Shown piece after piece: positions 1-64,000 of a stretch of 64,000 bases of DNA. Each line of letters begins with the position of its first letter. Position 1 is the stretch's first letter. The position numbers and the translations under genes were made by a program. The DNA comes from Winogradskyella sp. (GTDB lineage: Bacteria > Bacteroidota > Bacteroidia > Flavobacteriales > Flavobacteriaceae). The notes beneath the pieces were generated by a model. It searched no databases. It was not told the DNA's origin and saw only the letters and a program-made list of their open reading frames with translations. The DNA is taken from positions 167,528-231,527 of the forward strand of contig PBLD01000009.1 in the NCBI GenBank assembly GCA_002722255.1, given 5' to 3'.

Positions 1-122
1 GTTATCTTACCATATTCTGTTTCTAAAACCTTATCACCATTCCATTCAATATTAAATTGTTTTTGTTGCCCAAAAGCGAACAAACCGAACATTATTAGAA
101 CAAAAACAGAGCAATTTTTCAT
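1..122 (-). CDS. porU: Type IX secretion sortase PorU, 5' end only
   Basis: Only the first 40 codons lie in the window; the gene runs off the left edge. The start ATG is at 122-120. The N-terminus has a Sec signal peptide (MKNCSV, a hydrophobic run, then FAFGQQ), and the mature start QKQFNIEWNGDKVL resembles flavobacterial PorU, the outer-membrane cysteine protease that removes C-terminal signals from type IX secretion cargo. Divergent placement next to gldJ is the arrangement I recall in gliding flavobacteria and supports the call. The catalytic region is outside the window, so the assignment depends on the N-terminus and the neighbour. Confidence 0.65.
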   Translation of the reverse strand, partial: MKNCSVFVLIMFGLFAFGQQKQFNIEWNGDKVLETEYGKI

Positions 123-384
123 TTAAGTTTTTTATGATTTAAAAGCCTTATATTCTCAAAAGCAAATACCACTAACCTGATATTGTATAAAATACAGTTG
201 AATAACGGTTAATTTATAGGCTTATTATGGTACTTCAATTTTTATTTCAAAAATACAACAATAATTTATTTTAGTAATCGTTATTAAAGAGCAAAACACA
301 TCGTTAAATCGACCAAAAATCCGTTATTGTGTTCAAAAAAAAGGATGAAATGCATATTTTTTTGAATTTTCAAGCAAAAAAAAG

Positions 385-414
385 TTGTTGGTTTACCTTT
401 AATTGTTATATTGC
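385..414 (+). promoter_or_regulatory. gldJ promoter
   Basis: TTG at 385-387, a 19-bp spacer, then TATATTGC at 407-414, close to the Bacteroidota form TTG-N17-23-TAnnTTTG. It lies in the 331-bp AT-rich region shared by divergent porU and gldJ, where I see no other gene. A start near 420 means the upstream in-frame TTG at 403 cannot be the gldJ start codon. Confidence 0.55.
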
Positions 415-453
415 GGAACTAAAAATTCAACGAGCTTACTTAAACATATGGAT

Positions 454-2127
454 ATGAAAAATGTCTCAAACCTAAAATTTTTAATTGCACTGACGCTTTG
501 CGCTAGTATTGTTAGTTGTAAACGTAACTCTAACTCAGGCAATGTAGATAGTGCTACAGGATGGAAAATCAACGATAAGAATGGTGGTTTTCAGTACAAC
601 ACCAGCTTTAAAGAACAAGAAACACCTCCTGGTACGGCATTTGTTGAAGGTGGAACTTTCACTATGGGTAAAGTACAAGATGACCCAATGCACGATTGGA
701 ACAATACACCAAACCAACAGCACATTCAATCTTTTTATATGGACGAAGCCGAGGTTACTAACGTAAATTATCTTTATTACCTATACTATCTAAAAAGTGT
801 ATATCCACCAGACGATCCTAACTATGCTCTTATATATAAAGGAGCACTTCCTGATACTTTGGTATGGAGAAATCGTTTAGGTTATAACGAAATGATGACA
901 GAAAACTATTTACGTCATCCTGGTTATGCTAATTATCCTGTTGTTGGTGTTAGCTGGATTCAAGCTGTTGAATATGCAAACTGGAGATCTAACCGTGTAG
1001 CTGAAATGTCATTACAAGATGCTGGTTACATTAAAAGAGATGCTCATTTAACAGACTTAAATGCAGAAAGTACTTTTGATGTAGATACATATATCAACGC
1101 ACCAACTGAAACATATGGTGGTAATTCTGAAGTTTTAGAAGGTGGCAAAAGAAGACAACAAACAGACGCTGAAGGAAATCCAATTAATGTTTATGCTAAC
1201 AGAGAAACGGGATTAATTCCTGTAAAATACAGACTACCAACCGAAGCCGAATGGGAATATGCTGCTCTAGGTATGAGCGAATTAAGAAGCTATAACGTAT
1301 ATAGAGGTCGTAAGAAATATCCTTGGGATGGACAATATACAAGATCTGGTAAGCGTGTAAATCGTGGAGATCAAATGGCTAACTTTAAGCAAGGTAAAGG
1401 TGACTATGGTGGAATAGCAGGATGGTCTGATGATGGCGCTGATATTACCGCTGAAGTAAAGTCTTACGAGCCTAACGACTATGGTCTTTATGATATGGCT
1501 GGTAACGTTGCAGAATGGGTAGCAGATGTTTATCGTCCTATCGTGGATGACGAGTTTAATGACTTTAACTACTATAGAGGTAATGTTTACACAAAGAATG
1601 CCTTGAATGAAGATGGTACCGTAAAAATTGTCGAAGTAGATGAAATAGTTTACGACACATTAAGTAACGGTAAAATAATAGCTCGTAATCTTCCAGGAGA
1701 AATTGCAAAAGTACCTGTTGATGATGAAGATACATACTTAAGAACGCAGTTTGACAAGAGTGACAACAGAAACTTTAGAGATGGAGACAAGCGCTCCTCG
1801 CGTTTATACAGAAATAGTTTTGATGAAGGTGATGACAGAGTTGATGTTACAGGAAAAATGTATAACTCACCTAAGCACACTGTAGAGGTAGATTCTGCAA
1901 ATGGTGGACTTATTAGACAATACGATAAGTCTAACAGCAGAACATCTTTAATCAATGATGAAGTAAGAGTTTATAAAGGTGGTTCTTGGAGAGATAGAGC
2001 ATACTGGATAGATCCTGCTCAACGTCGTTATTTCCCTCAAGATATGGCAACAGACTATATTGGGTTTAGATGTGCAGTTTCTAGAGTAGGTTCAAAATCT
2101 GTAAAATCTCAAAAGAAACGTAACTAA
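454..2127 (+). CDS. gldJ: Gliding motility lipoprotein GldJ
   Basis: An outer-membrane-associated lipoprotein required with GldK/L/M/N for gliding and type IX secretion. From the ATG at 454 the protein begins MKNVSN, a hydrophobic segment, then a lipobox IVSC, so a lipidated Cys at residue 22. The body is an FGE/SUMF1-type fold: FVEGGTFTMGKVQDDP near the start, SFYMDEAEVTN, YRLPTEAEWEYAA, YGLYDMAGNVAEWVAD, and the closing VYKGGSWRDRAYW...YIGFRCA. ATG 448 is also possible; the TTG at 403 would add residues before the signal peptide and lies inside the promoter. A strong terminator follows at 2149. Divergent from porU and followed by murF. Confidence 0.95.
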   Translation: MKNVSNLKFLIALTLCASIVSCKRNSNSGNVDSATGWKINDKNGGFQYNTSFKEQETPPGTAFVEGGTFTMGKVQDDPMHDWNNTPNQQHIQSFYMDEAEVTNVNYLYYLYYLKSVYPPDDPNYALIYKGALPDTLVWRNRLGYNEMMTENYLRHPGYANYPVVGVSWIQAVEYANWRSNRVAEMSLQDAGYIKRDAHLTDLNAESTFDVDTYINAPTETYGGNSEVLEGGKRRQQTDAEGNPINVYANRETGLIPVKYRLPTEAEWEYAALGMSELRSYNVYRGRKKYPWDGQYTRSGKRVNRGDQMANFKQGKGDYGGIAGWSDDGADITAEVKSYEPNDYGLYDMAGNVAEWVADVYRPIVDDEFNDFNYYRGNVYTKNALNEDGTVKIVEVDEIVYDTLSNGKIIARNLPGEIAKVPVDDEDTYLRTQFDKSDNRNFRDGDKRSSRLYRNSFDEGDDRVDVTGKMYNSPKHTVEVDSANGGLIRQYDKSNSRTSLINDEVRVYKGGSWRDRAYWIDPAQRRYFPQDMATDYIGFRCAVSRVGSKSVKSQKKRN

Positions 2128-2148
2128 ATTAGACATTAAATAATATTA

Positions 2149-2183
2149 AAAAAGTCCTGATAAATTTATCAGGACTTTTTTAT
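2149..2183 (+). terminator. Terminator after gldJ
   Basis: A perfect 16-bp inverted repeat (AAAAAGTCCTGATAAA at 2149-2164 and its complement at 2165-2180) runs directly into a T tract. It separates gldJ from murF, which starts 11 bp downstream. Confidence 0.85.
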
Positions 2184-2193
2184 TTTTAGACTT

Positions 2194-3474
2194 ATGGAAA
2201 TAGCATCAATTTATAAAAAGTTTGAAGCCTGTGCTTCTGTATCTACCGATACCAGAAAGATTAATAAAAATGACATGTACTTCGCCTTAAAAGGCGATAA
2301 TTTTGATGGCAATAAGTTTGTAAAACAAGCTTTTGAAAGTGGTGCAAAATACTGTGTCATCGATGATAAAAATACAGCAACGACCGACAACTGCATATTA
2401 GTAGATAATGTATTAACAACGCTTCAAGATTTGGCTAATTATCATCGAAATGTAATTAATGTTCCTATAATATCTTTAACGGGAAGTAACGGCAAAACAA
2501 CAACAAAAGAATTAATTAAAGCCGTGCTTAATACCAAATTCAATGTTAATGCTACAAAAGGTAACCTCAACAATCATATAGGAGTACCACTAACCTTATT
2601 ATCGTTTACAAAGGACTTAGATTTTGGCATTGTTGAAATGGGTGCCAACCATCAAAAAGAAATTGAATTTTTGTGCACCATTGCGGAACCCGATTTTGGA
2701 TTAATCACAAATTTTGGAAAAGCACACCTTGAAGGATTTGGTGGGGAAGAAGGCGTTATTAAAGGTAAATCTGAATTGTATGATTATATAAAAGCAAATG
2801 AAAAAATCGCTTTTATAAACTCGGATGACACCAAACAAGTAAAGCAGATTAGTAATTATCAGAATATCATAACATTTGGTAAAGCCAAAGAAAACGACTG
2901 TACTGTTGAGTTTAAAAGTGCTGACCCATTTGTAAACTTAAACTATAAAAATATAGAAATTAAAAGTCAACTTATAGGAGATTACAATTATGGTAATATT
3001 GCTGTGGCAGTAGCAATTGGTCAACATTTTAATGTACCATCTGAAAATATTAAAAACGCAATAGAAAGTTACCAACCAAACAACAACCGATCCGAAATTA
3101 TAAATAAAGATTCTAAAAAAATTATTTTAGATGCATACAATGCCAACCCAACAAGTATGTTGGCTGCTCTTAAAAATCTAAAACAGCTCAATGCAGATCT
3201 TAAATATCTTTTTTTAGGTGATATGTTTGAGCTAGGTAAAGAAGCTGAAAAAGAGCATCAAGCTATCGCCAATTTTACAGAAGACAATTTTGACGAAAAC
3301 ATCTTTCTGGTTGGTGAAAACTTTTATAAAACCACAACCAAATCATCAACTAAAAAATTCAAAAGTTTTGAAGATTTAAAACCTCTTTTAAAAAGTTTAG
3401 ATTTAAGCAATTCTACGGTTTTAATTAAAGGGTCTAGAGGAATGGCTTTAGAACGGATTTTAGAATTCCTATAA
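2194..3474 (+). CDS. murF: UDP-MurNAc-tripeptide--D-Ala-D-Ala ligase MurF
   Basis: Cytoplasmic ATP-dependent Mur ligase that adds D-Ala-D-Ala to UDP-MurNAc-tripeptide, the last soluble step of peptidoglycan precursor synthesis. The 426-residue length is normal for the family. Residues 97-104 carry the P-loop GSNGKTTT; NNHIGVPLT and EMGANHQKEI are Mur-ligase signatures, and DAYNANPTSM and LGDMFELG mark the C-terminal ligase domains. It starts just after the gldJ terminator, so it probably has its own promoter in that short gap or is read through. It ends at a bidirectional terminator facing the tRNA. Confidence 0.95.
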   Translation: MEIASIYKKFEACASVSTDTRKINKNDMYFALKGDNFDGNKFVKQAFESGAKYCVIDDKNTATTDNCILVDNVLTTLQDLANYHRNVINVPIISLTGSNGKTTTKELIKAVLNTKFNVNATKGNLNNHIGVPLTLLSFTKDLDFGIVEMGANHQKEIEFLCTIAEPDFGLITNFGKAHLEGFGGEEGVIKGKSELYDYIKANEKIAFINSDDTKQVKQISNYQNIITFGKAKENDCTVEFKSADPFVNLNYKNIEIKSQLIGDYNYGNIAVAVAIGQHFNVPSENIKNAIESYQPNNNRSEIINKDSKKIILDAYNANPTSMLAALKNLKQLNADLKYLFLGDMFELGKEAEKEHQAIANFTEDNFDENIFLVGENFYKTTTKSSTKKFKSFEDLKPLLKSLDLSNSTVLIKGSRGMALERILEFL

Positions 3475-3481
3475 AATTTAA

Positions 3482-3506
3482 AAATCCAAGTCAAAATCTT
3501 GGATTT
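3482..3506. terminator. Bidirectional terminator between murF and tRNA-Val(GAC)
   Basis: A 9-bp stem AAATCCAAG/CTTGGATTT with a 7-nt loop has A/T flanks on both sides. It can end murF on the plus strand and the tRNA transcript on the minus strand. Confidence 0.75.
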
Positions 3507-3518
3507 ACTCAATTTAAG

Positions 3519-3593
3519 TGGGTCATACTGGATTCGAACCAGTGACTTCTACCCTGTCAAGGTAACACTCTGAACCAACTGAGTTAATGACCC
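3519..3593 (-). tRNA. tRNA-Val (anticodon GAC)
   Basis: On the minus strand a 7-bp acceptor stem (GGGTCAT/ATGACCC), D arm ACTC...GAGT, anticodon stem TTACC/GGTAG with loop TTGACAG (anticodon GAC), and T arm with TTCGAAT fold into a standard 75-nt cloverleaf; CCA is not encoded. It was probably the second gene of a tandem pair with tRNA-Val(TAC), now 46 kb away because the prophage inserted between them. Confidence 0.95.
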
Positions 3594-3606
3594 TTATATA
3601 AACAAA

Positions 3607-3632
3607 AAAAGTTCACATTTCTGTGAACTTTT
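3607..3632 (-). terminator. Hairpin formerly behind tRNA-Val(TAC), now behind the prophage repressor
   Basis: A 10-bp stem AAAAGTTCAC/GTGAACTTTT with a 6-nt loop, followed on the minus strand by a T run. It lies on the chromosomal side of attL. Before integration it would directly follow tRNA-Val(TAC); now it lies downstream of the leftward repressor gene and probably ends that transcript. Confidence 0.7.
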
Positions 3633-3647
3633 GTGGGCGCGAAGGGA
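3633..3647. repeat. attL core (15-bp direct repeat)
   Basis: GTGGGCGCGAAGGGA is identical to 49579-49593, where it is the 3' end of tRNA-Val(TAC) (acceptor and start of T arm) plus two flanking bases. The match stops immediately afterwards (ACTCC here, TTCGA at attR), as expected for a tyrosine-recombinase crossover. Confidence 0.9.
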
Positions 3648-3701
3648 CTCCGATTTCTAAGTTAACTGGTTGATTATTAGATATATTTTTTAGTGTTTGT
3701 G

Positions 3702-4028
3702 TCATTTTTGTGATAAAACACGCTTTAAATCCCTTAATTTTTCCTCAATATCAAGTATGATTTTTTGAGGGTCACTGTTGTAAGAACTAGCGTCTTCATT
3801 GACGAAATCCAAATTGTCTTCAAAAAAAAGATACTGTATCTCTTTTGGAAAATAAGCGACTGCTTTTAATATAAAATCACCACTAGGTCGTTCACCATTA
3901 ATATACCTACTCACAAGTCCTTTGTGTGTGTTGGTGTCTTCAGCAAACTTTGCTTGAGTGACTTTATGCTTCTTTAATACGGTCTTGAAACGTTCGCCAA
4001 AACCATCAGAAATTTTGTTAAAATTCAC
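3702..4028 (-). CDS. XRE-family prophage repressor (CI-like)
   Basis: A 108-residue helix-turn-helix protein with a GTG start. Residues about 12-60 hold an XRE-type HTH (FKTVLKKHKVTQAKFAEDTN, then KGLVSRYINGERPS). It is transcribed leftward and diverges from the early operon, the normal position of a lysogeny repressor. There is no peptidase domain, so RecA-stimulated self-cleavage is not expected. The last gene before attL; its transcript probably ends at the host hairpin at 3607-3632. Confidence 0.85.
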   Translation of the reverse strand: MNFNKISDGFGERFKTVLKKHKVTQAKFAEDTNTHKGLVSRYINGERPSGDFILKAVAYFPKEIQYLFFEDNLDFVNEDASSYNSDPQKIILDIEEKLRDLKRVLSQK

Positions 4029-4045
4029 AATAAGTAAATTTTTAG

Positions 4046-4077
4046 TTTGTTTTATTCACATATAGTGTATATATTTG
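4046..4077 (+). promoter_or_regulatory. Early rightward promoter with putative repressor operator
   Basis: TTTG at 4046-4049, a 20-bp spacer, and TATATTTG at 4070-4077 match the Bacteroidota consensus. A dyad TTCAC-ATATA-GTGTA (4055-4069) fills the spacer up to the edge of the -7 box, where a bound repressor would block the early operon. Related dyads occur at 12572, 12595 and 28813. Confidence 0.65.
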
Positions 4078-4104
4078 AAAACGATTTCTAACAAATATTA
4101 ACAC

Positions 4105-4419
4105 TTGAAAACAAATATAATCAAATTAACACAGCTTTACGGTATGCATTTGCATACAGATGAAAAAGAAGCCGAAAAAGAAGCTGTAAAAGTAGACTAT
4201 CTTTTATCTACTTATCTACCATACGGTTACGTTAAAGATGCTCAAGAAAAATTAAAAAGCGAAAACCGAATAGTTTCTGATTCCATCATCAGACAGGTTA
4301 AGAATCTACATTTCTCAGATTTACAAATCCTTAATATTCTAATTGAACTAGCGAAAAATAATAAGGCTATTGCGGAAGCCAATAAGCAAAAGTTCAAAAA
4401 ACTTTTATCTAATACCTAA
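4105..4419 (+). CDS. Small early protein, possible Cro-like DNA-binding regulator
   Basis: A 104-residue charged helical protein, first gene of the early operon. The segment YGYVKDAQEKL...NRIVSDSIIRQVKNLHFSDLQILNILIELAK has the spacing of a compact HTH (helix, IVSDSIIRQV recognition-like helix, then a packing helix). The start is TTG at 4105; ATG at 4144 is an alternative. Its position opposite the repressor suggests a Cro/CII-type role, which is inference. Confidence 0.6.
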   Translation: MKTNIIKLTQLYGMHLHTDEKEAEKEAVKVDYLLSTYLPYGYVKDAQEKLKSENRIVSDSIIRQVKNLHFSDLQILNILIELAKNNKAIAEANKQKFKKLLSNT

Positions 4420-4424
4420 AATTT

Positions 4425-5012
4425 ATGACAACAACAACACAACCACGAGTTTTTCCTGGCATGCTTTGCCAAGGGATTGAGATTTTTAAAAGTGAATCTG
4501 GTACCAAAGTAATTTCTTCAGGTACAGTAATATCTTTTCACGATATACCTACTCCGATTTATCAAACACTAAAAGAGAGTATGGTTCACAATAAAGAGGC
4601 GCATGCCATATTAAAAGAGTGGTATCCTGAAAGCGAACTTAAACAGGTCGAAAAATTCTCTGAATGTCGATTTGGTGGCTTAGACTTTACTCCAGATATC
4701 ATAGGAAACCAATTACAAGAGGGTGAATATCACGATTGCCCTTTTAGAGGTAAATGCAAAGGTGAAGGAATTGTATGCAAAGCTCTAAAGTACAAAGGAA
4801 ATGTGCTTACAGTTGAAGATATAGAGTTAATCAGACTGCTCAGCACAAGTGACACAAACGAAGTTATTGCAGAAAAGCTAAATATATCCTTAGGGCAATA
4901 CCATAAAATCAAAAAGGATCTATACGCAAGGCTTGGTAATATTCAAACCAAGCAAGAAGCAACATTGATAGCTACAGAACTAAACCTTATAAAGACAACT
5001 AGAACTGATTAA
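4425..5012 (+). CDS. Phage regulator with LuxR/GerE-type C-terminal HTH
   Basis: 195 residues. The C-terminal ~65 residues (LTVEDIELIRLLSTSDTNEVIAEKLNISLGQ... continuing to ELNLI) follow the GerE four-helix pattern, with IAEKLNIS before the recognition helix. The middle has a cysteine cluster (C in SECRFGG, then CPFRGKC and GIVC) that could bind a metal. It follows the preceding gene by 5 bp. It could be the activator of later genes, but nothing in the sequence proves that. The start context AAATTTATGACAACAACA is shared with several other genes in this prophage. Confidence 0.65.
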   Translation: MTTTTQPRVFPGMLCQGIEIFKSESGTKVISSGTVISFHDIPTPIYQTLKESMVHNKEAHAILKEWYPESELKQVEKFSECRFGGLDFTPDIIGNQLQEGEYHDCPFRGKCKGEGIVCKALKYKGNVLTVEDIELIRLLSTSDTNEVIAEKLNISLGQYHKIKKDLYARLGNIQTKQEATLIATELNLIKTTRTD

Positions 5013-5055
5013 TAGCATTCGCTTCTAATTTTAGAAGTGTTGGTTGGTGGTAAGT

Positions 5056-5080
5056 CGCCACTTCGGTGGCGGCTTTTTTT
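5056..5080 (+). terminator. Terminator with UUCG tetraloop
   Basis: CGCCAC-TTCG-GTGGCG at 5056-5071 followed by T7 at 5074-5080. A C(UUCG)G loop is very stable. It probably attenuates the early transcript before the primase genes. Confidence 0.8.
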
Positions 5081-5094
5081 AAAAACTACATTTT

Positions 5095-5205
5095 ATGAAA
5101 CGAAACGAGAGAAAATATAAAGCCACAGCAAAGATTGCATTCTATAGTGCATTTGCTGCTTTTCTAATAATAATACTTTCTAAAGCATTCAGATTATGGA
5201 CGTAA
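5095..5205 (+). CDS. Small single-pass membrane protein
   Basis: A 36-residue reading frame starting at ATG 5095. A basic N-terminus (MKRNERKYK) is followed by one hydrophobic helix (IAFYSAFAAFLIIILS). Its last 10 bases overlap the start of the next gene, suggesting translational coupling. Function unknown. Confidence 0.5.
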   Translation: MKRNERKYKATAKIAFYSAFAAFLIIILSKAFRLWT

Positions 5206-5507
5206 TAAACTTCAGTACAAATTGGAATAACAAGCTAGACTGCAAATGCTTTACAACACTAAGGCTCAAAAATCCTAAAAAGTATCAGCTCAACAAACAA
5301 TACCTTATTAACCTTAAGAAGAATCCAATAAAGAAAGCCGAAATAATCGGTATCAAAACCATCTTCTTTAAAGATATAAATGAGTACATCGCTCACTTAG
5401 ATACAGGCTACTCTCTTGAGGAAACCAAAAATATCTTACTAAAGATGTATCCAAACATCAAGACACATACACAACCTTTTTACTTCATTTTATTAAAAAC
5501 CATATAA
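5196..5507 (+). CDS. ASCH/PUA-like small protein
   Basis: 103 residues. The pattern FTTLRL then KYQLNKQYLI and KKAEIIGIKTIFFKDINEYIA, followed by LDTGYSLEETKNILLKMYP, resembles ASCH-type beta-barrel proteins (RNA/nucleotide binding) found in phages. The similarity is by eye only. It overlaps the membrane protein upstream and sits 13 bp before the primase-helicase. Confidence 0.5.
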   Translation: MDVINFSTNWNNKLDCKCFTTLRLKNPKKYQLNKQYLINLKKNPIKKAEIIGIKTIFFKDINEYIAHLDTGYSLEETKNILLKMYPNIKTHTQPFYFILLKTI

Positions 5508-5520
5508 CCACTACCAATTA

Positions 5521-8358
5521 ATGGCTTACATAGATTACAAAGACGTTTTAGAAGCTACGGATAAAGGATTAGATATCATAGCAATGTATTATCCAGATGC
5601 CAGAAATGCGCTTGAAAGAAAGGATAAAAAATTTAAAATAAGAGAAGAGCGTACAGCTTCAGCAGCTTTAAGATTAAAAAATGACAGTTGGCACGTAACT
5701 GATTTTGGTGGCGACCAAAAGGAACGAAACGCTTTTGGTATCTGTATGCTAGAAACAGGAAAAGATTTCCCTGAAGCTGTAAGGTATCTAGCAGCAATTT
5801 TTAAAGTGAAAGGTTCGGACACCTGGAATGAAATAAAACCAAAATGGTCAACAAGACCTTTAAAAAAAGATGAAGAAGCTGGTGATTATGATATCGAGGA
5901 GAAAGACTTTACAAAGGAAGAGTTAGCCTCTATTGGTCCAAAAGTTACAGCACAGCATTGTAGAGATTTTAAGTTTATAAGCCTTAAGAGTTTTACGTAT
6001 TGTAAAGAAAATGAAGCAAGTGTAACCGAGTCTACTGCAGATTATCCAATCTTTTCCTTTACAAATCCAAGTTGGGAAAAAATTTACCAACCTTTAAGCT
6101 ACAAAAAACAGTATAGGTTCCGTTTTCTTGGTGATAAACCAAAGCGTTTTATGTATGGTTTAGAGCTTATCAAAAAGGCTTACAATCAAAATAAAGAACG
6201 TGTTGAGGAAGAGTATGATAAAGAAGCAGGTAAGCCCATGGAAGACCCAAAGCTCGAACATGCGTTTATTGTATCTGGTGGTAGTGATGGACTAAACCTA
6301 AGAAGTTTTGGGTATTTTCCTGTATGGTTCAATTCAGAGTCTGAGAAAATTTCATTTAAGGAATACCAGGAATTAAAAAAATACGTAAAGGAAGTTATTT
6401 ACGTCCCAGATCTTGATGCATCCGGATTAAAACATGCTCTAGATATTTCCTTAAAGTATCTAGATATCAAAATAATGATGCTTCCTCATTATCTAACTGC
6501 TAAGAGAGATAAACGAGGAAATCCTTGCAAAGATTTTAAAGACTTTGTAGTTCATTTTTATAATCAAAAGGACGATGCTTCTTTCAGCTCAAGGCTAAGA
6601 AAGATTATAAATAATGCTATTCCTGCACAGTTTTGGGATGAAACAAAAACTAAAACAGGAAAAAAATTCTATTTCAGAAACACACAATTTTACAATTTCC
6701 TGAAGCTTCAAGGCTTTGGAAGAATAAAAGACGAGTACACAAAAGATGGTTACCATTTCACCTATGTTAATGGTAACATTGTTAAGAAGGTACTTCCGGT
6801 AGAGATAGAAAGTTTTGTGCATAATTTCCTTAAAGAACGTCAGGCACCAATACCATTAAGAGACTTAGTTTATGGCCAACAGCTTTCGGTAAATAAATTA
6901 AATAAGCTAGACACTTTCAATATAGACTTCTCTTCAGAAGATAGATTACATCAATGGATGTTTTTCAATAATGCCATAATGGAAATATCAAAAGATGATA
7001 TTGTCCTTAAAAAACGAGGAGAGGTTAACAAATATATATGGGAAAGCAAAATGCATGACCATACTATATTTTTAGAGGACCAACACTTCACCATTAAGAA
7101 AGATAAAAACGGAAATGATGACATAGAAATCCACCGTTTTGACAATATGTACTTTAACTATCTAATCAATGCAAGCCGAATTCACTGGCGTAAAGAATTA
7201 GAAGACAGTATAGATAACTACAAAGAAGAAAAGCGCCAAGCATATCTCAAAAAACATAAGTTCAACATTGCAGGTCCTAACTTAGAAGCAGACGAGCAAT
7301 ATGAGCAAAAGCTACATCTTATTAATAAGATTTATGCAATTGGGTACATGCTGCATACATTTAAATCTCCTCAGAAACCTTGGGCTGTATATGCTATGGA
7401 CAATAAGTTAGCAGATATAAATGAAAGTCATGGTGGATCTGGTAAGTCCGTATTTCAAAAAGGACTGCAGCAAATTCTAAAGAAAAACCATTACATACCA
7501 GGAAGGGACCAAAAGAAAACATCAGACGACTTTATTACGCATGGCATTACACCAGATACAGATTACGTCCTGGTGGATGATTGCAACCAATATTTAGATT
7601 ATGGTTTTTTCTTTAGTTGGATAACAGGTGATCTAGAGGTGAATAACAAAAACGGTTTGCGTTTTGTCATTCCTTTTGATGATGTACCTAAAATGTGCTT
7701 TTCTAGTAACTATCCACCTAACAACTTAGATCCATCTTTAGCTAGAAGATTATTATATGTGGTATTCTCAGATTACTATCATCATAATCTGAATGACGAG
7801 TATAGAGAAAGTAGAAGTGTGTCAGATGATTTTGAGGGTAAATCTTTGTTTAAAGACTTTGATGAAATGCAGTGGAATAAGTTTTATAATTTCTGTGCAG
7901 AATGTATCAAGTTTTACCTGTCAAGAGAAGATAAGGTAGAACCACCAATGAATAATGTAAAAATGCGAAACTTATTGAGTGAAATGGGTGAGCGCTTTAA
8001 AGAATGGGCAGATGGCTTCTTCTTAAAAACTACTGCTACAAATCATCCATTATACCTAGATGCGTTTTTTCAAAGGGAATTTGCTTACCAGGACTATAAA
8101 GATAAAGCTGGTGGAAAAATAACAGCGACTAAGTTTAAATCTCGTATGGGAGCATATTGCGAATACAAAGGTTGGATTTTTAATCCTTCTGATGTAAAAG
8201 GCTATAGAGCTAAAGAAAAGCGCATTATACAAAATGTTAATGGTACTTCAGTAGAAATGTTCTACATAAAAACACGTATAGAGGATCTTCAAGTCAACGA
8301 TGAGGAAGTGGTACCAAAACCAGAAGACGATATAGATAACGATTTACCATTTAATTAA
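5521..8358 (+). CDS. Primase-helicase fusion (Toprim + SF3-type helicase)
   Basis: 945 residues; the main replication protein of the phage. The N-terminal ~100 residues (IREERTASAALRLK, WHVTDFGGDQK, then GICMLETGKDFPEAVRYLA) resemble a primase zinc-ribbon domain that lacks the usual cysteines. A Toprim-like region follows (AFIVSGGSDGLNLRS ... YVPDLDASG, D-x-D near 297-299). The helicase has Walker A HGGSGKS near 636-642, Walker B YVLVDDC, sensor CFSSN and an arginine pair in LARRLLYVVF. The C-terminus ends EDDIDNDLPFN, an acidic hydrophobic tip like the SSB tail. First large gene after the terminator at 5056. Confidence 0.9.
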   Translation: MAYIDYKDVLEATDKGLDIIAMYYPDARNALERKDKKFKIREERTASAALRLKNDSWHVTDFGGDQKERNAFGICMLETGKDFPEAVRYLAAIFKVKGSDTWNEIKPKWSTRPLKKDEEAGDYDIEEKDFTKEELASIGPKVTAQHCRDFKFISLKSFTYCKENEASVTESTADYPIFSFTNPSWEKIYQPLSYKKQYRFRFLGDKPKRFMYGLELIKKAYNQNKERVEEEYDKEAGKPMEDPKLEHAFIVSGGSDGLNLRSFGYFPVWFNSESEKISFKEYQELKKYVKEVIYVPDLDASGLKHALDISLKYLDIKIMMLPHYLTAKRDKRGNPCKDFKDFVVHFYNQKDDASFSSRLRKIINNAIPAQFWDETKTKTGKKFYFRNTQFYNFLKLQGFGRIKDEYTKDGYHFTYVNGNIVKKVLPVEIESFVHNFLKERQAPIPLRDLVYGQQLSVNKLNKLDTFNIDFSSEDRLHQWMFFNNAIMEISKDDIVLKKRGEVNKYIWESKMHDHTIFLEDQHFTIKKDKNGNDDIEIHRFDNMYFNYLINASRIHWRKELEDSIDNYKEEKRQAYLKKHKFNIAGPNLEADEQYEQKLHLINKIYAIGYMLHTFKSPQKPWAVYAMDNKLADINESHGGSGKSVFQKGLQQILKKNHYIPGRDQKKTSDDFITHGITPDTDYVLVDDCNQYLDYGFFFSWITGDLEVNNKNGLRFVIPFDDVPKMCFSSNYPPNNLDPSLARRLLYVVFSDYYHHNLNDEYRESRSVSDDFEGKSLFKDFDEMQWNKFYNFCAECIKFYLSREDKVEPPMNNVKMRNLLSEMGERFKEWADGFFLKTTATNHPLYLDAFFQREFAYQDYKDKAGGKITATKFKSRMGAYCEYKGWIFNPSDVKGYRAKEKRIIQNVNGTSVEMFYIKTRIEDLQVNDEEVVPKPEDDIDNDLPFN

Positions 8359-8364
8359 AAATTT

Positions 8365-8661
8365 ATGACAGCAACAGAAACAACAACAGTAGAAGAAGTC
8401 TCTATCAAGATGCGGCTTGGTAAAGCAGAAGACTTTAGAATCGAAGTGCCAGAACTTGACACTAATGGAATTTGGAAAACAATTAAAAAACCAAAGATTG
8501 GTCAACCTTATTGGTTAAAAAGTCAGGTTAACAATCAGTTTGACAACAGAAATTATCAGATATCTGAAGATACGGATTGGACAGAATTCAAAGACTATCT
8601 GCGTAGAGATATGGTTTATGTACCACTAAGCTATTTTGAACTTTTAGAAATCAACCAATGA
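8365..8661 (+). CDS. Conserved phage protein, unknown function
   Basis: 98 residues, unrecognised. Begins MTATETTTVEEVSIKM with the shared ACA-rich start, and contains GKAEDFRIEVPELD and YWLKSQVNNQFDNRNYQI. It lies 6 bp after the primase-helicase and its stop overlaps the next start, so it is part of the replication operon. Confidence 0.6.
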   Translation: MTATETTTVEEVSIKMRLGKAEDFRIEVPELDTNGIWKTIKKPKIGQPYWLKSQVNNQFDNRNYQISEDTDWTEFKDYLRRDMVYVPLSYFELLEINQ

Positions 8662-8858
8662 AACCATTATACTCAGACTCAGAGCTCGTTACTATGGCGC
8701 AAAATTGCGAAACCATCCTAGAGCTTATTAAGATAGCAGAAACTTTAAAGTATCTCTACGAAGAGCACGGACAGAACATAAGCCTTCATGGCTTTAGGCT
8801 CTTAACACATCTAAGAGTAAGACAACTCATTAATACGCCAAATGGCAACAAAATTTAA
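8658..8858 (+). CDS. Small helical protein, unknown function
   Basis: 66 residues, predicted mostly helical (ETILELIKIAETLKYLYEEHG). Its ATG overlaps the upstream stop (ATGA), indicating translational coupling. Not recognised. Confidence 0.55.
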   Translation: MKPLYSDSELVTMAQNCETILELIKIAETLKYLYEEHGQNISLHGFRLLTHLRVRQLINTPNGNKI

Positions 8859-8886
8859 TATCAATTAACAATTAAATATAAAATTT

Positions 8887-9288
8887 ATGGAAACAACAAC
8901 AGAAACAGAAAAACAGGTGATTAAAACACAATTAAAAAACATTTTTATACCATCATTTATTGAGCTGCTTTGTTCCTTAGGTTACAGAGAAACAGGCAAT
9001 AAATTCAGCATAAGTTATCATGGGTCTAAAGGCTATTTAAACAATTTAAGTATAGAATGTGAAGGTATACAAAAGGCAAATAACAAAATATTAAGAGATG
9101 AAATTTTCACTAAAAAAAGAAGTGTAAGAAAAACATTGATAAATATTTTCCATAGTGAAGCTGAAGGGATTCGTTTGAGTCTAGGCAAAGATGAACCAAG
9201 AAAAATAAAAATATCTCAACCTGAAGCAGGTGCTTTTAATAAAGAGCCAGTTCCAATAGACGAAGAGCATGATGACTTACCTTTTTGA
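8887..9288 (+). CDS. Early protein with SSB-like acidic C-terminal tip
   Basis: 133 residues. The body (IFIPSFIELLCSLGY, then ISYHGSKGYLNNLSIECEG) is not a recognisable OB fold by eye. The last residues, DEEHDDLPF, match the acidic tail ending D-D-[IL]-P-F by which bacterial SSB recruits replication and repair enzymes. Next to the primase-helicase this suggests a single-strand-DNA-binding or recombination-mediator role. Starts METTTETE with the shared translation-start context. Confidence 0.55.
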   Translation: METTTETEKQVIKTQLKNIFIPSFIELLCSLGYRETGNKFSISYHGSKGYLNNLSIECEGIQKANNKILRDEIFTKKRSVRKTLINIFHSEAEGIRLSLGKDEPRKIKISQPEAGAFNKEPVPIDEEHDDLPF

Positions 9289-9317
9289 AAATGAATAATT
9301 AATTAAATATAGAATTT

Positions 9318-9581
9318 ATGGAAACAACAACAGAAACAACAGTAAAATCAAAGATTGAGGACCAATTACAAGGCATACTAAAAATAGATTTTGGATGTCA
9401 TAAAAAGTTTGATGGTTTAGATCCTGATACTCCAACATTTATAAGAGTAAATGTTAAAGAGTCACTTAATGCTGATCAAACACAGGGACTATTAGATTTT
9501 AAAGAGTTACATGCTTTTGACGAAATGCTAATAAAACGTTCTGGAGCAGGAATCTCAATTACGTTTTTAAATGAAGTCTAA
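9318..9581 (+). CDS. Small early protein, unknown function
   Basis: 87 residues, METTTETTVKSKIEDQLQG onward. Its first 20 bases of coding sequence are nearly the same as those of the gene at 8887, although the rest of the protein differs. Not recognised. The last 11 bases overlap the next small gene. Confidence 0.5.
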   Translation: METTTETTVKSKIEDQLQGILKIDFGCHKKFDGLDPDTPTFIRVNVKESLNADQTQGLLDFKELHAFDEMLIKRSGAGISITFLNEV

Positions 9582-9717
9582 TAATCAAGAAAATGATAAG
9601 CACCATTACTGCAGACTGTTCAGCAATGGTGCTCTGGACAATCCATGTAAGCTGCAGTGCAAATCTTGCAAAACAAACTCTGCAGACCAACTCTTAAAAC
9701 AAAACTTTATCCTTTAA
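9571..9717 (+). CDS. Small cysteine-rich (zinc-ribbon-like) protein
   Basis: 48 residues from ATG 9571. Cysteines at 14, 26, 30 and 33 (YCRLF ... NPCKLQCKSCK) plus His 11-12 could form one metal site. It overlaps the preceding stop by 11 bp, consistent with coupling. Function unknown. Confidence 0.4.
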   Translation: MKSNNQENDKHHYCRLFSNGALDNPCKLQCKSCKTNSADQLLKQNFIL

Positions 9718-9722
9718 TAAAA

Positions 9723-9905
9723 ATGAAAAAAACAAGGTTAAGAATAGCACATACAGCCTGTTTATGGCTGCTACAAGAGCGTAGAAAAATTCTCTTTATA
9801 CCATTCTGGCAGACCATTTTCTCAAGTCCATTTTTGGAAGATGTAGAAAACCATGCTAAATATTTAACTGAAAAAACAAAAAACAATGAATTATCTAACT
9901 CATAA
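9723..9905 (+). CDS. Small basic protein, unknown function
   Basis: 60 residues from ATG 9723 (MKKTRLRIAHTACLWLLQERRK). An in-frame ATG at 9657 would overlap the zinc-ribbon-like gene, so 9723, 5 bp after that gene's stop, is preferred. Not recognised. Confidence 0.4.
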   Translation: MKKTRLRIAHTACLWLLQERRKILFIPFWQTIFSSPFLEDVENHAKYLTEKTKNNELSNS

Positions 9906-9918
9906 TGGTCATGAACTA

Positions 9919-10170
9919 ATGACAAAAAATAAATTACAAGCTGCTGTACAAGCATATTTAAAAAGTATGGACCGACAGTTACTAGAAGGTAAATTCAAAT
10001 TAAAGCTATTTAAGAAATCGATAATAGCGAAAATCAAAGAGCTAAACCAGGAACATTCAAGATGCAAACCAATTGAACCTTATTGGTGGGAAACCGATAA
10101 AAATGACTTTAAACTTATGGGTGTTGGATTTAGCACATACTATATCTATCATTCTAAAAACAGGTATTAA
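9919..10170 (+). CDS. Small early protein, unknown function
   Basis: 83 residues from ATG 9919 (MTKNKLQAAVQAYLKSMDRQ); ATG 9886 would add 11 residues and overlap the upstream gene. Basic helical N-terminus and an aromatic C-terminus (EPYWWETDKNDFKLMG). Not recognised. Confidence 0.45.
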   Translation: MTKNKLQAAVQAYLKSMDRQLLEGKFKLKLFKKSIIAKIKELNQEHSRCKPIEPYWWETDKNDFKLMGVGFSTYYIYHSKNRY

Positions 10171-10190
10171 CATTAAAAAAAATAAACATC

Positions 10191-10619
10191 ATGAAACTAA
10201 AATTAATAGAAAGACAATCAGGAAGAGAGTTTAATACTTTCGCAAAAATTTCAGTTACCTCTAAAGGAACATTTTATATAAACAGTAAAGCTGTTGAAAA
10301 ATTAAAACCTAAAGAAGAAGATAAAGTCAGTTTTTTTCAGGATGAAGAAGATAACCAAAAGTGGTACATCCTTATAAGTAAGGCAGGTTATATAAAGCTT
10401 AAGCCAAAGGATCCTAAAAAAGATAATAGCGCACAGCTCAATATGTCAGATATCGCCAAAAAGGTTGTTGACAGTTTCCATCATGTAGGTACAAAGTCTT
10501 TAAAGTTCAAGCTACTTGATCCGATTGAATATTCAGGAAATCATTTCTATCCCTTACAAGTGATAAAAGAATCCATAAACATGGAGATACCAGATCCTAA
10601 CGGACCTGCAAATAATTAA
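10191..10619 (+). CDS. Early phage protein, unknown function
   Basis: 142 residues. The N-terminal half looks beta-rich (LKLIERQSGREFNTFAKISV, GTFYINSKAVEKL), with a segment DKVSFFQDEEDNQKWYILIS that recalls a small DNA-binding barrel. This is only impressionistic. Same operon as its neighbours. Confidence 0.5.
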   Translation: MKLKLIERQSGREFNTFAKISVTSKGTFYINSKAVEKLKPKEEDKVSFFQDEEDNQKWYILISKAGYIKLKPKDPKKDNSAQLNMSDIAKKVVDSFHHVGTKSLKFKLLDPIEYSGNHFYPLQVIKESINMEIPDPNGPANN

Positions 10620-10625
10620 TAATAT

Positions 10626-10793
10626 ATGCCAAAAATCATAAAACAATTTGAGCTAGATGTAACACCAGAGCGTTTTCTAAGCGCCTGTTCTCCTGAAGAG
10701 CTCATAGAAGTAGAGCTGCTTATTACAAGTCCGCGATTTGTAAGCAAGATGAATGAACACATTTCAAAGTCTAAAAAACTAACGGAAGGTTAA
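10626..10793 (+). CDS. Small helical protein, unknown function
   Basis: 55 residues from ATG 10626 (MPKIIKQFELDVTPERFLSACSPEELIEVELL...). Predicted helical. It ends one base before the next ATG, so the two are probably coupled. Confidence 0.45.
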   Translation: MPKIIKQFELDVTPERFLSACSPEELIEVELLITSPRFVSKMNEHISKSKKLTEG

Positions 10794-10794
10794 T

Positions 10795-11040
10795 ATGAAC
10801 GCTAAACTAAAATCTATGACATGCAAAGGTGTAAAGACTCAAAAACGATTTAAGTTTCACCGGAAGGATGATACCATCACTTTTTTTTGGGGTGGCATGG
10901 TCCAGATCATTAAGGTACCAGGAACTAAAGTTGAGCTATCACATAAAAAAGGCAGCGTAACCATCACAGACAATAATGCCGAAGGCTATGTTTACGATCC
11001 TGTGTTTGTAAATGGTAGTAAAGAGAAAGTAGAATTTTAA
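10795..11040 (+). CDS. Small early protein, unknown function
   Basis: 81 residues, basic and beta-rich (MTCKGVKTQKRFKFHRKDDTITFFWGGMVQIIKVPG). Not recognised. Last gene of the continuous early operon before the first cassette-like repeat element at 11059. Confidence 0.5.
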   Translation: MNAKLKSMTCKGVKTQKRFKFHRKDDTITFFWGGMVQIIKVPGTKVELSHKKGSVTITDNNAEGYVYDPVFVNGSKEKVEF

Positions 11041-11058
11041 AACTGTAGGGTGTCAATT

Positions 11059-11117
11059 ACTTACAACGTGATTGTATAACTTTCAGTTGCGTGGATTAAT
11101 AACTAAAATTAGTAAAT
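11059..11117 (+). repeat. Dispersed element E1 (degenerate relative of the element at 30512)
   Basis: Contains ACAACGTG and then AGTTGCGTGGATTAATAACTAA, which aligns with AGTTGCGTGGTTAAGCAACT at 30532 with a few changes. It ends immediately before the ATG at 11118. Interpreted as a truncated copy of the same repeat family. Confidence 0.55.
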
Positions 11118-11444
11118 ATGAAAACAAGAGATACAGCAGAACCAACAATGAGCCGAGAAGAAATGGCTGATGATTATTCAAGGTTAAAAAGAGAATACAC
11201 CTTACTTCACGAGGAATATAGGCGTTTACAAAGTGAAAAGGATAAGCAATTGAAGTTATACGGTGTTGTAAACCGACAGGGGACTGTTAATTTAAAACGT
11301 GTTGAAGAAATACAGGAACGTATTAATTTACTTTCCAAATTAAAAAAAGAGTTTGAAGAATATAACCGTAGTAAACAAATACACACAAAAGAAGTTGAAA
11401 TTTTACAAGCAAGGATTAAGGAACTTGAGTGGGTTTTAAATTAA
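11118..11444 (+). CDS. Coiled-coil protein in a cassette-like unit
   Basis: 108 residues, strongly charged and helical with heptad-like spacing (YSRLKREYTLLHEEYRRLQ, RVEEIQERINLLSKLKKEFEEY, VEILQARIKELEWVL). No enzyme motif. It lies between element E1 and the 46-bp repeat at 11452, the same order seen at 30.5-31.2 kb, so it may be an acquired cassette gene. Confidence 0.55.
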   Translation: MKTRDTAEPTMSREEMADDYSRLKREYTLLHEEYRRLQSEKDKQLKLYGVVNRQGTVNLKRVEEIQERINLLSKLKKEFEEYNRSKQIHTKEVEILQARIKELEWVLN

Positions 11445-11451
11445 TTGTTTA

Positions 11452-11497
11452 CAACACCAAAATAACAGCTTTTTTAATTGCTGTTATTGACTGTTGT
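11452..11497 (+). repeat. 46-bp repeat, copy 1 (stem-loop)
   Basis: Identical over 46 bp to 31149-31194. Its core is a 9-bp stem AATAACAGC/GCTGTTATT with a 10-nt T-rich loop, and outer arms ACAAC (from 11451)/GTTGT can also pair. It separates two small genes. Confidence 0.9.
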
Positions 11498-11535
11498 AAA
11501 GTAGTTGAATCAAAAATTAATTAATAACTGTAATT

Positions 11536-11763
11536 ATGAAGATATGTAAAAGACAATACAGAATTGTAACAGATAATTTTAGTGGTTTTGAAGTGCAAAA
11601 ACGTTTATGGTATTACCCTTTTTGGTTTCAAATACGAAGCGAAAATAGATTGCCTGTAAACACACACAAAACAATAGAAAGTGCAGAAAAATTAATAGAA
11701 ATGGATAAAACAAACAGCAGGCCACCAAAAAGTAAGGTGGTAAAAACTTTTAATTGTGAGTAA
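11536..11763 (+). CDS. Small protein in a cassette-like unit
   Basis: 75 residues, basic (MKICKRQYRIVTDNFSGFEVQKRLWYYPFWFQ). The form, a modified sequence display around W/Y/F residues, recalls small uncharacterised flavobacterial proteins. Function unknown. Follows the 46-bp repeat. Confidence 0.45.
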   Translation: MKICKRQYRIVTDNFSGFEVQKRLWYYPFWFQIRSENRLPVNTHKTIESAEKLIEMDKTNSRPPKSKVVKTFNCE

Positions 11764-11783
11764 CAACGCATATATCAAATACT

Positions 11784-11948
11784 ATGACACCAAAAGAAAG
11801 ACTAGACTACGTAGATATCGCTTTAAGAATTAATAACATTAAGTTAAGCGAAGACATCTTAAAAATAACCTTAGCCTGTGTTGATCTGGTAGACAAATCA
11901 AAAGGCAAGGCAACATTAGATCAATGTTTAAATATAAATACTAAGTAA
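11784..11948 (+). CDS. Small helical protein, unknown function
   Basis: 54 residues from ATG 11784 (MTPKERLDYVDIALRINNIK...). Helical, with a Cys in the middle. Three bases separate its stop from the next ATG region. Confidence 0.4.
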   Translation: MTPKERLDYVDIALRINNIKLSEDILKITLACVDLVDKSKGKATLDQCLNINTK

Positions 11949-11950
11949 TT

Positions 11951-12115
11951 ATGGATCCAGACGACTGCCCACATAACGAAGGAACTTACCACGACAAAGA
12001 AGATTACACATTTCCAGACGTTCAGCGTTGCAACTTATGCGATGTGGTAATGAACTACTCAGAAAAAGAATACAATGACGATTTAGGCGAAGACCTATCT
12101 GATGATGAGTTTTAG
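11951..12115 (+). CDS. Small acidic, possibly metal-binding protein
   Basis: 54 residues from ATG 11951. CPHNEGTYH near the N-terminus and CNLC at residues 33-36 suggest a C/H metal site; the C-terminus is very acidic (YNDDLGEDLSDDEF). Last gene of the early region before a terminator. Confidence 0.45.
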   Translation: MDPDDCPHNEGTYHDKEDYTFPDVQRCNLCDVVMNYSEKEYNDDLGEDLSDDEF

Positions 12116-12221
12116 ATAAACAAAAAAACAATTAAGAGCAATACAGCAAACTAAGAAGTAAGATAACGAAGCACTGCAGAAGATAGTGTCTTTTAGTGCA
12201 GCTGTATAAGCGCAATAGTAA

Positions 12222-12246
12222 AGCGGCCATTCCTGGTCGCTTTTTT
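12222..12246 (+). terminator. Terminator at end of early region
   Basis: AGCGGCCA (12222-12229), a 4-nt loop and TGGTCGCT (12234-12241) form an 8-bp stem with one G-T pair, followed by a T run. I see no gene between 12116 and this hairpin. Confidence 0.8.
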
Positions 12247-12313
12247 GTTTTCTATACACACACGCACGTAAGCCTTTAATTTTTCCCTTTTACCCTTTCA
12301 ATAATGTTCTAGT

Positions 12314-12545
12314 AAAAAAAAACTGTAATTCTGTAACTAATCATGTTTAGCCTTTTAAAATCAATAGATTCTGTATTACAGAATTGATATTCTATTTGTA
12401 ATAGAATTACAAAAATTCTGTAATCATAAAATAAATTACAAAATCACATTTTTCTAATCAGTGGTAATTACAAAACGGTTGTGCTTATAAAAAGCCTGTA
12501 AAATCAAGTGTTTTGGAAATCAATTACAGAATTACAGTTTTTTTT
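12314..12545. promoter_or_regulatory. Palindrome-rich non-coding region (candidate origin or control region)
   Basis: A ~230-bp AT-rich stretch without genes. CTGTAATTCTGTAA at 12323-12336 is repeated inverted at 12524-12537, each with an outer A or T run. Between them lie TTCTGTATTACAGAA (12369-12383, a perfect 7-1-7 palindrome), TTCTATT-TGT-AATAGAA (12390-12406) and ATTCTGTAAT (12415-12424). Such iterated dyads between early and late modules suggest a replication origin or a regulator-binding cluster. Which one cannot be decided from sequence. Confidence 0.5.
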
Positions 12546-12571
12546 GGAAAAAAGGCACTAGAGATATTAAG

Positions 12572-12625
12572 TTCACTTTTTGTAAACTTATTAATTCACT
12601 ATATGTAAATTTTAACTATATTTGA
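12572..12625 (+). promoter_or_regulatory. Fibre-module promoter region with tandem operator-like repeats
   Basis: Two 15-bp direct repeats, TTCACTTTTTGTAAA (12572-12586) and TTCACTATATGTAAA (12595-12609), 23 bp apart, precede TATATTTG at 12618-12625, 16 bp before the GTG of the first fibre-module gene. No TTG lies at the usual -33 distance, so activation by a bound protein is plausible. The repeats resemble the dyad at the repressor promoter (4055). Confidence 0.55.
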
Positions 12626-12641
12626 TAAACCTATTCATACA

Positions 12642-13145
12642 GTGGACCTTACGCAGAAAGTTTTAGTATTACCTCATGTCTGTGGCATAGAAATAGATCT
12701 ATCTGCTACAATAGAGCCTACAAAAGAACCAAGCCTTCAAGGATTCTATAATACGCTTGTTCAAAACAGTACAGCTGTACCTGTATATTTTACACCATCA
12801 AAAGGAAGATTATCAGAGTCTGCAGAAGACACCAGGTCTGGTATAAAGTATACACAAACTTTACAGCTAGAGTTTCCTTCAAACGATCCTATGAGAGCAA
12901 AACGCATTAGCGATTACCTTAAAGTAAAGTATGTTTACATTAAGCTGTCCACGGACATGATCGTGTTTTTTGGCCGTAATGACTATAACCAAAATTCAGA
13001 ACCAAAAGTAAAAATGAGTAGTAACGAAAAAACGACTCAAATCACATACACCTGTCAAAGTATGTTTTCTTATGGTTTTACAAACGGTAGTTTCAGTTTC
13101 GGTTTTCCTTTAGAGTTTCCTATTAATTTTTACAATTTACTATAG
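12642..13145 (+). CDS. Phage structural protein (fibre/tail-associated), unknown role
   Basis: 167 residues with a GTG start. Beta-rich (IEIDLSATIEPT, KYTQTLQLEFPSNDPMRAKRISDYLKVKYVYIKLS). First gene of a tightly packed block that continues with fibre-like and pectate-lyase-like proteins, hence a tail or attachment role is inferred. Not recognised as a known family. Confidence 0.5.
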   Translation: MDLTQKVLVLPHVCGIEIDLSATIEPTKEPSLQGFYNTLVQNSTAVPVYFTPSKGRLSESAEDTRSGIKYTQTLQLEFPSNDPMRAKRISDYLKVKYVYIKLSTDMIVFFGRNDYNQNSEPKVKMSSNEKTTQITYTCQSMFSYGFTNGSFSFGFPLEFPINFYNLL

Positions 13146-13147
13146 CC

Positions 13148-13540
13148 ATGCCTACAGACAATCCATTTCCTTTAAGTATAGGTACTAAACAAGATAGCTG
13201 GGAAAGAACCCAACTCTTAGCTGCAGTTCCTGGTGCTAATAAGGCACTCGCGTCTGAATTCAATAAAATAATTCAGGCACTTAATTTTTTATATGAACGC
13301 TTTAGTGCTCAAAACATACTAGTAGCAAGTATTAATAACTCATCCTTTAATTATATAAAGCATCCAGATAATATTTCTGCGCAAAATGCAGAAGTGTTCG
13401 AGCCTTACGATTACGGTTTTAATTATAAAAGAAATGATAATATTATCTGGACTGAATTTCAATGGATGGGTGGTGATACAAGTGATGATGCGAATTTTAT
13501 AGTACACAGATATCTAAGAATAGAACCAATACCAGAATAA
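13148..13540 (+). CDS. Tail-fibre-associated protein
   Basis: 130 residues. The N-terminus (FPLSIGTKQDSWERTQLLAAVPGANKALASEFNKIIQALNFLYER) resembles the helical start of phage fibre or baseplate-linked proteins that contain a T-x-x-EFN motif. It starts 2 bp after the upstream stop and ends at the next ATG. Confidence 0.45.
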   Translation: MPTDNPFPLSIGTKQDSWERTQLLAAVPGANKALASEFNKIIQALNFLYERFSAQNILVASINNSSFNYIKHPDNISAQNAEVFEPYDYGFNYKRNDNIIWTEFQWMGGDTSDDANFIVHRYLRIEPIPE

Positions 13541-13812
13541 TGATTATACAAATAACACAAAGAGAAAACTTTTTAACACGCTTTTGGCATTGGTTAAGAG
13601 GCGAAATGCAAACGGTAAGTGCTGGCGAAATGCTACACTATAAAGGTTTGGGAAATACAAAAAGAGGATATAAAGAAGAGGGCGATTTCCTAGTCTTTGT
13701 ATCTGAGGATCCTGCTGGAAAAAGAAAATCAGCTTTATGCACCTATCAGATTGTAGCTGTAGATGGTAACGAAGCAAAATTAGAACTATTAGAATATAAC
13801 GTAATACGATGA
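13540..13812 (+). CDS. Small protein in fibre module, unknown function
   Basis: 90 residues, beginning MIIQITQRENFLTRFWHWLRG; no membrane segment is clear. The rest looks like a small beta barrel (VSAGEMLHYKGLGNTKRGYKEEGDFLVFV). Overlaps both neighbours by 1-4 bp. Confidence 0.45.
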   Translation: MIIQITQRENFLTRFWHWLRGEMQTVSAGEMLHYKGLGNTKRGYKEEGDFLVFVSEDPAGKRKSALCTYQIVAVDGNEAKLELLEYNVIR

Positions 13813-15434
13813 AACAACTAATCACATTAATGATGCTGCTTGTAACTGTAGCAGCTTTAGCTCAAGGAACTAGAACATTAGAAATAAAAAAAGTGGAAGA
13901 GCAATCTCCAATTGATTCTGATACCAGGTTAATGGTATGGGATTCGCTAAATTACGGTAAAGTGAACTACACCAAGATTGGAGATTTAATTGCATTGTTT
14001 GGTGGTGGTGGCTTGTCTAATCCATTAACAGAAGATTTAAATGCAGGCGGTTACGAAATTAATAACGTTTCAAATATTGTCACAAATGATATAGAAGTTA
14101 CAGGTGGTGGTGTTTTTTCTGAAATAGATGTAGATAACATAACAGTTAATGATGCTTTAAATATAGATGGAAACCCAATATATAATGCGTCTTTAGTAAC
14201 TGTTAAAAATCCTGTTGGTCAAACCGCAGATGTAGATAACTACTCTTTTGAAACCATTAACGGTAATTTAATACTTAAAGCTAATGGTGGCTCTAATGGC
14301 TCTAGCACACCAGTACTAACAGTTAACCGCAACACTTTACAAACAGGCTTTGGTAACTATGAGTTTCCTAGACAAGATGGCACAGCTGGTCAGGTCTTTA
14401 TGACAGATGGTAGTGGTCAGGTGACTTGGCAAAGTGTTGGATCGTCTTTAGATCAAGAAGAAGTTGAAGACATTGTAGGTGGTATGGTAGCAAGTAGTCC
14501 GCAAGAAGGTATCGCTGTTACTTATGATGATGTTAATGGTGAGTTAGGCTTTATATTAGATGCAGCAGCTTCTGAAATAACTTATGATAATTCAGGAAGT
14601 TCTTTAGTTGCTACTAACGTAAAAACAGCTTTAGACGAACTAGATGATAAAATACCATCTAGTCAATTACCCTATGTCACAGTAAATGATAGCACTTATA
14701 CTATGTTAGAAGCTGATATATTAGCTTCTAAAAGTTATTTAATCAAAGCTTACAGAGCTGATGGTATTACACCAGTTGATACAGTTACAGTGACTTATCC
14801 AACTATTACACATGATGGCTCTTTGCTAGTTTCATCATTTGCTAATATCTCAGGTAGTTCAATAAAGGTAATACCAGACACAGATGTTGTAGATTATAGA
14901 TATGGTACAAAAAAACAATATACAACTACACCAGATTTACAAGGCTATGTAAGTATTAGTAGCGTAGCTCAAGATAGTATTTGGGGTTCTTCTAATGATT
15001 GGGTGATTAATGATTACAGCGAAGTCGGTCTAAATAATTTAATAGTCAATAGCACTTTTGATGATTCCACAAATTTAACACTTCAGGCAGCTTGGACTAT
15101 AAGTGCTGGTACAGCCAACTATGATCGAACAGCCAATCAAACTATCATTTTTGATTTAAACGATACTTTAAACGCAAGTGATGTAGTTACTTTAACCTTA
15201 GATGTTTCAAATATTACTAGAGATGGTGCAAGAATTTTTGTTTATGAAGGCAGCGGAACAGGTGGCCAGCAAATGACCGTTACATCCGAATTTTTATTAG
15301 ATGGCACAGATCAAGATTTAGTACTTAATCATACAATAGTTGGTAATGGAATAACGACTATTACTATTATGGGTACCAACAATAACAATGGTGGTGAATT
15401 TTCAATTGATAACATAGAGCTAATTAAAAACTGA
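13809..15434 (+). CDS. Fibre-like protein with Sec signal peptide
   Basis: 541 residues. Residues 1-19 (MKQLITLMMLLVTVAALAQ) are a clear signal peptide, which is odd for a virion fibre. The following region (RTLEIKKVEEQSPID ... GKVNYTKIGDLIALF, NPLTEDLNAGGYEINNVSNI) resembles the head of phage fibre proteins, with glycine/asparagine-rich beta repeats after it. The C-terminal ~140 residues (NLIVNSTFDDSTNLT ... FSIDNIELIKN) look like a carbohydrate-binding jelly roll. Likely surface attachment, either on the virion or on the lysogen. Ends at the start of the pectate lyase gene. Confidence 0.6.
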   Translation: MKQLITLMMLLVTVAALAQGTRTLEIKKVEEQSPIDSDTRLMVWDSLNYGKVNYTKIGDLIALFGGGGLSNPLTEDLNAGGYEINNVSNIVTNDIEVTGGGVFSEIDVDNITVNDALNIDGNPIYNASLVTVKNPVGQTADVDNYSFETINGNLILKANGGSNGSSTPVLTVNRNTLQTGFGNYEFPRQDGTAGQVFMTDGSGQVTWQSVGSSLDQEEVEDIVGGMVASSPQEGIAVTYDDVNGELGFILDAAASEITYDNSGSSLVATNVKTALDELDDKIPSSQLPYVTVNDSTYTMLEADILASKSYLIKAYRADGITPVDTVTVTYPTITHDGSLLVSSFANISGSSIKVIPDTDVVDYRYGTKKQYTTTPDLQGYVSISSVAQDSIWGSSNDWVINDYSEVGLNNLIVNSTFDDSTNLTLQAAWTISAGTANYDRTANQTIIFDLNDTLNASDVVTLTLDVSNITRDGARIFVYEGSGTGGQQMTVTSEFLLDGTDQDLVLNHTIVGNGITTITIMGTNNNNGGEFSIDNIELIKN

Positions 15435-17137
15435 TGAAGAAATACATATATACAGTATTACTACTGTTCAGTATTATTACTTATGGACAACAGTTAGCGT
15501 TTCCAACAGCCTATGGTGCTGGTGCATACACAACAGGAGGTAGAGGCCTTGGAGTGTACCATGTAACTAATCTAAACAATAGCGGTACAGGTAGTTTAAG
15601 ACAAGCTGTAAGCGATGCCGATAGTGCAGGTGGTGGAACAATTGTTTTTGATGTTAGTGGTATTATAAATATTACATCTACTTTAGGTTTTACAGATAAT
15701 CTTACCGTTGCTGGACAAACAGCACCCGAAGGTGGAATAACGATTGATGGTGAAAGAGTTTTTATATCTGGTGCAGATAACATCATTGTGAGATACATAA
15801 GATTTAAAGGCGGTGTTGATGGTGGTGATGATAGTGTAACTGTTAGAGGTGGTGCAACAAATCAGATTTGGGATCATTGCTCCTTTGCGTTTGGCGATGA
15901 TGAAGGTGCAAGTTGGTACGAATCCACTATTAACAATTTAATGGATAATTTAACAATACAACGTTGTTTGTTTGGTGAAAATTCTAAAGGCTCTATTGTT
16001 GGTGGTGGTTCTGGTATTGTAACAACAGGTGATATTAGTTTCAACTTTAATTTATTCTATAACAACAGCCATAGATTTCCTAATTCTTCTGGAGACAATG
16101 CCAATGTTGAAGTTATAAATAATGTGGTTTGGAATGTAGGAAGTAGATTGGTTAGAGTTAATGGAAACGGTCATAACCTTAATCATATTGGTAATTATTA
16201 TCATTTCAACACTACAGGGATAACAGATGATAGGTTGCACATGTTTAGCTATGAAACTGGTTATCCAAACATATATACAAGTGGCAATAAAATAGAAGGC
16301 ACAAGTCCTAGTAGTCCGCTAACTTCTACACTAGCAGAAATGAATGCAGACAACACTTTAGCTTGGAAGCATTTTATAGATGGTACAAGTACACCACAAG
16401 GTACAAGGAATAAAGGCGATCAGTTAGAATCTGAATACTTTACAGACACACAACACGCTTTATTAGGTAGAGCTGTAACGATTTTAGATGTAGATACTGC
16501 AAAAACTAATGTATTAGCAGATGTCGGATGCAACGCGCGATTAAATGCAGATGGTAGTATTAGCAATAATTTAGATGTAGAAGATGCAGACTATATAAAT
16601 CAAGTTTCTTTAGGTAACTACAATACACCTTTAACAAGTGGAAGTTACAATGTTACTGCTTTTACTTCAAACAGTAGAGACGGTAGTTTCTATGTAAATA
16701 ATAGTCATATACCTGAATCATGGTTTACTGCTAATGTGCCAAATGGTGAAGATCATAACGATATAGCACCAAGTGGTTATACGTGGCTAGAAGAATATCT
16801 AAACCAGGTAGATGGTGAAATTATAAATATACCACAAATCACGCGTACCGACTCCAACCCAACCACAATAGAGCAAGGAGGCACGTACATACCACCAACA
16901 GGCACCTGGACAGATGTAGAAGATGGTAGTGGTACAGCAACAGTTGGTGGAGACACTGTAGATGTTAATACTATTGGTACCTACAATGTGTTGTTAGAGC
17001 ATAGTGACACCGATGGTAACAAAGGTAGTTTAACAATTGTTTATAGTATTGTAGCTGCTGGAGGTGGTGATACAGAACCATCAGGTGGCACTAATGGAAC
17101 GGTAGCAAGTAAAAAGAAAACTTTAATACATAATTAA
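15434..17137 (+). CDS. Secreted pectate-lyase-like polysaccharide lyase
   Basis: 567 residues: signal peptide (MKKYIYTVLLLFSIITYGQ), then a right-handed beta helix of the pectate lyase (PL1-like) type. Supporting segments are FPTAYGAGAYTTGGRGLGVYHVTNL, GSLRQAVSDADSAGGGTIVFD, NLTVAGQTAPEGGITI, IIVRYIRFKGG and IWDHCSF. Residues ~475-550 (ITRTDSNPTTIEQGG ... DTDGNKGSLTIVYSI) resemble the Ig-like DUF5011 domain. In a phage fibre module it may be a depolymerase against host capsule or an exported enzyme of the lysogen. Catalytic residues were not verified. Confidence 0.75.
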   Translation: MKKYIYTVLLLFSIITYGQQLAFPTAYGAGAYTTGGRGLGVYHVTNLNNSGTGSLRQAVSDADSAGGGTIVFDVSGIINITSTLGFTDNLTVAGQTAPEGGITIDGERVFISGADNIIVRYIRFKGGVDGGDDSVTVRGGATNQIWDHCSFAFGDDEGASWYESTINNLMDNLTIQRCLFGENSKGSIVGGGSGIVTTGDISFNFNLFYNNSHRFPNSSGDNANVEVINNVVWNVGSRLVRVNGNGHNLNHIGNYYHFNTTGITDDRLHMFSYETGYPNIYTSGNKIEGTSPSSPLTSTLAEMNADNTLAWKHFIDGTSTPQGTRNKGDQLESEYFTDTQHALLGRAVTILDVDTAKTNVLADVGCNARLNADGSISNNLDVEDADYINQVSLGNYNTPLTSGSYNVTAFTSNSRDGSFYVNNSHIPESWFTANVPNGEDHNDIAPSGYTWLEEYLNQVDGEIINIPQITRTDSNPTTIEQGGTYIPPTGTWTDVEDGSGTATVGGDTVDVNTIGTYNVLLEHSDTDGNKGSLTIVYSIVAAGGGDTEPSGGTNGTVASKKKTLIHN

Positions 17138-17698
17138 ATGCAAAAACTAGTAGTAGTAAATATAAGACCACATTTAATAAGCTTTTTGTTCCAGGAACTA
17201 CATGGCCAAATACAAGCAGATGTAGAAGGAAAAAAAGTGAAGCTAGCAAAAGTATCACGCTCCTCATTGCTTGGGCAAATGATAGAAACTTTTGAAGCTT
17301 CAGCTGTACCTTACAAAAAAAGGACCAACTGCTACTCTATTTTTTTAAGAATAACAGAAGATGGTATAAAAGAAGGAGCGTTTCACGCTAAGACAGACCA
17401 TAATTATAAAGTATTAGAACTTTTAACGGAGCACGTTACTATTATCAACGACTTATTAGAAAGTATGTTCCGATTGTCTGCAGTAGAATATATAAAAGGC
17501 TATGTTAGAGGATCATCATCTTTAAATGCTGTAAATACAGCAATTAATGAGTTTATGAAGCTTCATAATTTATATGACACCGAATTAGATCCCGAAAGCC
17601 TTAGACGTATGTATTATAATGCCTTAAAAAAAAACCATAGCCTTTCTAGGTTGCAAAACCAAACATCTACCAGAAGCTTATACTACCATTCAGCCTAA
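17138..17698 (+). CDS. Conserved phage protein, possible DNA-binding regulator
   Basis: 186 residues, starts at the base after the lyase stop. Helical C-terminus with an HTH-like run (SSLNAVNTAINEFMKLHNLYDTELDPESLRRMYYNALKK). It lies directly before the first late promoter at 17699, which makes it a candidate late-gene regulator, but this rests on position only. Confidence 0.45.
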   Translation: MQKLVVVNIRPHLISFLFQELHGQIQADVEGKKVKLAKVSRSSLLGQMIETFEASAVPYKKRTNCYSIFLRITEDGIKEGAFHAKTDHNYKVLELLTEHVTIINDLLESMFRLSAVEYIKGYVRGSSSLNAVNTAINEFMKLHNLYDTELDPESLRRMYYNALKKNHSLSRLQNQTSTRSLYYHSA

Positions 17699-17738
17699 AC
17701 CATGTCACAGCAATATCAAAGTCACTAAAATATCTTTG
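17699..17738 (+). promoter_or_regulatory. Late promoter P1 (lysis block)
   Basis: ACCATGTCACAGCA at 17699-17712, 18 bp, then TATCTTTG at 17731-17738, a perfect TAnnTTTG. An inverted repeat (AGCAATATCAAAG with CTTTGAT...ATTGCT, 17709-17750) spans the spacer and -7 box and could act as an operator. The first 23 bp are identical to P2. The lysis genes start 51 bp downstream. Confidence 0.75.
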
Positions 17739-17788
17739 ATTCATATTGCTATTAATTGCTTTGAGGGAAGTAATAAAAATTTAAAGGC

Positions 17789-18061
17789 ATGGATAAAATC
17801 AGAGAAACTTTTTTAAAAAAGTATGGTGTTTGGGAATATGTATTGTTCCTGGTAGGTATTGCAATTCTTGGCAGAGTTGTTTACAGCATCATAATAGCAG
17901 ACTTCAAAACAATGACGTGGGATGAAATAGGGATAATCATATTATTTCTTTCTCTAGGTGTGTTAGCAGTTGCAAAACCGTTAGCCATTGCAGACTATGC
18001 GCGTAAAAAAGTAGGTTTAGAAACTAAGGATAAATCAAAAAATGAGCGAATCAATGATTAA
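17789..18061 (+). CDS. Holin-like membrane protein
   Basis: 90 residues with two hydrophobic helices (YVLFLVGIAILGRVVYSIIIA and IGIIILFLSLGVLAVA) and a charged C-terminus (DKSKNERIND). Size, topology and position just before the M15 endolysin fit a holin. Overlaps the next gene by 20 bp. Confidence 0.6.
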   Translation: MDKIRETFLKKYGVWEYVLFLVGIAILGRVVYSIIIADFKTMTWDEIGIIILFLSLGVLAVAKPLAIADYARKKVGLETKDKSKNERIND

Positions 18062-18245
18062 ATCAATAAGTGTAGCATTTATCTACCTACTCACTTTACC
18101 TATACTGCCACAGTTTTTAAGTATTGTTAGTAGTGCTGTTGTTATCATATACTTTCTAACGATGCTTAAGATTAATGCCGTTAACAAATTTTATAATGGC
18201 AGCTGGAGAATGTTTCTAAAATCATGGTTTAAAAAAAGAAAATAG
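18042..18245 (+). CDS. Small membrane protein of lysis block
   Basis: 67 residues with hydrophobic segments (SVAFIYLLTLPILPQFLSIV, AVVIIYFLTML) and a very basic tail (SWFKKRK). It may be a second holin or antiholin; the sequence does not distinguish these. Confidence 0.5.
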   Translation: MSESMIKSISVAFIYLLTLPILPQFLSIVSSAVVIIYFLTMLKINAVNKFYNGSWRMFLKSWFKKRK

Positions 18246-18246
18246 T

Positions 18247-18657
18247 ATGAGCCTGAGCCAAACACAGCGCATCTTTACAAGAAACATTGGTTGTTTAATC
18301 AATTATGCTTACGATGTATTAGAAATAGAAATGACCTTTGGAGAAGCGCATAGAACAAACTCGCAAATGTTGCTTAATTATTTTGGTTATAAAGTAGAGC
18401 GCGGAGGTAGTTTAGGCATTCGCCTGGTGAAATCCAAACAATTAAGCAAAGTATTGTATTCAAGTCATGGTGATCGTTTGGCTGTAGATTTTAATTTTTT
18501 TATAAACGGAAAGCTTACTTACGATTTTCATAAAATAAAACCATTAGGTGATTATTGGGAAAGCTTGCATCCAGATAATGTATGGGGTGGCGACTTTAAT
18601 AAAAACAATATTAAAGATGGTTTTGTTGATGTACCTCACTTTCAAATGAAAAAATAG
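18247..18657 (+). CDS. Endolysin, M15-family L-alanyl-D-glutamate/D-Ala peptidase
   Basis: 136 residues, a minimal VanY/M15-type zinc peptidase that cleaves peptidoglycan stem peptides. The expected zinc ligands are present: H74 and D81 in SSHGDRLAVDF and H131 in DVPHF near the C-terminus. GEAHRTNSQ near residue 32 is the usual upstream signature. No signal peptide, so release through a holin is expected. Confidence 0.85.
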   Translation: MSLSQTQRIFTRNIGCLINYAYDVLEIEMTFGEAHRTNSQMLLNYFGYKVERGGSLGIRLVKSKQLSKVLYSSHGDRLAVDFNFFINGKLTYDFHKIKPLGDYWESLHPDNVWGGDFNKNNIKDGFVDVPHFQMKK

Positions 18658-18663
18658 ATTATC

Positions 18664-19038
18664 ATGATAAAAGTTAATTGGAAAAACCTTACGGAAAACC
18701 TCATTATTACAGTAATAATTTTTATTGTAGGTGCATTTGTTGGTCACAAAGTCACAAAAATTACTTCAGAGTCTGTCGTAGAAATTCTTAAACCTACAAT
18801 AGACAAAGCTATTGATAAAGACACTGTAGAGAATAGCATCTATAATGCTATTAATAATAATTTTGAAAAGATAAAAAAATCAGATAGCCTTACGATTACT
18901 ATAGATCAGCAACCTGCTAACGACAATAGACCAACTACAACAGTAAATAAAGCAGAAGATTGTGTGGTTAACCAGTCTCAATTCGATGCTTTATCTGATG
19001 GTGAGAAACGCAGATTAAAGCGTTGGTTAAAAGATTAA
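18664..19038 (+). CDS. Spanin-like (Rz-like) membrane protein
   Basis: 124 residues: one N-terminal membrane segment (LIITVIIFIVGAFVGHKV) followed by a helical, then charged periplasmic-type region ending in RRLKRWLKD. It sits at the end of the lysis block after the endolysin, the usual place for an inner-membrane spanin. No separate lipoprotein spanin was seen. Confidence 0.5.
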   Translation: MIKVNWKNLTENLIITVIIFIVGAFVGHKVTKITSESVVEILKPTIDKAIDKDTVENSIYNAINNNFEKIKKSDSLTITIDQQPANDNRPTTTVNKAEDCVVNQSQFDALSDGEKRRLKRWLKD

Positions 19039-19150
19039 GAAATCATCTTAAAAATTCATCACTACTACCAGTCACTAGCCATAAGCCTATAAGCCAACAG
19101 GCTATAAAAAAAAGTATTTTTAAAACGACCATTTCCAAAAATAGTCAAAA

Positions 19151-19190
19151 ACCATGTCACAGCAATATCAAAGGCGCTTCCTTTTATTTG
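19151..19190 (+). promoter_or_regulatory. Late promoter P2 (protease/capsid block)
   Basis: ACCATGTCACAGCA at 19151-19164, 18 bp, then TTTATTTG at 19183-19190 (one mismatch to TAnnTTTG). The protease ATG at 19195 is only 5 bp after the -7 box, so the transcript may be leaderless. I see no gene in 19039-19150. Confidence 0.75.
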
Positions 19191-19194
19191 TTGT

Positions 19195-20097
19195 ATGAAT
19201 ACATTTTCAGGTCAATTTATAGATAATAGAACGGTTTTAAATGAAATTTTAACTGGTCAATGGTTGATAAGTCATTCAGGACTTTTACAGCTAGGTCATT
19301 TCTTTCAGCATTTAGATCCTCATGCAAAATCATCATCAAGTGAAAAAGAAGAACGTCAGCTTCTATCATTTTTCAATTCAGATTATGTACGTATAGCACC
19401 TCGTAATGTAGACGAAATACCAGAAGGTACAATCGCTACTATTAATATGGTTGGTCCAATGACAAAATATAGCAGTTGGTGGATGCTTGGTGCCAATGAA
19501 GTGATATGGCAATTAGATTTTCTTAATAACATACCAAATGTAAAGTCTATAGTAGCTTATATAGATGGTCCTGGTGGTGCTGTTTCAGCAATACCATCGT
19601 TTATAGATTTTGCAAAACGAAAAAAGAAGCCAATCGTTGCGCTTTGTGACGCATCGTTAAGTCTTCATCGTTGGATACCTGATGCCATAGCAGATTATCA
19701 AATGGCAGATAATAATATTTCAGCAAGGTTTGGTAGTATTGGTGTAGTGAGCTCTTGGATGGATGCAACTAAATATTACGAAGAAATGGGTGTAAAAATC
19801 CATGAAGTCTATCCTGAAGAGTCCAAACACAAAAATGAAATTTGGCGTGCTATTAAAGAAGATGAGGAAAAAGGAAAAGAGATGCTAAGGAAAATGCACC
19901 TCTCACCTATGGCTATAAAATTTCAGGAAGCCGTAAAAGCTGCACATCCAAATCTAATTGAAGAAGAAGGTGTGTTAACCGGACGAACGTTCGGTACAGA
20001 GGATGCCATTAGAATTGGTATGATTAACAAACAAGGCAATATGATAGAAGCCATGCAAGTAGCAAATGCATTGGCAGAAGCGTATAGTATAAATTAA
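19195..20097 (+). CDS. S49 (SppA/ClpP-fold) phage prohead protease
   Basis: 300 residues. IATINMVGPM starts the fold; AYIDGPGGAVSAIPSFIDF and the later RFGSIGVVSSWMDATKYYEEMGVKIHEVY are family signatures. The expected serine region reads CDASLSLHRWIPDAIAD, and SLSL is the likely nucleophile site, though the usual S-x-G-Y pattern is altered. Directly upstream of the major capsid gene, so it probably matures capsid precursors. Confidence 0.85.
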   Translation: MNTFSGQFIDNRTVLNEILTGQWLISHSGLLQLGHFFQHLDPHAKSSSSEKEERQLLSFFNSDYVRIAPRNVDEIPEGTIATINMVGPMTKYSSWWMLGANEVIWQLDFLNNIPNVKSIVAYIDGPGGAVSAIPSFIDFAKRKKKPIVALCDASLSLHRWIPDAIADYQMADNNISARFGSIGVVSSWMDATKYYEEMGVKIHEVYPEESKHKNEIWRAIKEDEEKGKEMLRKMHLSPMAIKFQEAVKAAHPNLIEEEGVLTGRTFGTEDAIRIGMINKQGNMIEAMQVANALAEAYSIN

Positions 20098-20121
20098 TTA
20101 ATAACCCAAAACAGAAACATT

Positions 20122-22260
20122 ATGTTTAAAAAATTTCAGGCTATGTACGCGTTTATGCTAGCGTTTTTAAAAGCCGAATCATTAATCGAAGATGGTAAGT
20201 TAAACTTATCAGAAAAAGACCTTCAAAGCATGCAAGATACTTTAGGCGAAAAAGTAAAACTATCTGAGGTTGTAGACGCTATGAACAAAGAATTAGCAGA
20301 CATGGCCAAAGATGATGATGGTGAAGATCAACAATTAGTTGATTTAAAAAAGGAAGCTATGGAAATGCTTTTAGCTCATGGCTTATCTCAAGAAGATACA
20401 GAACAGGCTGCAGAAAATCCTCAAGCTACAACAGATCCTGATATGAAGCAACTTTTAGCAGGACTTATTGAGCACAATAAGAAAACTGATAAAATGATTG
20501 AGCAATTAATGAAAGAGCCAGAAGTAGACTCTCCATTAGCTTCAGGAAAACGCGATAATTTAAAAAATATGCATAGTAAAACACACTTTTTAGGTACAGG
20601 TAAAGCGTGGGATGCCTTTGAAGACAGACCATGGAACCAAGCTGCAGCAGGTTTAATTAAAGACTTTAATGTTGGTTCTTTATCAAAAGTAGAAGTTCAA
20701 AAATTAAATGATGATGCAGACTTATATGTACGCGAGGTTAATGCAGACCTTAACTCATTAGAGCGCGATAATGCAGGTTTACCTCCATTTTGGAAAGTTA
20801 TTACCAACGTTGTAGATAAAATTGCAGATGGTAATATTGTTTCTGGCGAAGTAACGCAAGCCCGTAAAAAGAATTGGTTACCAAAAGGTAAGCAAATGAA
20901 TCAGCCAGAAGAGTCGCAAATTTTCCCAGTGCAAATAGATTTAGAATTTGCTGGTTACACCTTACAAGATTTATTAACGTCTTGGATTTCTTCTTACAAT
21001 AAGGAAGGCTCTCAAGCTTATAAAATGAGCTTTGTACGTTACTTAATCTCTGAGTTAATGAAAAAAGCACGTCAAGAAGACCGTAAGGTAGCTATTAATG
21101 GTGTGTATGTAAAAACTCCAGATACTTCTGAGGTAGCAGGTAGAGCAATTAACAGAGGTGATGGTATTATCTATAAGTTATGGAGAGCATTTTGGATAGA
21201 TAAAAAATTCAAAGTGGCTAATGTCGCTGCACCTACAGCGCAAAATATTGTAGACCATGTACCAGAAGTTATTGAAGCAAACCTTAAAGAAGAAGATAAA
21301 AACCAAGATGGTTTAGTATTTTACTTATCACCTTCCTGGTTAAGAAAATACAAGTCTCGTAAACGTCAACTGTTTGGTTTAGATAATGATTACACAGGCG
21401 AAAAGCTAATGGAAATCGAAAACTATCCAAACATTAGATTCTATCCATTAAGAGATTTAGAAGGTTCAGACTTCATGTTTATCACAGATGATAATAATAT
21501 TGATTTGTTAGAGAATATTCCTGGTGAAAAATCCTTATTGCATTTCGAGATGCTTAAGCGTATTCTTTACATCTTTGGTGACTACAAGTTTGGTGTAAGA
21601 TTTAAGCATATTGGTACTAAGGTAAAAGATGAAGATCCTGCTGCATTTAAAGTGCAAACGGTTTGGGCAAATATGCCTCCTTATTTACACGATAGTTTTG
21701 TGCAAATCTACGATGACACTACAGGAGAAGTTACCATTCCTTATTCTACAGTACAAGTAGCAGCAGATTGGGCTACTAATATTACTGATATTAAAGGTAC
21801 ATATGCAGGGCAAGTTGTAAAGCTTAGAGGTACAGCTGGTGTTTCTGGAAATGTGGTAAGTACCGGAAACATGACTTTAGATAGCACCTTTGCGCTTTCT
21901 TCAGGAGGTACTTTGACGTTGTTTGTCAATGACGATTTAACCTTAACAGAAATATCACGTACTACTGAGGCGCCTTCAAATGATGAAGAGCCAGCAACAT
22001 ATGTAGACTCTATTGATGCTACAGAAGGTACCGAATTTAATTTTGCAGGTGGTGGCGCTAATACTTTAGATGAAATCTTAGAAGGTTTTGAAGGTCAGCA
22101 AATCAAAGTGAATGGTGGTGCTGGTGGTGCTGTAACTATCAATGATGTAACTGGTAATATAGAAGTGGCTTCACAAGCTGTATTAGCCAATGCTGCTGAT
22201 AACATCACCTTTGTTAAGGTAGATGGTGTATGGACCGAAGTTGCAAGAACTATCGCCTAA
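20122..22260 (+). CDS. Major capsid protein with scaffold-like N-terminus and repeated C-terminal domains
   Basis: 712 residues, long for a capsid protein. Residues 1-~140 are acidic and helical (DGKLNLSEKDLQSMQDTLGEKVKL ..., MKQLLAGLIEHNKKTDK), resembling an internal scaffold or delta domain that the adjacent S49 protease could remove. The central ~400 residues (FWKVITNVVDKIADGNIV, YPNIRFYPLRDLEGSDFMFITDD) fit a HK97-type capsid body. The last ~165 residues contain two related beta domains of ~75 residues, each ending in TE(I/V)xRT, likely exposed on the capsid. Confidence 0.75.
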   Translation: MFKKFQAMYAFMLAFLKAESLIEDGKLNLSEKDLQSMQDTLGEKVKLSEVVDAMNKELADMAKDDDGEDQQLVDLKKEAMEMLLAHGLSQEDTEQAAENPQATTDPDMKQLLAGLIEHNKKTDKMIEQLMKEPEVDSPLASGKRDNLKNMHSKTHFLGTGKAWDAFEDRPWNQAAAGLIKDFNVGSLSKVEVQKLNDDADLYVREVNADLNSLERDNAGLPPFWKVITNVVDKIADGNIVSGEVTQARKKNWLPKGKQMNQPEESQIFPVQIDLEFAGYTLQDLLTSWISSYNKEGSQAYKMSFVRYLISELMKKARQEDRKVAINGVYVKTPDTSEVAGRAINRGDGIIYKLWRAFWIDKKFKVANVAAPTAQNIVDHVPEVIEANLKEEDKNQDGLVFYLSPSWLRKYKSRKRQLFGLDNDYTGEKLMEIENYPNIRFYPLRDLEGSDFMFITDDNNIDLLENIPGEKSLLHFEMLKRILYIFGDYKFGVRFKHIGTKVKDEDPAAFKVQTVWANMPPYLHDSFVQIYDDTTGEVTIPYSTVQVAADWATNITDIKGTYAGQVVKLRGTAGVSGNVVSTGNMTLDSTFALSSGGTLTLFVNDDLTLTEISRTTEAPSNDEEPATYVDSIDATEGTEFNFAGGGANTLDEILEGFEGQQIKVNGGAGGAVTINDVTGNIEVASQAVLANAADNITFVKVDGVWTEVARTIA

Positions 22261-22277
22261 GTAAATGTATAATCAAT

Positions 22278-22297
22278 GCCTCGGCTTAGGTCGAGGC
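22278..22297 (+). other. RNA hairpin between capsid and next gene
   Basis: GCCTCG-GCTTAGGT-CGAGGC forms a 6-bp GC-rich stem without a T tract. It may stabilise or process the capsid mRNA rather than terminate it. Confidence 0.45.
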
Positions 22298-22315
22298 TCT
22301 TAAAATATTTTAATT

Positions 22316-23134
22316 ATGTACGAATTTCAAGACGTAAATAAACCAGCTACTGCAGGTGCAGGTGCATCTACACCAAAGGATCCTAATGTTCATATTGTAA
22401 GAACAAAAGATGTCTTAACATGGCCAGCTAGAAACGCTAAAGGTGTGTTAGCTGTTGGCGATTTAGTTATGAAGCCAGGTAAAACTGCTATATCAGTTTA
22501 CATGACAGGTGTAAACCAAAAACCAAACTTTGCTACTGAAGGAGATGTAGATAAAGAACAGATAAAGCAAAAGTTTGAAGCGACGCATCCTGGTGATGAG
22601 TTAGAAGCGCATGAGTTTTACCAAAATAACCTAGGTGAAGACCTTGTTATTTTTTATGGTAACTGTGCAGACAGCTCAAAAAGAATGTATGGTACACCAT
22701 GTGCACCTTTAAGAATGAAAGGTGACTTTATGGATGATAAAGATGGTAGAGGCTTCAACTTTAACTTTGAGCAAATACAAGGCACACGCTTTGTTCCTGC
22801 ACATTATAACGGTAACATCCCAACAGCTGCTCCAGCGGCTACAGATGTATCTATAGATATGTTGGCGGCTACAGGCTACCAATACAAGGTAGAGGCTTTA
22901 GATACTACAGCTGCGATTACCATACCAACATTCGATTTGGTACATGGTGATACAGTAACCTTAATTGGTTCTGGTGGTGCTGATCCTGCGACCTTAAGTT
23001 CTGGTGATGCTACTGGTGCTACAGTACTATTAAATGATGACCAAGATTGGACAGCTTTAGAAAATGCAACCATTTCTTTTGAAGTGTTTGACAATGGAGC
23101 GACCATGTATTTAATAGAAAAAAACAGAAGTTAG
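22316..23134 (+). CDS. Capsid-associated (decoration-type) or tail-tube protein
   Basis: 272 residues. Not confidently assigned. The C-terminal ~75 residues (FDLVHGDTVTLIGSGG ... LENATISFEVFDNGATMYLIEKNR) follow the same beta pattern as the repeats at the end of the capsid protein, suggesting a shared decorating domain. Expressed with the capsid gene and followed by a strong terminator. Confidence 0.5.
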   Translation: MYEFQDVNKPATAGAGASTPKDPNVHIVRTKDVLTWPARNAKGVLAVGDLVMKPGKTAISVYMTGVNQKPNFATEGDVDKEQIKQKFEATHPGDELEAHEFYQNNLGEDLVIFYGNCADSSKRMYGTPCAPLRMKGDFMDDKDGRGFNFNFEQIQGTRFVPAHYNGNIPTAAPAATDVSIDMLAATGYQYKVEALDTTAAITIPTFDLVHGDTVTLIGSGGADPATLSSGDATGATVLLNDDQDWTALENATISFEVFDNGATMYLIEKNRS

Positions 23135-23164
23135 TTGATTGTTAGTTTTTTTAATTTTGAGTTG

Positions 23165-23197
23165 AAAAAGTCCTGTGTAATGCAGGACTTTTTTTTT
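23165..23197 (+). terminator. Terminator closing the capsid block
   Basis: AAAAAGTCCTG/CAGGACTTTTT, an 11-bp stem with a 7-nt loop, followed by T7. It lies 9 bp before late promoter P3, a clear block boundary. Confidence 0.9.
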
Positions 23198-23205
23198 GTG
23201 GTGTA

Positions 23206-23245
23206 ACCATGTCACAGCAACACCCAATAATTGCAATTACATTGC
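23206..23245 (+). promoter_or_regulatory. Late promoter P3 (packaging block)
   Basis: ACCATGTCACAGCA at 23206-23219, 18 bp, then TACATTGC at 23238-23245 (partial match to TAnnTTTG). It directly follows a terminator, so a new transcript must start here for the downstream genes. First gene ATG at 23279. Confidence 0.75.
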
Positions 23246-23278
23246 AGTCTCTAGAGATAAAACTTTAAATACATACGT

Positions 23279-24277
23279 ATGAAAACTAAAGACAAAAATG
23301 CAGTGTTAGAACTGTTGGCCAGTCACCCAAAAGCGCCAAAAGCGCGTTATAAAGGTCTGGTTGAAAAATTAAAGGAATTAGATGGTGCCACACCATCGCA
23401 AAAGCGTTTTTATAATGCCGCAATGTATTCGCCTGTAAACCTAGAAGGCTTAGAATACGACCTTAAGAAACTTTGTGGTATTACAGATCGCGAGGTTAAG
23501 AAACTTGTGTCTGCAAACAAGCAAGAAGTTAAAGACCTAGACGTTATTGTAGAGCTTCCTGAAGAAATTGTAGAGCGACTAAAACAGGTAAACCTTGAGG
23601 AATTAAACTACAATTCTGAGTTAAAGCCATTAGCAAAAAATATATCTGAAGCTCTAGGTGTAGAGCCTACAAGCCAAAAGAAAGTAGATCTTATTGCTTT
23701 TATAGATGGCTTTATTCCAAAAGAACCTACTCAAGAAGAATTAGCAACTGCGTTTACAGAGGCGCTATCTGCTGCTCCTGAGGACGTAAAACAAGGTTTA
23801 AAAATCAGAGAGCTTTATCCATTCTTAAACGATGATGATTGTCCGGATGAATTCCACACTCTTACAGGTAAGATGGTTTCAGCTTATATTAACTGGAAAG
23901 AAGGACGTGAAGAGCTTAAGGCTTTGGTAGAAGCAGGTGTTTCTAATGAAGAGATTTATGCTATAGCTAACAAGGTTGTAGCAGATTTTAAACTCAACTT
24001 AGATTGCCATGATGAGCTGACGCATTACCAAGAGCACAAACAAATCTTAGGTAAGCATCCAATTTTTGCAGAAAAGATGCTAGAAGAAGCAGTTAATGCT
24101 TTGGGAACGGTTGAGTTAACTAAGCGTCAAAAAAATCTGCGTAGCTACATTAGTAGAGATCAGAAAGCTTTTGATAAAATGGACGATGGAGAAGCAAAGG
24201 ATAAGTTTGGAGAAAAGCTGCAGACTTGGAAAGATGAGTTAAACCTTGTAGATGCTCGATTAGAAAAAATAAGCTAG
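23279..24277 (+). CDS. Phage protein of packaging block, unknown function
   Basis: 332 residues, highly charged and helical with no membrane segment or enzyme motif that I recognise (KARYKGLVEKLKELDGATPSQKRFY, ELYPFLNDDDCPDEFHTLTGKMVSAYINW). First gene after P3 and 4 bp before the PLD-like gene. Confidence 0.5.
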   Translation: MKTKDKNAVLELLASHPKAPKARYKGLVEKLKELDGATPSQKRFYNAAMYSPVNLEGLEYDLKKLCGITDREVKKLVSANKQEVKDLDVIVELPEEIVERLKQVNLEELNYNSELKPLAKNISEALGVEPTSQKKVDLIAFIDGFIPKEPTQEELATAFTEALSAAPEDVKQGLKIRELYPFLNDDDCPDEFHTLTGKMVSAYINWKEGREELKALVEAGVSNEEIYAIANKVVADFKLNLDCHDELTHYQEHKQILGKHPIFAEKMLEEAVNALGTVELTKRQKNLRSYISRDQKAFDKMDDGEAKDKFGEKLQTWKDELNLVDARLEKIS

Positions 24278-24281
24278 TTCT

Positions 24282-24905
24282 TTGAATAAATTTTTCACAC
24301 TTCCAGACAATGATGCTAAAAAGGTGCCTGAGTCATCATCTTCTGGAAGTTTTGTTTCTAAATACCTGGCAGCGCATTACCAAAAAGTTGCCGCTGTAAA
24401 AAAAGACTTGAAACGTCTCCCTGAGCGAGAAGAGTTCTTTTTCTTACAGAGTGATAACTCCTTTAATGCCTTTACGTTTATTCCGGTGGTTTTAGAGCAT
24501 CAAACAGCAAAACATTTGTATGCTACCACCTACTCTATTAATAAACGAGTGATAAATGCATTAGTGGAGTTGCATCAAAACGGATTGGTGGATGAAATAA
24601 CGCTTTTAGTTAGCGACACGTTGCTGAGGCGCAATCCAGTGACAACAGATTTGCTCGCTGCAGTTAATCGTGAGTACGCTAATATAAATGTGTTATTCGC
24701 TTGGGTACATGCCAAGGTATGCCTTATAGAAACAAAAGACGCTCACTATGTTATTGAAGGCTCAGGCAACTGGTCCGAAAATGCATATTACGAACAATAT
24801 CTATTTGCCAATTGCGCCAATTTATTTGCGTTTCGTAAAAAATTAATTACCGAGGTGCAAATTAGACATAAGGCGATTAATGGAAGTATAATTAAAATTG
24901 AATAA
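24282..24905 (+). CDS. Phospholipase D-like (Nuc-type) phage protein
   Basis: 207 residues with a TTG start. It carries one HKD-like site: H143 and K145 (VHAKVCLIE), followed by EGSGNWSENAYYEQ at 159-172. ATTYSIN near residue 81 matches the first strand of the fold. Single-motif members act as dimeric nucleases, so a DNA-processing role beside the terminase is plausible. The conserved acidic residue after HxK was not confirmed. Confidence 0.65.
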   Translation: MNKFFTLPDNDAKKVPESSSSGSFVSKYLAAHYQKVAAVKKDLKRLPEREEFFFLQSDNSFNAFTFIPVVLEHQTAKHLYATTYSINKRVINALVELHQNGLVDEITLLVSDTLLRRNPVTTDLLAAVNREYANINVLFAWVHAKVCLIETKDAHYVIEGSGNWSENAYYEQYLFANCANLFAFRKKLITEVQIRHKAINGSIIKIE

Positions 24906-24907
24906 TC

Positions 24908-25057
24908 ATGACTTACACAAGAGAACAATTAATTAAAGCGCAACATAAGTACAATACTGAATGGCGTAAAAACCCTTAAAATTTTTCAGACGATGTTGGT
25001 GAAACGGTTGAGGATGCTGAAAATCAAGTAGACTATTTGTTGTCTTTGGTAGAATAA
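24908..25057 (+). pseudogene. Small phage gene broken by an in-frame stop
   Basis: A reading frame starts at ATG 24908 (MTYTREQLIKAQHKYNTEWRKNP), meets TAA at 24977-24979, and continues in the same frame with a plausible acidic C-terminus (NFSDDVGETVEDAENQVDYLLSLVE) to TAA 25055-25057. The halves together give a ~49-residue protein of a kind common in Bacteroidota phages as I recall. A single base change would restore it. The gene spacing also supports one original gene. Confidence 0.6.
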
Positions 25058-25073
25058 TTAAAATACAATTAGG

Positions 25074-25289
25074 ATGTCAAATCATTTGTTACCAAAAGGA
25101 ATCATTCCAGAAAGAATACATCATTTCTCAAGAAAAGAAGATTTAAAAGAAGCTATAATACGTTATCTAAACGCAGAGCTGCAAGTGCCTGAACAATGGA
25201 TAGAAGAGCATAACAGGTTGGTAAATCAAGGGTACATTTCTTTAGAAGCTTCAGAACTTAGAAAAAAATATCCACATGTTTCTCAATGA
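25074..25289 (+). CDS. Small phage protein, unknown function
   Basis: 71 residues (MSNHLLPKGIIPERIHHFSRKEDLKEAIIRYLNAELQ...). Charged, helical in the second half. Not recognised; lies in the packaging block. Confidence 0.5.
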   Translation: MSNHLLPKGIIPERIHHFSRKEDLKEAIIRYLNAELQVPEQWIEEHNRLVNQGYISLEASELRKKYPHVSQ

Positions 25290-25330
25290 TAGAAAATATC
25301 ATATAAGCACTTATTTAGTATTCAAAAGTA

Positions 25331-25663
25331 ATGACTGAAGACAACAAAACAAACTCACAAGACCTCTCAGAGCTCACCCTAGAGCAAACCATAGAGCGTT
25401 TGGCAGCTGTTAATTATAGCTACGACGAAATGGCCATATACGTAGGTATGAAAAAAAGCGCCTTTCGTAAAGAAGCCACTACTGAAGATTCTGCGATATG
25501 GACTGCTATACAGCGTGGGCGTCTTCAGGCCGATTTTGAGATTAGTGATAAGTTGTCTCAAAATGCCAGGTCTGGTAACATTACTGCAGTACAACAGTTT
25601 GAAAAGATTAAAGAGCAAAAGCATGTAGAAAATATAAAATCCATCATCTTCTATGGCGAGTAA
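25331..25663 (+). CDS. HTH protein, candidate small terminase subunit
   Basis: 110 residues with an N-terminal helix-turn-helix (YSYDEMAIYVGMKKSAFRKEA) followed by a helical region (AIQRGRLQADFEISDKLSQNARSGNITAVQQFEKIKEQK), the architecture of terminase small subunits. Its 3' end overlaps the next gene by 11 bp. Confidence 0.6.
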   Translation: MTEDNKTNSQDLSELTLEQTIERLAAVNYSYDEMAIYVGMKKSAFRKEATTEDSAIWTAIQRGRLQADFEISDKLSQNARSGNITAVQQFEKIKEQKHVENIKSIIFYGE

Positions 25664-26300
25664 AGATTTAAGAGATATAGAGCTAGATGAAATCTATGAT
25701 TTTGTAGAAAATGGTGTTCCTGGTGAAGATACGTCAGACACAATGCTATACATGCTAGAGATGGAAAAAGTACGTGGCATGTACTTACGTCTTAAAAATT
25801 TTCCAAGTAAGGACCATATCGTTAATCATTTGATTAAAGTAGATGGTTATTCCAGGTATTTTGCCAATAAACTCTACAATCAAGCCATGGAATATTTCTA
25901 CTGCGATACGACTATTAGTAAAGCAGCTTGGAGAAATATCTATGCCGAAAAAATGGAAAAGCTTATTTCATTTGCTATTCAAACCATGAAAGACACTGCA
26001 GACGCTTCTAAAGTGGGTAAAATGATAGCAGATTTAGGAAAGCTTCGTCAGTTAGACCAGCCAGATATGGAAGATCTACCTGAAGAATTGTTTAAACGTC
26101 CGTTTAAGCTTTATACCATGAATCCTGAAGATGTTGGTATACCAAAAGCAGATAGGCGCGAAATAGCTGCTTTTATAGATAAATTACCAGAGCTTACAGA
26201 GCTAGAGCGCGATATCATTAAGCGTGAAGCTGGAGCATTACCAATGAAAGTATTTTTAGAAAAAGAAGAAGATCCGCGTTATGAAGAACCATCAGAATAA
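25653..26300 (+). CDS. Terminase-associated protein, possible second small-subunit component
   Basis: 215 residues, helical and acidic (ELDEIYDFVENGVPGEDTSDTMLYMLEMEKVRGMYL, SRYFANKLYNQAMEYFY). Sits between the HTH protein and TerL and overlaps both, so it likely takes part in packaging. Family not recognised. Confidence 0.5.
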   Translation: MASKDLRDIELDEIYDFVENGVPGEDTSDTMLYMLEMEKVRGMYLRLKNFPSKDHIVNHLIKVDGYSRYFANKLYNQAMEYFYCDTTISKAAWRNIYAEKMEKLISFAIQTMKDTADASKVGKMIADLGKLRQLDQPDMEDLPEELFKRPFKLYTMNPEDVGIPKADRREIAAFIDKLPELTELERDIIKREAGALPMKVFLEKEEDPRYEEPSE

Positions 26301-27969
26301 TGTAGAGCTTCGCTATGGTACTTTTTTAGACCAAATGGTAGCTTTTATAGCACCAAAGGACTTAAATATTATAGCTGGTCGTGGTACCAGAAAAACTACC
26401 GGAATTGTAGCAGACCGTTCTCAAGAGGTTGTGTACGATATGCCAAGGTCGGTTTTAGGTTTTGCCGCAGACACGTTTGTAAATGCAAAGGATAAGGTAC
26501 TTCCAAAGCTTGTAGAGGGCTGGAGAGAGTATCTCGGTTGGCGAGAAGGTGTCCACTACGTGCTTGAAGATAGACCTCCGTCGCATTTCGATATTCCTTA
26601 TACTCCAATAATGACGTATAAGAATACCATATCAATATTTAATGGCTGTATTTTCAAATTAGGAAGTCTAGACCAACCATCTGGTTTGGCAGGTGACTCT
26701 ATTCAGCATTTATTTGGTGATGAAGTAAAGTATTTTGATAAGAAAGTGTTAGATATTATTAGTCCTGCGCTTCGTGGCCATCCTCAGGTAAGGCATTCAC
26801 CGTTTTATCGTGGCACTACCTTTACTACAGATTTACCAAACATATCCAAAAAGAATCATGATTGGATCCTGGACAATCGCGATTTAATGGATATGGAAAA
26901 AATCAAAGCCGCTTTTCAGGCAGGTTCCATTCTTAATGAAATTAATCACAAGATTAAGCGTGCTTATGATTTGAGAAATACAGGAATGCTAAAAAAATAC
27001 ATCAAACAACGTGAGCGTTGGATGGTAAAATGGTACAAAGCCCGTAAAGACACTACTTTTTTTATGATGGTAAGTAGTTTGGTGAATTTAGACATCTTAG
27101 ACAATGGCTACGTTATGTCACAGCTAGACAAACTAGGATGGGAAGAGTTTAAGCAATCTGTACTTACTTTTAAAAGTAAGCTAGAGGAAGGCGAACGTTT
27201 TTATGTAGGCTTAGGCGAACATCATTACTATGATGATGGTATTGTTAATGAAATTGAAAGGCAAACAGGCTTCCAAGAGAAAATCACCTGTAAATCATTA
27301 CGCTATTGGGACCCACACGCACCATTAGATATTGGTGTAGATTTTGGTAAGATGATATCTATGGTCGTTGCCCAGGAACAAGGTAAGTATTACCGCTGTC
27401 TCAAAAATCACTATACGCTTATTCCTGAAAGCTCTGCAGAGCTTGGTAAAAAGTTTAGAGAGTACTGGTCACCTCACATTAATAGAACGGTCTATATGTA
27501 TTATGATCGTTCTGGTAATCAGTACGAGTCTAGTGGTAGAGATTGGGCGTCTGAAGTAAGAAAGCACATAGAGTACGATGAAAATGGTAAAAGCACAGGT
27601 TGGAATGTGGTATTAATGAGTAGAGAGCAAGGTAATATTCGTCAAAGCCAGGAACATTTTTTTATAAAGCAAGTCCTTCAGGAAACGACTAAAGGTTTAC
27701 CAATACTTTTAATAGATCGTTACCAATGTAGAGAGCTAAAAAGTAGCTTAGAACTCAGTAAGATTGTTATTGGTGTAGAATCTCGTACAGGTATTAAGTA
27801 CATAAAAAAAGACAAGAGCTCTGAAAGTTTACCAGTAAACAAATTACCATTGCAGAGTACCAATATGAGTGATGCTTTTAAATACCTTATGTATCGTAAA
27901 AAATGGACGAAGCTCGTTAAATACGAACGCGAATACCTGCCAACTGGATTGGATGGTGTTGTGGGATAG
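26281..27969 (+). CDS. Large terminase subunit TerL
   Basis: 562 residues; ATP-driven DNA packaging motor and headful/cos nuclease. Walker A-like AGRGTRKTT at 32-40 is non-canonical, with Arg where many have Gly/Ala. Walker B with catalytic Glu is HLFGDEV (D147, E148). The C-terminal RNase H-like nuclease shows GVDFGKM (D354), MYYDRSGNQ and a late acidic residue in NMSDAFKYLMY. Overlaps the upstream gene by 20 bp. Confidence 0.85.
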   Translation: MKNHQNNVELRYGTFLDQMVAFIAPKDLNIIAGRGTRKTTGIVADRSQEVVYDMPRSVLGFAADTFVNAKDKVLPKLVEGWREYLGWREGVHYVLEDRPPSHFDIPYTPIMTYKNTISIFNGCIFKLGSLDQPSGLAGDSIQHLFGDEVKYFDKKVLDIISPALRGHPQVRHSPFYRGTTFTTDLPNISKKNHDWILDNRDLMDMEKIKAAFQAGSILNEINHKIKRAYDLRNTGMLKKYIKQRERWMVKWYKARKDTTFFMMVSSLVNLDILDNGYVMSQLDKLGWEEFKQSVLTFKSKLEEGERFYVGLGEHHYYDDGIVNEIERQTGFQEKITCKSLRYWDPHAPLDIGVDFGKMISMVVAQEQGKYYRCLKNHYTLIPESSAELGKKFREYWSPHINRTVYMYYDRSGNQYESSGRDWASEVRKHIEYDENGKSTGWNVVLMSREQGNIRQSQEHFFIKQVLQETTKGLPILLIDRYQCRELKSSLELSKIVIGVESRTGIKYIKKDKSSESLPVNKLPLQSTNMSDAFKYLMYRKKWTKLVKYEREYLPTGLDGVVG

Positions 27970-28006
27970 TTTTGTATATTAGTGGTCTACCACCAACACT
28001 TTTGAA

Positions 28007-28441
28007 ATGCTTACTTTCTTTTTTATAATCTGTGCTATAGGTATTATAATAGCTATAGCTATGATGTCTGTAGGAACAGATAATTCACATACACAAAGTA
28101 AATCTACTACTTATGAAAGAAAAGTAGAATATGATCTATCTAAATATACTCATTACGATGAATATGAAATTGTTGGTATAACGTATGAAGATAGAATGAC
28201 TACAATTTTAAACTTTTGTAAGTTGCATTATCCCATTACGTTAGAACACGATGTAGATAACGAATATTCAGATACTGCGATAAGAGTTTTGTGTGATGGA
28301 ATGGAAATTGGATATATAAGTGATGATGATTCTGATGAAGTATTCGATATCATCAGAAATGATTATACCTCATTTGTTTCTGTTAGAAACATTAGTCCTA
28401 ATTGGACCACGATAAAAATTAAAATTTTCTTTAATCAATAA
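28007..28441 (+). CDS. Membrane-anchored HIRAN-domain protein
   Basis: 144 residues: an N-terminal membrane helix (FFFIICAIGIIIAIAMM), a short linker, then a HIRAN-type domain. Its signatures are IVGITYEDRM, PITLEHDVDNEYSDTAIRVL and GMEIGYISDDDSDEVF. HIRAN domains bind DNA 3' ends or damaged DNA in other proteins; a membrane-tethered version in a prophage accessory block has no obvious known role. First gene of the block between TerL and portal. Confidence 0.65.
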   Translation: MLTFFFIICAIGIIIAIAMMSVGTDNSHTQSKSTTYERKVEYDLSKYTHYDEYEIVGITYEDRMTTILNFCKLHYPITLEHDVDNEYSDTAIRVLCDGMEIGYISDDDSDEVFDIIRNDYTSFVSVRNISPNWTTIKIKIFFNQ

Positions 28442-28452
28442 AATAATACGAT

Positions 28453-28809
28453 ATGAAAAAACTATTTTTAATTCTTGCTTTCATTTCCTTTTTATCAGCT
28501 TCAAGTCAAACTGTTAATGACATACCTATTTCAGACATAGATGCAGAGTATATACAGATATTAGGAACTCATAAAGCTTTTAGTAGGAAACTTACTATTT
28601 CTTTAGATTTTGGACAGAAAGTTAAAGATTTTGGGTCTGGTAAAGAGCTTCAATTAAAAGATGAAAATGGTGATAAACTTATATTTAACTCTATGATTGA
28701 TGCTTTAAACTATATGAGTAAACACGGTTTTGAATTTGTACAAGCTTATGCTATTTCTGTTGGTGGTCAAAACGTATATCATTATCTTTTGAGAAGAAAG
28801 ACCGAATAA
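28453..28809 (+). CDS. Secreted protein, unknown function (likely moron)
   Basis: 118 residues with a signal peptide (MKKLFLILAFISFLSASSQ). The mature part is reminiscent of small flavobacterial exported proteins (AEYIQILGTHKAFSRKLTISLDFGQ, ISVGGQNVYHYLLRRK). Expressed from the lysogen it would alter the cell envelope. Function unknown. Confidence 0.55.
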   Translation: MKKLFLILAFISFLSASSQTVNDIPISDIDAEYIQILGTHKAFSRKLTISLDFGQKVKDFGSGKELQLKDENGDKLIFNSMIDALNYMSKHGFEFVQAYAISVGGQNVYHYLLRRKTE

Positions 28810-28812
28810 AAA

Positions 28813-28827
28813 TTCACTTATAGTGAA
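28813..28827. promoter_or_regulatory. Operator-like palindrome
   Basis: TTCACTTATAGTGAA has perfect 6-bp arms TTCACT/AGTGAA. It is the most symmetric member of the set at 4055, 12572 and 12595. It lies just before a terminator, so its role is uncertain. Confidence 0.4.
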
Positions 28828-28839
28828 CATCATAAAATA

Positions 28840-28874
28840 AAAAGTATGCAATTGCACATTGCATACTTTTTTTT
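28840..28874 (+). terminator. Terminator after the secreted-protein gene
   Basis: AAAAGTATGCAAT/ATTGCATACTTTT, a perfect 13-bp stem with a 5-nt loop, followed by T4. Confidence 0.9.
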
Positions 28875-28888
28875 ATTATGTTTGCTTT

Positions 28889-28992
28889 GTTCACATAGTT
28901 TAGGAGAAATCCGAAACATCTTATTTACGATAGAAGCTCATCTACGGTGATCCTAAGGAAACGAAGGAAATCCAGTCCTAGACTGTGTGAAC
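28889..28992 (+). ncRNA. Putative structured RNA (unknown class)
   Basis: Positions 28889-28905 and 28976-28992 can pair over 17 consecutive positions including two G-U pairs (GTTCACATAGTTTAGGA with TCCTAGACTGTGTGAAC). G-U tolerance suggests selection at RNA level. The 70-nt interior contains short purine-rich runs (GGAAACGAAGGAAATCC) and ends near the ATG at 29032. No reverse transcriptase is nearby. I do not recognise the class; it could be a leader element or a small RNA. Confidence 0.4.
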
Positions 28993-29031
28993 ACACCTAA
29001 GGGTGGGCTTCGCCTTTTTAATATTTTCGTT

Positions 29032-29304
29032 ATGTTCACAGAAAATACCACCAAAACCAAATTTGCTGCTTTATTAGAGTGGCTAGAAGAAATTAAGTTT
29101 AATGCACCTGCAGATATACAGTGCCAGGTGATGAACATGTTAGAGGCTTGGCTCTCTACAGACTATGCCAATAAGCCAAGCGACCGTAATGCGTATTACC
29201 ACAACTCTAAGTTGGTAACGCAAGGAATGAGTATTATAAACCAATTTACTCAAGAGGATTTTAACACGTTACAGAACTTAATTCAGCCGCAACATGTATC
29301 GTAA
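29032..29304 (+). CDS. Small accessory protein, unknown function
   Basis: 90 residues from ATG 29032 (MFTENTTKTKFAALLEWLEEIKFNAPADIQCQVMNMLEAWL). An upstream in-frame ATG at 28987 lies inside the putative RNA stem and is not preferred. Helical; not recognised. Its end overlaps the next small gene. Confidence 0.5.
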   Translation: MFTENTTKTKFAALLEWLEEIKFNAPADIQCQVMNMLEAWLSTDYANKPSDRNAYYHNSKLVTQGMSIINQFTQEDFNTLQNLIQPQHVS

Positions 29305-29443
29305 CAAAACAGACCTTACCAGTATTGAAGGTATAGAAGTAGATGCTGGTAGCCTTTGGAAATTAGAAAATGATATTTTAGTTTTAGTAGATGAGGATCA
29401 GTATGTCACTCACCTACTTACCGAAGATTTCGTAAAAGAATGA
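29294..29443 (+). CDS. Small accessory protein, unknown function
   Basis: 49 residues from ATG 29294 (MYRNKTDLTSIEGIEVDAGSLWKLEND...). Acidic. It overlaps the previous stop by 11 bp, so it is probably co-translated. Followed by the first attC-like element. Confidence 0.45.
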   Translation: MYRNKTDLTSIEGIEVDAGSLWKLENDILVLVDEDQYVTHLLTEDFVKE

Positions 29444-29459
29444 TTATCTTTAATTGCAG

Positions 29460-29530
29460 ACAACGGTTTGTGTATGGTTTCGGTTGCCCTCTTCACAAAC
29501 TTGCTTAGGCAACTGAACTATACACGTTGT
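29460..29530 (+). repeat. attC-like inverted-repeat element E3
   Basis: ACAAC (29460-29464) pairs with GTTGT (29526-29530), GTGTAT (29470) with ATACAC (29520) and GTTGCC (29483) with GGCAAC (29508), leaving internal mismatches and a ~19-nt terminal loop. Outer AAC/GTT core boxes with an imperfect inner stem are the layout of integron attC sites. The exact attC core consensus is not met. Confidence 0.5.
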
Positions 29531-29599
29531 TATATTTTAGTTTTCTTTGAGCGTTGGCAAATTACTTTTGATAAAAAGTAACATTTTTATTACTTTTAT

Positions 29600-29630
29600 T
29601 TGGTAGTAAGTAATTTATTTATTACTTTTG
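29600..29630 (+). promoter_or_regulatory. Promoter of cassette-like gene group
   Basis: TTG at 29600-29602, a 20-bp spacer and TACTTTTG at 29623-29630, a perfect TAnnTTTG. It decides the next gene's start: codons at 29628 and 29634 lie in or before the transcription start, so ATG 29658 is used. Confidence 0.7.
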
Positions 29631-29657
29631 AATATGTTTAACGATAAAAATAAAATT

Positions 29658-29825
29658 ATGTACGCTCAAATTAACACAAGATTATTAAAAGGAATTTTTA
29701 AAGTAAATGAAATTATAGGCGGTATAGTTTCCGTTGATAATAACGGAACTTCTTATGACTGCTATTTAAAAAGTGGTGAAGTAGAAAGGTTTTGTACTAA
29801 AGATGGTAAAAACTTTATAGGATGA
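29658..29825 (+). CDS. Small cassette protein, unknown function
   Basis: 55 residues from ATG 29658 (MYAQINTRLLKGIFKVNEIIGGIVSVDNNG...). Looks like a small beta-rich protein. Overlaps the next gene by 4 bp (ATGA), so translation is coupled. Confidence 0.5.
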   Translation: MYAQINTRLLKGIFKVNEIIGGIVSVDNNGTSYDCYLKSGEVERFCTKDGKNFIG

Positions 29826-30016
29826 GATTTTTTAGAAACAAGCCGAAAGTTGGTGATAAAGTAAAAGTTGCAGTAGGATTCAGCTCTTTCTTAAATGAAG
29901 GGGTTGTATCTTCTGTTTACGAAGATTATTGTTGGATAGACCAGTTTTATCCAAATGGCGATTTTAAAAGAAGCTTTACAGCTTCATTTAGTTACTGTAA
30001 ATTCCATTTTATATGA
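29822..30016 (+). CDS. Small SH3-like beta-barrel protein, unknown function
   Basis: 64 residues. KPKVGDKVKVAVGFSSFLNEGVVSSVYEDYCWIDQF has the look of an SH3/KOW-type barrel. Coupled by 4-bp overlaps to both neighbours. Confidence 0.45.
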   Translation: MRFFRNKPKVGDKVKVAVGFSSFLNEGVVSSVYEDYCWIDQFYPNGDFKRSFTASFSYCKFHFI

Positions 30017-30204
30017 ATTGGCACGATAGATTTAAAGCAATGAAAAAAGCACTTGGATTAAATAACCAAGACATTGCAGATATAACCGAACTAAATTACA
30101 ACAGTATTAAGAACCAAACCCAGCCAAATAAGGACATGCCTAAATGGTTAAAATTGGCAATTGTGATATTCGAGCGTTTGAGTGGTGGGGAAAAAGAAAA
30201 TTAA
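30013..30204 (+). CDS. Small XRE-type helix-turn-helix protein
   Basis: 63 residues. FKAMKKALGLNNQDIADITELNYNSIKNQ matches an HTH core and the rest (MPKWLKLAIVIFERL) a following helix. Third gene of a coupled trio; could regulate the cassette operon or act as an antitoxin-like partner, which is inference. Confidence 0.6.
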   Translation: MNWHDRFKAMKKALGLNNQDIADITELNYNSIKNQTQPNKDMPKWLKLAIVIFERLSGGEKEN

Positions 30205-30207
30205 ATA

Positions 30208-30300
30208 TAACGGTCAGGGATTATGCACTTTGGATGCGCAGCATACAGAGTAAGTGCATCTGCTGTGCATCTATTGTGTATATCCTTTGTTGGCTGTCAG
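30208..30300 (+). repeat. Cassette-boundary element E4
   Basis: Starts ATAACGGTCAGGG and ends TTTGTTGGCTGTCAG, with internal pairing such as ATGCACTT/AAGTGCAT (30219 and 30253). Same position and AAC/GTT end bases as elements E3 and E5, but with different internal sequence. Confidence 0.35.
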
Positions 30301-30320
30301 TGTACTAAAATATAGAAATT

Positions 30321-30503
30321 ATGAAAGAAAATAAGAAAATACCAAAGGTGATGCATAGCAATTCACTGACCGTTGACGGTGATGAGCATACCGAGAGTTT
30401 AGAAAAAGAACACATTGACTATATGAATGAAATGACAAAATGTTGTGGTCGATACCGTTGGGCTTGTAGATGCACTAAGAAACGTAGGGATGCGTGCCTT
30501 TAG
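30321..30503 (+). CDS. Small cysteine-rich cassette protein
   Basis: 60 residues. The C-terminus TKCCGRYRWACRCTKKRRDACL holds five cysteines and many basic residues. Function unknown. Bounded by elements E4 and E5. Confidence 0.45.
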   Translation: MKENKKIPKVMHSNSLTVDGDEHTESLEKEHIDYMNEMTKCCGRYRWACRCTKKRRDACL

Positions 30504-30511
30504 GACATTAC

Positions 30512-30655
30512 CGTCAACGTGTTTGGCTATGGTTAGTTGCGTGGTTAAGCAACTAATTTAGCAAATAAATCACAGATAGAAAATTCCAGCGGAATTTTCG
30601 TAAGACGGAAGTGACCTAGCAATTAATTATAGGCGTTGTTGGCAACCGTTTTTTA
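30512..30655 (+). repeat. Cassette-boundary element E5 with nested hairpins
   Basis: Begins GTCAACGTG and ends GGCGTTGTTGGCAAC. Inside are perfect hairpins TTAGTTGC/GCAACTAA (loop GTGGTTAA) and GAAAATTCC/GGAATTTTC (loop AGC), and CCTA/TAGG near the end. Part of it aligns with E1 at 11.06 kb. I recall similar dispersed elements next to small genes in flavobacteria, but cannot check this here. I see no gene in 30656-30765. Confidence 0.55.
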
Positions 30656-30765
30656 TTAACCACACAGATTGTCAGTCCAGCGTAACAGTTGCGCTTTTAT
30701 GATTCAGATTACGGTTTATTCAGTCCACCGTTTTTAAGTGATTGAATCCAATTAATAAAAATATT

Positions 30766-30939
30766 ATGTCAAACTTTAAAGTAAATTTTGATGTTCACGA
30801 AGAACATTTATCAGAAAATCAACAAAACATTGTTTCGAGTATTCAACCATTAATTAAAGGCAAAAATTGTCAAGACGTTAAGAAGGCTCTTAATTCAATT
30901 ATTAGATTTATGGATTTAAACTCTACCGTAAACTTGTAA
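30766..30939 (+). CDS. Small cassette protein, unknown function
   Basis: 57 residues from ATG 30766 (MSNFKVNFDVHEEHLSENQQNIVSSIQPLIKGK); an earlier in-frame ATG at 30742 is less likely. Its 3' end overlaps the opposite-strand gene by 24 bp. Confidence 0.45.
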   Translation: MSNFKVNFDVHEEHLSENQQNIVSSIQPLIKGKNCQDVKKALNSIIRFMDLNSTVNL

Positions 30940-31104
30940 CTTTAATTCATCAAAAGATTCATTAATCTTTATATGAATATCATTTACAGCAATTACGCAT
31001 TGCTTTGAGTTTGGACTTGTTTCAACAATATTCGATATAAAAGCTTTATTGATTAAAACTTTTTGATTGTTTGCGGTTTTTAGTTCAATTAAATCGTATT
31101 TCAT
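30916..31104 (-). CDS. Small FlbD-like protein
   Basis: 62 residues on the minus strand: IELKTANNQKVLINKAFISNIVETSPNSKQCVIAVNDIHIKINESFDELK. The order strand, INxxxIxxI, strand, hydrophobic strand, ESFDEL matches FlbD-like small proteins. It is opposite to its neighbours, which is common for cassette-borne genes with their own promoter. Confidence 0.5.
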   Translation of the reverse strand: MKYDLIELKTANNQKVLINKAFISNIVETSPNSKQCVIAVNDIHIKINESFDELKLQVYGRV

Positions 31105-31148
31105 AATATATGGTTTCTAATTTTTGTGCTTTAGCGAGCAATGGTTGC

Positions 31149-31194
31149 CAACACCAAAATAACAGCTTTTTTAATTGCTGTTATTGACTGTTGT
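31149..31194 (+). repeat. 46-bp repeat, copy 2 (stem-loop)
   Basis: Identical to 11452-11497 over 46 bp (stem AATAACAGC/GCTGTTATT). It again precedes a small gene and follows a unit flanked on its other side by an E1/E5-type element. Confidence 0.9.
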
Positions 31195-31221
31195 GTGCAG
31201 TTATTTTTTTTAAATTTAAGT

Positions 31222-31446
31222 ATGGCTAAACAATTTTTTACTTACGAAACAAAATGTAGAAGGTGTTCTGAAATTATTGAACATGCTTTACCAGCTTATC
31301 CTGATTTTAGTGATTTTAAGAATTGGCAAAGAGTTCATCATTATGTAACAGCGAGTTTACCTGATCCAAAAATTAGTGATTGTGATAATTGTAAAAAAAC
31401 GACAATACAAGATTTTGTTTCAATTGAAAGTAAACCTCCAGAATAA
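31222..31446 (+). CDS. Small zinc-binding-like cassette protein
   Basis: 74 residues from ATG 31222 (MAKQFFTYETKCRRCSEIIEHALPAYP...). CRRC and CDNC form a probable four-cysteine metal site. The in-frame ATG at 31141 lies within the repeat and is rejected. Ends at a bidirectional terminator. Confidence 0.55.
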   Translation: MAKQFFTYETKCRRCSEIIEHALPAYPDFSDFKNWQRVHHYVTASLPDPKISDCDNCKKTTIQDFVSIESKPPE

Positions 31447-31475
31447 AAAAAGCCGACTAAGTGTCGGCTTTTAGT
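31446..31475. terminator. Bidirectional terminator between convergent genes
   Basis: AAAAGCCGAC/GTCGGCTTTT (31448-31457 and 31463-31472), a 10-bp stem with a 5-nt loop. A and T runs on both sides serve the rightward cassette gene and the leftward methylase. Confidence 0.85.
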
Positions 31476-32113
31476 TTGTAAACAAATGGCGTTTTGGTTT
31501 TGTGCCAATCGTGGTTAATTATATAGCTGTTCCAAGGCGCATTGTTGCGGAGGGTGTCCATGTGTAGGACTTCGCCTTTGATACCATGCATAGCCATGTT
31601 AATACAACACATCTTAACACACATATGGTCTATGTCTTGAGCTATGTAATAATTACCTTTACAAACGTTATTAGATGCTAGAAGTGTTCTACCGCTTCCT
31701 GCAGCACAATCATTTATTGTATTCCCAAAATCATTTTTATTTACTGTGATTTGAGCCATCATATCACATAAAGATTTAGGTGTAAAGAACTGGCCAAAAC
31801 CTTGTTTTTTGTATTTACCAGCTAGTTCTTGGTAGTAATCACCTAAAGGATCTATCCAATCTCCAGCGGAGATTGCCCTATCATAAATAATGAAAAGCTG
31901 TCCTAAAAGCTTTGGAAAATTATTTATTTCGTCTTCGTCGTATTTTCTTATGGTCTGCAAGTACCAGTCCTCTTGTGTTTGTCTGGCTAGACAGCAAATA
32001 ACAAGAGTTAGAAAATCGTCGAAGACGCGCGCGATATCATGTTTATAGCTTATGAAAGAAAAGAGGGAGTTAAACTCCCTCAAATACTGTGGTACGTCTG
32101 TAGTTTTAAGCAT
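31457..32113 (-). CDS. N6-adenine DNA methylase-like protein lacking a visible NPPY motif
   Basis: 218 residues. GFGQFFTPKSLCDMMAQI (about 105-122) and NDCAAGSGRTLLASNN (134-149) match HsdM-type target preparation and SAM-binding motifs, and YYIAQDIDHMCVKMCCINMAMHG is the next conserved strand. No [DN]PP[YF] catalytic motif is present; the C-terminus reads INHDWHKTKTPF. So it is either an altered methylase or a SAM-binding protein with another role. Overlaps the ArdC-like gene by 8 bp. Confidence 0.7.
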   Translation of the reverse strand: MLKTTDVPQYLREFNSLFSFISYKHDIARVFDDFLTLVICCLARQTQEDWYLQTIRKYDEDEINNFPKLLGQLFIIYDRAISAGDWIDPLGDYYQELAGKYKKQGFGQFFTPKSLCDMMAQITVNKNDFGNTINDCAAGSGRTLLASNNVCKGNYYIAQDIDHMCVKMCCINMAMHGIKGEVLHMDTLRNNAPWNSYIINHDWHKTKTPFVYKLKADT

Positions 32114-32486
32114 TTTCTTTTGGTGTTATAGGCTCGACTTGAGCATTAGAAAATAAATAGGCTAAACTGTAAAAAGTATATTCTTTGTCCTCGTCCTCGC
32201 TTTGCTTGTCCTTAGATTTCATTTTTTTGCTCCAAACGAAAAAACCTTGCTCACCTTTTTTAACTTTAAAGCCTTTTTTCTTCCATTCCCAAAAACCGTT
32301 AAATTCTTGATGCTCTTCATTGGTAAGCCAGGAAATTAAAACGGAGTTAACGGTGGCTTCTTCTGTGGTTCCTAACTCAATAGCCTCCTTTGCTTGGATG
32401 CTCAAAGATTTAAGAAGTTGTTTTTTTTCTTCTTTACTGTTGCAATTTTGCATTGCTTGGTGGATTGTTTGTGTTGTTGTTGTCAT
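32106..32486 (-). CDS. ArdC-like antirestriction / ssDNA-binding protein
   Basis: 126 residues. EFNGFWEWKKKGFKVKKGEQGFFVW (about 60-84) and YTFYSLAYLFSNAQVEP match the N-terminal domain of ArdC, which binds single-stranded DNA and protects incoming DNA. The metalloprotease half of ArdC is absent. Translated with the methylase; the pair is probably anti-defence. Starts MTTTTQTI with the shared ACA-rich start. Confidence 0.75.
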   Translation of the reverse strand: MTTTTQTIHQAMQNCNSKEEKKQLLKSLSIQAKEAIELGTTEEATVNSVLISWLTNEEHQEFNGFWEWKKKGFKVKKGEQGFFVWSKKMKSKDKQSEDEDKEYTFYSLAYLFSNAQVEPITPKENA

Positions 32487-32497
32487 GGTCTTAAATT

Positions 32498-32722
32498 TTA
32501 AAATACGTATTCGTTTAAATCGCTTTGCTCTTGGTGTTCTTCTGTGAATTTATCAGCTATTTCTTGCGCTTTGTTAAATGCGTTTTTGCATTGCTCTTTG
32601 AAGTGGTTGTAATCAGCGTAATTAAAGACTTTTGAAAGTCCTTTTTTGTGAAGTATGGCTTTTACTTGATTACTCAAAATAAAAGGATTATTTTTGCTCT
32701 TGTTGTTGGCTTGTGTTGTCAT
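32498..32722 (-). CDS. Small accessory protein, unknown function
   Basis: 74 residues (MTTQANNKSKNNPFILSNQVKAILHKKGLSKVFNYADYNHFKEQCKNAF...), charged and helical. Same leftward operon as the ArdC-like gene, 11 bp upstream of it. Not recognised. Confidence 0.5.
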   Translation of the reverse strand: MTTQANNKSKNNPFILSNQVKAILHKKGLSKVFNYADYNHFKEQCKNAFNKAQEIADKFTEEHQEQSDLNEYVF

Positions 32723-32735
32723 AAGTCATAAATTT

Positions 32736-32768
32736 TAAAAAAGGCTACTACCGCAAATAGTAGCCTTT
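32736..32768. terminator. Terminator inside leftward cluster
   Basis: AAAAAGGCTACTA/TAGTAGCCTTTTT, a 13-bp stem with a 7-nt loop. On the minus strand it separates the gene at 33203 from the next gene, so it probably attenuates rather than isolates them. Confidence 0.8.
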
Positions 32769-32780
32769 TTGCTTGTTTAA

Positions 32781-33203
32781 TTAAATTTGAAATTCTAGTA
32801 AATTCTTCTCCGCTTCTTCTAAATGGTTTGAAAATTCATTTTCAATAACTAAAAGCACTTTGTTTATTACTGCCGGATTACTTAAGGTAAAGGAGTAACC
32901 GTTTTCGGTTGCAAATTTCATTTGTCCGTTTTCGTTGTCCTTACCTGCCATGAACTGCGTTAACTCGTCGTATTTATCAGACATTTTTTGAAACTTTGTA
33001 GCAAGAATTTGAGCAGTTTCTAAACGCTTTACAACTGCATTTCCATTAGGTCTTAAAACATCATCAATTTTTTGCATGACGCTTTTTTGAGTTGCTCCGT
33101 TTTGCTTTGGAGTTGCTTCAACTTTTGGAGTCGCCTTTTTCTCGTTAGCCTTTGGAGTTTCACTCTTTTTAACTGTTGGCTTTTTCTTTGTTGTTGTTGA
33201 CAT
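32781..33203 (-). CDS. Accessory protein with basic disordered N-terminus
   Basis: 140 residues. The first ~65 are Lys/Thr/Pro-rich (MSTTTKKKPTVKKSETPK...), typical of a disordered DNA- or RNA-binding tail. The rest is helical (KIDDVLRPNGNAVVKRLETAQILATKFQKMSDKYDELTQF). First gene of the leftward cluster, behind a clear promoter. Function unknown. Confidence 0.5.
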   Translation of the reverse strand: MSTTTKKKPTVKKSETPKANEKKATPKVEATPKQNGATQKSVMQKIDDVLRPNGNAVVKRLETAQILATKFQKMSDKYDELTQFMAGKDNENGQMKFATENGYSFTLSNPAVINKVLLVIENEFSNHLEEAEKNLLEFQI

Positions 33204-33234
33204 AATTTGTTGATTTTTAATTAATTAACTTTAT

Positions 33235-33265
33235 TAAAGATAGCAAAAAGTAGTCATTTTGACAA
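33235..33265 (-). promoter_or_regulatory. Promoter of leftward antirestriction cluster
   Basis: On the minus strand TTG (33265-33263), a 20-bp spacer and TATCTTTA (33242-33235), 31 bp before the ATG. One mismatch to TAnnTTTG. A normal host-type promoter, suggesting expression in the lysogen or early in infection. Confidence 0.65.
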
Positions 33266-33588
33266 CTTTTGAGGCGAAAAATTATCATAAAATCACTCTA
33301 AAAACACTTATTTAAATACATTGTAAATAAATCAACTTTATAAAAATTCACATAAAAAAACTACTCGCTTTAAAATCTCAAAAAACATAAATTACTGATT
33401 ATCAAACATAAAACCCTGTTAAATAAAAAAAGGGTTTTGTTTGTGTGTCACAAGACCCCGACCCGCTGAGAACTGTGTATGCAATTGCACCCCTCAAAAA
33501 ACCATAGATATATGACGTGACATCTAACCACAATAACACGTTCACGCCAACCAGTGTGGGTGGTGTGGGCAACCACTTTAAAAAACAA
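33266..33588. other. Non-coding region before portal block
   Basis: A gene-free stretch. It holds a stem AAAACCC/GGGTTTT (33411-33439), then a locally GC-richer segment (ACAAGACCCCGACCCGCTGA near 33451) and a small dyad GTGGT/ACCAC (33561-33577), and ends at late promoter P4. A packaging site or an insertion scar is possible; I cannot identify either. Confidence 0.4.
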
Positions 33589-33628
33589 ACCATGTCACAG
33601 CACAAGCGTTTGTTGTTATGTATTATTG
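33589..33628 (+). promoter_or_regulatory. Late promoter P4 (portal/neck block)
   Basis: ACCATGTCACAGCA at 33589-33602, 18 bp, then TATTATTG at 33621-33628 (one mismatch to TAnnTTTG). The first ATG of the block, at 33633, is only 5 bp after the -7 box, as at P2. Confidence 0.75.
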
Positions 33629-33632
33629 CTCT

Positions 33633-33899
33633 ATGAAACTATACGATGCAATATCACAAATGAGAAGGTTAAGTGCTAACAACATTCCCTTTTCAATAAG
33701 CTTTGTTAGTTTGAATCAAACCAAGGGCACTAGTAATGGTGAAAAAAATGTATCGAAGTGTTTATTAAGGAAAGGCTTATCCAAGGATGAATCTGATAAA
33801 GCCAACTTGTTGATTGGCTACACTGACTTAAGCGATAATACTAATAAATGGTTTTACCTGCCTTTATTATTAAAGTATAATAACATAGAACTTGAATAA
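33633..33899 (+). CDS. Small protein before portal, unknown function
   Basis: 88 residues from ATG 33633 (MKLYDAISQMRRLSANNIPFSISFVSLNQTKG...). An in-frame ATG at 33618 overlaps the promoter. Its stop overlaps the portal ATG by one base. Possibly a head-associated protein by position. Confidence 0.5.
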   Translation: MKLYDAISQMRRLSANNIPFSISFVSLNQTKGTSNGEKNVSKCLLRKGLSKDESDKANLLIGYTDLSDNTNKWFYLPLLLKYNNIELE

Positions 33900-35254
33900 T
33901 GAATATAGAATTTGAAGGAAGAAATGCCTTAGTAGATACTGGTGATATCGCATTTACGTTTGAATCAGCAGAAAATCCACGAGAGTTTGACAAGTACCGA
34001 ATACCTCAAGATAACTTAGATTGGACAAATCAAGAATATCAAATAGGAAACTACAGAGTATTTCCTTACGGTTCTAACAATGATTTGCCAAAAACTATAA
34101 AGGATGTAGTTCAGAACAATTCAATTGCACCAGGTATTTTAAAAAAGAAAGTGCAATTACTTTGGGGTAAAGGACCACAGTTGTATACAGAAGAAATAGT
34201 TGACAATAAATTACAGCGTACATGGGTACAGGATAACAAAGTACAGAATTGGTTAGATAGTTGGGACTATCAGGAATATCTAATGAAATGTATAGTTGAC
34301 TTCACGGACATAGAAGGTTCGTTCACTAAGTTTCACTCATCAAAAGGAATTAGAGTTAATAAACCATCTATATCCAAACTAGAGCACATATCAATAGAAT
34401 ATGCTCGTTTAGGTAATCTATTGTCAGACTTAAGCTATAAACCTAAAGTATGTATCATTACAGATTGGAACTTCAAAAGAGTAGCTGACGTATCAGATTA
34501 CGATGTGTATGGTTTATTCGATTTTAAAAATCCATTCAAATACAGAACATCAATACTATATAGTAACATGTATAGTTTTTGTTCTGATTATTATACGGTG
34601 CCAGATGTATATGGTAGCTTAGAATGGATTAGAAGATCTTCAGCGATACCATTAATATTAAAAGCGCTATCCAAAAATAGTATCAACCTTAAATATCATG
34701 TTATTTCACCGGCAAAGTTTTGGGAAAAGAAAGCCTCAGAACTAAAAGAACAACACGGTGAAAAATATGAGGAAGCGATGTTAATTGCTTATAAAAAAGA
34801 ATACTTAAGACAAGTTTCAAAAGTACTTTCAGGAGCAGAAAACACAGGTAAGTTTTGGCACTCTATTAAATACCAGACTGTAGAAGGACATAAAATTTTT
34901 GAAGAGGGTTGGGAAATAAAAGAGATTAAACAAAACATCAAAGACTTTGTAGAATCTCAAATTAAAATAAGCGATCAAGCCAACAGAATGGTATCAGCTG
35001 GTGTAGGCATGCATCCAGCTCTAGGTGGTGCAGGCGAATCAGGTCGTTCAGATTCAGGTTCTGAACAACTTTATGCGTTAAAGAATTACTTACTTACAGG
35101 TATAGATATACCTGAGACTATTGTAATGAAGCCAATTAATTATGCTTTAAAAATAAACTTCCCTGATAAAAACTATAGACTAGGCTTTTATCATTTACCA
35201 CCTGAGAGAGAGGAAGACATCACAGCTAGTAAAAGAACTAAAAACCAAGTATAA
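33899..35254 (+). CDS. Portal protein
   Basis: 451 residues, the size of a phage portal. NYRVFPYGSNNDLPKTIKDVVQNNSIAPGILKKKVQLLWGKGPQLY near the start, the helical middle, and SDQANRMVSAGVGMHPALGGAGESGRSDSGSEQLYALKNYLL in the C-terminal third fit portal proteins of Bacteroidota phages. First large gene after P4 and coupled to the next gene by one base. Confidence 0.7.
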   Translation: MNIEFEGRNALVDTGDIAFTFESAENPREFDKYRIPQDNLDWTNQEYQIGNYRVFPYGSNNDLPKTIKDVVQNNSIAPGILKKKVQLLWGKGPQLYTEEIVDNKLQRTWVQDNKVQNWLDSWDYQEYLMKCIVDFTDIEGSFTKFHSSKGIRVNKPSISKLEHISIEYARLGNLLSDLSYKPKVCIITDWNFKRVADVSDYDVYGLFDFKNPFKYRTSILYSNMYSFCSDYYTVPDVYGSLEWIRRSSAIPLILKALSKNSINLKYHVISPAKFWEKKASELKEQHGEKYEEAMLIAYKKEYLRQVSKVLSGAENTGKFWHSIKYQTVEGHKIFEEGWEIKEIKQNIKDFVESQIKISDQANRMVSAGVGMHPALGGAGESGRSDSGSEQLYALKNYLLTGIDIPETIVMKPINYALKINFPDKNYRLGFYHLPPEREEDITASKRTKNQV

Positions 35255-36249
35255 TGGATATACCATTCAGCGCCATAGACGAAACATTCCAGGAAGAATT
35301 CAAAGAAGCTCTAGGTTTTACAGATATAGACATACCACTGGTAAAAATCAAACCAGATTTAATATTAGCTGCTTCAGAGCTAATAGACATTATAGGCGGA
35401 GAAACATACTCAGCGTTGATGGATAGTTATACGCTAGATCAAGATGAAGCTATTGTAGATGCTTTTAAAAGAGCTATTGCAACATATGGCTATATGGAAT
35501 TTGCGCCAGCAAACGACATAGCGCATACCTCAAATGGTCGTAGAATGAGAACTTCAGAGAATGAAAAAACACCATTTGAGTGGATGCTTGTTAAAGATGA
35601 TGATAATCTAAAACGTAGAGCGTATAAAGCTATAGACACATTAATTAAATTAATGGATGCAAGCTATAGTGTTTGGAAATCATCCGCAAAGAACACAGAA
35701 ACTTATAACTTATTCATTAGAACAGTTAAAGATTATTCAGAGCATTACGATATTAAATCACGTCTTCTGCTATTAAAATTACAACCAGGTTTAAAATTAT
35801 CAGAAACGAGAGAAATAGCTCCGCGAATAGGTAGTGAATTAATGACTAGTTTAAAGTCAAAAATCAAAAATCAAGCTATTGAAGATACACCAACATCTGA
35901 GCAAATACCAAGTGAAGACGAAGAGAAATTAATTAGCCATATAAGAGAAGCATGTGCCTATTATGCGTTGTCTTGGGCTTTACCACGTATGCAGGTGCAA
36001 TTATTTCCAGAAGGAATTTTGCAAGCTGTGAGAAGTGATCGAGAGACAATTCGAGGGCGCGTGGTTCCACAAGTACCTGTAATAGATCAGGCGGCTCAAA
36101 AATTTATGGCAGATGCAGAACGTGCATTCATGGCTATAGAACATCAATATAAAAAAATGTTCCCTCCAGAAGTTGTAGAAAAAACAGTTTCAGAAACTGA
36201 AGAGGACATTTATGGATTTAACGAAGACGACAATTTTATAACAACTTAA
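35254..36249 (+). CDS. Head-neck protein (DUF6712-like)
   Basis: 331 residues. AASELIDIIGGETYSALM near 45 and the helical C-terminus (EKLISHIREACAYYALSWALPRMQVQLFPEG) resemble DUF6712 proteins that follow the portal in Bacteroidota phages. Probably an adaptor or head-completion protein. Confidence 0.55.
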   Translation: MDIPFSAIDETFQEEFKEALGFTDIDIPLVKIKPDLILAASELIDIIGGETYSALMDSYTLDQDEAIVDAFKRAIATYGYMEFAPANDIAHTSNGRRMRTSENEKTPFEWMLVKDDDNLKRRAYKAIDTLIKLMDASYSVWKSSAKNTETYNLFIRTVKDYSEHYDIKSRLLLLKLQPGLKLSETREIAPRIGSELMTSLKSKIKNQAIEDTPTSEQIPSEDEEKLISHIREACAYYALSWALPRMQVQLFPEGILQAVRSDRETIRGRVVPQVPVIDQAAQKFMADAERAFMAIEHQYKKMFPPEVVEKTVSETEEDIYGFNEDDNFITT

Positions 36250-36251
36250 AT

Positions 36252-36563
36252 ATGAAACTAATTAACTGGCTGCTCAGTCCATTTAGATGGATAAAAAGCA
36301 TATTTCAAAAACTTAAAAGACGTTGGATATTAGCTAAAGCGTATCCAGCTCTGAAAAAGGCAAATGATGAGCAATTGATAAAACGAAAAAAGCTTAAGAA
36401 AGATATCATGTTGTGGCTAAGAAGTTACTTTGGTATAGACGCAAAATCAAAATACATCCCGAAAGATTTCAAAAATAAAGAAGAAGTTAAAGCGGCTGTA
36501 TTAGAGCGTTTCGGTAATGATTTACAACAACTCAATCTTAACTACTCAGATATTTTTGCTTAA
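36252..36563 (+). CDS. Small basic phage protein, unknown function
   Basis: 103 residues, very basic (FRWIKSIFQKLKRRWILAKAYPALKKANDEQLIKRKKLKKDI). Helical. Ends at the base where the next gene starts. Not recognised. Confidence 0.5.
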   Translation: MKLINWLLSPFRWIKSIFQKLKRRWILAKAYPALKKANDEQLIKRKKLKKDIMLWLRSYFGIDAKSKYIPKDFKNKEEVKAAVLERFGNDLQQLNLNYSDIFA

Positions 36564-37438
36564 TGGATAACCTTACGCATCATATCATTGAAATTCCCGA
36601 AAAAGGCATTCTTAAATACATTCCTAAGGAACTAGCTTTTTGTAATAATGATGAGTTTAGAGATGTTGCCCAACTGCTATTTTCTTGGCAGATGGGCAGT
36701 ATCTCCTACCAAGAGTTTAGGGTGCAGGCAATTTATGCATTGCTGAACCTTAAACCTGGTAAACGCAAAATCAACCAAATAGAGTTAGAGAATGCCTTTA
36801 GCAATATAGAGCGCATTAGTTATCTAATGGATTCTTTCTTTATTGAAACTAAGGATAAGAATAGACAGATAAAACTAAATCTTATAGAAAATCCGGTTCC
36901 AAAAATTAAACCAGCACTTTTAAATATATCTGGTCCTAAAGCCAGATTTACAAATACCACATTTGGGCAGTATGAAGATGCTAGCCACGCGTACCAAATG
37001 TTTTACAGAACTTCAGACGTTAAGTATCTGTGGAACTTAATGGCAATTTACTATCAAGAACCTCAAAGACACCAAACAAAGTTTATTGAAAAGAAAGCTG
37101 CGTACTATAAAAAGTATGTAGATCCTGCATTGGCTTATGCATTCTTCTTGTTTTTTGATGCATTTCAAAACTATGTAACGTCATCAAAGGTTATTTGGGA
37201 GAGTAAACAAATAGATCTTTCAATATTATTTAAATCAGATAGCACAATTAAAAGCGATTTACCAGGATTAGGAACTAAGTCCTTAGCCTTTCATATATCA
37301 AAGTCTGGTATTATGGGTAATCTAGAACATACCAGAAAACAACCACTATGGGAAGTACTGCTCCTACTCTATGATTTAAGAAAAACAGAGTTAGATGAAG
37401 CAAAAGCCATAAAAGCAAATCAAAAAAGTAATCCTTAA
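36563..37438 (+). CDS. Phage head/tail-junction protein, unknown function
   Basis: 291 residues, helical with many aromatic residues (AYQMFYRTSDVKYLWNLMAIYYQEPQRHQTKF, AYAFFLFFDAFQNYV). Lies between neck and tail genes. Could be a tail assembly chaperone; not recognised. Confidence 0.45.
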   Translation: MDNLTHHIIEIPEKGILKYIPKELAFCNNDEFRDVAQLLFSWQMGSISYQEFRVQAIYALLNLKPGKRKINQIELENAFSNIERISYLMDSFFIETKDKNRQIKLNLIENPVPKIKPALLNISGPKARFTNTTFGQYEDASHAYQMFYRTSDVKYLWNLMAIYYQEPQRHQTKFIEKKAAYYKKYVDPALAYAFFLFFDAFQNYVTSSKVIWESKQIDLSILFKSDSTIKSDLPGLGTKSLAFHISKSGIMGNLEHTRKQPLWEVLLLLYDLRKTELDEAKAIKANQKSNP

Positions 37439-37447
37439 TTAAAACCC

Positions 37448-37897
37448 ATGGGAAAAGTAGAATGGTTCAAAAATTACGTACAATCTTTAGATGATACGTT
37501 TGAAGAAATCAACCGAAATAGAATTGTGGTTGTCAAAAGTCAATTAACAAAGTTCCTTAATAGTCATAAGAAAAATCAAAACTTACTGCTGTTAGGTATT
37601 CTTCCAGACTTCTCTGGTAAAGGTAATGATGCAGACAGTTTCAAACTTGTTAATATAACACAGTTTTATATCCTAAAAAAAACCACATATTCAGAAGTGG
37701 ACCATGATGAGCTCATGGAAATCTATGAAGAAACCTACATTGTGATTGAAAAAGTCTTAAAGAAAATTTTGGAAGATAGCTTATCATATTCAGAGCTTCG
37801 TTTCTTAAATACAAATTCCATCAAACTAGAACCAGTATTTGATATGGATGGATGTAACGGATGGAAACTAATGTTAAACTTTGATATGTTTGTGTAA
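37448..37897 (+). CDS. Possible tail-completion protein
   Basis: 149 residues (MGKVEWFKNYVQSLDDTFEEINRNRIVVVKS...; FLNTNSIKLEPVFDMDGCNGWKLMLNFDMFV). Size and position after neck genes and before the tape measure fit a tail-terminator or completion protein. Not recognised by motif. Confidence 0.45.
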   Translation: MGKVEWFKNYVQSLDDTFEEINRNRIVVVKSQLTKFLNSHKKNQNLLLLGILPDFSGKGNDADSFKLVNITQFYILKKTTYSEVDHDELMEIYEETYIVIEKVLKKILEDSLSYSELRFLNTNSIKLEPVFDMDGCNGWKLMLNFDMFV

Positions 37898-37929
37898 AGT
37901 AGTATTTTTGAATACTAAACATAAACGCA

Positions 37930-38112
37930 ATGACAGAAAATGATATTATTACAGCTGTAGATGAAATTCTTGAGGATTTAGAATTGAGAAAGAAAATAGG
38001 TATAACTAAACACGATAGAAGGAATATTATTAACCGTCGTTCTATCCCAAAAATGTTAGAGCTATTATATAAAGCTGGTAGATTAAAGATAAAAGATGGA
38101 CCTTCTAAATAA
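37930..38112 (+). CDS. Small phage protein, unknown function
   Basis: 60 residues, MTENDIITAVDEILEDLELRKKIGITKHDRRNIINRRSIPKM. Possibly an HTH-like helical protein. Overlaps the next gene by 17 bp. Confidence 0.45.
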   Translation: MTENDIITAVDEILEDLELRKKIGITKHDRRNIINRRSIPKMLELLYKAGRLKIKDGPSK

Positions 38113-38491
38113 AAGAGATACTACTCAGGATAATGACGTTTTAGAAAAACGTTTCATTGGCCATATCCTAAAAGAAGAAGCGGAAGAGCTAGACAACTAT
38201 CAGCAGTCTTTAATGAGTTCTAGAGGCTTCACAACGTCATCATTATATAATAATAGAGGCTTTCAAGTTCTAGAAGATCATAAGTTGCAGTACACTCATC
38301 CACAAGTGTTACGTTTTATTGATATGAAAACAAGATCTAGTAAAAGTGGTCAAACTACTAAGAAAATAGCACATCCAGTACATAACAAGCCTATCTATGG
38401 TATGATTAATAATGTACTTAGACGTTTACAGTTTGAATATACTGATAAGATGAAAAAAATGCTGTTAAACGACTACAACTTACATATTTAA
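38096..38491 (+). CDS. Phage virion-associated protein, unknown function
   Basis: 131 residues. SSRGFTTSSLYNNRGFQV and RFIDMKTRSSKSGQTTKKIAHPVHNKPIYGMINNVLRRLQFEYTDKM resemble phage morphogenesis proteins, but I cannot name a family. In the portal-tail block. Confidence 0.45.
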   Translation: MDLLNKRDTTQDNDVLEKRFIGHILKEEAEELDNYQQSLMSSRGFTTSSLYNNRGFQVLEDHKLQYTHPQVLRFIDMKTRSSKSGQTTKKIAHPVHNKPIYGMINNVLRRLQFEYTDKMKKMLLNDYNLHI

Positions 38492-38634
38492 AATATTTTT
38501 CTATATTAGTAATCCCTTAAACGGCTATTAATTTTTGTTGACCCATTAAGTATAGCCAAAAAACATAGCTTTATAGCTGTCCATTGAGCAAACTAAAGGT
38601 TAGTACAAACGTATGTTTAACTAAACCTTTAATT

Positions 38635-38763
38635 ATGAAAAAAGTAATTACAATTTGTTTGCTAATGGTGTTTTGCATTGGCTCTGCTCAAAATTTTGAT
38701 GTAGAATTAAAGCCAAATTATTCAATTGATAAAACAAAAATCAAACGACCAGGAAACCAGTAA
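38635..38763 (+). CDS. Very small secreted peptide
   Basis: 42 residues from ATG 38635. MKKVITICLLMVFCIGSAQ is a signal peptide, followed by only ~23 residues (NFDVELKPNYSIDKTK...). It overlaps the start of the next gene. A lysogenic-conversion or entry-exclusion factor is possible. Confidence 0.45.
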   Translation: MKKVITICLLMVFCIGSAQNFDVELKPNYSIDKTKIKRPGNQ

Positions 38764-39214
38764 GATATACCCTAGTGTTTTCCCAACAGTTTTAATAATC
38801 TTATCCGGATTGATATTATATCTGGATAAGATTTTTGTGTTTTTTGATGTGCAATTAGAAAACAATCATGGATACCAACAGACCGAAGAATTTATATGGT
38901 CACTTTCTCAAACATTATCACCAATTATAATAGTAATAGGACTTTATCTAAAACCTTTTAAAGAAGCTTTAATAGTACCTCTATTTTGTTATGTCATCCA
39001 ATTGTGGTTTGTACTAGATTCAAGTTTAACTGTAGATAGACCACTTACATGGGTGTATGTTTTGGGTACAGTAGTATTTATTGTTATAATCTCAGTTGGA
39101 ATTAAAAGAATTTTAATAAGACGAAGTAAACTATTACAATTAAGAGAAAGTGTAATGGAAAAAATCATATCAAAAGACGATCAATTATTAACAAAAAAAG
39201 AGCATGGGAAATAG
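38726..39214 (+). CDS. Membrane protein with three to four helices, unknown function
   Basis: 162 residues with a TTG start. Hydrophobic segments: VFPTVLIILSGLILYLDKIF, IIIVIGLYL, ALIVPLFCYVIQLWFVL, TWVYVLGTVVFIVIISVGI. A charged C-terminus follows. With the secreted peptide it forms a small envelope pair inside the late block, perhaps for superinfection exclusion. Confidence 0.5.
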   Translation: MIKQKSNDQETSKIYPSVFPTVLIILSGLILYLDKIFVFFDVQLENNHGYQQTEEFIWSLSQTLSPIIIVIGLYLKPFKEALIVPLFCYVIQLWFVLDSSLTVDRPLTWVYVLGTVVFIVIISVGIKRILIRRSKLLQLRESVMEKIISKDDQLLTKKEHGK

Positions 39215-39512
39215 AGGCTTAAAACAAAAGATTTCAAATTTAGAGGGTAAGGTAAAATCTCTAGAGGAAGATTTAAATAACGACAATCTCTCAGATTTAG
39301 ATTATAGAAATTCATTAAGAGAAATATTAAATGACGTTAATACCTTAATTAATGAATCAAATAACTTATTCTCCTTAATGCCTCAAAGAGAAATGAAAAA
39401 AAGTCTAGACCTGGTATTTGAAGCATTTATAACCAGTCAATATGCAGATGAAACTTCAGATAGAACAGATGCAGTTTTGCTTTTTAAAGAATTAAGACTT
39501 CTTCTTAATTAA
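39204..39512 (+). CDS. Coiled-coil protein, unknown function
   Basis: 102 residues. LKQKISNLEGKVKSLEEDLNN is a heptad-patterned coiled coil; the rest is helical. Overlaps the membrane protein by 11 bp. Last gene before P5. Confidence 0.5.
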   Translation: MGNRGLKQKISNLEGKVKSLEEDLNNDNLSDLDYRNSLREILNDVNTLINESNNLFSLMPQREMKKSLDLVFEAFITSQYADETSDRTDAVLLFKELRLLLN

Positions 39513-39531
39513 AACATTAGCACAGAGCTTC

Positions 39532-39571
39532 ACCATGTCACAGCACTAAACAAATACACATTGTATTTTGC
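39532..39571 (+). promoter_or_regulatory. Late promoter P5 (tape measure/tail block)
   Basis: ACCATGTCACAGCA at 39532-39545, 18 bp, then TATTTTGC at 39564-39571 (partial match to TAnnTTTG). The tape measure ATG is at 39586. Confidence 0.75.
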
Positions 39572-39585
39572 CATAAAAATCACTA

Positions 39586-42500
39586 ATGGCAAAGCGTATT
39601 GTAGATGAAGAGATGAGATTTACCGTTATCGTTAACGGTAATTCTGCACAAAAAGAGCTTTACGATTTAGAAAAACGTAATAGAGCTCTAACAGCATCAA
39701 ATAAAGATTTACGTGCCGAACGCGCCAAACTTGCCGCAGAAGGCAAAAAAAATACAGCAGAGTACAAAGCTTTAACTGCTGAAATAAAACAGAATAATAC
39801 AGTAATTACAGCCAACAAAGCACGAATGCAAGTGCTTCAACAGCAAATTGGTGTTACTGGTCTTACAATGCGCCAATTACAACAGCGCGCTTCTCAATTA
39901 CGTCTTCAGCTTCGTAATATGGTACCTGGTTCAGCAGAGTATAAAAGGTATCAAAACGATTTACAGAAAGTAAATACACAATTAGCCAAACTTAGAGGTA
40001 ATGCAAAAGCTACAGAAAGTTCACTTTCTAAAGTAGCAAACGGATTTAATAAATACGCAGCTCTTGGTGCATCTATAATAGCCACCGGAACAGGTGTGGT
40101 ACTATCATTACAAAAAATGATAGACTATAACGGTCAATTATCAGATGCACAGTCTAATGTGCAAAAAACAACCGGACTAACAAAGAAGGAAGTAGATGAG
40201 TTAACCAAATCATTCGGTGCGTTCAAAACACGTACAGCGCGTATAGAATTGTTACAACTTGCAGAGGAAGCTGGTCGTTTAGGTAAAAGCGGTGTAGATG
40301 ATGTAAAAGCATTTGTTAAGGTTGCTAATCAATTAAAGGTAGCATTAGGTGATGATTTAGGTGAAGAGCAGATAAGAGAAGTTGGTAAAATGGTAACCAT
40401 TTATAAGGTTGGCCAAAGAGAAGGAAAGAATTTTGAAGAGGCTATGCTTGCTTTAGGCTCATCAATAAACGAAGTGTCAGCTTCAGGTGCCAATCAAGCA
40501 TCCTTCTTAGTGGATTTCATAAAGCGTACAGCTGGTATTAGCGATGTTGCTAATATCTCAGCTCAAGATATGATAGGTTTAGCAGCTGCTTTTGATGAAG
40601 CTGGTCAATCTCAAGAAATATCGGCTACAGCAATTAATAAATTTTTTGGTTCTGCAGCTTCGGACGTTCAAAACTTTGCAAAGGTTGCCGGTGTCAGCGT
40701 TAAAGAATATTCCAGATTATTAGAACAAGATGCTAATCAGGCATTAATTCTTTTCCTTAAAGGACTAAAACAAGGCAATCCAAGCCTTGAAGAGATGCAA
40801 GCACGTCTTGAGGGAATTGAATTAGGAGGTACTAGAGGAACTCAAGCAATAGGTGCTTTAGCGGCTAACATAGAAAACCTAGAAGCAAAACAAAAAATAG
40901 CCAACGACAGCCTAAAAGAAGCAACATCGTTAACTAATGAATACAATCTCAAGAATAACAACTTAGCGGCATCTCTAGAGAAAATACAAAAAAGGGTTCA
41001 GGCAGCCTTTTCTTCAGAAACTGTGGTTAAAGCGCTTTCAGATTTTGTAGAGTGGTTTTCTAAATTTATTGGTGCATCAGAAGATGCAGATGGATCCGTT
41101 ACACGATTTAGAAATCGTTTAGTAGCGCTTTTAAAAACAGTAATTATAATTACTGCAGCAGTATTGTCTTATAATACTGCTTTAAAGTTGTCTGTATTAT
41201 GGACCAACAATGCCTGGAAAGCCACAAAGCTTTATAATCTTATACAAAAGATTACTACAGTGTCTACCAACACTTTAAAAGGTGCTACTTTATTATTAAA
41301 GGCTGCTATGTTAGCGGCTACAGGTAACATTAAAAAAGCTTCAGCGGCAATGCGATTGTTTAACACAATCACAAAGTTAAGTCCAGTTGGTTTATTGGTT
41401 GGAGTATTAACTGCGGTTGCAGCAGCCTATGTTTTGTTTTCTGAATCTTCAGAAAAGGCAGCGAACGCGCAAGACATATTTAATGATGCTACTAAAGAAG
41501 CTGAAAAAAACACTGCCAAAACTATAAAACAAAAGCAATTGTTATTGCAAGTTGCTCAGGACGAAACCTTATCACTCAAACAAAGACAAGAGGCTATTGA
41601 TGAGCTTAATAGAACTGTACCAGAATATAATAACCAGCTATCCTTAGAAACTGTAAATACAACGTTAGCAAAAGAAGCTCTAGATAAACACATTGAAAGT
41701 CTTAAACAAAGTGCCATTACTTATGTGCTACAAGAGCGCATCAAGAAAAAAGCTGTTGAATTGGCAGATTTAGAAAGTTCTGCATTAAAAGACAATGTAG
41801 AATGGTATAACTACTTGTGGGCTGCATTAAAGAACGGTGCTAACATGCATGGTGCTGTTGGAGATGTAAATAAGCAAGCTACAAAAAACAAGTATGAAAG
41901 TATTGAAGCTACAAAAGAAGAGATTAAAGTTTTAGAAGAGCTTTACAAAACGCAACTTAAAAACAATCCAGATCAATCTTCTTCTGGTGAGTCAGGACCA
42001 AAAGAGGGTGATACTAAAACGATTGGAGGAAAAACATTTATTTATAAAAATGGCAAATGGACTGTTCAAGGTGGTGGTTATGTGCCACCAAAAGGAAATG
42101 ATACTTCAAAAGTGGATCAGGCTAAAAAAGAAGCAGAACTACTACTAAAACTTCAGCGGGAAACTGAAGATAAACGCATTGCTTTAATAGAAGATGCTTT
42201 TGTTAGAGAAATGACACAAAGCCAGGTTAACCAAAAAAGAAAGCTTCAGGATTTAGGAGCGCAATCAGATGAAATCCTAGAAGCTTATGACAAAGCACTT
42301 ACTAAAGGAGACACGGATTTAGCCTCTACCTTACTAGATCAATACCATGAGCTTTACGACCAAATAGAATTATTAGACGAAGAGTTTAATAATTCACGTA
42401 GCGATATTTTAGGCGAAGGCATTGAGGCGCATTTAGAAAAACTAAAGGCTTATCATATTTCAAGAGAACAACAATTGCTTACAGCACATAACAATGAGTT

Positions 42501-43761
42501 AGCTGCTCTGGGTGATAATGAAGACGCTAAAAAAGCACTCCAGGATAAATTCAATAAAGAAAAACTAGAGCGCGAAAAGGCGCTTCAGGTAGCTCTAATA
42601 AGTGAACTACAAAATGTTTTAAATGCTACCGAATTTAAAGGTTTTGATTTATCAATTCTCACAGAGGATCAAAAGCAAGCAATTGTAACTAGGCTGCAAG
42701 AACTAGGTTTAGAATTATCAGAGATAAACCTTCTACTCGACAAAATGCGAGGCAGTAGCACAGGCAATGAGTTAGATGGTTTAGGTATTGACTCTCAAGG
42801 TAGAGTTGATATTTTAGGAATGAATGACGAACAATGGGCTAAGGTATTTGAGCGTACAGAAACTTTATCTGGTCTTATCGGTAAAGTAGGTATGGTTGCA
42901 CAAGCAGGTGTTCAAGCTTTTAGCATGTATGACCAGTTTGTAACAGCTTCAGAAAATAAAAAGCTACAGCGTTTAGAGCGTAATGCCGAAGAGGAAATCG
43001 CAAAGCAAGATAGATTATTAGCTAACAAATTAATTTCTCAAAAGCAACACGATGATGCTGTGGCTGCTGAGGAAAAGAAATTGCGTAAGGCGCAAGCCGA
43101 AATGGAATACAAGCAAGCCAAGCGTCAAAAAGCAATGAATGTAGCTTCCATTTTAAGCAATCAAGCTGTGGCTATTTCCAAGGCCTTAGCGCAAGGTGGA
43201 TTTGTTCTTGGTATACCTTGGGCTGCTATTGTTGGTACAATGGCGGGAATTCAATTAGCCTTAGCATTAGCACAACCATTACCAGCAAAAGGTTTTGAAA
43301 AAGGCTTTTATGATAATACGGTAGCTGTACGTAGAGAGCAAGATGGTAAAGTCTTTAATGCTGCTTATGGTGGTGAAAGTCGCTCTGGTGTTGTAGATAA
43401 ACCAACCATGTTCCTTGCTGGCGAAGGTGGTAAAAATTTCCCTGAGCTCATCATATCTGGTCCAGACCTAAAACAGTTTGATCCTAACCTAAAGCAATCT
43501 CTTTACAGAGAAATAGGCAGAGTTAAAGGTTATGAAGACGGTTACTATAAAAATGTAGAAGGTGCACCTATTAATGACGATGACCGTAAACTTAAAATGA
43601 TGATGATATCTGCATTAAACAGGTATTCAGATGTTTTAGAACGTATAGAAGAAAATGGATTAGAAGCATACGTTACCAGAAACTTTACTAACGCAAAGCG
43701 TTTACGAGATGACATTAATAGACTAGAAAAGATAGAATCTAAATCTAAAATCAATACTTAA
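39586..43761 (+). CDS. Tail tape measure protein
   Basis: 1391 residues, the longest phage gene; it sets tail length and is ejected with DNA. Long coiled coils at both ends (ELYDLEKRNRALTASNKDLRAERAKLAAEGKKN..., KKLQRLERNAEEEIAKQDRLL). A TP901-type core follows near 185-460 (GQLSDAQSNVQKTTGLTKKEVDELTKSFGAFKT). Hydrophobic segments near 517, 601 and 1205 may insert into the membrane. Its length suggests a tail of roughly 200 nm by the usual 1.5 angstrom per residue rule. Confidence 0.9.
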   Translation: MAKRIVDEEMRFTVIVNGNSAQKELYDLEKRNRALTASNKDLRAERAKLAAEGKKNTAEYKALTAEIKQNNTVITANKARMQVLQQQIGVTGLTMRQLQQRASQLRLQLRNMVPGSAEYKRYQNDLQKVNTQLAKLRGNAKATESSLSKVANGFNKYAALGASIIATGTGVVLSLQKMIDYNGQLSDAQSNVQKTTGLTKKEVDELTKSFGAFKTRTARIELLQLAEEAGRLGKSGVDDVKAFVKVANQLKVALGDDLGEEQIREVGKMVTIYKVGQREGKNFEEAMLALGSSINEVSASGANQASFLVDFIKRTAGISDVANISAQDMIGLAAAFDEAGQSQEISATAINKFFGSAASDVQNFAKVAGVSVKEYSRLLEQDANQALILFLKGLKQGNPSLEEMQARLEGIELGGTRGTQAIGALAANIENLEAKQKIANDSLKEATSLTNEYNLKNNNLAASLEKIQKRVQAAFSSETVVKALSDFVEWFSKFIGASEDADGSVTRFRNRLVALLKTVIIITAAVLSYNTALKLSVLWTNNAWKATKLYNLIQKITTVSTNTLKGATLLLKAAMLAATGNIKKASAAMRLFNTITKLSPVGLLVGVLTAVAAAYVLFSESSEKAANAQDIFNDATKEAEKNTAKTIKQKQLLLQVAQDETLSLKQRQEAIDELNRTVPEYNNQLSLETVNTTLAKEALDKHIESLKQSAITYVLQERIKKKAVELADLESSALKDNVEWYNYLWAALKNGANMHGAVGDVNKQATKNKYESIEATKEEIKVLEELYKTQLKNNPDQSSSGESGPKEGDTKTIGGKTFIYKNGKWTVQGGGYVPPKGNDTSKVDQAKKEAELLLKLQRETEDKRIALIEDAFVREMTQSQVNQKRKLQDLGAQSDEILEAYDKALTKGDTDLASTLLDQYHELYDQIELLDEEFNNSRSDILGEGIEAHLEKLKAYHISREQQLLTAHNNELAALGDNEDAKKALQDKFNKEKLEREKALQVALISELQNVLNATEFKGFDLSILTEDQKQAIVTRLQELGLELSEINLLLDKMRGSSTGNELDGLGIDSQGRVDILGMNDEQWAKVFERTETLSGLIGKVGMVAQAGVQAFSMYDQFVTASENKKLQRLERNAEEEIAKQDRLLANKLISQKQHDDAVAAEEKKLRKAQAEMEYKQAKRQKAMNVASILSNQAVAISKALAQGGFVLGIPWAAIVGTMAGIQLALALAQPLPAKGFEKGFYDNTVAVRREQDGKVFNAAYGGESRSGVVDKPTMFLAGEGGKNFPELIISGPDLKQFDPNLKQSLYREIGRVKGYEDGYYKNVEGAPINDDDRKLKMMMISALNRYSDVLERIEENGLEAYVTRNFTNAKRLRDDINRLEKIESKSKINT

Positions 43762-44162
43762 TGGCCTACGATAATTTCACCAAACAAGTACTTTTCACAG
43801 ACAACAATGCTAATGTGTTATGCAATAGGCTATACGATGCCTTAGAGACAGAATTTACTAAGGTAGTTTTAGACACAAAATTTTGTATAACAGGTACTAT
43901 TGCTAAAATACTTAATGGTGCTCTTGCTTCAGATATTAAAGTGATACCATTCATCACTAATGACGATGCTATTTATGACTATTGCGCTAAGGATCTACCA
44001 AAATATTTAAAAGCTACTGCAGTAATTTTTAAGGATCGTATTCAGTTACGATACCAATCTTATTACTTAGAAGTTTGGAAAACATCTAGTATAGGAACTA
44101 TTGGAAGTGTCTCAGGATTTTTAGTACAAGACGATGCAGATATACCTTCAAACATTTTATAG
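43761..44162 (+). CDS. Tail protein, unknown role
   Basis: 133 residues (MAYDNFTKQVLFTDNNANVLCNRLYDALETEFTKV...). Beta-rich, between tape measure and tail-tip genes, so probably a distal tail or hub connector. Starts on the last base of the tape measure stop. Confidence 0.5.
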   Translation: MAYDNFTKQVLFTDNNANVLCNRLYDALETEFTKVVLDTKFCITGTIAKILNGALASDIKVIPFITNDDAIYDYCAKDLPKYLKATAVIFKDRIQLRYQSYYLEVWKTSSIGTIGSVSGFLVQDDADIPSNIL

Positions 44163-44164
44163 AT

Positions 44165-46411
44165 ATGCCATACAATTTAACCTTTGATAGCAACCCTCAG
44201 TTTTCACCAAGTAGTAATAATCAGCCTAATGTTCAAGATTGGGCATTTAGTCCGTTATCTCCTATTAATGTAAGTCACGTCATTGGAGAAGCCTTACCTT
44301 CAGATATAGATATTACCTGTACTATAAAAGATTACTTAGCTGAGAATACAAATCCAGACTATGAGTTTTATGTAAAACATATTGTTACGCAACAAAATCC
44401 ACAGCAAAACCTTCCAGATATGATTACGCTTTCTGGAAATATTAATGATGCAACTGGAGATGGTTTTCTGTTAACCACGGCAAATCTAGAGCAAGTCGTT
44501 ACGGTATCATTCCAAAACCTTCAGATAGTACCAGAAGGTAATTTTGGCAATGTTATAGGTTTTCAGGTCTATAGAAAAAATACAGCAACATCAGAAATAG
44601 TGTTGCATGATGTTCGTTTTTTTCAAATCAACATTGCAGTGGCTAATGGTGATCCATTTAGTATTACACCAGGAAACCTAACATTTGTGTATGTAGATGG
44701 TTCAGGAACTAACGCTGCTCAAAGTTTAGAAATAACAGCTACAGGTGCATTTACCATTTATGTTAAGTCTTACATCACCTTATCAGGTGGTAATTTGGTA
44801 GATGCTGGCATTGTAGAAGAATGGTTACCTGGTCCAGGTACCACAAGAAAATATACAGGTACAAATTCACAAACCGTTAGCATTGACGCAAATTCTGCTT
44901 TAGATGAATTTGATCAAGGTTATTATAACAGCCAGTTAAAGTATGATAATGGCACTTTATTTCAAGCCTTAGATATACAAACAATTGTATTTGATACAGA
45001 AGAAACAATAACCACTCCTGAGAGTTTAGAATTTTCTGCAGTTAAAGGATTTACAGAAGCTGAGACGCAACAACTAAGCATAGTTTCTCCATATCCATTT
45101 ACAATTAGTGCTCCTAGTTGGCTAAACTTAAGTCAAAGTTCTGGCACGTATTTTTTAGATATAGATGTAGTGCCATTATTGTCTGAAAACTTAAGCGAAG
45201 GTGTGTACGAAGGCAACATTGTTATTACTGCCAATAGTCAAGATTATTTAGTTCCTGTAGTGCACACTGTTGTAGATAGTGTTGATTTAGGTATGGTTGA
45301 AGATGCTATTAATTTTACAGATGATTTAGATACAATTACAAGGATTTATAACGAGCAAGCTAATCAATTAGTTATTATTTTGAATATGACTACTTACGAT
45401 TACAATAGTTTAGTTGAACGAAACAAAGAACTTCGTTATAAAATACCGATGTTTAATAATAAAGGGGAATTTTATGTAGGCAGAACGCTTAAGAAACTTA
45501 TGGCAGAATTAATAAGTCTATCTAGCATTGATTTTGAAAACTTTCAAAATCTAATACCAACTGATACATTAGTCTTTTTAAGACCTTATTATAAACCTGC
45601 AAAAGTAGATTTAGAAATTACATTTTTAAATACAATTACAGAACAAGGCATCGCTAACATAAGATATAATAATATAGATTTTTTGAAAGGTCGTAAACCT
45701 TTAAAATCGTTTCCACGCACAGCAATATTAAATTATCATGCTGAACCCTTACGTGTTACTCCAAATTCGGTTGCCTTACTTAATTTTTATAAAACTGAAA
45801 CCCACTTTTTCCGAATTTATAAAAACGGAGATTTCCATGAAGCTTTGCCTCATAGTATTATAACTACCCATAATGTATGGTTATTTAAATATGCGTTTAG
45901 AGATTATGATCCTGGTGACGTGGTGGAAATAAGAATTTATAAAACAACCTCTGGACCAATACCAGAAGGCTATTATGATGACTACAATAATTATGTTAGT
46001 CAAAAATATATTGTATTACCATCAGGTAAACGCTCTTATCATGTTGCATGGGAAGATGAATATGGCGTTTTGGATATGATGGAATTTACAGGTGATATTG
46101 CTTTTAAAATGGGATATGACAATAACATCATTAAAGATTATAAGAGCTTTAAAGAAAGCCTTAGAAAAACAGATAGCAAAAGAACACAAAACGTTGTTAT
46201 AAATACTGGTTTTTTGCTTCAGGAGAATCCAAAACGATTAGACAGTTTATTAAGTTCTAAACGCGCTTGGATAATGGATAAAAGCAATGATCCTGTTGCT
46301 CTTATACCAGATACAAGTGTGTTAAACAATTACGATAGCGACCAAGAGCTCTATGCTTTCGATGTAGAATTTCAAATCAATTTAAATAATGATAATAAAA
46401 TTAATTCTTAA
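44165..46411 (+). CDS. Tail-tip protein with BACON-like domains
   Basis: 748 residues. Residues ~165-265 and ~282-380 look like two related beta-sandwich domains. The second (ESLEFSAVKGFTEAETQQLSIV, APSWLNLSQSSGTYFLDIDV, GVYEGNIVITANSQDYLVPV) follows the BACON pattern with its Trp-Leu-x-Leu core. The C-terminal half looks like a distal tail protein. BACON-type domains bind carbohydrate or mucin in other Bacteroidota proteins and phages, so it may contact the host surface. Confidence 0.6.
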   Translation: MPYNLTFDSNPQFSPSSNNQPNVQDWAFSPLSPINVSHVIGEALPSDIDITCTIKDYLAENTNPDYEFYVKHIVTQQNPQQNLPDMITLSGNINDATGDGFLLTTANLEQVVTVSFQNLQIVPEGNFGNVIGFQVYRKNTATSEIVLHDVRFFQINIAVANGDPFSITPGNLTFVYVDGSGTNAAQSLEITATGAFTIYVKSYITLSGGNLVDAGIVEEWLPGPGTTRKYTGTNSQTVSIDANSALDEFDQGYYNSQLKYDNGTLFQALDIQTIVFDTEETITTPESLEFSAVKGFTEAETQQLSIVSPYPFTISAPSWLNLSQSSGTYFLDIDVVPLLSENLSEGVYEGNIVITANSQDYLVPVVHTVVDSVDLGMVEDAINFTDDLDTITRIYNEQANQLVIILNMTTYDYNSLVERNKELRYKIPMFNNKGEFYVGRTLKKLMAELISLSSIDFENFQNLIPTDTLVFLRPYYKPAKVDLEITFLNTITEQGIANIRYNNIDFLKGRKPLKSFPRTAILNYHAEPLRVTPNSVALLNFYKTETHFFRIYKNGDFHEALPHSIITTHNVWLFKYAFRDYDPGDVVEIRIYKTTSGPIPEGYYDDYNNYVSQKYIVLPSGKRSYHVAWEDEYGVLDMMEFTGDIAFKMGYDNNIIKDYKSFKESLRKTDSKRTQNVVINTGFLLQENPKRLDSLLSSKRAWIMDKSNDPVALIPDTSVLNNYDSDQELYAFDVEFQINLNNDNKINS

Positions 46412-48299
46412 TCAGCTAGAGTTAGATTTATCTAATTATGAATTCACGTTCATTGAAGAAAATAATTGGATAAAAGATAATACAGTGTCTAAATACACCT
46501 TTCCGGTAGAGATAGAACTTACTAACGAAGAGGATGAGGCACTTGGCAATATTAGTGAGGAAAATCTAACAGAATATGTCACCTTGCTAGATGGTCAATT
46601 TTACGTTTTTGGTGAAGTGCACGAAGCTATATTTGAAATTGAAAGCATCATAGGAAGAAACTTAGTAGGACAAATACGTTATGGTTTAGAAGAGTTTCCT
46701 AACTTCAACAAACGTCTATCAGAACTTCCGTTATATAAAGAGGATTTATTAGTCTCTATCTATGCACATGCAGAAACAATTATTTCGCAAACATGGCCAG
46801 CTGTAAATTATAATTTTCCTCAGGTCATTACAGACAGTATAGATATAGAGTCGGAGCAATGGCAATATTTTGAAAGTATCATTAATAAATATGTAGATGG
46901 CGCTTTTGTTGTTAATGAGTTTGACTCTGAAAATAATGAACAGATCAATAGAAATATTATGCTGCCAATGCCATACTTGTTATACGTTTTGCAAGTTGGT
47001 TTCGCTGATGTAGGTGTAACATTAAGTGGTGAAATATTAAATGATACTTATTATAAAAAAGCCGTAATCTATAGCCTAAATGAATTTTATAAAAGCTTTA
47101 CAACACAAAGCGAAGTGTATAGCTTAAACGCAGATGATTATTCATCAACAGTTGAGCTTGTAGATGTATCAATATTTGGTAATGTTATTCAAACATCTAC
47201 ATATGGTGTCTATAATTTAAACATACCATTACCAGAACCAGGTAGATATAAAATAGCAGGAAACGTAGTTGTAAGAACAAAAAGAAATTTCAATAGCATT
47301 TTTGAATTTTCTGTGGCTACTGCTAAATTTATGTATGATGGATCTAATAAATGGTCTGGTAATGTGGTTAAGGTAGGTTCTGGTTATAAAGAGAAATTTT
47401 ATAGTGTTGATTTCAACTTAGATTATACTGGTACTGAAGGTGATGTTAGTTTTCAATCTACACAATACCCAATAGGCATTGTAAATGGTGATGAGGATTT
47501 TGAGGCTATGGTTATGGATGTAACACTTACCCAATTGGCTAAGTTTGATGCTAACGGAGAATTAGTATCTACTTTAGTAGAAGCGACATCTATAGACTTA
47601 TCTAAGTCTGTGCCAGACATGACCTTTGGTGAGTTTGTGTTTGCGGTAATGAAAAAACGAAATTACGGATATGACATTAACGGAAGTTTGATATCAATCA
47701 ACAAGAAAAATGTTAATGCTGTAAGTACTCAAAATGCTGTAGACTTATCAGCTTTCGAGGTAATGACACCAGAGCGAAACTTTAATAGAAGTAAGTCGTT
47801 TGTGTTTCAACAATTCGACTTTGAGCACGAAGAGTATAAATCTCAAAAAATACTAATTAACAATGATGGGTACCAGGTTAATGAATTTACGAAACCAGAT
47901 GATGCTGAGGAAATCACTGTGAACGCGCTAGCGTTACCATTAAAAACGTTTGGTATTAAAACTGCTCATGGATTTTTAGATGACTTTACAAAACTTCAGT
48001 TAGTTATCTATAGCGGTTTAACGAATAGTTTAAATGTAGCAGAGGATCCATCAGCTATTAGTCATCTTAATAACTATTTAGATGACTATGAATTGTGGTT
48101 TAATTTCTTAATGAGCAGTGTAAATTACAATTGGATATTTGAATCCTCTTATGAGGAGCTGGCAGAGCTTAAGATAAGAAGTATCATTTATGCTTATAGG
48201 CAATATCATATTATTCGCAAGTTATCTCGCAAAACATTTATATCGCAAACCAATGGCATACAGCTGGAATACGATATAGAAACTGAGACTTTACCATAG
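46389..48299 (+). CDS. Tail-tip/baseplate hub protein
   Basis: 636 residues, last gene of the late region. MIIKLILNQLELDLSNYEFTFIEENNWIKDNTVSKYTFPVEIEL begins a domain seen at the tail tip of Bacteroidota phages as I recall; the C-terminus is aromatic and helical (YLDDYELWFNFLMSSVNYNWIFESSYEE). It overlaps the upstream gene by 23 bp and the integrase gene tail-to-tail by 9 bp. Confidence 0.6.
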   Translation: MIIKLILNQLELDLSNYEFTFIEENNWIKDNTVSKYTFPVEIELTNEEDEALGNISEENLTEYVTLLDGQFYVFGEVHEAIFEIESIIGRNLVGQIRYGLEEFPNFNKRLSELPLYKEDLLVSIYAHAETIISQTWPAVNYNFPQVITDSIDIESEQWQYFESIINKYVDGAFVVNEFDSENNEQINRNIMLPMPYLLYVLQVGFADVGVTLSGEILNDTYYKKAVIYSLNEFYKSFTTQSEVYSLNADDYSSTVELVDVSIFGNVIQTSTYGVYNLNIPLPEPGRYKIAGNVVVRTKRNFNSIFEFSVATAKFMYDGSNKWSGNVVKVGSGYKEKFYSVDFNLDYTGTEGDVSFQSTQYPIGIVNGDEDFEAMVMDVTLTQLAKFDANGELVSTLVEATSIDLSKSVPDMTFGEFVFAVMKKRNYGYDINGSLISINKKNVNAVSTQNAVDLSAFEVMTPERNFNRSKSFVFQQFDFEHEEYKSQKILINNDGYQVNEFTKPDDAEEITVNALALPLKTFGIKTAHGFLDDFTKLQLVIYSGLTNSLNVAEDPSAISHLNNYLDDYELWFNFLMSSVNYNWIFESSYEELAELKIRSIIYAYRQYHIIRKLSRKTFISQTNGIQLEYDIETETLP

Positions 48300-49475
48300 G
48301 TTATCTAACAAGTCGGCTTTGGTATTCTGCTCATGTGCTGCCAAGTGAATATAAACCTCAGTTTCTTTAATGTCACTATGATTCATTAAGTGCTGCAGTT
48401 TATATTTATCAATACCAACAATTATGGCATTGGTGCCAAAAGAATGTCTAGAGGTGTGGTAATCTATGTCTTTAGTGATACCAACAAAGGCCGCAATGTC
48501 TTTAACTGTTCTTCTGATATGGCCAGCTGAATAAAACTTAATAAAGAGCTCGTCGCAATGATTAATAATTTCGATGGCTTTATTATTTAGTTCCATATTT
48601 TGATACTTACCTGTTTTCACATGTGTAAACTGAAAGTAACCGTTAAGCAATGTTTCGCGTTTTTGATTGAGAATGTCAGAGATACGCAAACCAGTGAAGC
48701 AGCTTGTAAGGAAATAGCCTAAGCAAATTTGTTTGCTCTTGGTAATAAAGCTTGAGGTGTAGTAGTCGTATAGTAATTTAATTTCGTCTTTATTCAAATA
48801 GTTTTTTTGACCTTTTGTTGGTCCTGCAGTTATATCTTCTAAATCAATATTTAGTTTCACGCCAAACTTAACAGCGTATCTAAGGTATTTTTTCAAAACC
48901 TTCACGTTGCCATTACGAGTTGTTTTTTCGTTACCAATACTTGCAAGGTGATTGCGAAAATCAAAAAAGAACTTTCTGTCAATATCAGAAAACGGAATTT
49001 TGCGCCTAAATGCTTTAAGCTTGTTATGTATTGCTTGTTCCTTAGCATAGGTGGATTTATTTATGGTTGGCTTGCGTTCATCTAAAATGCGTTTAAAGAA
49101 TACGTTGAAGTCCTGAAATCCTAAATTACTTTGATAATCTCTAACAACACGTTCAATAGATGGTCTTATATCTGATAGCCTATAAAAGATTTGTAGATCA
49201 TTAATTTTTCCAAGTTCTCTTTTTAATGTGAGATTGAGATCAATTAGTTCTTGAGAACTTTCTAACGCAAGTTGTTTCTTTTTGTTCCAGTCTTTAGGAT
49301 TGATGTATAATCCTAAAGGCAAACGTTCGGTTCCGTTGCAACTTATACGTAGTAAAATCTGTTGTTCACCACTTGCATTTTTATAGTTGTGTAATATTAA
49401 AGAAGTACGAATTGTCACAAAAATATTTTTTGTGTCAACTATTGTGTCAAAAAGAAGTTCCTGGCTTAAAAACAA
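48291..49475 (-). CDS. Tyrosine recombinase (prophage integrase)
   Basis: 394 residues. An arm-binding N-terminal domain (TIRTSLILHNYKNASGEQQILLRI ... GLYINPKDWNKKKQ), a SAM-like core-binding domain, and a catalytic domain with R264 (TGLRISD), K287 (HVKTGK), H340 and R343 (HTSRHSFG), H366 (MNHSD) and Y375 (TEVYIHL). All catalytic residues are present. It lies next to attR and reads away from the tRNA. The ATG at 49475 adds 19 residues before the family's usual start; GTG at 49418 is a good alternative. Confidence 0.95.
   Translation of the reverse strand: MFLSQELLFDTIVDTKNIFVTIRTSLILHNYKNASGEQQILLRISCNGTERLPLGLYINPKDWNKKKQLALESSQELIDLNLTLKRELGKINDLQIFYRLSDIRPSIERVVRDYQSNLGFQDFNVFFKRILDERKPTINKSTYAKEQAIHNKLKAFRRKIPFSDIDRKFFFDFRNHLASIGNEKTTRNGNVKVLKKYLRYAVKFGVKLNIDLEDITAGPTKGQKNYLNKDEIKLLYDYYTSSFITKSKQICLGYFLTSCFTGLRISDILNQKRETLLNGYFQFTHVKTGKYQNMELNNKAIEIINHCDELFIKFYSAGHIRRTVKDIAAFVGITKDIDYHTSRHSFGTNAIIVGIDKYKLQHLMNHSDIKETEVYIHLAAHEQNTKADLLDNLW
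49413..49450. repeat. Direct and inverted repeats at integrase 5' end
   Basis: TGTGTCAA occurs at 49431-49438 and 49443-49450, and TTGTCACAAAAAT at 49413 is a near-inverted copy of the first with its T run. These may be arm-type integrase sites or an autoregulatory operator. Confidence 0.35.
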
Positions 49476-49578
49476 TCTAAAATCAAATTTAATTCAACAA
49501 TTGCCTATTTTACTAGGCTTTGAATCACTGTATTTTAGAAAGTGTTGGTGTGTGGTAGTACGCAAATAAGCGTAAAAA

Positions 49579-49593
49579 GTGGGCGCGAAGGGA
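49579..49593. repeat. attR core (15-bp direct repeat)
   Basis: Identical to attL at 3633-3647. Here it is continuous with the rest of tRNA-Val(TAC), so integration leaves this tRNA gene intact. Confidence 0.9.
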
Positions 49594-49654
49594 TTCGAAC
49601 CCCTGACCCCTTGGGTGTAAACCAAGTGCTCTGAACCAACTGAGCTACGCGCCC
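49580..49654 (-). tRNA. tRNA-Val (anticodon TAC), prophage attachment gene
   Basis: A 75-nt cloverleaf on the minus strand: acceptor GGGCGCG/CGCGCCC, anticodon stem CTTGG/CCAAG with loop TTTACAC (anticodon TAC), T arm with TTCGAAT. CCA is not encoded. Its 3' end provides the att core. Its promoter lies at 49670-49698; the terminator-like hairpin that followed it is now at 3607-3632. Confidence 0.95.
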
Positions 49655-49669
49655 TAATTATTAGGACTG

Positions 49670-49698
49670 CAAAGATAGACTAGTTTTTAATATCTCAA
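49670..49698 (-). promoter_or_regulatory. tRNA-Val operon promoter
   Basis: On the minus strand TTG (49698-49696), an 18-bp spacer and TATCTTTG (49677-49670), 15 bp before the tRNA 5' end. A perfect Bacteroidota promoter. Confidence 0.75.
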
Positions 49699-49717
49699 AA
49701 TATTTTTTTAAAAAAAA

Positions 49718-50935
49718 TCAAATTATTTCTGCCACCACAAAAGTACTTCCTCCGACGTAAATTAAATCGTCCGTATTTGCATTTAGCTTAGCCGCACCTA
49801 ATGCCTCATTTACAGTAGAATAAGAATTACCTGTAAACCCTTTGTTAAGGAAATACTTCTTTAACAATTCTTCATCTTGTCCACGCTGCACATTTGGTTT
49901 ACAAAAGTAATATGAAGCTTGTTTTGGCAATAAGGATATAATTCCGTCTAAGTCTTTATCGCTTACCACTCCAAAAACAATATGTAGCTTATTGTAGGAC
50001 TCAGCTTGCAATTGTTGCATTGTGTAACTTAAACCTTCCTTATTATGAGCTGTATCGCAAACAATTTTAGGTCGTCGCTGAAGAATTTGCCAACGTCCTT
50101 GTAATCCGGAATTTTTAACGACGTTAAGCAATCCCGTTTTTAAGTTTAAATTTGAAATATCGTAACCCAATTGCCTGAGCACTGTAACAGATTGTATAAC
50201 CGTTTTTTTGTTGTGTTTTTGGTAAGAACCTTTTAAATCACTTTCTAAAACTTCTTCAACCAATTGATCCGCGAAATATATTTCGGAATTTGTAGACTTT
50301 GCTTTAGATGAAAACACCTCTTTGGTTTCATCTTGTGTTTGACCAATTACAACAGGTATATTCTGTTTTATAATTCCAGCTTTTTCACCTGCAATTTTTT
50401 CGAATGTATCTCCTAAAAACTGTACATGATCGAAACCAATGTTGGTAATTACAGAGAGCTCTGGAGTAATGATATTTGTTGAATCTAATCGACCACCTAA
50501 ACCAACTTCGATAATGGCGATATCAACTTTTTGCTTTGCAAAATAATCGAAAGCCATACCAACAGTCATTTCAAAAAAAGACAAATTATTAGATTCTAAA
50601 AAAGTTTTATTTCGCTTTATAAAGCCAATAACAAATTGCTTAGAAACGACTTGTCCATTTATCTTAATTCGTTCTCTGAAATCTTTTAAATGCGGTGATG
50701 TATAAAGCCCGACTTTGTAACCTGCTTCTTGAAGTATAGATGCCAACATGTGGCTTGTAGAGCCTTTTCCATTAGTACCACCAACATGAATTGATTTAAA
50801 TTGTTGTTCTGGATGATTAAGATGTACCGAAAGCTTAATTGTATTAGATAAATCTTTTTTAAACGCAGACTTACCCTTGTTTTGATACATTGGCAGTTGT
50901 TGAAACATCCAATTGACTGTATCAATATATTTCAT
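49718..50935 (-). CDS. folC: Folylpolyglutamate/dihydrofolate synthase FolC
   Basis: 405 residues, a Mur-ligase-type enzyme adding glutamate to dihydropteroate and to folates in the cytoplasm. P-loop GGTNGKGSTS at 52-61; TSPHLKDFRERIKING, IEVGLGGRLDSTN and FDHVQFLG are family motifs, and CDTAHNKEGL marks the C-terminal domain. It lies 3 bp downstream of the TonB gene on the same strand, probably co-transcribed. Confidence 0.9.
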   Translation of the reverse strand: MKYIDTVNWMFQQLPMYQNKGKSAFKKDLSNTIKLSVHLNHPEQQFKSIHVGGTNGKGSTSHMLASILQEAGYKVGLYTSPHLKDFRERIKINGQVVSKQFVIGFIKRNKTFLESNNLSFFEMTVGMAFDYFAKQKVDIAIIEVGLGGRLDSTNIITPELSVITNIGFDHVQFLGDTFEKIAGEKAGIIKQNIPVVIGQTQDETKEVFSSKAKSTNSEIYFADQLVEEVLESDLKGSYQKHNKKTVIQSVTVLRQLGYDISNLNLKTGLLNVVKNSGLQGRWQILQRRPKIVCDTAHNKEGLSYTMQQLQAESYNKLHIVFGVVSDKDLDGIISLLPKQASYYFCKPNVQRGQDEELLKKYFLNKGFTGNSYSTVNEALGAAKLNANTDDLIYVGGSTFVVAEII

Positions 50936-50938
50936 TGG

Positions 50939-51817
50939 TTATTGACCTAAAGTAAAATTAATACTTACAAATCCAATCTGTATGTCAGGAGCGTTCTGAT
51001 CTGGTGTAAACTTAAAAGATAACGCTGTTTTTTTGGCTGCTTCAAACAAGCAACTCCCACCTAATGTTCCTTGAATACCTGGTGTAGCTTTTATAACTTT
51101 ACCACTCTTATTCACTCTTATCTCTACAACCACTAGGCCTTCTTCGTTACAATCTTGGTTATATGTTTTATTAGAAATTTTACTTCTTCCCCCTAATCCA
51201 TATCCTACTCCACCTTTACCAGGTCCTGAACCTCCAAATTTACTTGGAGCATAAGGATTACCATTTAGCTGACCTGAATTCCCTGGTTTATCATCATCAC
51301 CATCACCACCATCATCAGTTCCTTTTGAGTTTTTTACACCTCCAATAAGATTATCAAGATTTTTTACTTTCTCGGCTTCTTCACGTTTTTTGCGTTCTTC
51401 AGCTTCACGCTTTTCGCGTGCTATACGTTCAGCTTCGGATTTTGCCTTTGCTTCGGCATCTGCTTTAGCTTTGGCCTCGGCTTCCTTTTGCTTTTTTATA
51501 GCAATAGCTTCAGCTTCTTCTTGCGTTAAAACATCTTCTGTTTGTGGAGTAGATTCTGCTGGCTCAGTAGGTGTTACTTCAGCTTCTTGTGGCTGAGATT
51601 CTTCAACAACTTCTTCTGTAACAGCTTCTCTGGGTTGACTTAGTGGTTTGCTACCACTACCAACATCTGTAGTTCCAAAATTAACAGCAACACCATATTC
51701 TTCTGGTGGATCTAAATATTGCGGACCAACAAAAAACAACAACAAGAATAACAACAGAGCAATAAGAACTGTTATCCTAGCTGCATTACGTTGATGTATG
51801 GTCTCTAAATATTTCAC
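50939..51817 (-). CDS. TonB-family energy transducer
   Basis: 292 residues. One N-terminal membrane helix (ITVLIALLLFLLLFFVG), a long Pro/Glu then Ala/Lys/Glu-rich periplasmic arm with a charged helix (about 110-155), a Gly-rich stretch, and a C-terminal TonB-like domain (EGLVVVEIRVNKSGKVIKATPG ... ALSFKFTPD). It transmits proton-motive force to outer-membrane receptors or acts in a Tol-like system. Downstream of ExbD- and ExbB-like genes. Confidence 0.8.
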   Translation of the reverse strand: MKYLETIHQRNAARITVLIALLLFLLLFFVGPQYLDPPEEYGVAVNFGTTDVGSGSKPLSQPREAVTEEVVEESQPQEAEVTPTEPAESTPQTEDVLTQEEAEAIAIKKQKEAEAKAKADAEAKAKSEAERIAREKREAEERKKREEAEKVKNLDNLIGGVKNSKGTDDGGDGDDDKPGNSGQLNGNPYAPSKFGGSGPGKGGVGYGLGGRSKISNKTYNQDCNEEGLVVVEIRVNKSGKVIKATPGIQGTLGGSCLFEAAKKTALSFKFTPDQNAPDIQIGFVSINFTLGQ

Positions 51818-51866
51818 TTTATTCTGGTACTTTCAATTCTATTATGGCATTTCAAAAATGATGCCG

Positions 51867-52259
51867 CTAATTAGATTTAACTGCCAAAGTAGATTTTATC
51901 TTATTTCTATTAGCAATGTCCATAATGTAAACAACATGCTTTAGATCAACACTTTCGTCTGAACGTATAGTTATAGTTCTAGAATCTGAATTTCCTAATT
52001 TAGATAACACTTCTGTCTCTAACTGACTTTTGGGTACTTGCTTCATATCTACAAAATACTGAAGATCTTTGTTCACACTTACCGATACGTTTTTAGTTTG
52101 AGTTGTTTTGCTTGTTGAACTCGGTAACAATAAATCTATTGCTTCTGCAGAAACCAATGTAGATGCTATCATGAAAAAGATTAACAACAAGAACACAATA
52201 TCTGTCATAGACGACATATTGAATTCTGGTGTTACTTTATTTCTTCCTCTAATATTCAT
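51867..52259 (-). CDS. ExbD/TolR-family protein
   Basis: 130 residues. One membrane helix near the N-terminus (MTDIVFLLLIFFMIAST) with the conserved Asp (MTDIVFLL), then a periplasmic domain (VSVNKDLQYFVDMKQVPKSQLETEV). Partner of the ExbB-like protein 2 bp upstream. Confidence 0.9.
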   Translation of the reverse strand: MNIRGRNKVTPEFNMSSMTDIVFLLLIFFMIASTLVSAEAIDLLLPSSTSKTTQTKNVSVSVNKDLQYFVDMKQVPKSQLETEVLSKLGNSDSRTITIRSDESVDLKHVVYIMDIANRNKIKSTLAVKSN

Positions 52260-52261
52260 AA

Positions 52262-52966
52262 TTAGATTGGTTCGTTTAAGTGATCTAAAAACTCTACAGA
52301 GTTAGCTTCCATTTGGTACACCACTTTGTTGGTTCTTACCACCAAGTGATTGTACGCTACATAAGCAACAATACCAACTATTAATCCACCTACTGTAGTT
52401 GTCATTGCTGTATATAATCCATCTGCTAAAGATTTAATATCAATAGAACCACCTGAGTTGGCAATTTCAAAAATTGATAAAATCATTCCTATTACAGTTC
52501 CTAAAAACCCTATCATAGGTGCCACACCAGAAATTGTTGCTAGTATACTAACATGCTTTTCTAAGCTATAAATCTCTAATCTACCTGCGTTTTCAATAGC
52601 TGTATTTATATCTTCTAACGGTTTACCAATTCTGGAAATACCTTTACCTATTAATCGAGATACTGGTGAATTTTGCTGCGCACACAACATCTGAGCAGAG
52701 TCTATCTTACCATTACTTACATGGTCTTTAATTTGATTCATAAAGTTTGAATCTACTTTTGAAGCTGCTTTGATGGCAAAAATTCTTTCAAAATAAATAT
52801 ATGTTGCAGCAATAAGAAGTATAAATAACACAAGGATAATTACAATTCCTGAAGGTCCTCCACTTGTAATTAGCTCTATAATAGAAAGTGTTTTTTCTAC
52901 TTGTTCGCCTGAGGTTCCATCAGCTAAAACTTCTGCACCATCTTGAATATTACTTAGTAATATCAT
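52262..52966 (-). CDS. ExbB/TolQ/MotA-family proton channel
   Basis: 234 residues with three membrane segments (IVIILVLFILLIAATYIYF; SILATISGVAPMIGFLGTVIGMI; TTTVGGLIVGIVAYVAY). AxMxGLLGTVxG-type and TTxGLxVxI motifs are those of proton-conducting ExbB/TolQ subunits. First gene of the exbB-exbD-tonB-folC run. Confidence 0.9.
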   Translation of the reverse strand: MILLSNIQDGAEVLADGTSGEQVEKTLSIIELITSGGPSGIVIILVLFILLIAATYIYFERIFAIKAASKVDSNFMNQIKDHVSNGKIDSAQMLCAQQNSPVSRLIGKGISRIGKPLEDINTAIENAGRLEIYSLEKHVSILATISGVAPMIGFLGTVIGMILSIFEIANSGGSIDIKSLADGLYTAMTTTVGGLIVGIVAYVAYNHLVVRTNKVVYQMEANSVEFLDHLNEPI

Positions 52967-53030
52967 ATAATAAATTTTAAGTTATTTAAGTTGTTGTTAA
53001 ATATAACGCTAAGTTTTTAACTTAAGTATA

Positions 53031-54422
53031 TTAAAAAACTACTCTTGTTACCATAAAGGCTGCTGCACCTGCTAAAAATCCAATAAGTGCTAACCAAGAA
53101 ATTTTCTTTAAATACCAGAAAAAGTCAATCTTTTCCATACCCATTGCTACAACACCAGCCGCAGAACCAATAATTAACATACTACCACCTGTACCTGCAG
53201 AATATGCTATAAAGTGCCATAATTCGTTATCCATTGGTTCAGAAAACATTCCTAAACTAGCTGCAACTAAAGGTACGTTGTCGATTACTGCCGAGCCAAC
53301 ACCTAGTAATAATACTACTAAGTCTGACACTCCCTCTCCATGATATTCTGTACCTAGCATTGGCATAGAGTTCTGTAAACTATCTGCAAAACCAAATAAA
53401 ATTCCTAGCGACTCTAAAGCTGCAACTGCCATTAATATTCCTAAGAAGAATAAGATACTTGGCAATTCTATTTTAGAAAGTGAGTAATGCACAGGACTAT
53501 GGTTTGCGTGCGAATCATGTTCCGATGTTTCTGCTGATGAAATTGCAAACTTAGAATTACTGTATACTTCGGCAAAAATAGCCACCACACCAAGCGAAAG
53601 CATCATACCTACATATGGAGGCAAATGCGTAATTACTTTAAAAACTGGAACAAATATAATTGCACCTAGACCTAAGAATAACATAGTAGAACTAAACTTA
53701 TTCTTTGGTTTATTATCTTCTTCTTGTAATTCTACTGTACCCTTAAATGCAGGAAGTAAAGACGCTATAAAAGTTGGTACTGCCATACATAATATAGAAG
53801 GTATAAACAAATACGAGAATAACTTACCTGTAGACACCTTATCTCCTATCCAAAGCATTGTTGTTGTAACATCTCCGATAGGTGACCATGCACCACCTGC
53901 ATTTGCGGCAATAATAATTAAACCTGCAAACCAAATTCTTACGTCTCTGTCTTTTACAATTTTTTGTAATATTGAAATTAAAACAATTGTAGCTGTTAGG
54001 TTATCTATAATAGCTGATAAGATAAAAGCTAAAATTGAAAACATCCAAAGTAACTTCTTTCTACTGTTGAAGTTTACTGCTGACTTAATTGTTGAAAAAC
54101 CATCAAAATAATCTATGATTTCAACTATGGTCATAGCACCTAGAAGGAATACTAAAATCTCGGCTGTTTTCCCCAAATGATGGAGTAAGGTCTCCTCCAT
54201 GAGATGCATCTTATCTTCATGATTTAAAAGACCAAAATTTTCCATTAGACTATGTTTGGCAGAATCAAACCATTGTGTAAAATCATCAATTCCTAGAGAT
54301 ATCAATGCCCAACTTATAGCCATCATTACTAAGGCTGGGATTAGTTTATCTATTTTAATATTATGCTCTAACGTAATGGCTAAGTAACCAAATACAAATA
54401 CGAGAATTATTACGGTTTCCAT
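53031..54422 (-). CDS. nhaD: Na+/H+ antiporter NhaD
   Basis: 463 residues with about 12 hydrophobic segments. The N-terminal half includes LLGAMTIVEIIDYFDGF, AIIDNLTATIVLISIL and NAGGAWSPIGDVTTTMLW, and the C-terminal half DNVPLVAASLGMF and GTGGSMLIIGSAAGVVAMG. These are arsenite-permease-like/NhaD signatures. It exports sodium in exchange for protons at the inner membrane, fitting a marine host. Confidence 0.85.
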   Translation of the reverse strand: METVIILVFVFGYLAITLEHNIKIDKLIPALVMMAISWALISLGIDDFTQWFDSAKHSLMENFGLLNHEDKMHLMEETLLHHLGKTAEILVFLLGAMTIVEIIDYFDGFSTIKSAVNFNSRKKLLWMFSILAFILSAIIDNLTATIVLISILQKIVKDRDVRIWFAGLIIIAANAGGAWSPIGDVTTTMLWIGDKVSTGKLFSYLFIPSILCMAVPTFIASLLPAFKGTVELQEEDNKPKNKFSSTMLFLGLGAIIFVPVFKVITHLPPYVGMMLSLGVVAIFAEVYSNSKFAISSAETSEHDSHANHSPVHYSLSKIELPSILFFLGILMAVAALESLGILFGFADSLQNSMPMLGTEYHGEGVSDLVVLLLGVGSAVIDNVPLVAASLGMFSEPMDNELWHFIAYSAGTGGSMLIIGSAAGVVAMGMEKIDFFWYLKKISWLALIGFLAGAAAFMVTRVVF

Positions 54423-54438
54423 AAATTAAGGGATATTT

Positions 54439-55668
54439 TTATATTAATTGTCTTAGTGCAATTTCAAATGCGGTTTCACTAATTCCGACTCCAGTAGGGT
54501 TGTTATCTTTAACTTCTTTAAGGGCTTTTTTAATAACATCTGAAGTGTCTTTAAAAATTGCCTCATCTGTCATTAAAACCTTACGTTCCATAAAATAAGC
54601 AAATACCCTTGCCATTCCACAATTAGAAATAAAATCTGGAATTAAGCTAGTTTTTTGATCTGTATGCTCCATTATAGGACCAAAGAAAATCTCTTTATCC
54701 GCAAAAGGTACATTTGCGCCACAGGTTATAACTTCTAAGCCTGTATCTATCATCTGATCAATCTGCTCTTTTGTTACCAATCTAGATGCTGCACATGGTG
54801 CAAATATTTCAGTCTCTAAAGACCATATTCTTTGGTTTATCTCATCAAATGGAATAAGGTTATCAGCTACAAGTGTATTACCATTTTTGTTAAGATATAA
54901 ATTAGTAATTTCTTCGAAAGAAAAACCTTCTTCTCTAATAAGACCACCTACTCTATCAATTATACCAACAACTTTAGCACCCATTTGCGCAAAATAAAAT
55001 GCAGCAGCAGCACCAACATTACCAAATCCTTGTACAACAACACGTTTTCCTTTTATAGAATTTCCATCTATATCGTAAAAATGTTTGGCAGCAACGGCAA
55101 CGCCATACCCAGTAATCATGTCTGCAACAGTATATTTTCTAGACACATCTGGAGAATATTCAGGATTTTCAATAACCTTTATTACCCCTTGTCTTAACTG
55201 ACCTATTCTGTTGATTTTATCTGCTTGAGTTGGCTTAAAATGGCCTTCAAAAACACCTTCTTGTGGATGCCATACACCACTTTCTTCTGTAATAGGAATA
55301 ACTTCGTGTATTTCATCTACATTAAGATCTCCACCTGTTCCGTAGTAACTTTTTAACAAAGGTGAAACCGCTGCATACCAACGTTCTAAAACACCTTTTT
55401 TTCTAGGATCTTGCGGGTCAAAGTTTATTCCAGATTTTGCTCCTCCAATTGCCGGACCAGATACTGTAAATTTAACTTCCATAGTTTTAGCTAATGATAG
55501 AACCTCATTCATATCTAAGCCTTTACGCATTCTGGTTCCGCCTCCTGCAGCACCTCCTCTTAATGAATTTATAACCGTCCAGCCTTCTGCTTCGGTTTCT
55601 GGATCGTTCCAATGGAACACTATTTCTGGGGATTTATCTTCGTACTTCTGAAGTAACTCTTTTATCAA
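54439..55668 (-). CDS. Glu/Leu/Phe/Val dehydrogenase
   Basis: 409 residues. Oxidative deamination of amino acids with NAD(P)+. GGAAGGGTRMRKGLDMNEVLSLAKTM and GPAIGGAKSGINFDP form the substrate site with the catalytic Lys region, and VVVQGFGNVGAAAAFYFAQMGAKVVGI is the Rossmann dinucleotide motif (GxGNVG). Substrate specificity is not evident. 16 bp upstream of nhaD on the same strand. Confidence 0.85.
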   Translation of the reverse strand: MIKELLQKYEDKSPEIVFHWNDPETEAEGWTVINSLRGGAAGGGTRMRKGLDMNEVLSLAKTMEVKFTVSGPAIGGAKSGINFDPQDPRKKGVLERWYAAVSPLLKSYYGTGGDLNVDEIHEVIPITEESGVWHPQEGVFEGHFKPTQADKINRIGQLRQGVIKVIENPEYSPDVSRKYTVADMITGYGVAVAAKHFYDIDGNSIKGKRVVVQGFGNVGAAAAFYFAQMGAKVVGIIDRVGGLIREEGFSFEEITNLYLNKNGNTLVADNLIPFDEINQRIWSLETEIFAPCAASRLVTKEQIDQMIDTGLEVITCGANVPFADKEIFFGPIMEHTDQKTSLIPDFISNCGMARVFAYFMERKVLMTDEAIFKDTSDVIKKALKEVKDNNPTGVGISETAFEIALRQLI

Positions 55669-55738
55669 TTTTAGTAAGTTTTTATTTGTAACAAATATAA
55701 AAAACTAAAAACCCTAAAAAGTGAATTAAATATTAATT

Positions 55739-56806
55739 TTAAGATTTAGGATTTAAAATTTTTCCTGAAGAATGATCTTGCTTTGCTCCTGTAACGCTTT
55801 TGAGGCAATTAACTTCATTTCTATCTCTGAGAATACCCAATAGACCAAACACTAGAGCCTCCTTAAATTCAATTATTTGGTTATCAGGAATTACAATTTT
55901 AGACTTCGTTTTTAATTTAAGTCGTTCTATTAAAAAATCATTGTAAGCTCCTCCGCCTGTAATGAGTGTACTCGATACTTTGTCTTTTAAAACTAAAGCT
56001 ATTTGTATAGAGATATGTTCAGTAAAAGTTCTTAGTATATCTTCGGTCTTAAGCTCTAATTTATCAATAATAGGAAAGACATGTGTTTTCACCCATTCTA
56101 ACCCTAACGATTTTGGCGCAGATTGTTTATAAAATTCGAGTTGATTTAATTGGTTTAACAAGCCTTCGTGTACATTTCCTTTTGATGCTATTTTTCCACG
56201 ATCATCATATTCTAAGTCAACTTTTGAAACATAATGATTAATCACAATATTAACTGGGCAAATATCGAAAGCTATTCGTTTTTCATTTTCTTCAAATGAG
56301 ACATTGGCAAACCCACCTAAATTCAAACAATAATCATAGTTATAAAAAAGCAACCTATCACCTATTGGCACTAACGGAGCGCCTTGTCCACCGAATTCAA
56401 CATCTTGTACTCTAAAATCGCAAATAACTTTTTGTTGTAATTTATCTGCTAAAACCGTTCTATTTCCTATTTGATAAGTAAGCTTGTTTTCGGGTTGATG
56501 AAGTGCTGTATGTCCATGGGAAGACACAAAGTCTATCTCATTAAGGTTGTACTTAGCTATGAAAGTCTTTATTACGTTCGCCAAATACTTGGAATAAGCG
56601 ATATCTAATTCTCTTAATTCTTCAAGAGATTTGTTTACAAGATTGCTTAAATCAGTTTTCCATTTGGTTGAGTATTTTAGAGTTTCCGCATGATGAATTT
56701 TGAAGCTCCAATCCTTATGAAAATTATAAACTGCATAAATAATATCTATACCATCTAATGAGGTACCAGACATTACAGCTACAACTTTATATTCAGTTTT
56801 TATCAT
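55739..56806 (-). CDS. anmK: Anhydro-N-acetylmuramic acid kinase AnmK
   Basis: 355 residues. Phosphorylates and opens 1,6-anhydro-MurNAc from recycled cell wall. VMSGTSLDGIDI at 11-22 (ATP-binding), DFVSSHGHTALHQP, DFRVQDVEFGGQGAPLVPIGD and TGGGAYNDFLIERL are the family signatures. Divergent from the acyl-CoA dehydrogenase. Confidence 0.95.
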   Translation of the reverse strand: MIKTEYKVVAVMSGTSLDGIDIIYAVYNFHKDWSFKIHHAETLKYSTKWKTDLSNLVNKSLEELRELDIAYSKYLANVIKTFIAKYNLNEIDFVSSHGHTALHQPENKLTYQIGNRTVLADKLQQKVICDFRVQDVEFGGQGAPLVPIGDRLLFYNYDYCLNLGGFANVSFEENEKRIAFDICPVNIVINHYVSKVDLEYDDRGKIASKGNVHEGLLNQLNQLEFYKQSAPKSLGLEWVKTHVFPIIDKLELKTEDILRTFTEHISIQIALVLKDKVSSTLITGGGAYNDFLIERLKLKTKSKIVIPDNQIIEFKEALVFGLLGILRDRNEVNCLKSVTGAKQDHSSGKILNPKS

Positions 56807-56829
56807 ATTAGTAAAAATAATATTACTTA

Positions 56830-56860
56830 TTGAAAATACAGCAAGAAAGCGTTATCTTTG
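56830..56860 (+). promoter_or_regulatory. Promoter of acyl-CoA dehydrogenase gene
   Basis: TTG at 56830-56832, a 20-bp spacer and TATCTTTG at 56853-56860, 37 bp before the ATG. Confidence 0.75.
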
Positions 56861-56897
56861 CATGAATTTTTTAACAAATCAATAATTAATTTACTAT

Positions 56898-58040
56898 ATG
56901 GATTTTAGCTTAACTGAAGAACATTTAATGATTCGTGATGCTGCCAGAGATTTTGCTCAAACAGAATTACTTCCTGGTGTTATAGAACGTGATAATACAC
57001 AAACTTTTCCGGACGAATTAGTTCGTAAAATGGGCGAATTAGGATTTATGGGAATTATGGTAGACCCAAAGTATGGTGGTAGTGGTATGGACGCTATTTC
57101 CTATGTATTAATTATGGAAGAGTTATCTAAAATCGATGCTTCTGCTTCGGTAATGGTATCTGTAAATAATTCTTTGGTTTGTTATGGTCTTGAGGCATTT
57201 GGTACTGAAGAGCAAAAACAAAAATACCTCACAAAACTAGCTACTGGAGAGCAAATTGGCGCTTTTTGTTTAAGTGAACCTGAAGCAGGTAGTGACGCAA
57301 CATCGCAAAGAACAACTGCAATTGATATGGGTGATCATTATGTAATTAATGGTACAAAAAACTGGATTACCAATGGTGGTCGTTCTGATGTTTACTTGGT
57401 AATTGCGCAAACAGACAGAGAAAAAGGTCACAGAGGAATCAATGCATTTATTGTTGAAAAAGGCACTCCTGGTTTTGATATTGGTCCTAAAGAAGATAAG
57501 CTTGGTATTAGAGGAAGTGATACACATACACTTCAATTTAACGATGTTAAAGTACCAAAAGAAAACAGAATTGGTGAAGACGGATTTGGTTTTAAATTTG
57601 CAATGAAAACACTTTCTGGTGGACGTATTGGTATTGCTGCACAAGCTTTAGGTATTGCTTCTGGAGCTTACGAGTTAGCTTTAAAATACAGTAAAGAGCG
57701 TAAAGCTTTTGGTACCGAAATTTGTAACCACCAAGCTATTGCTTTTAAACTTGCAGATATGTATACTGAAATTGAAGCCGCACGTATGTTAGTAATGAAA
57801 GCTGCTTGGGATAAAGACCAAGGGAATAATTACGATATGTCTAGTGCTATGGCAAAATTATACGCTAGTAAAGTTGCAATGGAACAAACGGTTGAAGCTG
57901 TACAAATACATGGTGGAAATGGTTTTGTAAAAGAATACCACGTAGAGCGTTTAATGCGTGATGCAAAAATCACTCAGATTTATGAAGGTACTTCTGAAAT
58001 CCAAAAGATTGTAATTTCTAGAGGTGTTATTAAAGAATAA
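56898..58040 (+). CDS. Acyl-CoA dehydrogenase
   Basis: 380 residues, FAD-dependent alpha,beta-dehydrogenation of acyl-CoA in fatty-acid or branched amino-acid breakdown. AFCLSEPEAGSDA and WITNGGRSDVYLVIAQT are the FAD/substrate motifs; the C-terminal QIYEGTSEIQ holds the usual catalytic Glu of short-chain type enzymes, and QIHGGNGFVKEYHVERLMRDAK is typical. Strong own promoter and a bidirectional terminator downstream. Confidence 0.9.
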   Translation: MDFSLTEEHLMIRDAARDFAQTELLPGVIERDNTQTFPDELVRKMGELGFMGIMVDPKYGGSGMDAISYVLIMEELSKIDASASVMVSVNNSLVCYGLEAFGTEEQKQKYLTKLATGEQIGAFCLSEPEAGSDATSQRTTAIDMGDHYVINGTKNWITNGGRSDVYLVIAQTDREKGHRGINAFIVEKGTPGFDIGPKEDKLGIRGSDTHTLQFNDVKVPKENRIGEDGFGFKFAMKTLSGGRIGIAAQALGIASGAYELALKYSKERKAFGTEICNHQAIAFKLADMYTEIEAARMLVMKAAWDKDQGNNYDMSSAMAKLYASKVAMEQTVEAVQIHGGNGFVKEYHVERLMRDAKITQIYEGTSEIQKIVISRGVIKE

Positions 58041-58061
58041 TATTTCAATTATATAAAATTG

Positions 58062-58095
58062 AAAAGGCTTCGCATATAATGTTGAAGCCTTTTTT
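58062..58095. terminator. Bidirectional terminator between acyl-CoA dehydrogenase and histidine kinase genes
   Basis: AAAAGGCTTC (58062-58071) and GAAGCCTTTT (58084-58093), a 10-bp stem with flanking A and T runs, between convergent genes. Confidence 0.85.
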
Positions 58096-58113
58096 ATTGT
58101 CATAATCTAAAAA

Positions 58114-60039
58114 CTATTTTATTGGCAATTCTAGAATTACCTTAGTGCCTTTTGGTTTATTGTTAGAATCTTTTAAATCTACAAAACGTAACGTAAATTT
58201 ATTTTTAAAGTCCTTTACAAAATTGGTTAATCTTTCTTTTGTAAGATTTAAACCTAGGGATTTCCGCTTAATAACTTTATTCTCTTTTATATGTGCAGAT
58301 TGCTCTCTGCCAATTCCATTGTCTATAATTTTAATTAAGACAAAATCGCTAGATTCTTTTGTTACCTCTATATCAATTTGCTTCTTCCCTTTTTTAGAAG
58401 ACAGTCCGTGCCAAATAGAGTTTTCTATAAATGGCTGCAGAACTAATGACGGCAATCTTATAGAGTGCAAATCTATATCGTCATCAATATAAGTATTTAA
58501 AACTATCTCATTAGAAAAACGAATATTCTCTATACTAAAATATAATTCTATAGTTTCAATTTCTTCTGCTAATGAGACTTCTTTTGTTTTTGAAGCTTCT
58601 AATATCTTTCGAATTAATTTTGCGAATTTGTTTAGATAGAAAACAGCTTGCTTTTGCTCATTAGTTATAATATACTGCTTGATTGAGTTTAAAGAATTAA
58701 ATACAAAATGAGGATTCATTTGACTTCTTAAAATATCTTGCTCTAAAGTTAAAATGTGTTTTTCGTTTTGAAGAAACCTCTGTCTGTATAGAATGTATGA
58801 TATTATTATAATAAGAAAAAGCACTAGACAACTAGCCACAAGTATGTTTTTATTTTTGCGATAACGTAATTTTTCAATTTCTCTTTCTTGCTCAATAGAC
58901 TTTAGCTTGTCACTTATCTTCTCAGTATCATATTTTATTATAATGTCATTTACATATTGAAAGTTTTTCTCTTTTCTTAATTCATCCGAAAAATCACGAG
59001 ATAATTGTTCATATTCATAGGCTTTTTCGTAATCTCCCTCCTTTTCTGCCAACAACGCTAAATATCTATAATTCTCTTCTAAACTGCTTTTAAAGCTATA
59101 TTCTGTTGCTAACTCTTCACTTTTATTTAAATAATATTTAGCCTTTTTGTAATTCTCCGTTTTTAAATAAGCCCATCCCAGACTAGAATAAACTCCTGTT
59201 AAATGAAATTTATCTCGTAAATCATTGGCTTCTTTTAAAATCGAAGTCATAAGCTCTATTGCTTCTTCATCCTTATTTTTTTTAATGAAAATGCCACCTA
59301 TACTACTATTACAAATAACCTTTCCTAATTTAGAATTTATCTCAGTATTATACTCTAGAGATTTTTGGTAATACTCTAAGGCTTCGTCTAACTTACCTAG
59401 ACCTTCTTTTGCATAGCCAATATTATGATAGTTTATGGCCAAGCCCAATTTGTTATCTACTTCTTTTTCAATCTTAAGAGATTTAGAAAAACGTTCAATA
59501 GCAATTTCAAATTGATCTAGAGCTAAATAAATATTACCCATACTGTTCAAAGAAACTGCAATACTTTTCTTTATTGACCCTGTCCTTGGATCAACTTTCT
59601 CTGCAATTGCAAGCGCTTCTTGATGATAGTCTAACGCTGTACGTATGGCATCTGTTCTACGGTATACAACACCAAGCATATTAAGACCAATAATATCTAG
59701 ATCTGTATAGTTATTTGCTCTTGCTAAATTAACAGACTCGTTGTGGTAATTAATTGCCTTATCGTATTGTGAGGTGTTTCTGCAATATATACCCATTAAA
59801 TTTGCAGCATAGGCTTGACCGAAAGTGTAATTTCTCTTCTGTGATTTCTTGTAGAAAGAATCAATTACAAGAGAATCATTTGAGAATGGCTTTAATAAAT
59901 TATTTACAGCTTCATAATTCTGTACTTTAGCATTTATTAAGCTATCTATAACTTTCTCTTGCGCCTTTACATGACTCAAAGTAAGTATTGTGATTAACAA
60001 ACCACACAAAAAAGTTGAGGGATGGTTTTTAAGTGTCAT
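58114..60039 (-). CDS. TPR sensor histidine kinase (LytS/His_kinase family)
   Basis: 641 residues. Signal peptide, then a series of tetratricopeptide repeats to ~360 (for example AINYHNIGYAKEGLGKLDEALEYYQKSLEY), a coiled segment, a membrane helix (NILVASCLVLFLIIIISYILY, ~395-415) and a cytoplasmic kinase domain. The phospho-acceptor His lies in QMNPHFVFNSLNSIK; the ATPase has QPFIENSIWHGL and KIIDNGIG. Overlaps the response regulator gene by 4 bp. Confidence 0.9.
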   Translation of the reverse strand: MTLKNHPSTFLCGLLITILTLSHVKAQEKVIDSLINAKVQNYEAVNNLLKPFSNDSLVIDSFYKKSQKRNYTFGQAYAANLMGIYCRNTSQYDKAINYHNESVNLARANNYTDLDIIGLNMLGVVYRRTDAIRTALDYHQEALAIAEKVDPRTGSIKKSIAVSLNSMGNIYLALDQFEIAIERFSKSLKIEKEVDNKLGLAINYHNIGYAKEGLGKLDEALEYYQKSLEYNTEINSKLGKVICNSSIGGIFIKKNKDEEAIELMTSILKEANDLRDKFHLTGVYSSLGWAYLKTENYKKAKYYLNKSEELATEYSFKSSLEENYRYLALLAEKEGDYEKAYEYEQLSRDFSDELRKEKNFQYVNDIIIKYDTEKISDKLKSIEQEREIEKLRYRKNKNILVASCLVLFLIIIISYILYRQRFLQNEKHILTLEQDILRSQMNPHFVFNSLNSIKQYIITNEQKQAVFYLNKFAKLIRKILEASKTKEVSLAEEIETIELYFSIENIRFSNEIVLNTYIDDDIDLHSIRLPSLVLQPFIENSIWHGLSSKKGKKQIDIEVTKESSDFVLIKIIDNGIGREQSAHIKENKVIKRKSLGLNLTKERLTNFVKDFKNKFTLRFVDLKDSNNKPKGTKVILELPIK

Positions 60040-60773
60040 ATTTTATTTAAAAACTCTTTTCTTTTCATTCTTGAGATGGGAATCTTATGGTTGCCCTCTA
60101 AAACAACATATCCATCAGACTTAACATACTCATTTATCTTATCAAGATTAACAATATAAGAGTTATGAATTCTAAAAAAATGGTTGTCGGGAAGTATTTG
60201 GTTAACCTCTTTTAACTTCTTAGTAAGTAATATTTTCTTAGAATTGCTAAGATAAAATGTACTATAATTTCCGTCTGACTCCGCAAACACTATGTCAGAT
60301 ATATTGAGAAATATTAGTTTTCCGTCAGTATTGACAGTAATTTTTTTATCACTTACTTGTTTACTATAATTCTCTAAAATGCGTTCTAATTTATCTGAAA
60401 TAAGATTATTATTTTCAATTTGATTTCTAACTTTTTCTATAGCTATTGTAAGGTCATCTATATCAACTGGTTTTAAAAGATAATCTATAGCTTGTGCTTT
60501 TATTGCTTTTATGGCATACTCATCATATGCAGTAGTAATAATAACAGCAAAATCTTTTGATTCAATCTTATTTAAAAATTGAAAACCATCCATGGTAGGC
60601 ATTTCTATATCAAGAAATATACAATCTATGTGATTATGCTTTATAAAGTCTAACGCTTTATTGGGCTCTGTAAATTTATCCAAAACCTCTATCTGATCAC
60701 AAAAATTTTCTAATTCCCAAGCTAAACTATCTAGTGCTTTAGACTCATCATCAATAAGTATAGTTTTTAACAT
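60036..60773 (-). CDS. LytTR-family response regulator
   Basis: 245 residues. Receiver domain with phospho-acceptor D55 (CIFLDIEMP) and K101 (YLLKPVD), acidic pair IDDE near the start, then a C-terminal LytTR DNA-binding domain (IVFAESDGNYSTFYL ... NHFFRIHNSYIVNLDKINEYVK). Partner of the TPR kinase and transcribed before it. The 236-bp gap to 61010 holds no gene; any LytTR sites there are not obvious. Confidence 0.95.
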   Translation of the reverse strand: MLKTILIDDESKALDSLAWELENFCDQIEVLDKFTEPNKALDFIKHNHIDCIFLDIEMPTMDGFQFLNKIESKDFAVIITTAYDEYAIKAIKAQAIDYLLKPVDIDDLTIAIEKVRNQIENNNLISDKLERILENYSKQVSDKKITVNTDGKLIFLNISDIVFAESDGNYSTFYLSNSKKILLTKKLKEVNQILPDNHFFRIHNSYIVNLDKINEYVKSDGYVVLEGNHKIPISRMKRKEFLNKI

Positions 60774-61009
60774 TTCTGTTCACTTTAAAAAATGTAATAT
60801 AAATATACAGTTTTAATGACTGTTATATGGAAGATATATTATAACTGGTATAAAAAAATGTGCCTTTGGTTAAATTCTGAGATTAAAACTCTCGTATAGA
60901 TTTAATCAAATTACCATTCATACAATTTTTATAACCAACTACACAAGCACATGGTTAGGTGATTTAAATAGGCTATAAATTTATCCTTAATTAACCAATA
61001 AATTAAATC

Positions 61010-62476
61010 ATGAAACTACGTTTATTACTTATCCCCTTCTTGTTGTGTTTTTATTTTTCTAATGCTAATAATATTCAAGTTAACAATATATCTCTAGAGA
61101 ATTTAAATGAAGTCTCTAATTGGGTACACGTAGAGTTTGATCTAGCTTGGGAAAACTCCTGGCGTATTAGTTCTGGCCCTTCTAATTGGGATGCTGCTTG
61201 GGTTTTTGTAAAGTATAGAGTAAATAACGGAGCATGGACTCACGGTATTGTAAGTCAAGCAAATTCTGTTGCTCCTGTTGGTGCTACAATGGATGTAACA
61301 TCTGATGGTATGGGTGCGTTTATATATAGAGACGCTAATGGTAGTGGTGATGTAAACTTTCAAGACATCCAATTACGTTGGAATTTTGGTTCCACAGACA
61401 CCGACGATATTATTGACATTCAAGTATTTGCTATAGAAATGGTATATGTTCCTGAAGGTGCTTTTTACTTAGGAGGAACTACAGGTAATGAATCTAATAA
61501 GTTTCATGCTGGAGGTTTTTCAACAAGTTCATCCTATCAGGTTACTTCTGAAAATGCCATCACTATTGCCAATACTTCTGGAAACTTGTATTATACTGGA
61601 GACAATGCGAGTGGTGGAGATCAATCCGGAACTTTAGGCGCTCAGTACCCTAAAGGATTTGGCGCCTTTTATTGTATGAAATATGAAGTAACAGAGTCTC
61701 AATGGCTAGGGTTCTTCAATAGTTTGACCGAAACTCAAAAAACAAATCGAGATTTAACCGATGCCAGTCACAAAAATAGTGATGGTGTTATAAGTCGAAA
61801 TACTATTTCTTGGACAGGCGGTTCGGCAAGTGCTACCACTTCTGCACCAGACAGAGCTTGTAGCTACATTAGCCCAGGAGATATGAACGCATATATGGAT
61901 TGGACAGGAATGCGCCCAATGACAGAGTTAGAATATGAAAAAGCATGTCGTGGCCCCGTTCTTCCAAAACCAGGTGAGTTTGCTTGGGGAAGTTCCAATA
62001 TTGCTTCCAATGCATACACACTAGTAAACTCAGGTTTTTCAAGTGAACGAGTCTCAAATCCAGAAACCAATACAGGTAATGCAATTTATTCAGACACAAA
62101 CGGAACCATCAGTGGTCCCTTACGTAATGGAGTCTTTGCTGCAAGTGCTGTAAACAACAATCGTGAAGAAACTGGTGGCACATATTACGGAATAATGGAA
62201 ATGTCTGGTAACTTATATGAGCGTTGTGTTTCTGTAGGAACTTCCCAAGGAAGAAACTTTACAGGTGTACATGGAAATGGAATTATAAGCTCTACCGGAA
62301 ACGGAACTGCCGTTAACTGGCCAAACAACTCTACCGGTGATGGATATAGTTATAGAGGTGGAAGTTGGTTAAATGGATCTGACTTTATTAGAGTTTCTGA
62401 CAGATTTGACGGAGCATCAGTGATTGGAACTGGAAACAATCGTTTAGGGTTTAGAGCTGTTAGAACTGCACCATAA
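61010..62476 (+). CDS. Secreted formylglycine-generating-enzyme-like (SUMF1) protein
   Basis: 488 residues: signal peptide (MKLRLLLIPFLLCFYFSNA), an N-terminal beta domain (WVHVEFDLAWENSWR), then an FGE-sulfatase-type fold from ~145 (MVYVPEGAFYLGG, GFGAFYCMKYEVTESQW, MRPMTELEYEKACRG, YYGIMEMSGNLYERCV, YSYRGGSWLNG ... NRLGFRAVRT). The active-site cysteines of true FGE were not identified, so it is probably a structural or binding variant. Next to the LytTR system, which may control it, and one base before the next gene. Confidence 0.75.
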   Translation: MKLRLLLIPFLLCFYFSNANNIQVNNISLENLNEVSNWVHVEFDLAWENSWRISSGPSNWDAAWVFVKYRVNNGAWTHGIVSQANSVAPVGATMDVTSDGMGAFIYRDANGSGDVNFQDIQLRWNFGSTDTDDIIDIQVFAIEMVYVPEGAFYLGGTTGNESNKFHAGGFSTSSSYQVTSENAITIANTSGNLYYTGDNASGGDQSGTLGAQYPKGFGAFYCMKYEVTESQWLGFFNSLTETQKTNRDLTDASHKNSDGVISRNTISWTGGSASATTSAPDRACSYISPGDMNAYMDWTGMRPMTELEYEKACRGPVLPKPGEFAWGSSNIASNAYTLVNSGFSSERVSNPETNTGNAIYSDTNGTISGPLRNGVFAASAVNNNREETGGTYYGIMEMSGNLYERCVSVGTSQGRNFTGVHGNGIISSTGNGTAVNWPNNSTGDGYSYRGGSWLNGSDFIRVSDRFDGASVIGTGNNRLGFRAVRTAP

Positions 62477-62477
62477 G

Positions 62478-63893
62478 ATGAAAAAAAGAATTCTCTTTTT
62501 ATTATTTACTATTTCCCTAATGTATAGTATACAAGTTGATGCACAGTTGTATGAAGGCTCTAATGGTGATGGATATACCGATAGATTAATATCATCCATT
62601 ACACTCACAAATCTTTCTCTCGATATTTTATATGAAGGAAGTAATGGCGATGGGTTTTCGAGTAAACTACTGCCTGCAATTACTTTAAATAATACACCTT
62701 TAACTATATTATACGAAGGAGGTAATAGTGATGGGTTTGATAAAAAAATATTATCAGCAACTACATTAGATAATACTCAACTTATTGTATTATACGAGGG
62801 TAGTAATGGTGATGGTTTTTCAAACAGAATATTATCAGCTACCACTTTAGACAACACATCTCTTTCGGCTTTATACAATGGTGGCAATGGTGATGGTTTT
62901 GATATAAAAATACTATTGGCTACTACATTAGACAATACCTCTTTAGTGGTATTATACGAAGGAGGTAATGGTGATGGGTTTGATATAAAGGCATTAAATG
63001 CAACAACTTTAGAAAATACAACACTAGCAATTTTATACGCAGGCGGAAATGGTGACGGCTTTTCATTAAACCAAGAGATTGTCTATCTAGATCCTAATCA
63101 ACTAGTTGATTTATTACTTAACATCAAAGTCATACTCCAAGGTCCTTCATTATCACCGATAACACCAAATTTAATGAATGATGACTTGAGGAGTAATGCT
63201 TACATTCCTTCGATAAGTCCTTATTCAGATTTATTAGCAATCAACCCAAACGTTTTTAATACTGGTGGAGCTACTGGTAATGGAAACCCAGAAGATGACA
63301 TTGTAGATTGGGTTTGGTTAGAAATACGAAGCAATACTGATAACACCAATGTTATAAATTCTCGTTCAGCCTTATTACAACGTGATGGTGATATTGTTGA
63401 TTTAGACGGGCTATCAAACATTATAATAGAAGGATTAACGGATAATTATTTTGTTGTTGTAAATCATAGAAATCATTTAGGAATAATGACTAATAATCCT
63501 ATAGGTTTATCTAGTTCATTGACAACATTGAATTTCACTAATAATACTACACCAACTTTTGGAAATAATGCCCAAGTTCTACTTAATAATGGTAGTATGG
63601 CTATGTGGGCAGGAGATGCAAATGGAGATAATAATATTCGTTTTTCTGGTAGTGATAACGATGCTAATGTTATTAAAGATTTAGTATTAATGGATCCGCT
63701 AAATATTCTCAATTTACTAACATTCTCATCACCTGGCTATTTTAATGATGATATTAACATGGACGGAAACACGAAATTTTCAGGAGTCAATAATGATAGT
63801 AACATCATTAAAGATAACGTTTTATCATTCCCACTTAATATTTTAAATCTAGCAACATTTACTATACAAGAAACAGTTCCTGAAGAAAACTAA
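62478..63893 (+). CDS. Secreted repeat protein with dockerin-like C-terminus
   Basis: 471 residues. Signal peptide (MKKRILFLLFTISLMYSIQVDAQ), then seven tandem ~26-residue repeats (core LYEGGNGDGFDxKxLxATTLDNTxL) to ~200. A beta-rich middle follows and then two Ca-binding-like loops near 377-450 (DANGDNNIRFSGSDNDANVIKD and DINMDGNTKFSGVNNDSNIIKD), a dockerin-like pair. Probably a surface or extracellular matrix protein; enzymatic activity not evident. Co-transcribed with the FGE-like gene. Confidence 0.6.
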   Translation: MKKRILFLLFTISLMYSIQVDAQLYEGSNGDGYTDRLISSITLTNLSLDILYEGSNGDGFSSKLLPAITLNNTPLTILYEGGNSDGFDKKILSATTLDNTQLIVLYEGSNGDGFSNRILSATTLDNTSLSALYNGGNGDGFDIKILLATTLDNTSLVVLYEGGNGDGFDIKALNATTLENTTLAILYAGGNGDGFSLNQEIVYLDPNQLVDLLLNIKVILQGPSLSPITPNLMNDDLRSNAYIPSISPYSDLLAINPNVFNTGGATGNGNPEDDIVDWVWLEIRSNTDNTNVINSRSALLQRDGDIVDLDGLSNIIIEGLTDNYFVVVNHRNHLGIMTNNPIGLSSSLTTLNFTNNTTPTFGNNAQVLLNNGSMAMWAGDANGDNNIRFSGSDNDANVIKDLVLMDPLNILNLLTFSSPGYFNDDINMDGNTKFSGVNNDSNIIKDNVLSFPLNILNLATFTIQETVPEEN

Positions 63894-63910
63894 ACTTAAA
63901 AAAACACAAA

Positions 63911-64000
63911 ATGAAGAAAATTTACACACTAATTTTATTTGCAATTATATCCATTTTTGGATACAGCCAAGGTTATGAATTTGGGATTGTACACAATTCA
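63911..64000 (+). CDS. Secreted protein, 5' end only
   Basis: 30 codons are visible before the window ends: MKKIYTLILFAIISIFGYSQ is a signal peptide, then GYEFGIVHNS. It follows the repeat protein by 17 bp and is probably the third gene of the same operon. Function cannot be judged. Confidence 0.6.
   Translation, partial: MKKIYTLILFAIISIFGYSQGYEFGIVHNS

Follow-up and report, generated by a model that had tools for sequence, protein, structure and literature searches.

Candidate late promoters of a Duneviridae-like prophage in Winogradskyella and p186, the likely reader of their phage-specific word

The window analysed here, a 64,000-nucleotide stretch of a Winogradskyella sp. contig, carries a prophage in which one 14-mer, ACCATGTCACAGCA, stands at the head of each late gene block. 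This raises the question of what the repeat does and which protein reads it. By homology the prophage appears to be Duneviridae-like: its terminase is 42-47% identical to homologues in Labanvirus, Unahavirus and Ingelinevirus across the 20 of 48 records that were listed, and its capsid protein is 29-42% identical to those in Flavobacterium and Cellulophaga records. We hold with considerable confidence that in this prophage the protein p186, together with a short word within the repeat, would open five late promoters (P1-P5) at which host RNA polymerase would act on the -7 box.

Five predicted late promoters

The five exact copies of ACCATGTCACAGCA all lie on the + strand (Table 1), a number reached in 0/100 dinucleotide shuffles, and the earlier note on this DNA was correct that there is no other full copy. 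Allowing up to one mismatch across the bacterium's own genome (3.2 Mb, 83.9% complete) returned only the five prophage copies. With up to three mismatches no extra degenerate copy stands out, as the eight matches compare with a chance mean of 4.0 and eight is reached in 8/100 shuffles. The octamer begins 18 bp past the 14-mer at all five sites, again as described earlier; the TTG within it, however, is at offset 33 in P1, P2 and P4 and one base closer, at offset 32, in P3 and P5. Each copy had also been placed in a gap, but for P1 there is no upstream gap because the site starts on the base directly after a stop codon (17698). The lysis block behind P1 includes an endolysin PHROG match (18247-18657), and a terminator-like hairpin at 23164-23194 agrees with the terminator proposed before P3. 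The predicted start of P2 is the ATG at 19195 and that of P4 an ATG at 33633. We interpret the five sites as putative late promoters, with transcription starts predicted, by adding 40 to the T of the word, near 17743, 19195, 23250, 33633 and 39576.

Table 1. Window positions of the predicted promoters, operator-like sites and candidate regulators.
Feature	Position	Strand	Details
Similar operator-like sites, early promoter	4024-4069		4024 exact; 4055 on - strand, 2 mismatches
Prophage repressor	3702-4028	-	Pfam HTH_3, E 3.7e-7
LuxR-type early regulator	4425-5012	+	phrog_10300; rival candidate
Two operator-like sites TTCACNATANGTAAA at P0	12572-12609	+	12572, 2 mismatches; 12595, exact
-7 box of proposed promoter P0	12617-12624	+	TATATTTG; operon 12642-17698, last gene p186
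p186, proposed late activator	17138-17698	+	186 aa, phrog_21888; covaries with word base 3
Late promoter P1 (predicted)	17699-17738	+	14-mer, 18 bp, TATCTTTG at 17731-17738; head of lysis block
Late promoter P2 (predicted)	19151-19190	+	14-mer, 18 bp, TTTATTTG at 19183-19190; protease/capsid block
Late promoter P3 (predicted)	23206-23245	+	14-mer, 18 bp, TACATTGC; packaging block
Late promoter P4 (predicted)	33589-33628	+	14-mer, 18 bp, TATTATTG at 33621-33628; portal/neck block
Late promoter P5 (predicted)	39532-39571	+	14-mer, 18 bp, TATTTTGC; tape measure/tail block

Promoter architecture and words in relatives

The late-promoter architecture is kept in Duneviridae and their kin, and the word tends to differ by phage: GTCACA, GTTACA, GTAACA, GATACA, GTCTTAA and GTCCTTT are each found with a constant spacing to TAnnTTTG. 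Conservation is of a shorter phage-specific core in the equivalent place, not of the 14-mer as such. The earlier note had named random scatter in related genomes as an objection to its reading. Such scatter describes the full 14-mer, which occurs in at least 120 stretches of viral contigs (the 80 listed have one copy apiece) and outside this prophage looks like chance, but not the phage-specific core in relatives. The TGT-C-ACA dyad, previously offered as the recognition principle, is rejected because relatives have GTCCTTT or GTCTTAA in that place and no such dyad.

The word was found in the 200 bp preceding the protease gene in 46/50 phages, the packaging block in 42/48, the portal block in 32/36 and the capsid gene in 1/51, where chance would give 6.5% per stretch; these counts are partly dependent, since words were assigned from such sites within the same phage. 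These positions support the proposal that the phage has a class of late promoters, one per late block, that share a -7 box of Bacteroidota type. The P5 position is less regular, the word preceding the neck gene in 4/13 phages and the tape measure gene in 6/13, and a word directly upstream of the p186 gene is rare (2/43). In a blind repeated-word search the family word was inconspicuous in G012, Porph98, Porph103 and Versailles, the sites of the first three being recovered afterwards using the word list; a pair search requiring TTG at both sites missed many words.

A word-to-TTG offset of 33 was found at 165 intergenic sites and an offset of 32 at 46, with any other offset from 15 to 59 found at no more than 31, while within genes offsets 33 and 32 account for 21 and 25 sites and form no peak. 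Among 133 aligned sites, selected by requiring T[TC]G, the A at the second position of the -7 box, which played no part in selection, is 89% conserved. No conserved element other than the word and the -7 box was found in this alignment, and nothing notable lies in between. The first ATG falls exactly 4 nt past the -7 box at 29/157 sites, and the word starts about 40 bp upstream of the predicted transcription start, at a constant distance from the box.

According to the excerpted text of PMC7366714, Bacteroidota primary-sigma promoters consist of TAnnTTTG at -7 and TTTG around -33. The late sites share this -7 box, but differ in that a word particular to the phage sits near -40 and no TTTG can be recognised around -33; upstream of the box only the word is conserved in the aligned late sites. 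That the usual TTG -33 box had been replaced stays a suggestion; the same excerpted text reports that no -33 motif was identifiable in Flavobacterium johnsoniae.

p186 as the candidate reader of the word

The p186 protein matches the phrog_21888 profile (E 2.3e-18), as do 35 of the 40 p186 relatives scanned; the family is listed as function unknown, and a late-activator function is proposed for it here. p186 is present in 12/12 relatives first compared and in 61/83 loci and genomes, where 13 of the 22 negatives are loci whose fetched flank was often short. L210-L212 and L214-L217 are without p186 and have no consistent word, although a single boxed GTCCTTT is present in each of L215, L216 and L217. 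In Porph98 two GTCCTTT sites are boxed and p186 is not matched; the match in Porph103 is weak (E 6e-7 and 2e-6).

Residue 157 of p186 varies in step with a single letter of the word, base 3. The residue is R or K with a base 3 of C in 33/33 phages, and I, Q, V, L or M with a base 3 of T or A in 12/12. L187, for instance, combines R157 with GTCACA, whereas L182 and L185 combine Q157 with GTTACA. Column 157 ranks first of 1380 columns in four proteins from these 45 phages, with a shuffle-corrected score of 0.95 and a next-best of 0.45; the pattern had been noticed by eye ahead of this all-column scan. The set derives from the 61 phages with p186, less 13 near-duplicates (48) and less L190 and L200, to which no word was assigned, and L204, which is mixed; for L168 and L209 the words were assigned manually once their sites had been inspected. 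Of those set aside, one is consistent, L190 (V157; inspection showed two ATGTTACT and one ATGATACT), and two are mixed, L204 (Q157, yet GTCACA in 2/3 words) and L200 (K157; GTCCTTTTC twice and GTAACA once). A capsid and protease tree requires at least six changes of each trait; strongly supported branches provide only three independent contrasts (p 0.25 by sign test), and long branches call for caution in using the tree. Word bases 4-6 were also compared with p186, and this comparison was set aside as confounded by deep clades, capsid columns doing about equally well or better. In the window p186, R157 (codon 17606-17608) lies inside a predicted helix spanning residues 152-165.

The covariation singles out p186 and supports its reading of the word, but not the sign of the effect. 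The earlier idea of a phage-encoded activator is probably right, although p186 was not named there. We therefore regard p186 as the likely reader, which would bind DNA at the word.

An alternative is that late activation falls to the LuxR-type early protein, with a different role for p186. Homologues of the LuxR-type protein in a Microcystis phage and in Versailles contain a GerE HTH, and the protein is found in 9/12 relatives (among the others, L130 is a fragment lacking the early region, and the stretches of G096 and G266 may stop short of it) and in 19/22 further records, two of the three misses being records of 34 and 19 kb. However, when LuxR columns were added, p186 column 157 was again first of 1508 columns in 28 phages with a raw score of 1.00, followed by two further p186 columns at 0.87, while the best LuxR column reached 0.68 against base 3 (both strands). 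Furthermore, Porph103 combines boxed GTCCTTT sites and its weak p186 match with no LuxR match, and in Versailles, of which 50 of 58 kb were read, the LuxR protein is present, a p186 match is absent and the repeated words listed include none with TGTC. BT-TP2 has the word GTCCTTTT four times, three of them boxed, without a LuxR match, but a p186 match is also absent. We consider this alternative unlikely.

The predicted structure of p186 (AF2, pLDDT 87, pTM 0.81) has helices at 129-142 and 152-165 in its C-terminal half, where a helix-turn-helix fold was looked for. Foldseek returned nothing at E up to 0.001 for the whole protein against PDB and viral models or for the C-terminal half against PDB; DNA-binding rows for the latter were not significant (e.g. 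2ezk, E 5.7, TM 0.58). PDB sequence searches with p186 and with its profile gave nothing convincing. A Pfam scan assigned the window protein to no family and, in 40 relatives, gave a sole match of one member to Lipl32; neither a GerE domain, sigma70 region 2 or 4, nor homology to the Mu Mor/C family was found in the window protein or these relatives. The odds seem to us evenly balanced that p186 is the founder of an unrecognised phage late-activator class with no known fold relative, one that would replace the host sigma at the upstream element across many Bacteroidota phages and be retuned by one residue of one helix.

A proposed cascade and its alternatives

In the mechanism we propose, host RNA polymerase would recognise the TAnnTTTG-like -7 box, and p186 seated on the word would hold the polymerase at a promoter that would otherwise be inactive. 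In the lysogen the repressor would shut both the early promoter and P0; on induction p186 would be made and would open P1-P5 together. A cascade from repressor to p186 to late promoters, with a putative repressor step, is suggested because the operator-like sites at P0 resemble those at the early promoter. A 20-mer from the window's early site was found again before the P0 gene of L159. Since word and reader would drift together, each phage lineage would come to have its own late word.

Alternatively, p186 may read the word in order to repress the late genes in the lysogen. Sigma region 4 would make contact where the word lies, and covariation is silent on the sign of the effect. In contrast, p186 is on the lytic strand behind P0 and should be off in the lysogen, given the likeness of the P0 and early operator-like sites; moreover, an unaided late promoter would probably be weak because nothing beyond the word and the -7 box is conserved. 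We judge a repressor role quite improbable. It is very doubtful that the word serves as the upstream element for an alternative sigma of phage or host origin, as its fixed placement near -40 would allow, since p186 has no Pfam sigma domain, the -7 box retains the housekeeping pattern, and a word that varies between phages would not be tracked by a sigma common to their hosts. Phages commonly carry repeats at module borders, but that these are protein-binding or recombination sites travelling with late modules is hardly credible given their single orientation in the window, the fixed spacing to the -7 box, the recurrent ATG 4 nt past it and the near absence of the word before the capsid gene.

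The activator role proposed for p186 has counterparts in other phages. The small Ogr/Delta activators of P2 work from sites upstream of several late promoters, as proposed for p186; p186 differs in having no Pfam zinc-finger match and a word near -40 of the predicted start. Similarly, the excerpted text of PMC4461284 describes activator C of phage Mu, which acts at the late promoters lys, I, P and mom: one phage protein switching several late blocks from sites adjoining the core promoter, with host polymerase. Unlike C, p186 has no Pfam match to any activator family, and the prophage's word varies by phage along with one residue and is paired with a -7 box of Bacteroidota type.

No description of a late-gene switch in Bacteroidota phages was found among the literature matches listed. 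If the proposal is true, a family of unknown function would be the late activator in Flavobacterium, Cellulophaga and Polaribacter phages and in those of many uncultured relatives. Residue 157 and base 3 would then represent a naturally evolved recognition code, testable with natural pairs of protein and promoter.

Prophage and proposed late promoters of the window

The part of the window from about 3.7 to 49.5 kb is a prophage, whose terminase and capsid match those of the Flavobacterium phages laban6-1 and 6H and the Cellulophaga phage Ingeline, all Duneviridae. In the family sample of 299 genomes, 8 hold the capsid, the own genome counted, and a capsid profile search gave 68 loci, 63 of them viral and 5 from genomes. 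On the minus strand, a cassette at 31457-33203 separates the packaging block from the portal block; relatives of it occur in laban6-1, G012 and G117 and, in part, in 6H. Its gene at 31457-32113 matches a laban6-1 gene annotated as a DNA methyltransferase. The early gene at 4425-5012 encodes a LuxR-type protein; in most of its relatives cysteines precede the HTH. LuxR genes of Duneviridae have been taken to indicate that the phages respond to host density (PMC8776804).

The earlier note had proposed five late promoters, P1 to P5, each heading one late block and marked by a 14-mer. The 14-mer does occur at 17699, 19151, 23206, 33589 and 39532 and nowhere else in the window, all five copies are followed after an 18 bp spacer by an octamer resembling the Bacteroidota -7 box, and a terminator-like hairpin precedes P3, as had been described. 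The copies are identical in orientation, and the TTG of the -7 box is one base closer to the 14-mer in P3 and P5. None of 100 shuffles of the window gave as many as five copies, and the own genome beyond the window (assembly 3.2 Mb, 83.9% complete) held no further copy. Among the papers listed in our literature searches, none was on late promoters or a late activator of these phages, and the word "promoter" does not occur in the main text of PMC8776804.

Phage-specific words with a common architecture

The relatives were first searched for repeated words without presupposing a motif. The resulting list included variants of a single element: CATGTCACA in laban6-1, CATGTAACA in G117, CATGTCTTAAA in 6H, TGTCCTTTT in Ingeline, Leef, G143, G259 and G266, GTCCTTTT in BT-TP2 and G096, and CGCTGTCCTTTT in a Microcystis phage; at this step no comparable word was prominent in G012, two Porphyromonas phages or Versailles. 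Among 68 loci and 15 comparison genomes, most phages carry a single word at the protease and packaging promoters.

A list of core words was then scanned for spacing, the offset being counted from the T of TGTC to the TTG of the -7 box. Offset 33 was found at 165 intergenic sites and offset 32 at 46, with at most 31 for any other offset from 15 to 59; within genes there was no peak at these offsets (21 and 25 sites, respectively). Conservation at 133 offset-33 sites is confined to the word (TGT, then C, T or A) and TAnnTTTG, the roughly 19 bases between them showing none. Base 2 of the box, which lay outside the selection criteria, is A in 89% of these sites. In the 200 bp upstream of the protease gene, 46 of 50 phages have their own word (41 with the box); for the packaging-block gene the figure is 42 of 48 (33 with the box) and for the portal-block gene 32 of 36 (32 with the box). 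It is 4 of 13 for the neck gene, 6 of 13 for the tape measure gene, 2 of 43 for p186 and, as a control, 1 of 51 for the capsid gene. Words were assigned from such sites in the same phage, so that the counts do not stand fully apart from the assignment. Chance expectation per random stretch is 6.5% for the word and 3.7% for word and box.

Across 157 boxed sites, the commonest single distance is a first ATG of the ORF exactly 4 nt past the box (29 sites), and a second cluster falls at 14-18 nt (44). The predicted starts of P2 and P4 are the A of the ATG at 19195 and 33633, and it is possible that both late messages are leaderless. Leaders shorter than 10 nt account for only about 3.7% in B. thetaiotaomicron (PMC7366714).

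Microcystis phage Mea-Yong924-1 has CGCTGTCCTTTT five times, once as TCCTTA, with Bacteroidota-type -7 boxes, and carries relatives of p186 and of the LuxR-type protein. It may in fact infect a Bacteroidota bacterium and not a cyanobacterium.

p186 as the proposed reader of the word

A protein of the phage that reads the word would be expected to vary at its contact residues together with the word. Columns of p186 (the 186-residue product of 17138-17698, plus strand, and our proposed late activator), the protease, the capsid and the packaging-block protein were therefore scored against base 3 (C or A/T) in 45 representative phages. At p186 residue 157, all 33 C phages have R or K, whereas I, Q, V, L or M stands there in all 12 A/T phages. 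The shuffle-corrected score of this column is 0.95; the second-best of 1380 columns reached 0.45. Arginine or lysine facing a C-G pair and uncharged residues facing A-T pairs are expected for direct guanine reading. A capsid and protease tree requires six or more changes of each trait. These counts are equal by construction, since residue class and base match in every phage of the tree, and the strongly supported branches carry only three independent contrasts (sign test p 0.25). The rival candidate, the LuxR-type protein, could be read in 28 phages; with it added for these, p186 residue 157 still came first (raw 1.00), followed by two further p186 columns (0.87), the best LuxR column reaching 0.68.

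Three phages were left out of the 45. L190 (V157) has ATGTTACT twice and ATGATACT once, agreeing with the prediction from residue 157, and in L200 (K157) two of the three sites agree. L204 (Q157) agrees at one of three, GTCACA making up the other two words, and is evidence against the residue-157 reading unless it is a recombinant, which is possible. BT-TP2 is evidence against reading by p186, as it has boxed words yet no p186 match. At the position of p186 this phage, with its GTCCTTTT words, has a gene annotated as a transcriptional regulator (5501-5989), which gave no profile match to p186, PHROGs or Pfam.

p186 matches phrog_21888, a family listed without assigned function, and no Pfam family. 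Its AlphaFold2 model (40 sequences) is confident (pLDDT 87, pTM 0.81) and predicts an alpha/beta half and a helical half, with residue 157 within helix 152-165, behind helix 129-142. Searches with the whole model against PDB and viral models, and with the helical half against PDB, gave no match with E up to 0.001, so we only infer that the helical half is HTH-like. Activation of several late blocks by one phage protein is described for Mu C (PMC4461284); the principle is already known.

P0 and the proposed control of p186

Features of the prophage control regions, with the integrase-like gene
Feature	Position	Sequence	Remark
Repressor	3702-4028		HTH_3
Early-promoter operator-like site	4024	TTCACAATAAGTAAA	beside repressor
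Early-promoter operator-like copy	4055		opposite strand to 4024 site; pair spans 4024-4069
Weaker operator-like copy upstream of P0	12572		site pair spans 12572-12609
Operator-like site directly upstream of P0	12595	TTCACTATATGTAAA	
P0 -7 box	12617-12624	TATATTTG	proposed promoter of operon 12642-17698
Integrase-like gene	48291-49475		homologous to annotated integrases of laban6-1, Ingeline and a Microcystis phage

The operon proposed to start from P0 has p186 as its final gene, whose stop codon abuts P1. The late word was not found at P0 of the window. In the long gap upstream, 12300-12540 holds an iteron-like run of ATTACAG/CTGTAAT-like repeats, possibly a replication origin; GTTACA/GTAACA runs also occur in L217, L167 and L211.

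The operator-like consensus, built from the P0 and early-promoter sites themselves, has only two exact matches, one at each of these promoters; at two mismatches it is not rare (8 in the window versus 2-6 in 12 first-order Markov sequences). One site with a single mismatch lies at 28813-28827 (minus strand), just past gene 28453-28809, and further matches with up to two mismatches lie at 658, 2091 and 5992. Sites like TTCACNATANGTAAA at P0, the early promoter and 28813-28827 are candidate repressor operators. The 20-mer AAATTCACAATAAGTAAATT of the window's early site is found again shortly upstream of the P0 gene in L159, and a 17-mer does so in L172. A different 12-mer is common to the early region and P0 in 6H, and in G012 the two have only 8 bases in common.

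Because operator-like sites stand at both the early promoter and P0, the repressor probably controls the early genes and p186 of the window, holding both by repression; this is the least certain step of our model. Of the 43 rows examined, near-duplicates counted, 12 have the late word at P0 (Ingeline, G143, G096, L157, G259, L208, G117, L166, L176, L180, L195 and L196); in these phages a positive loop would result.
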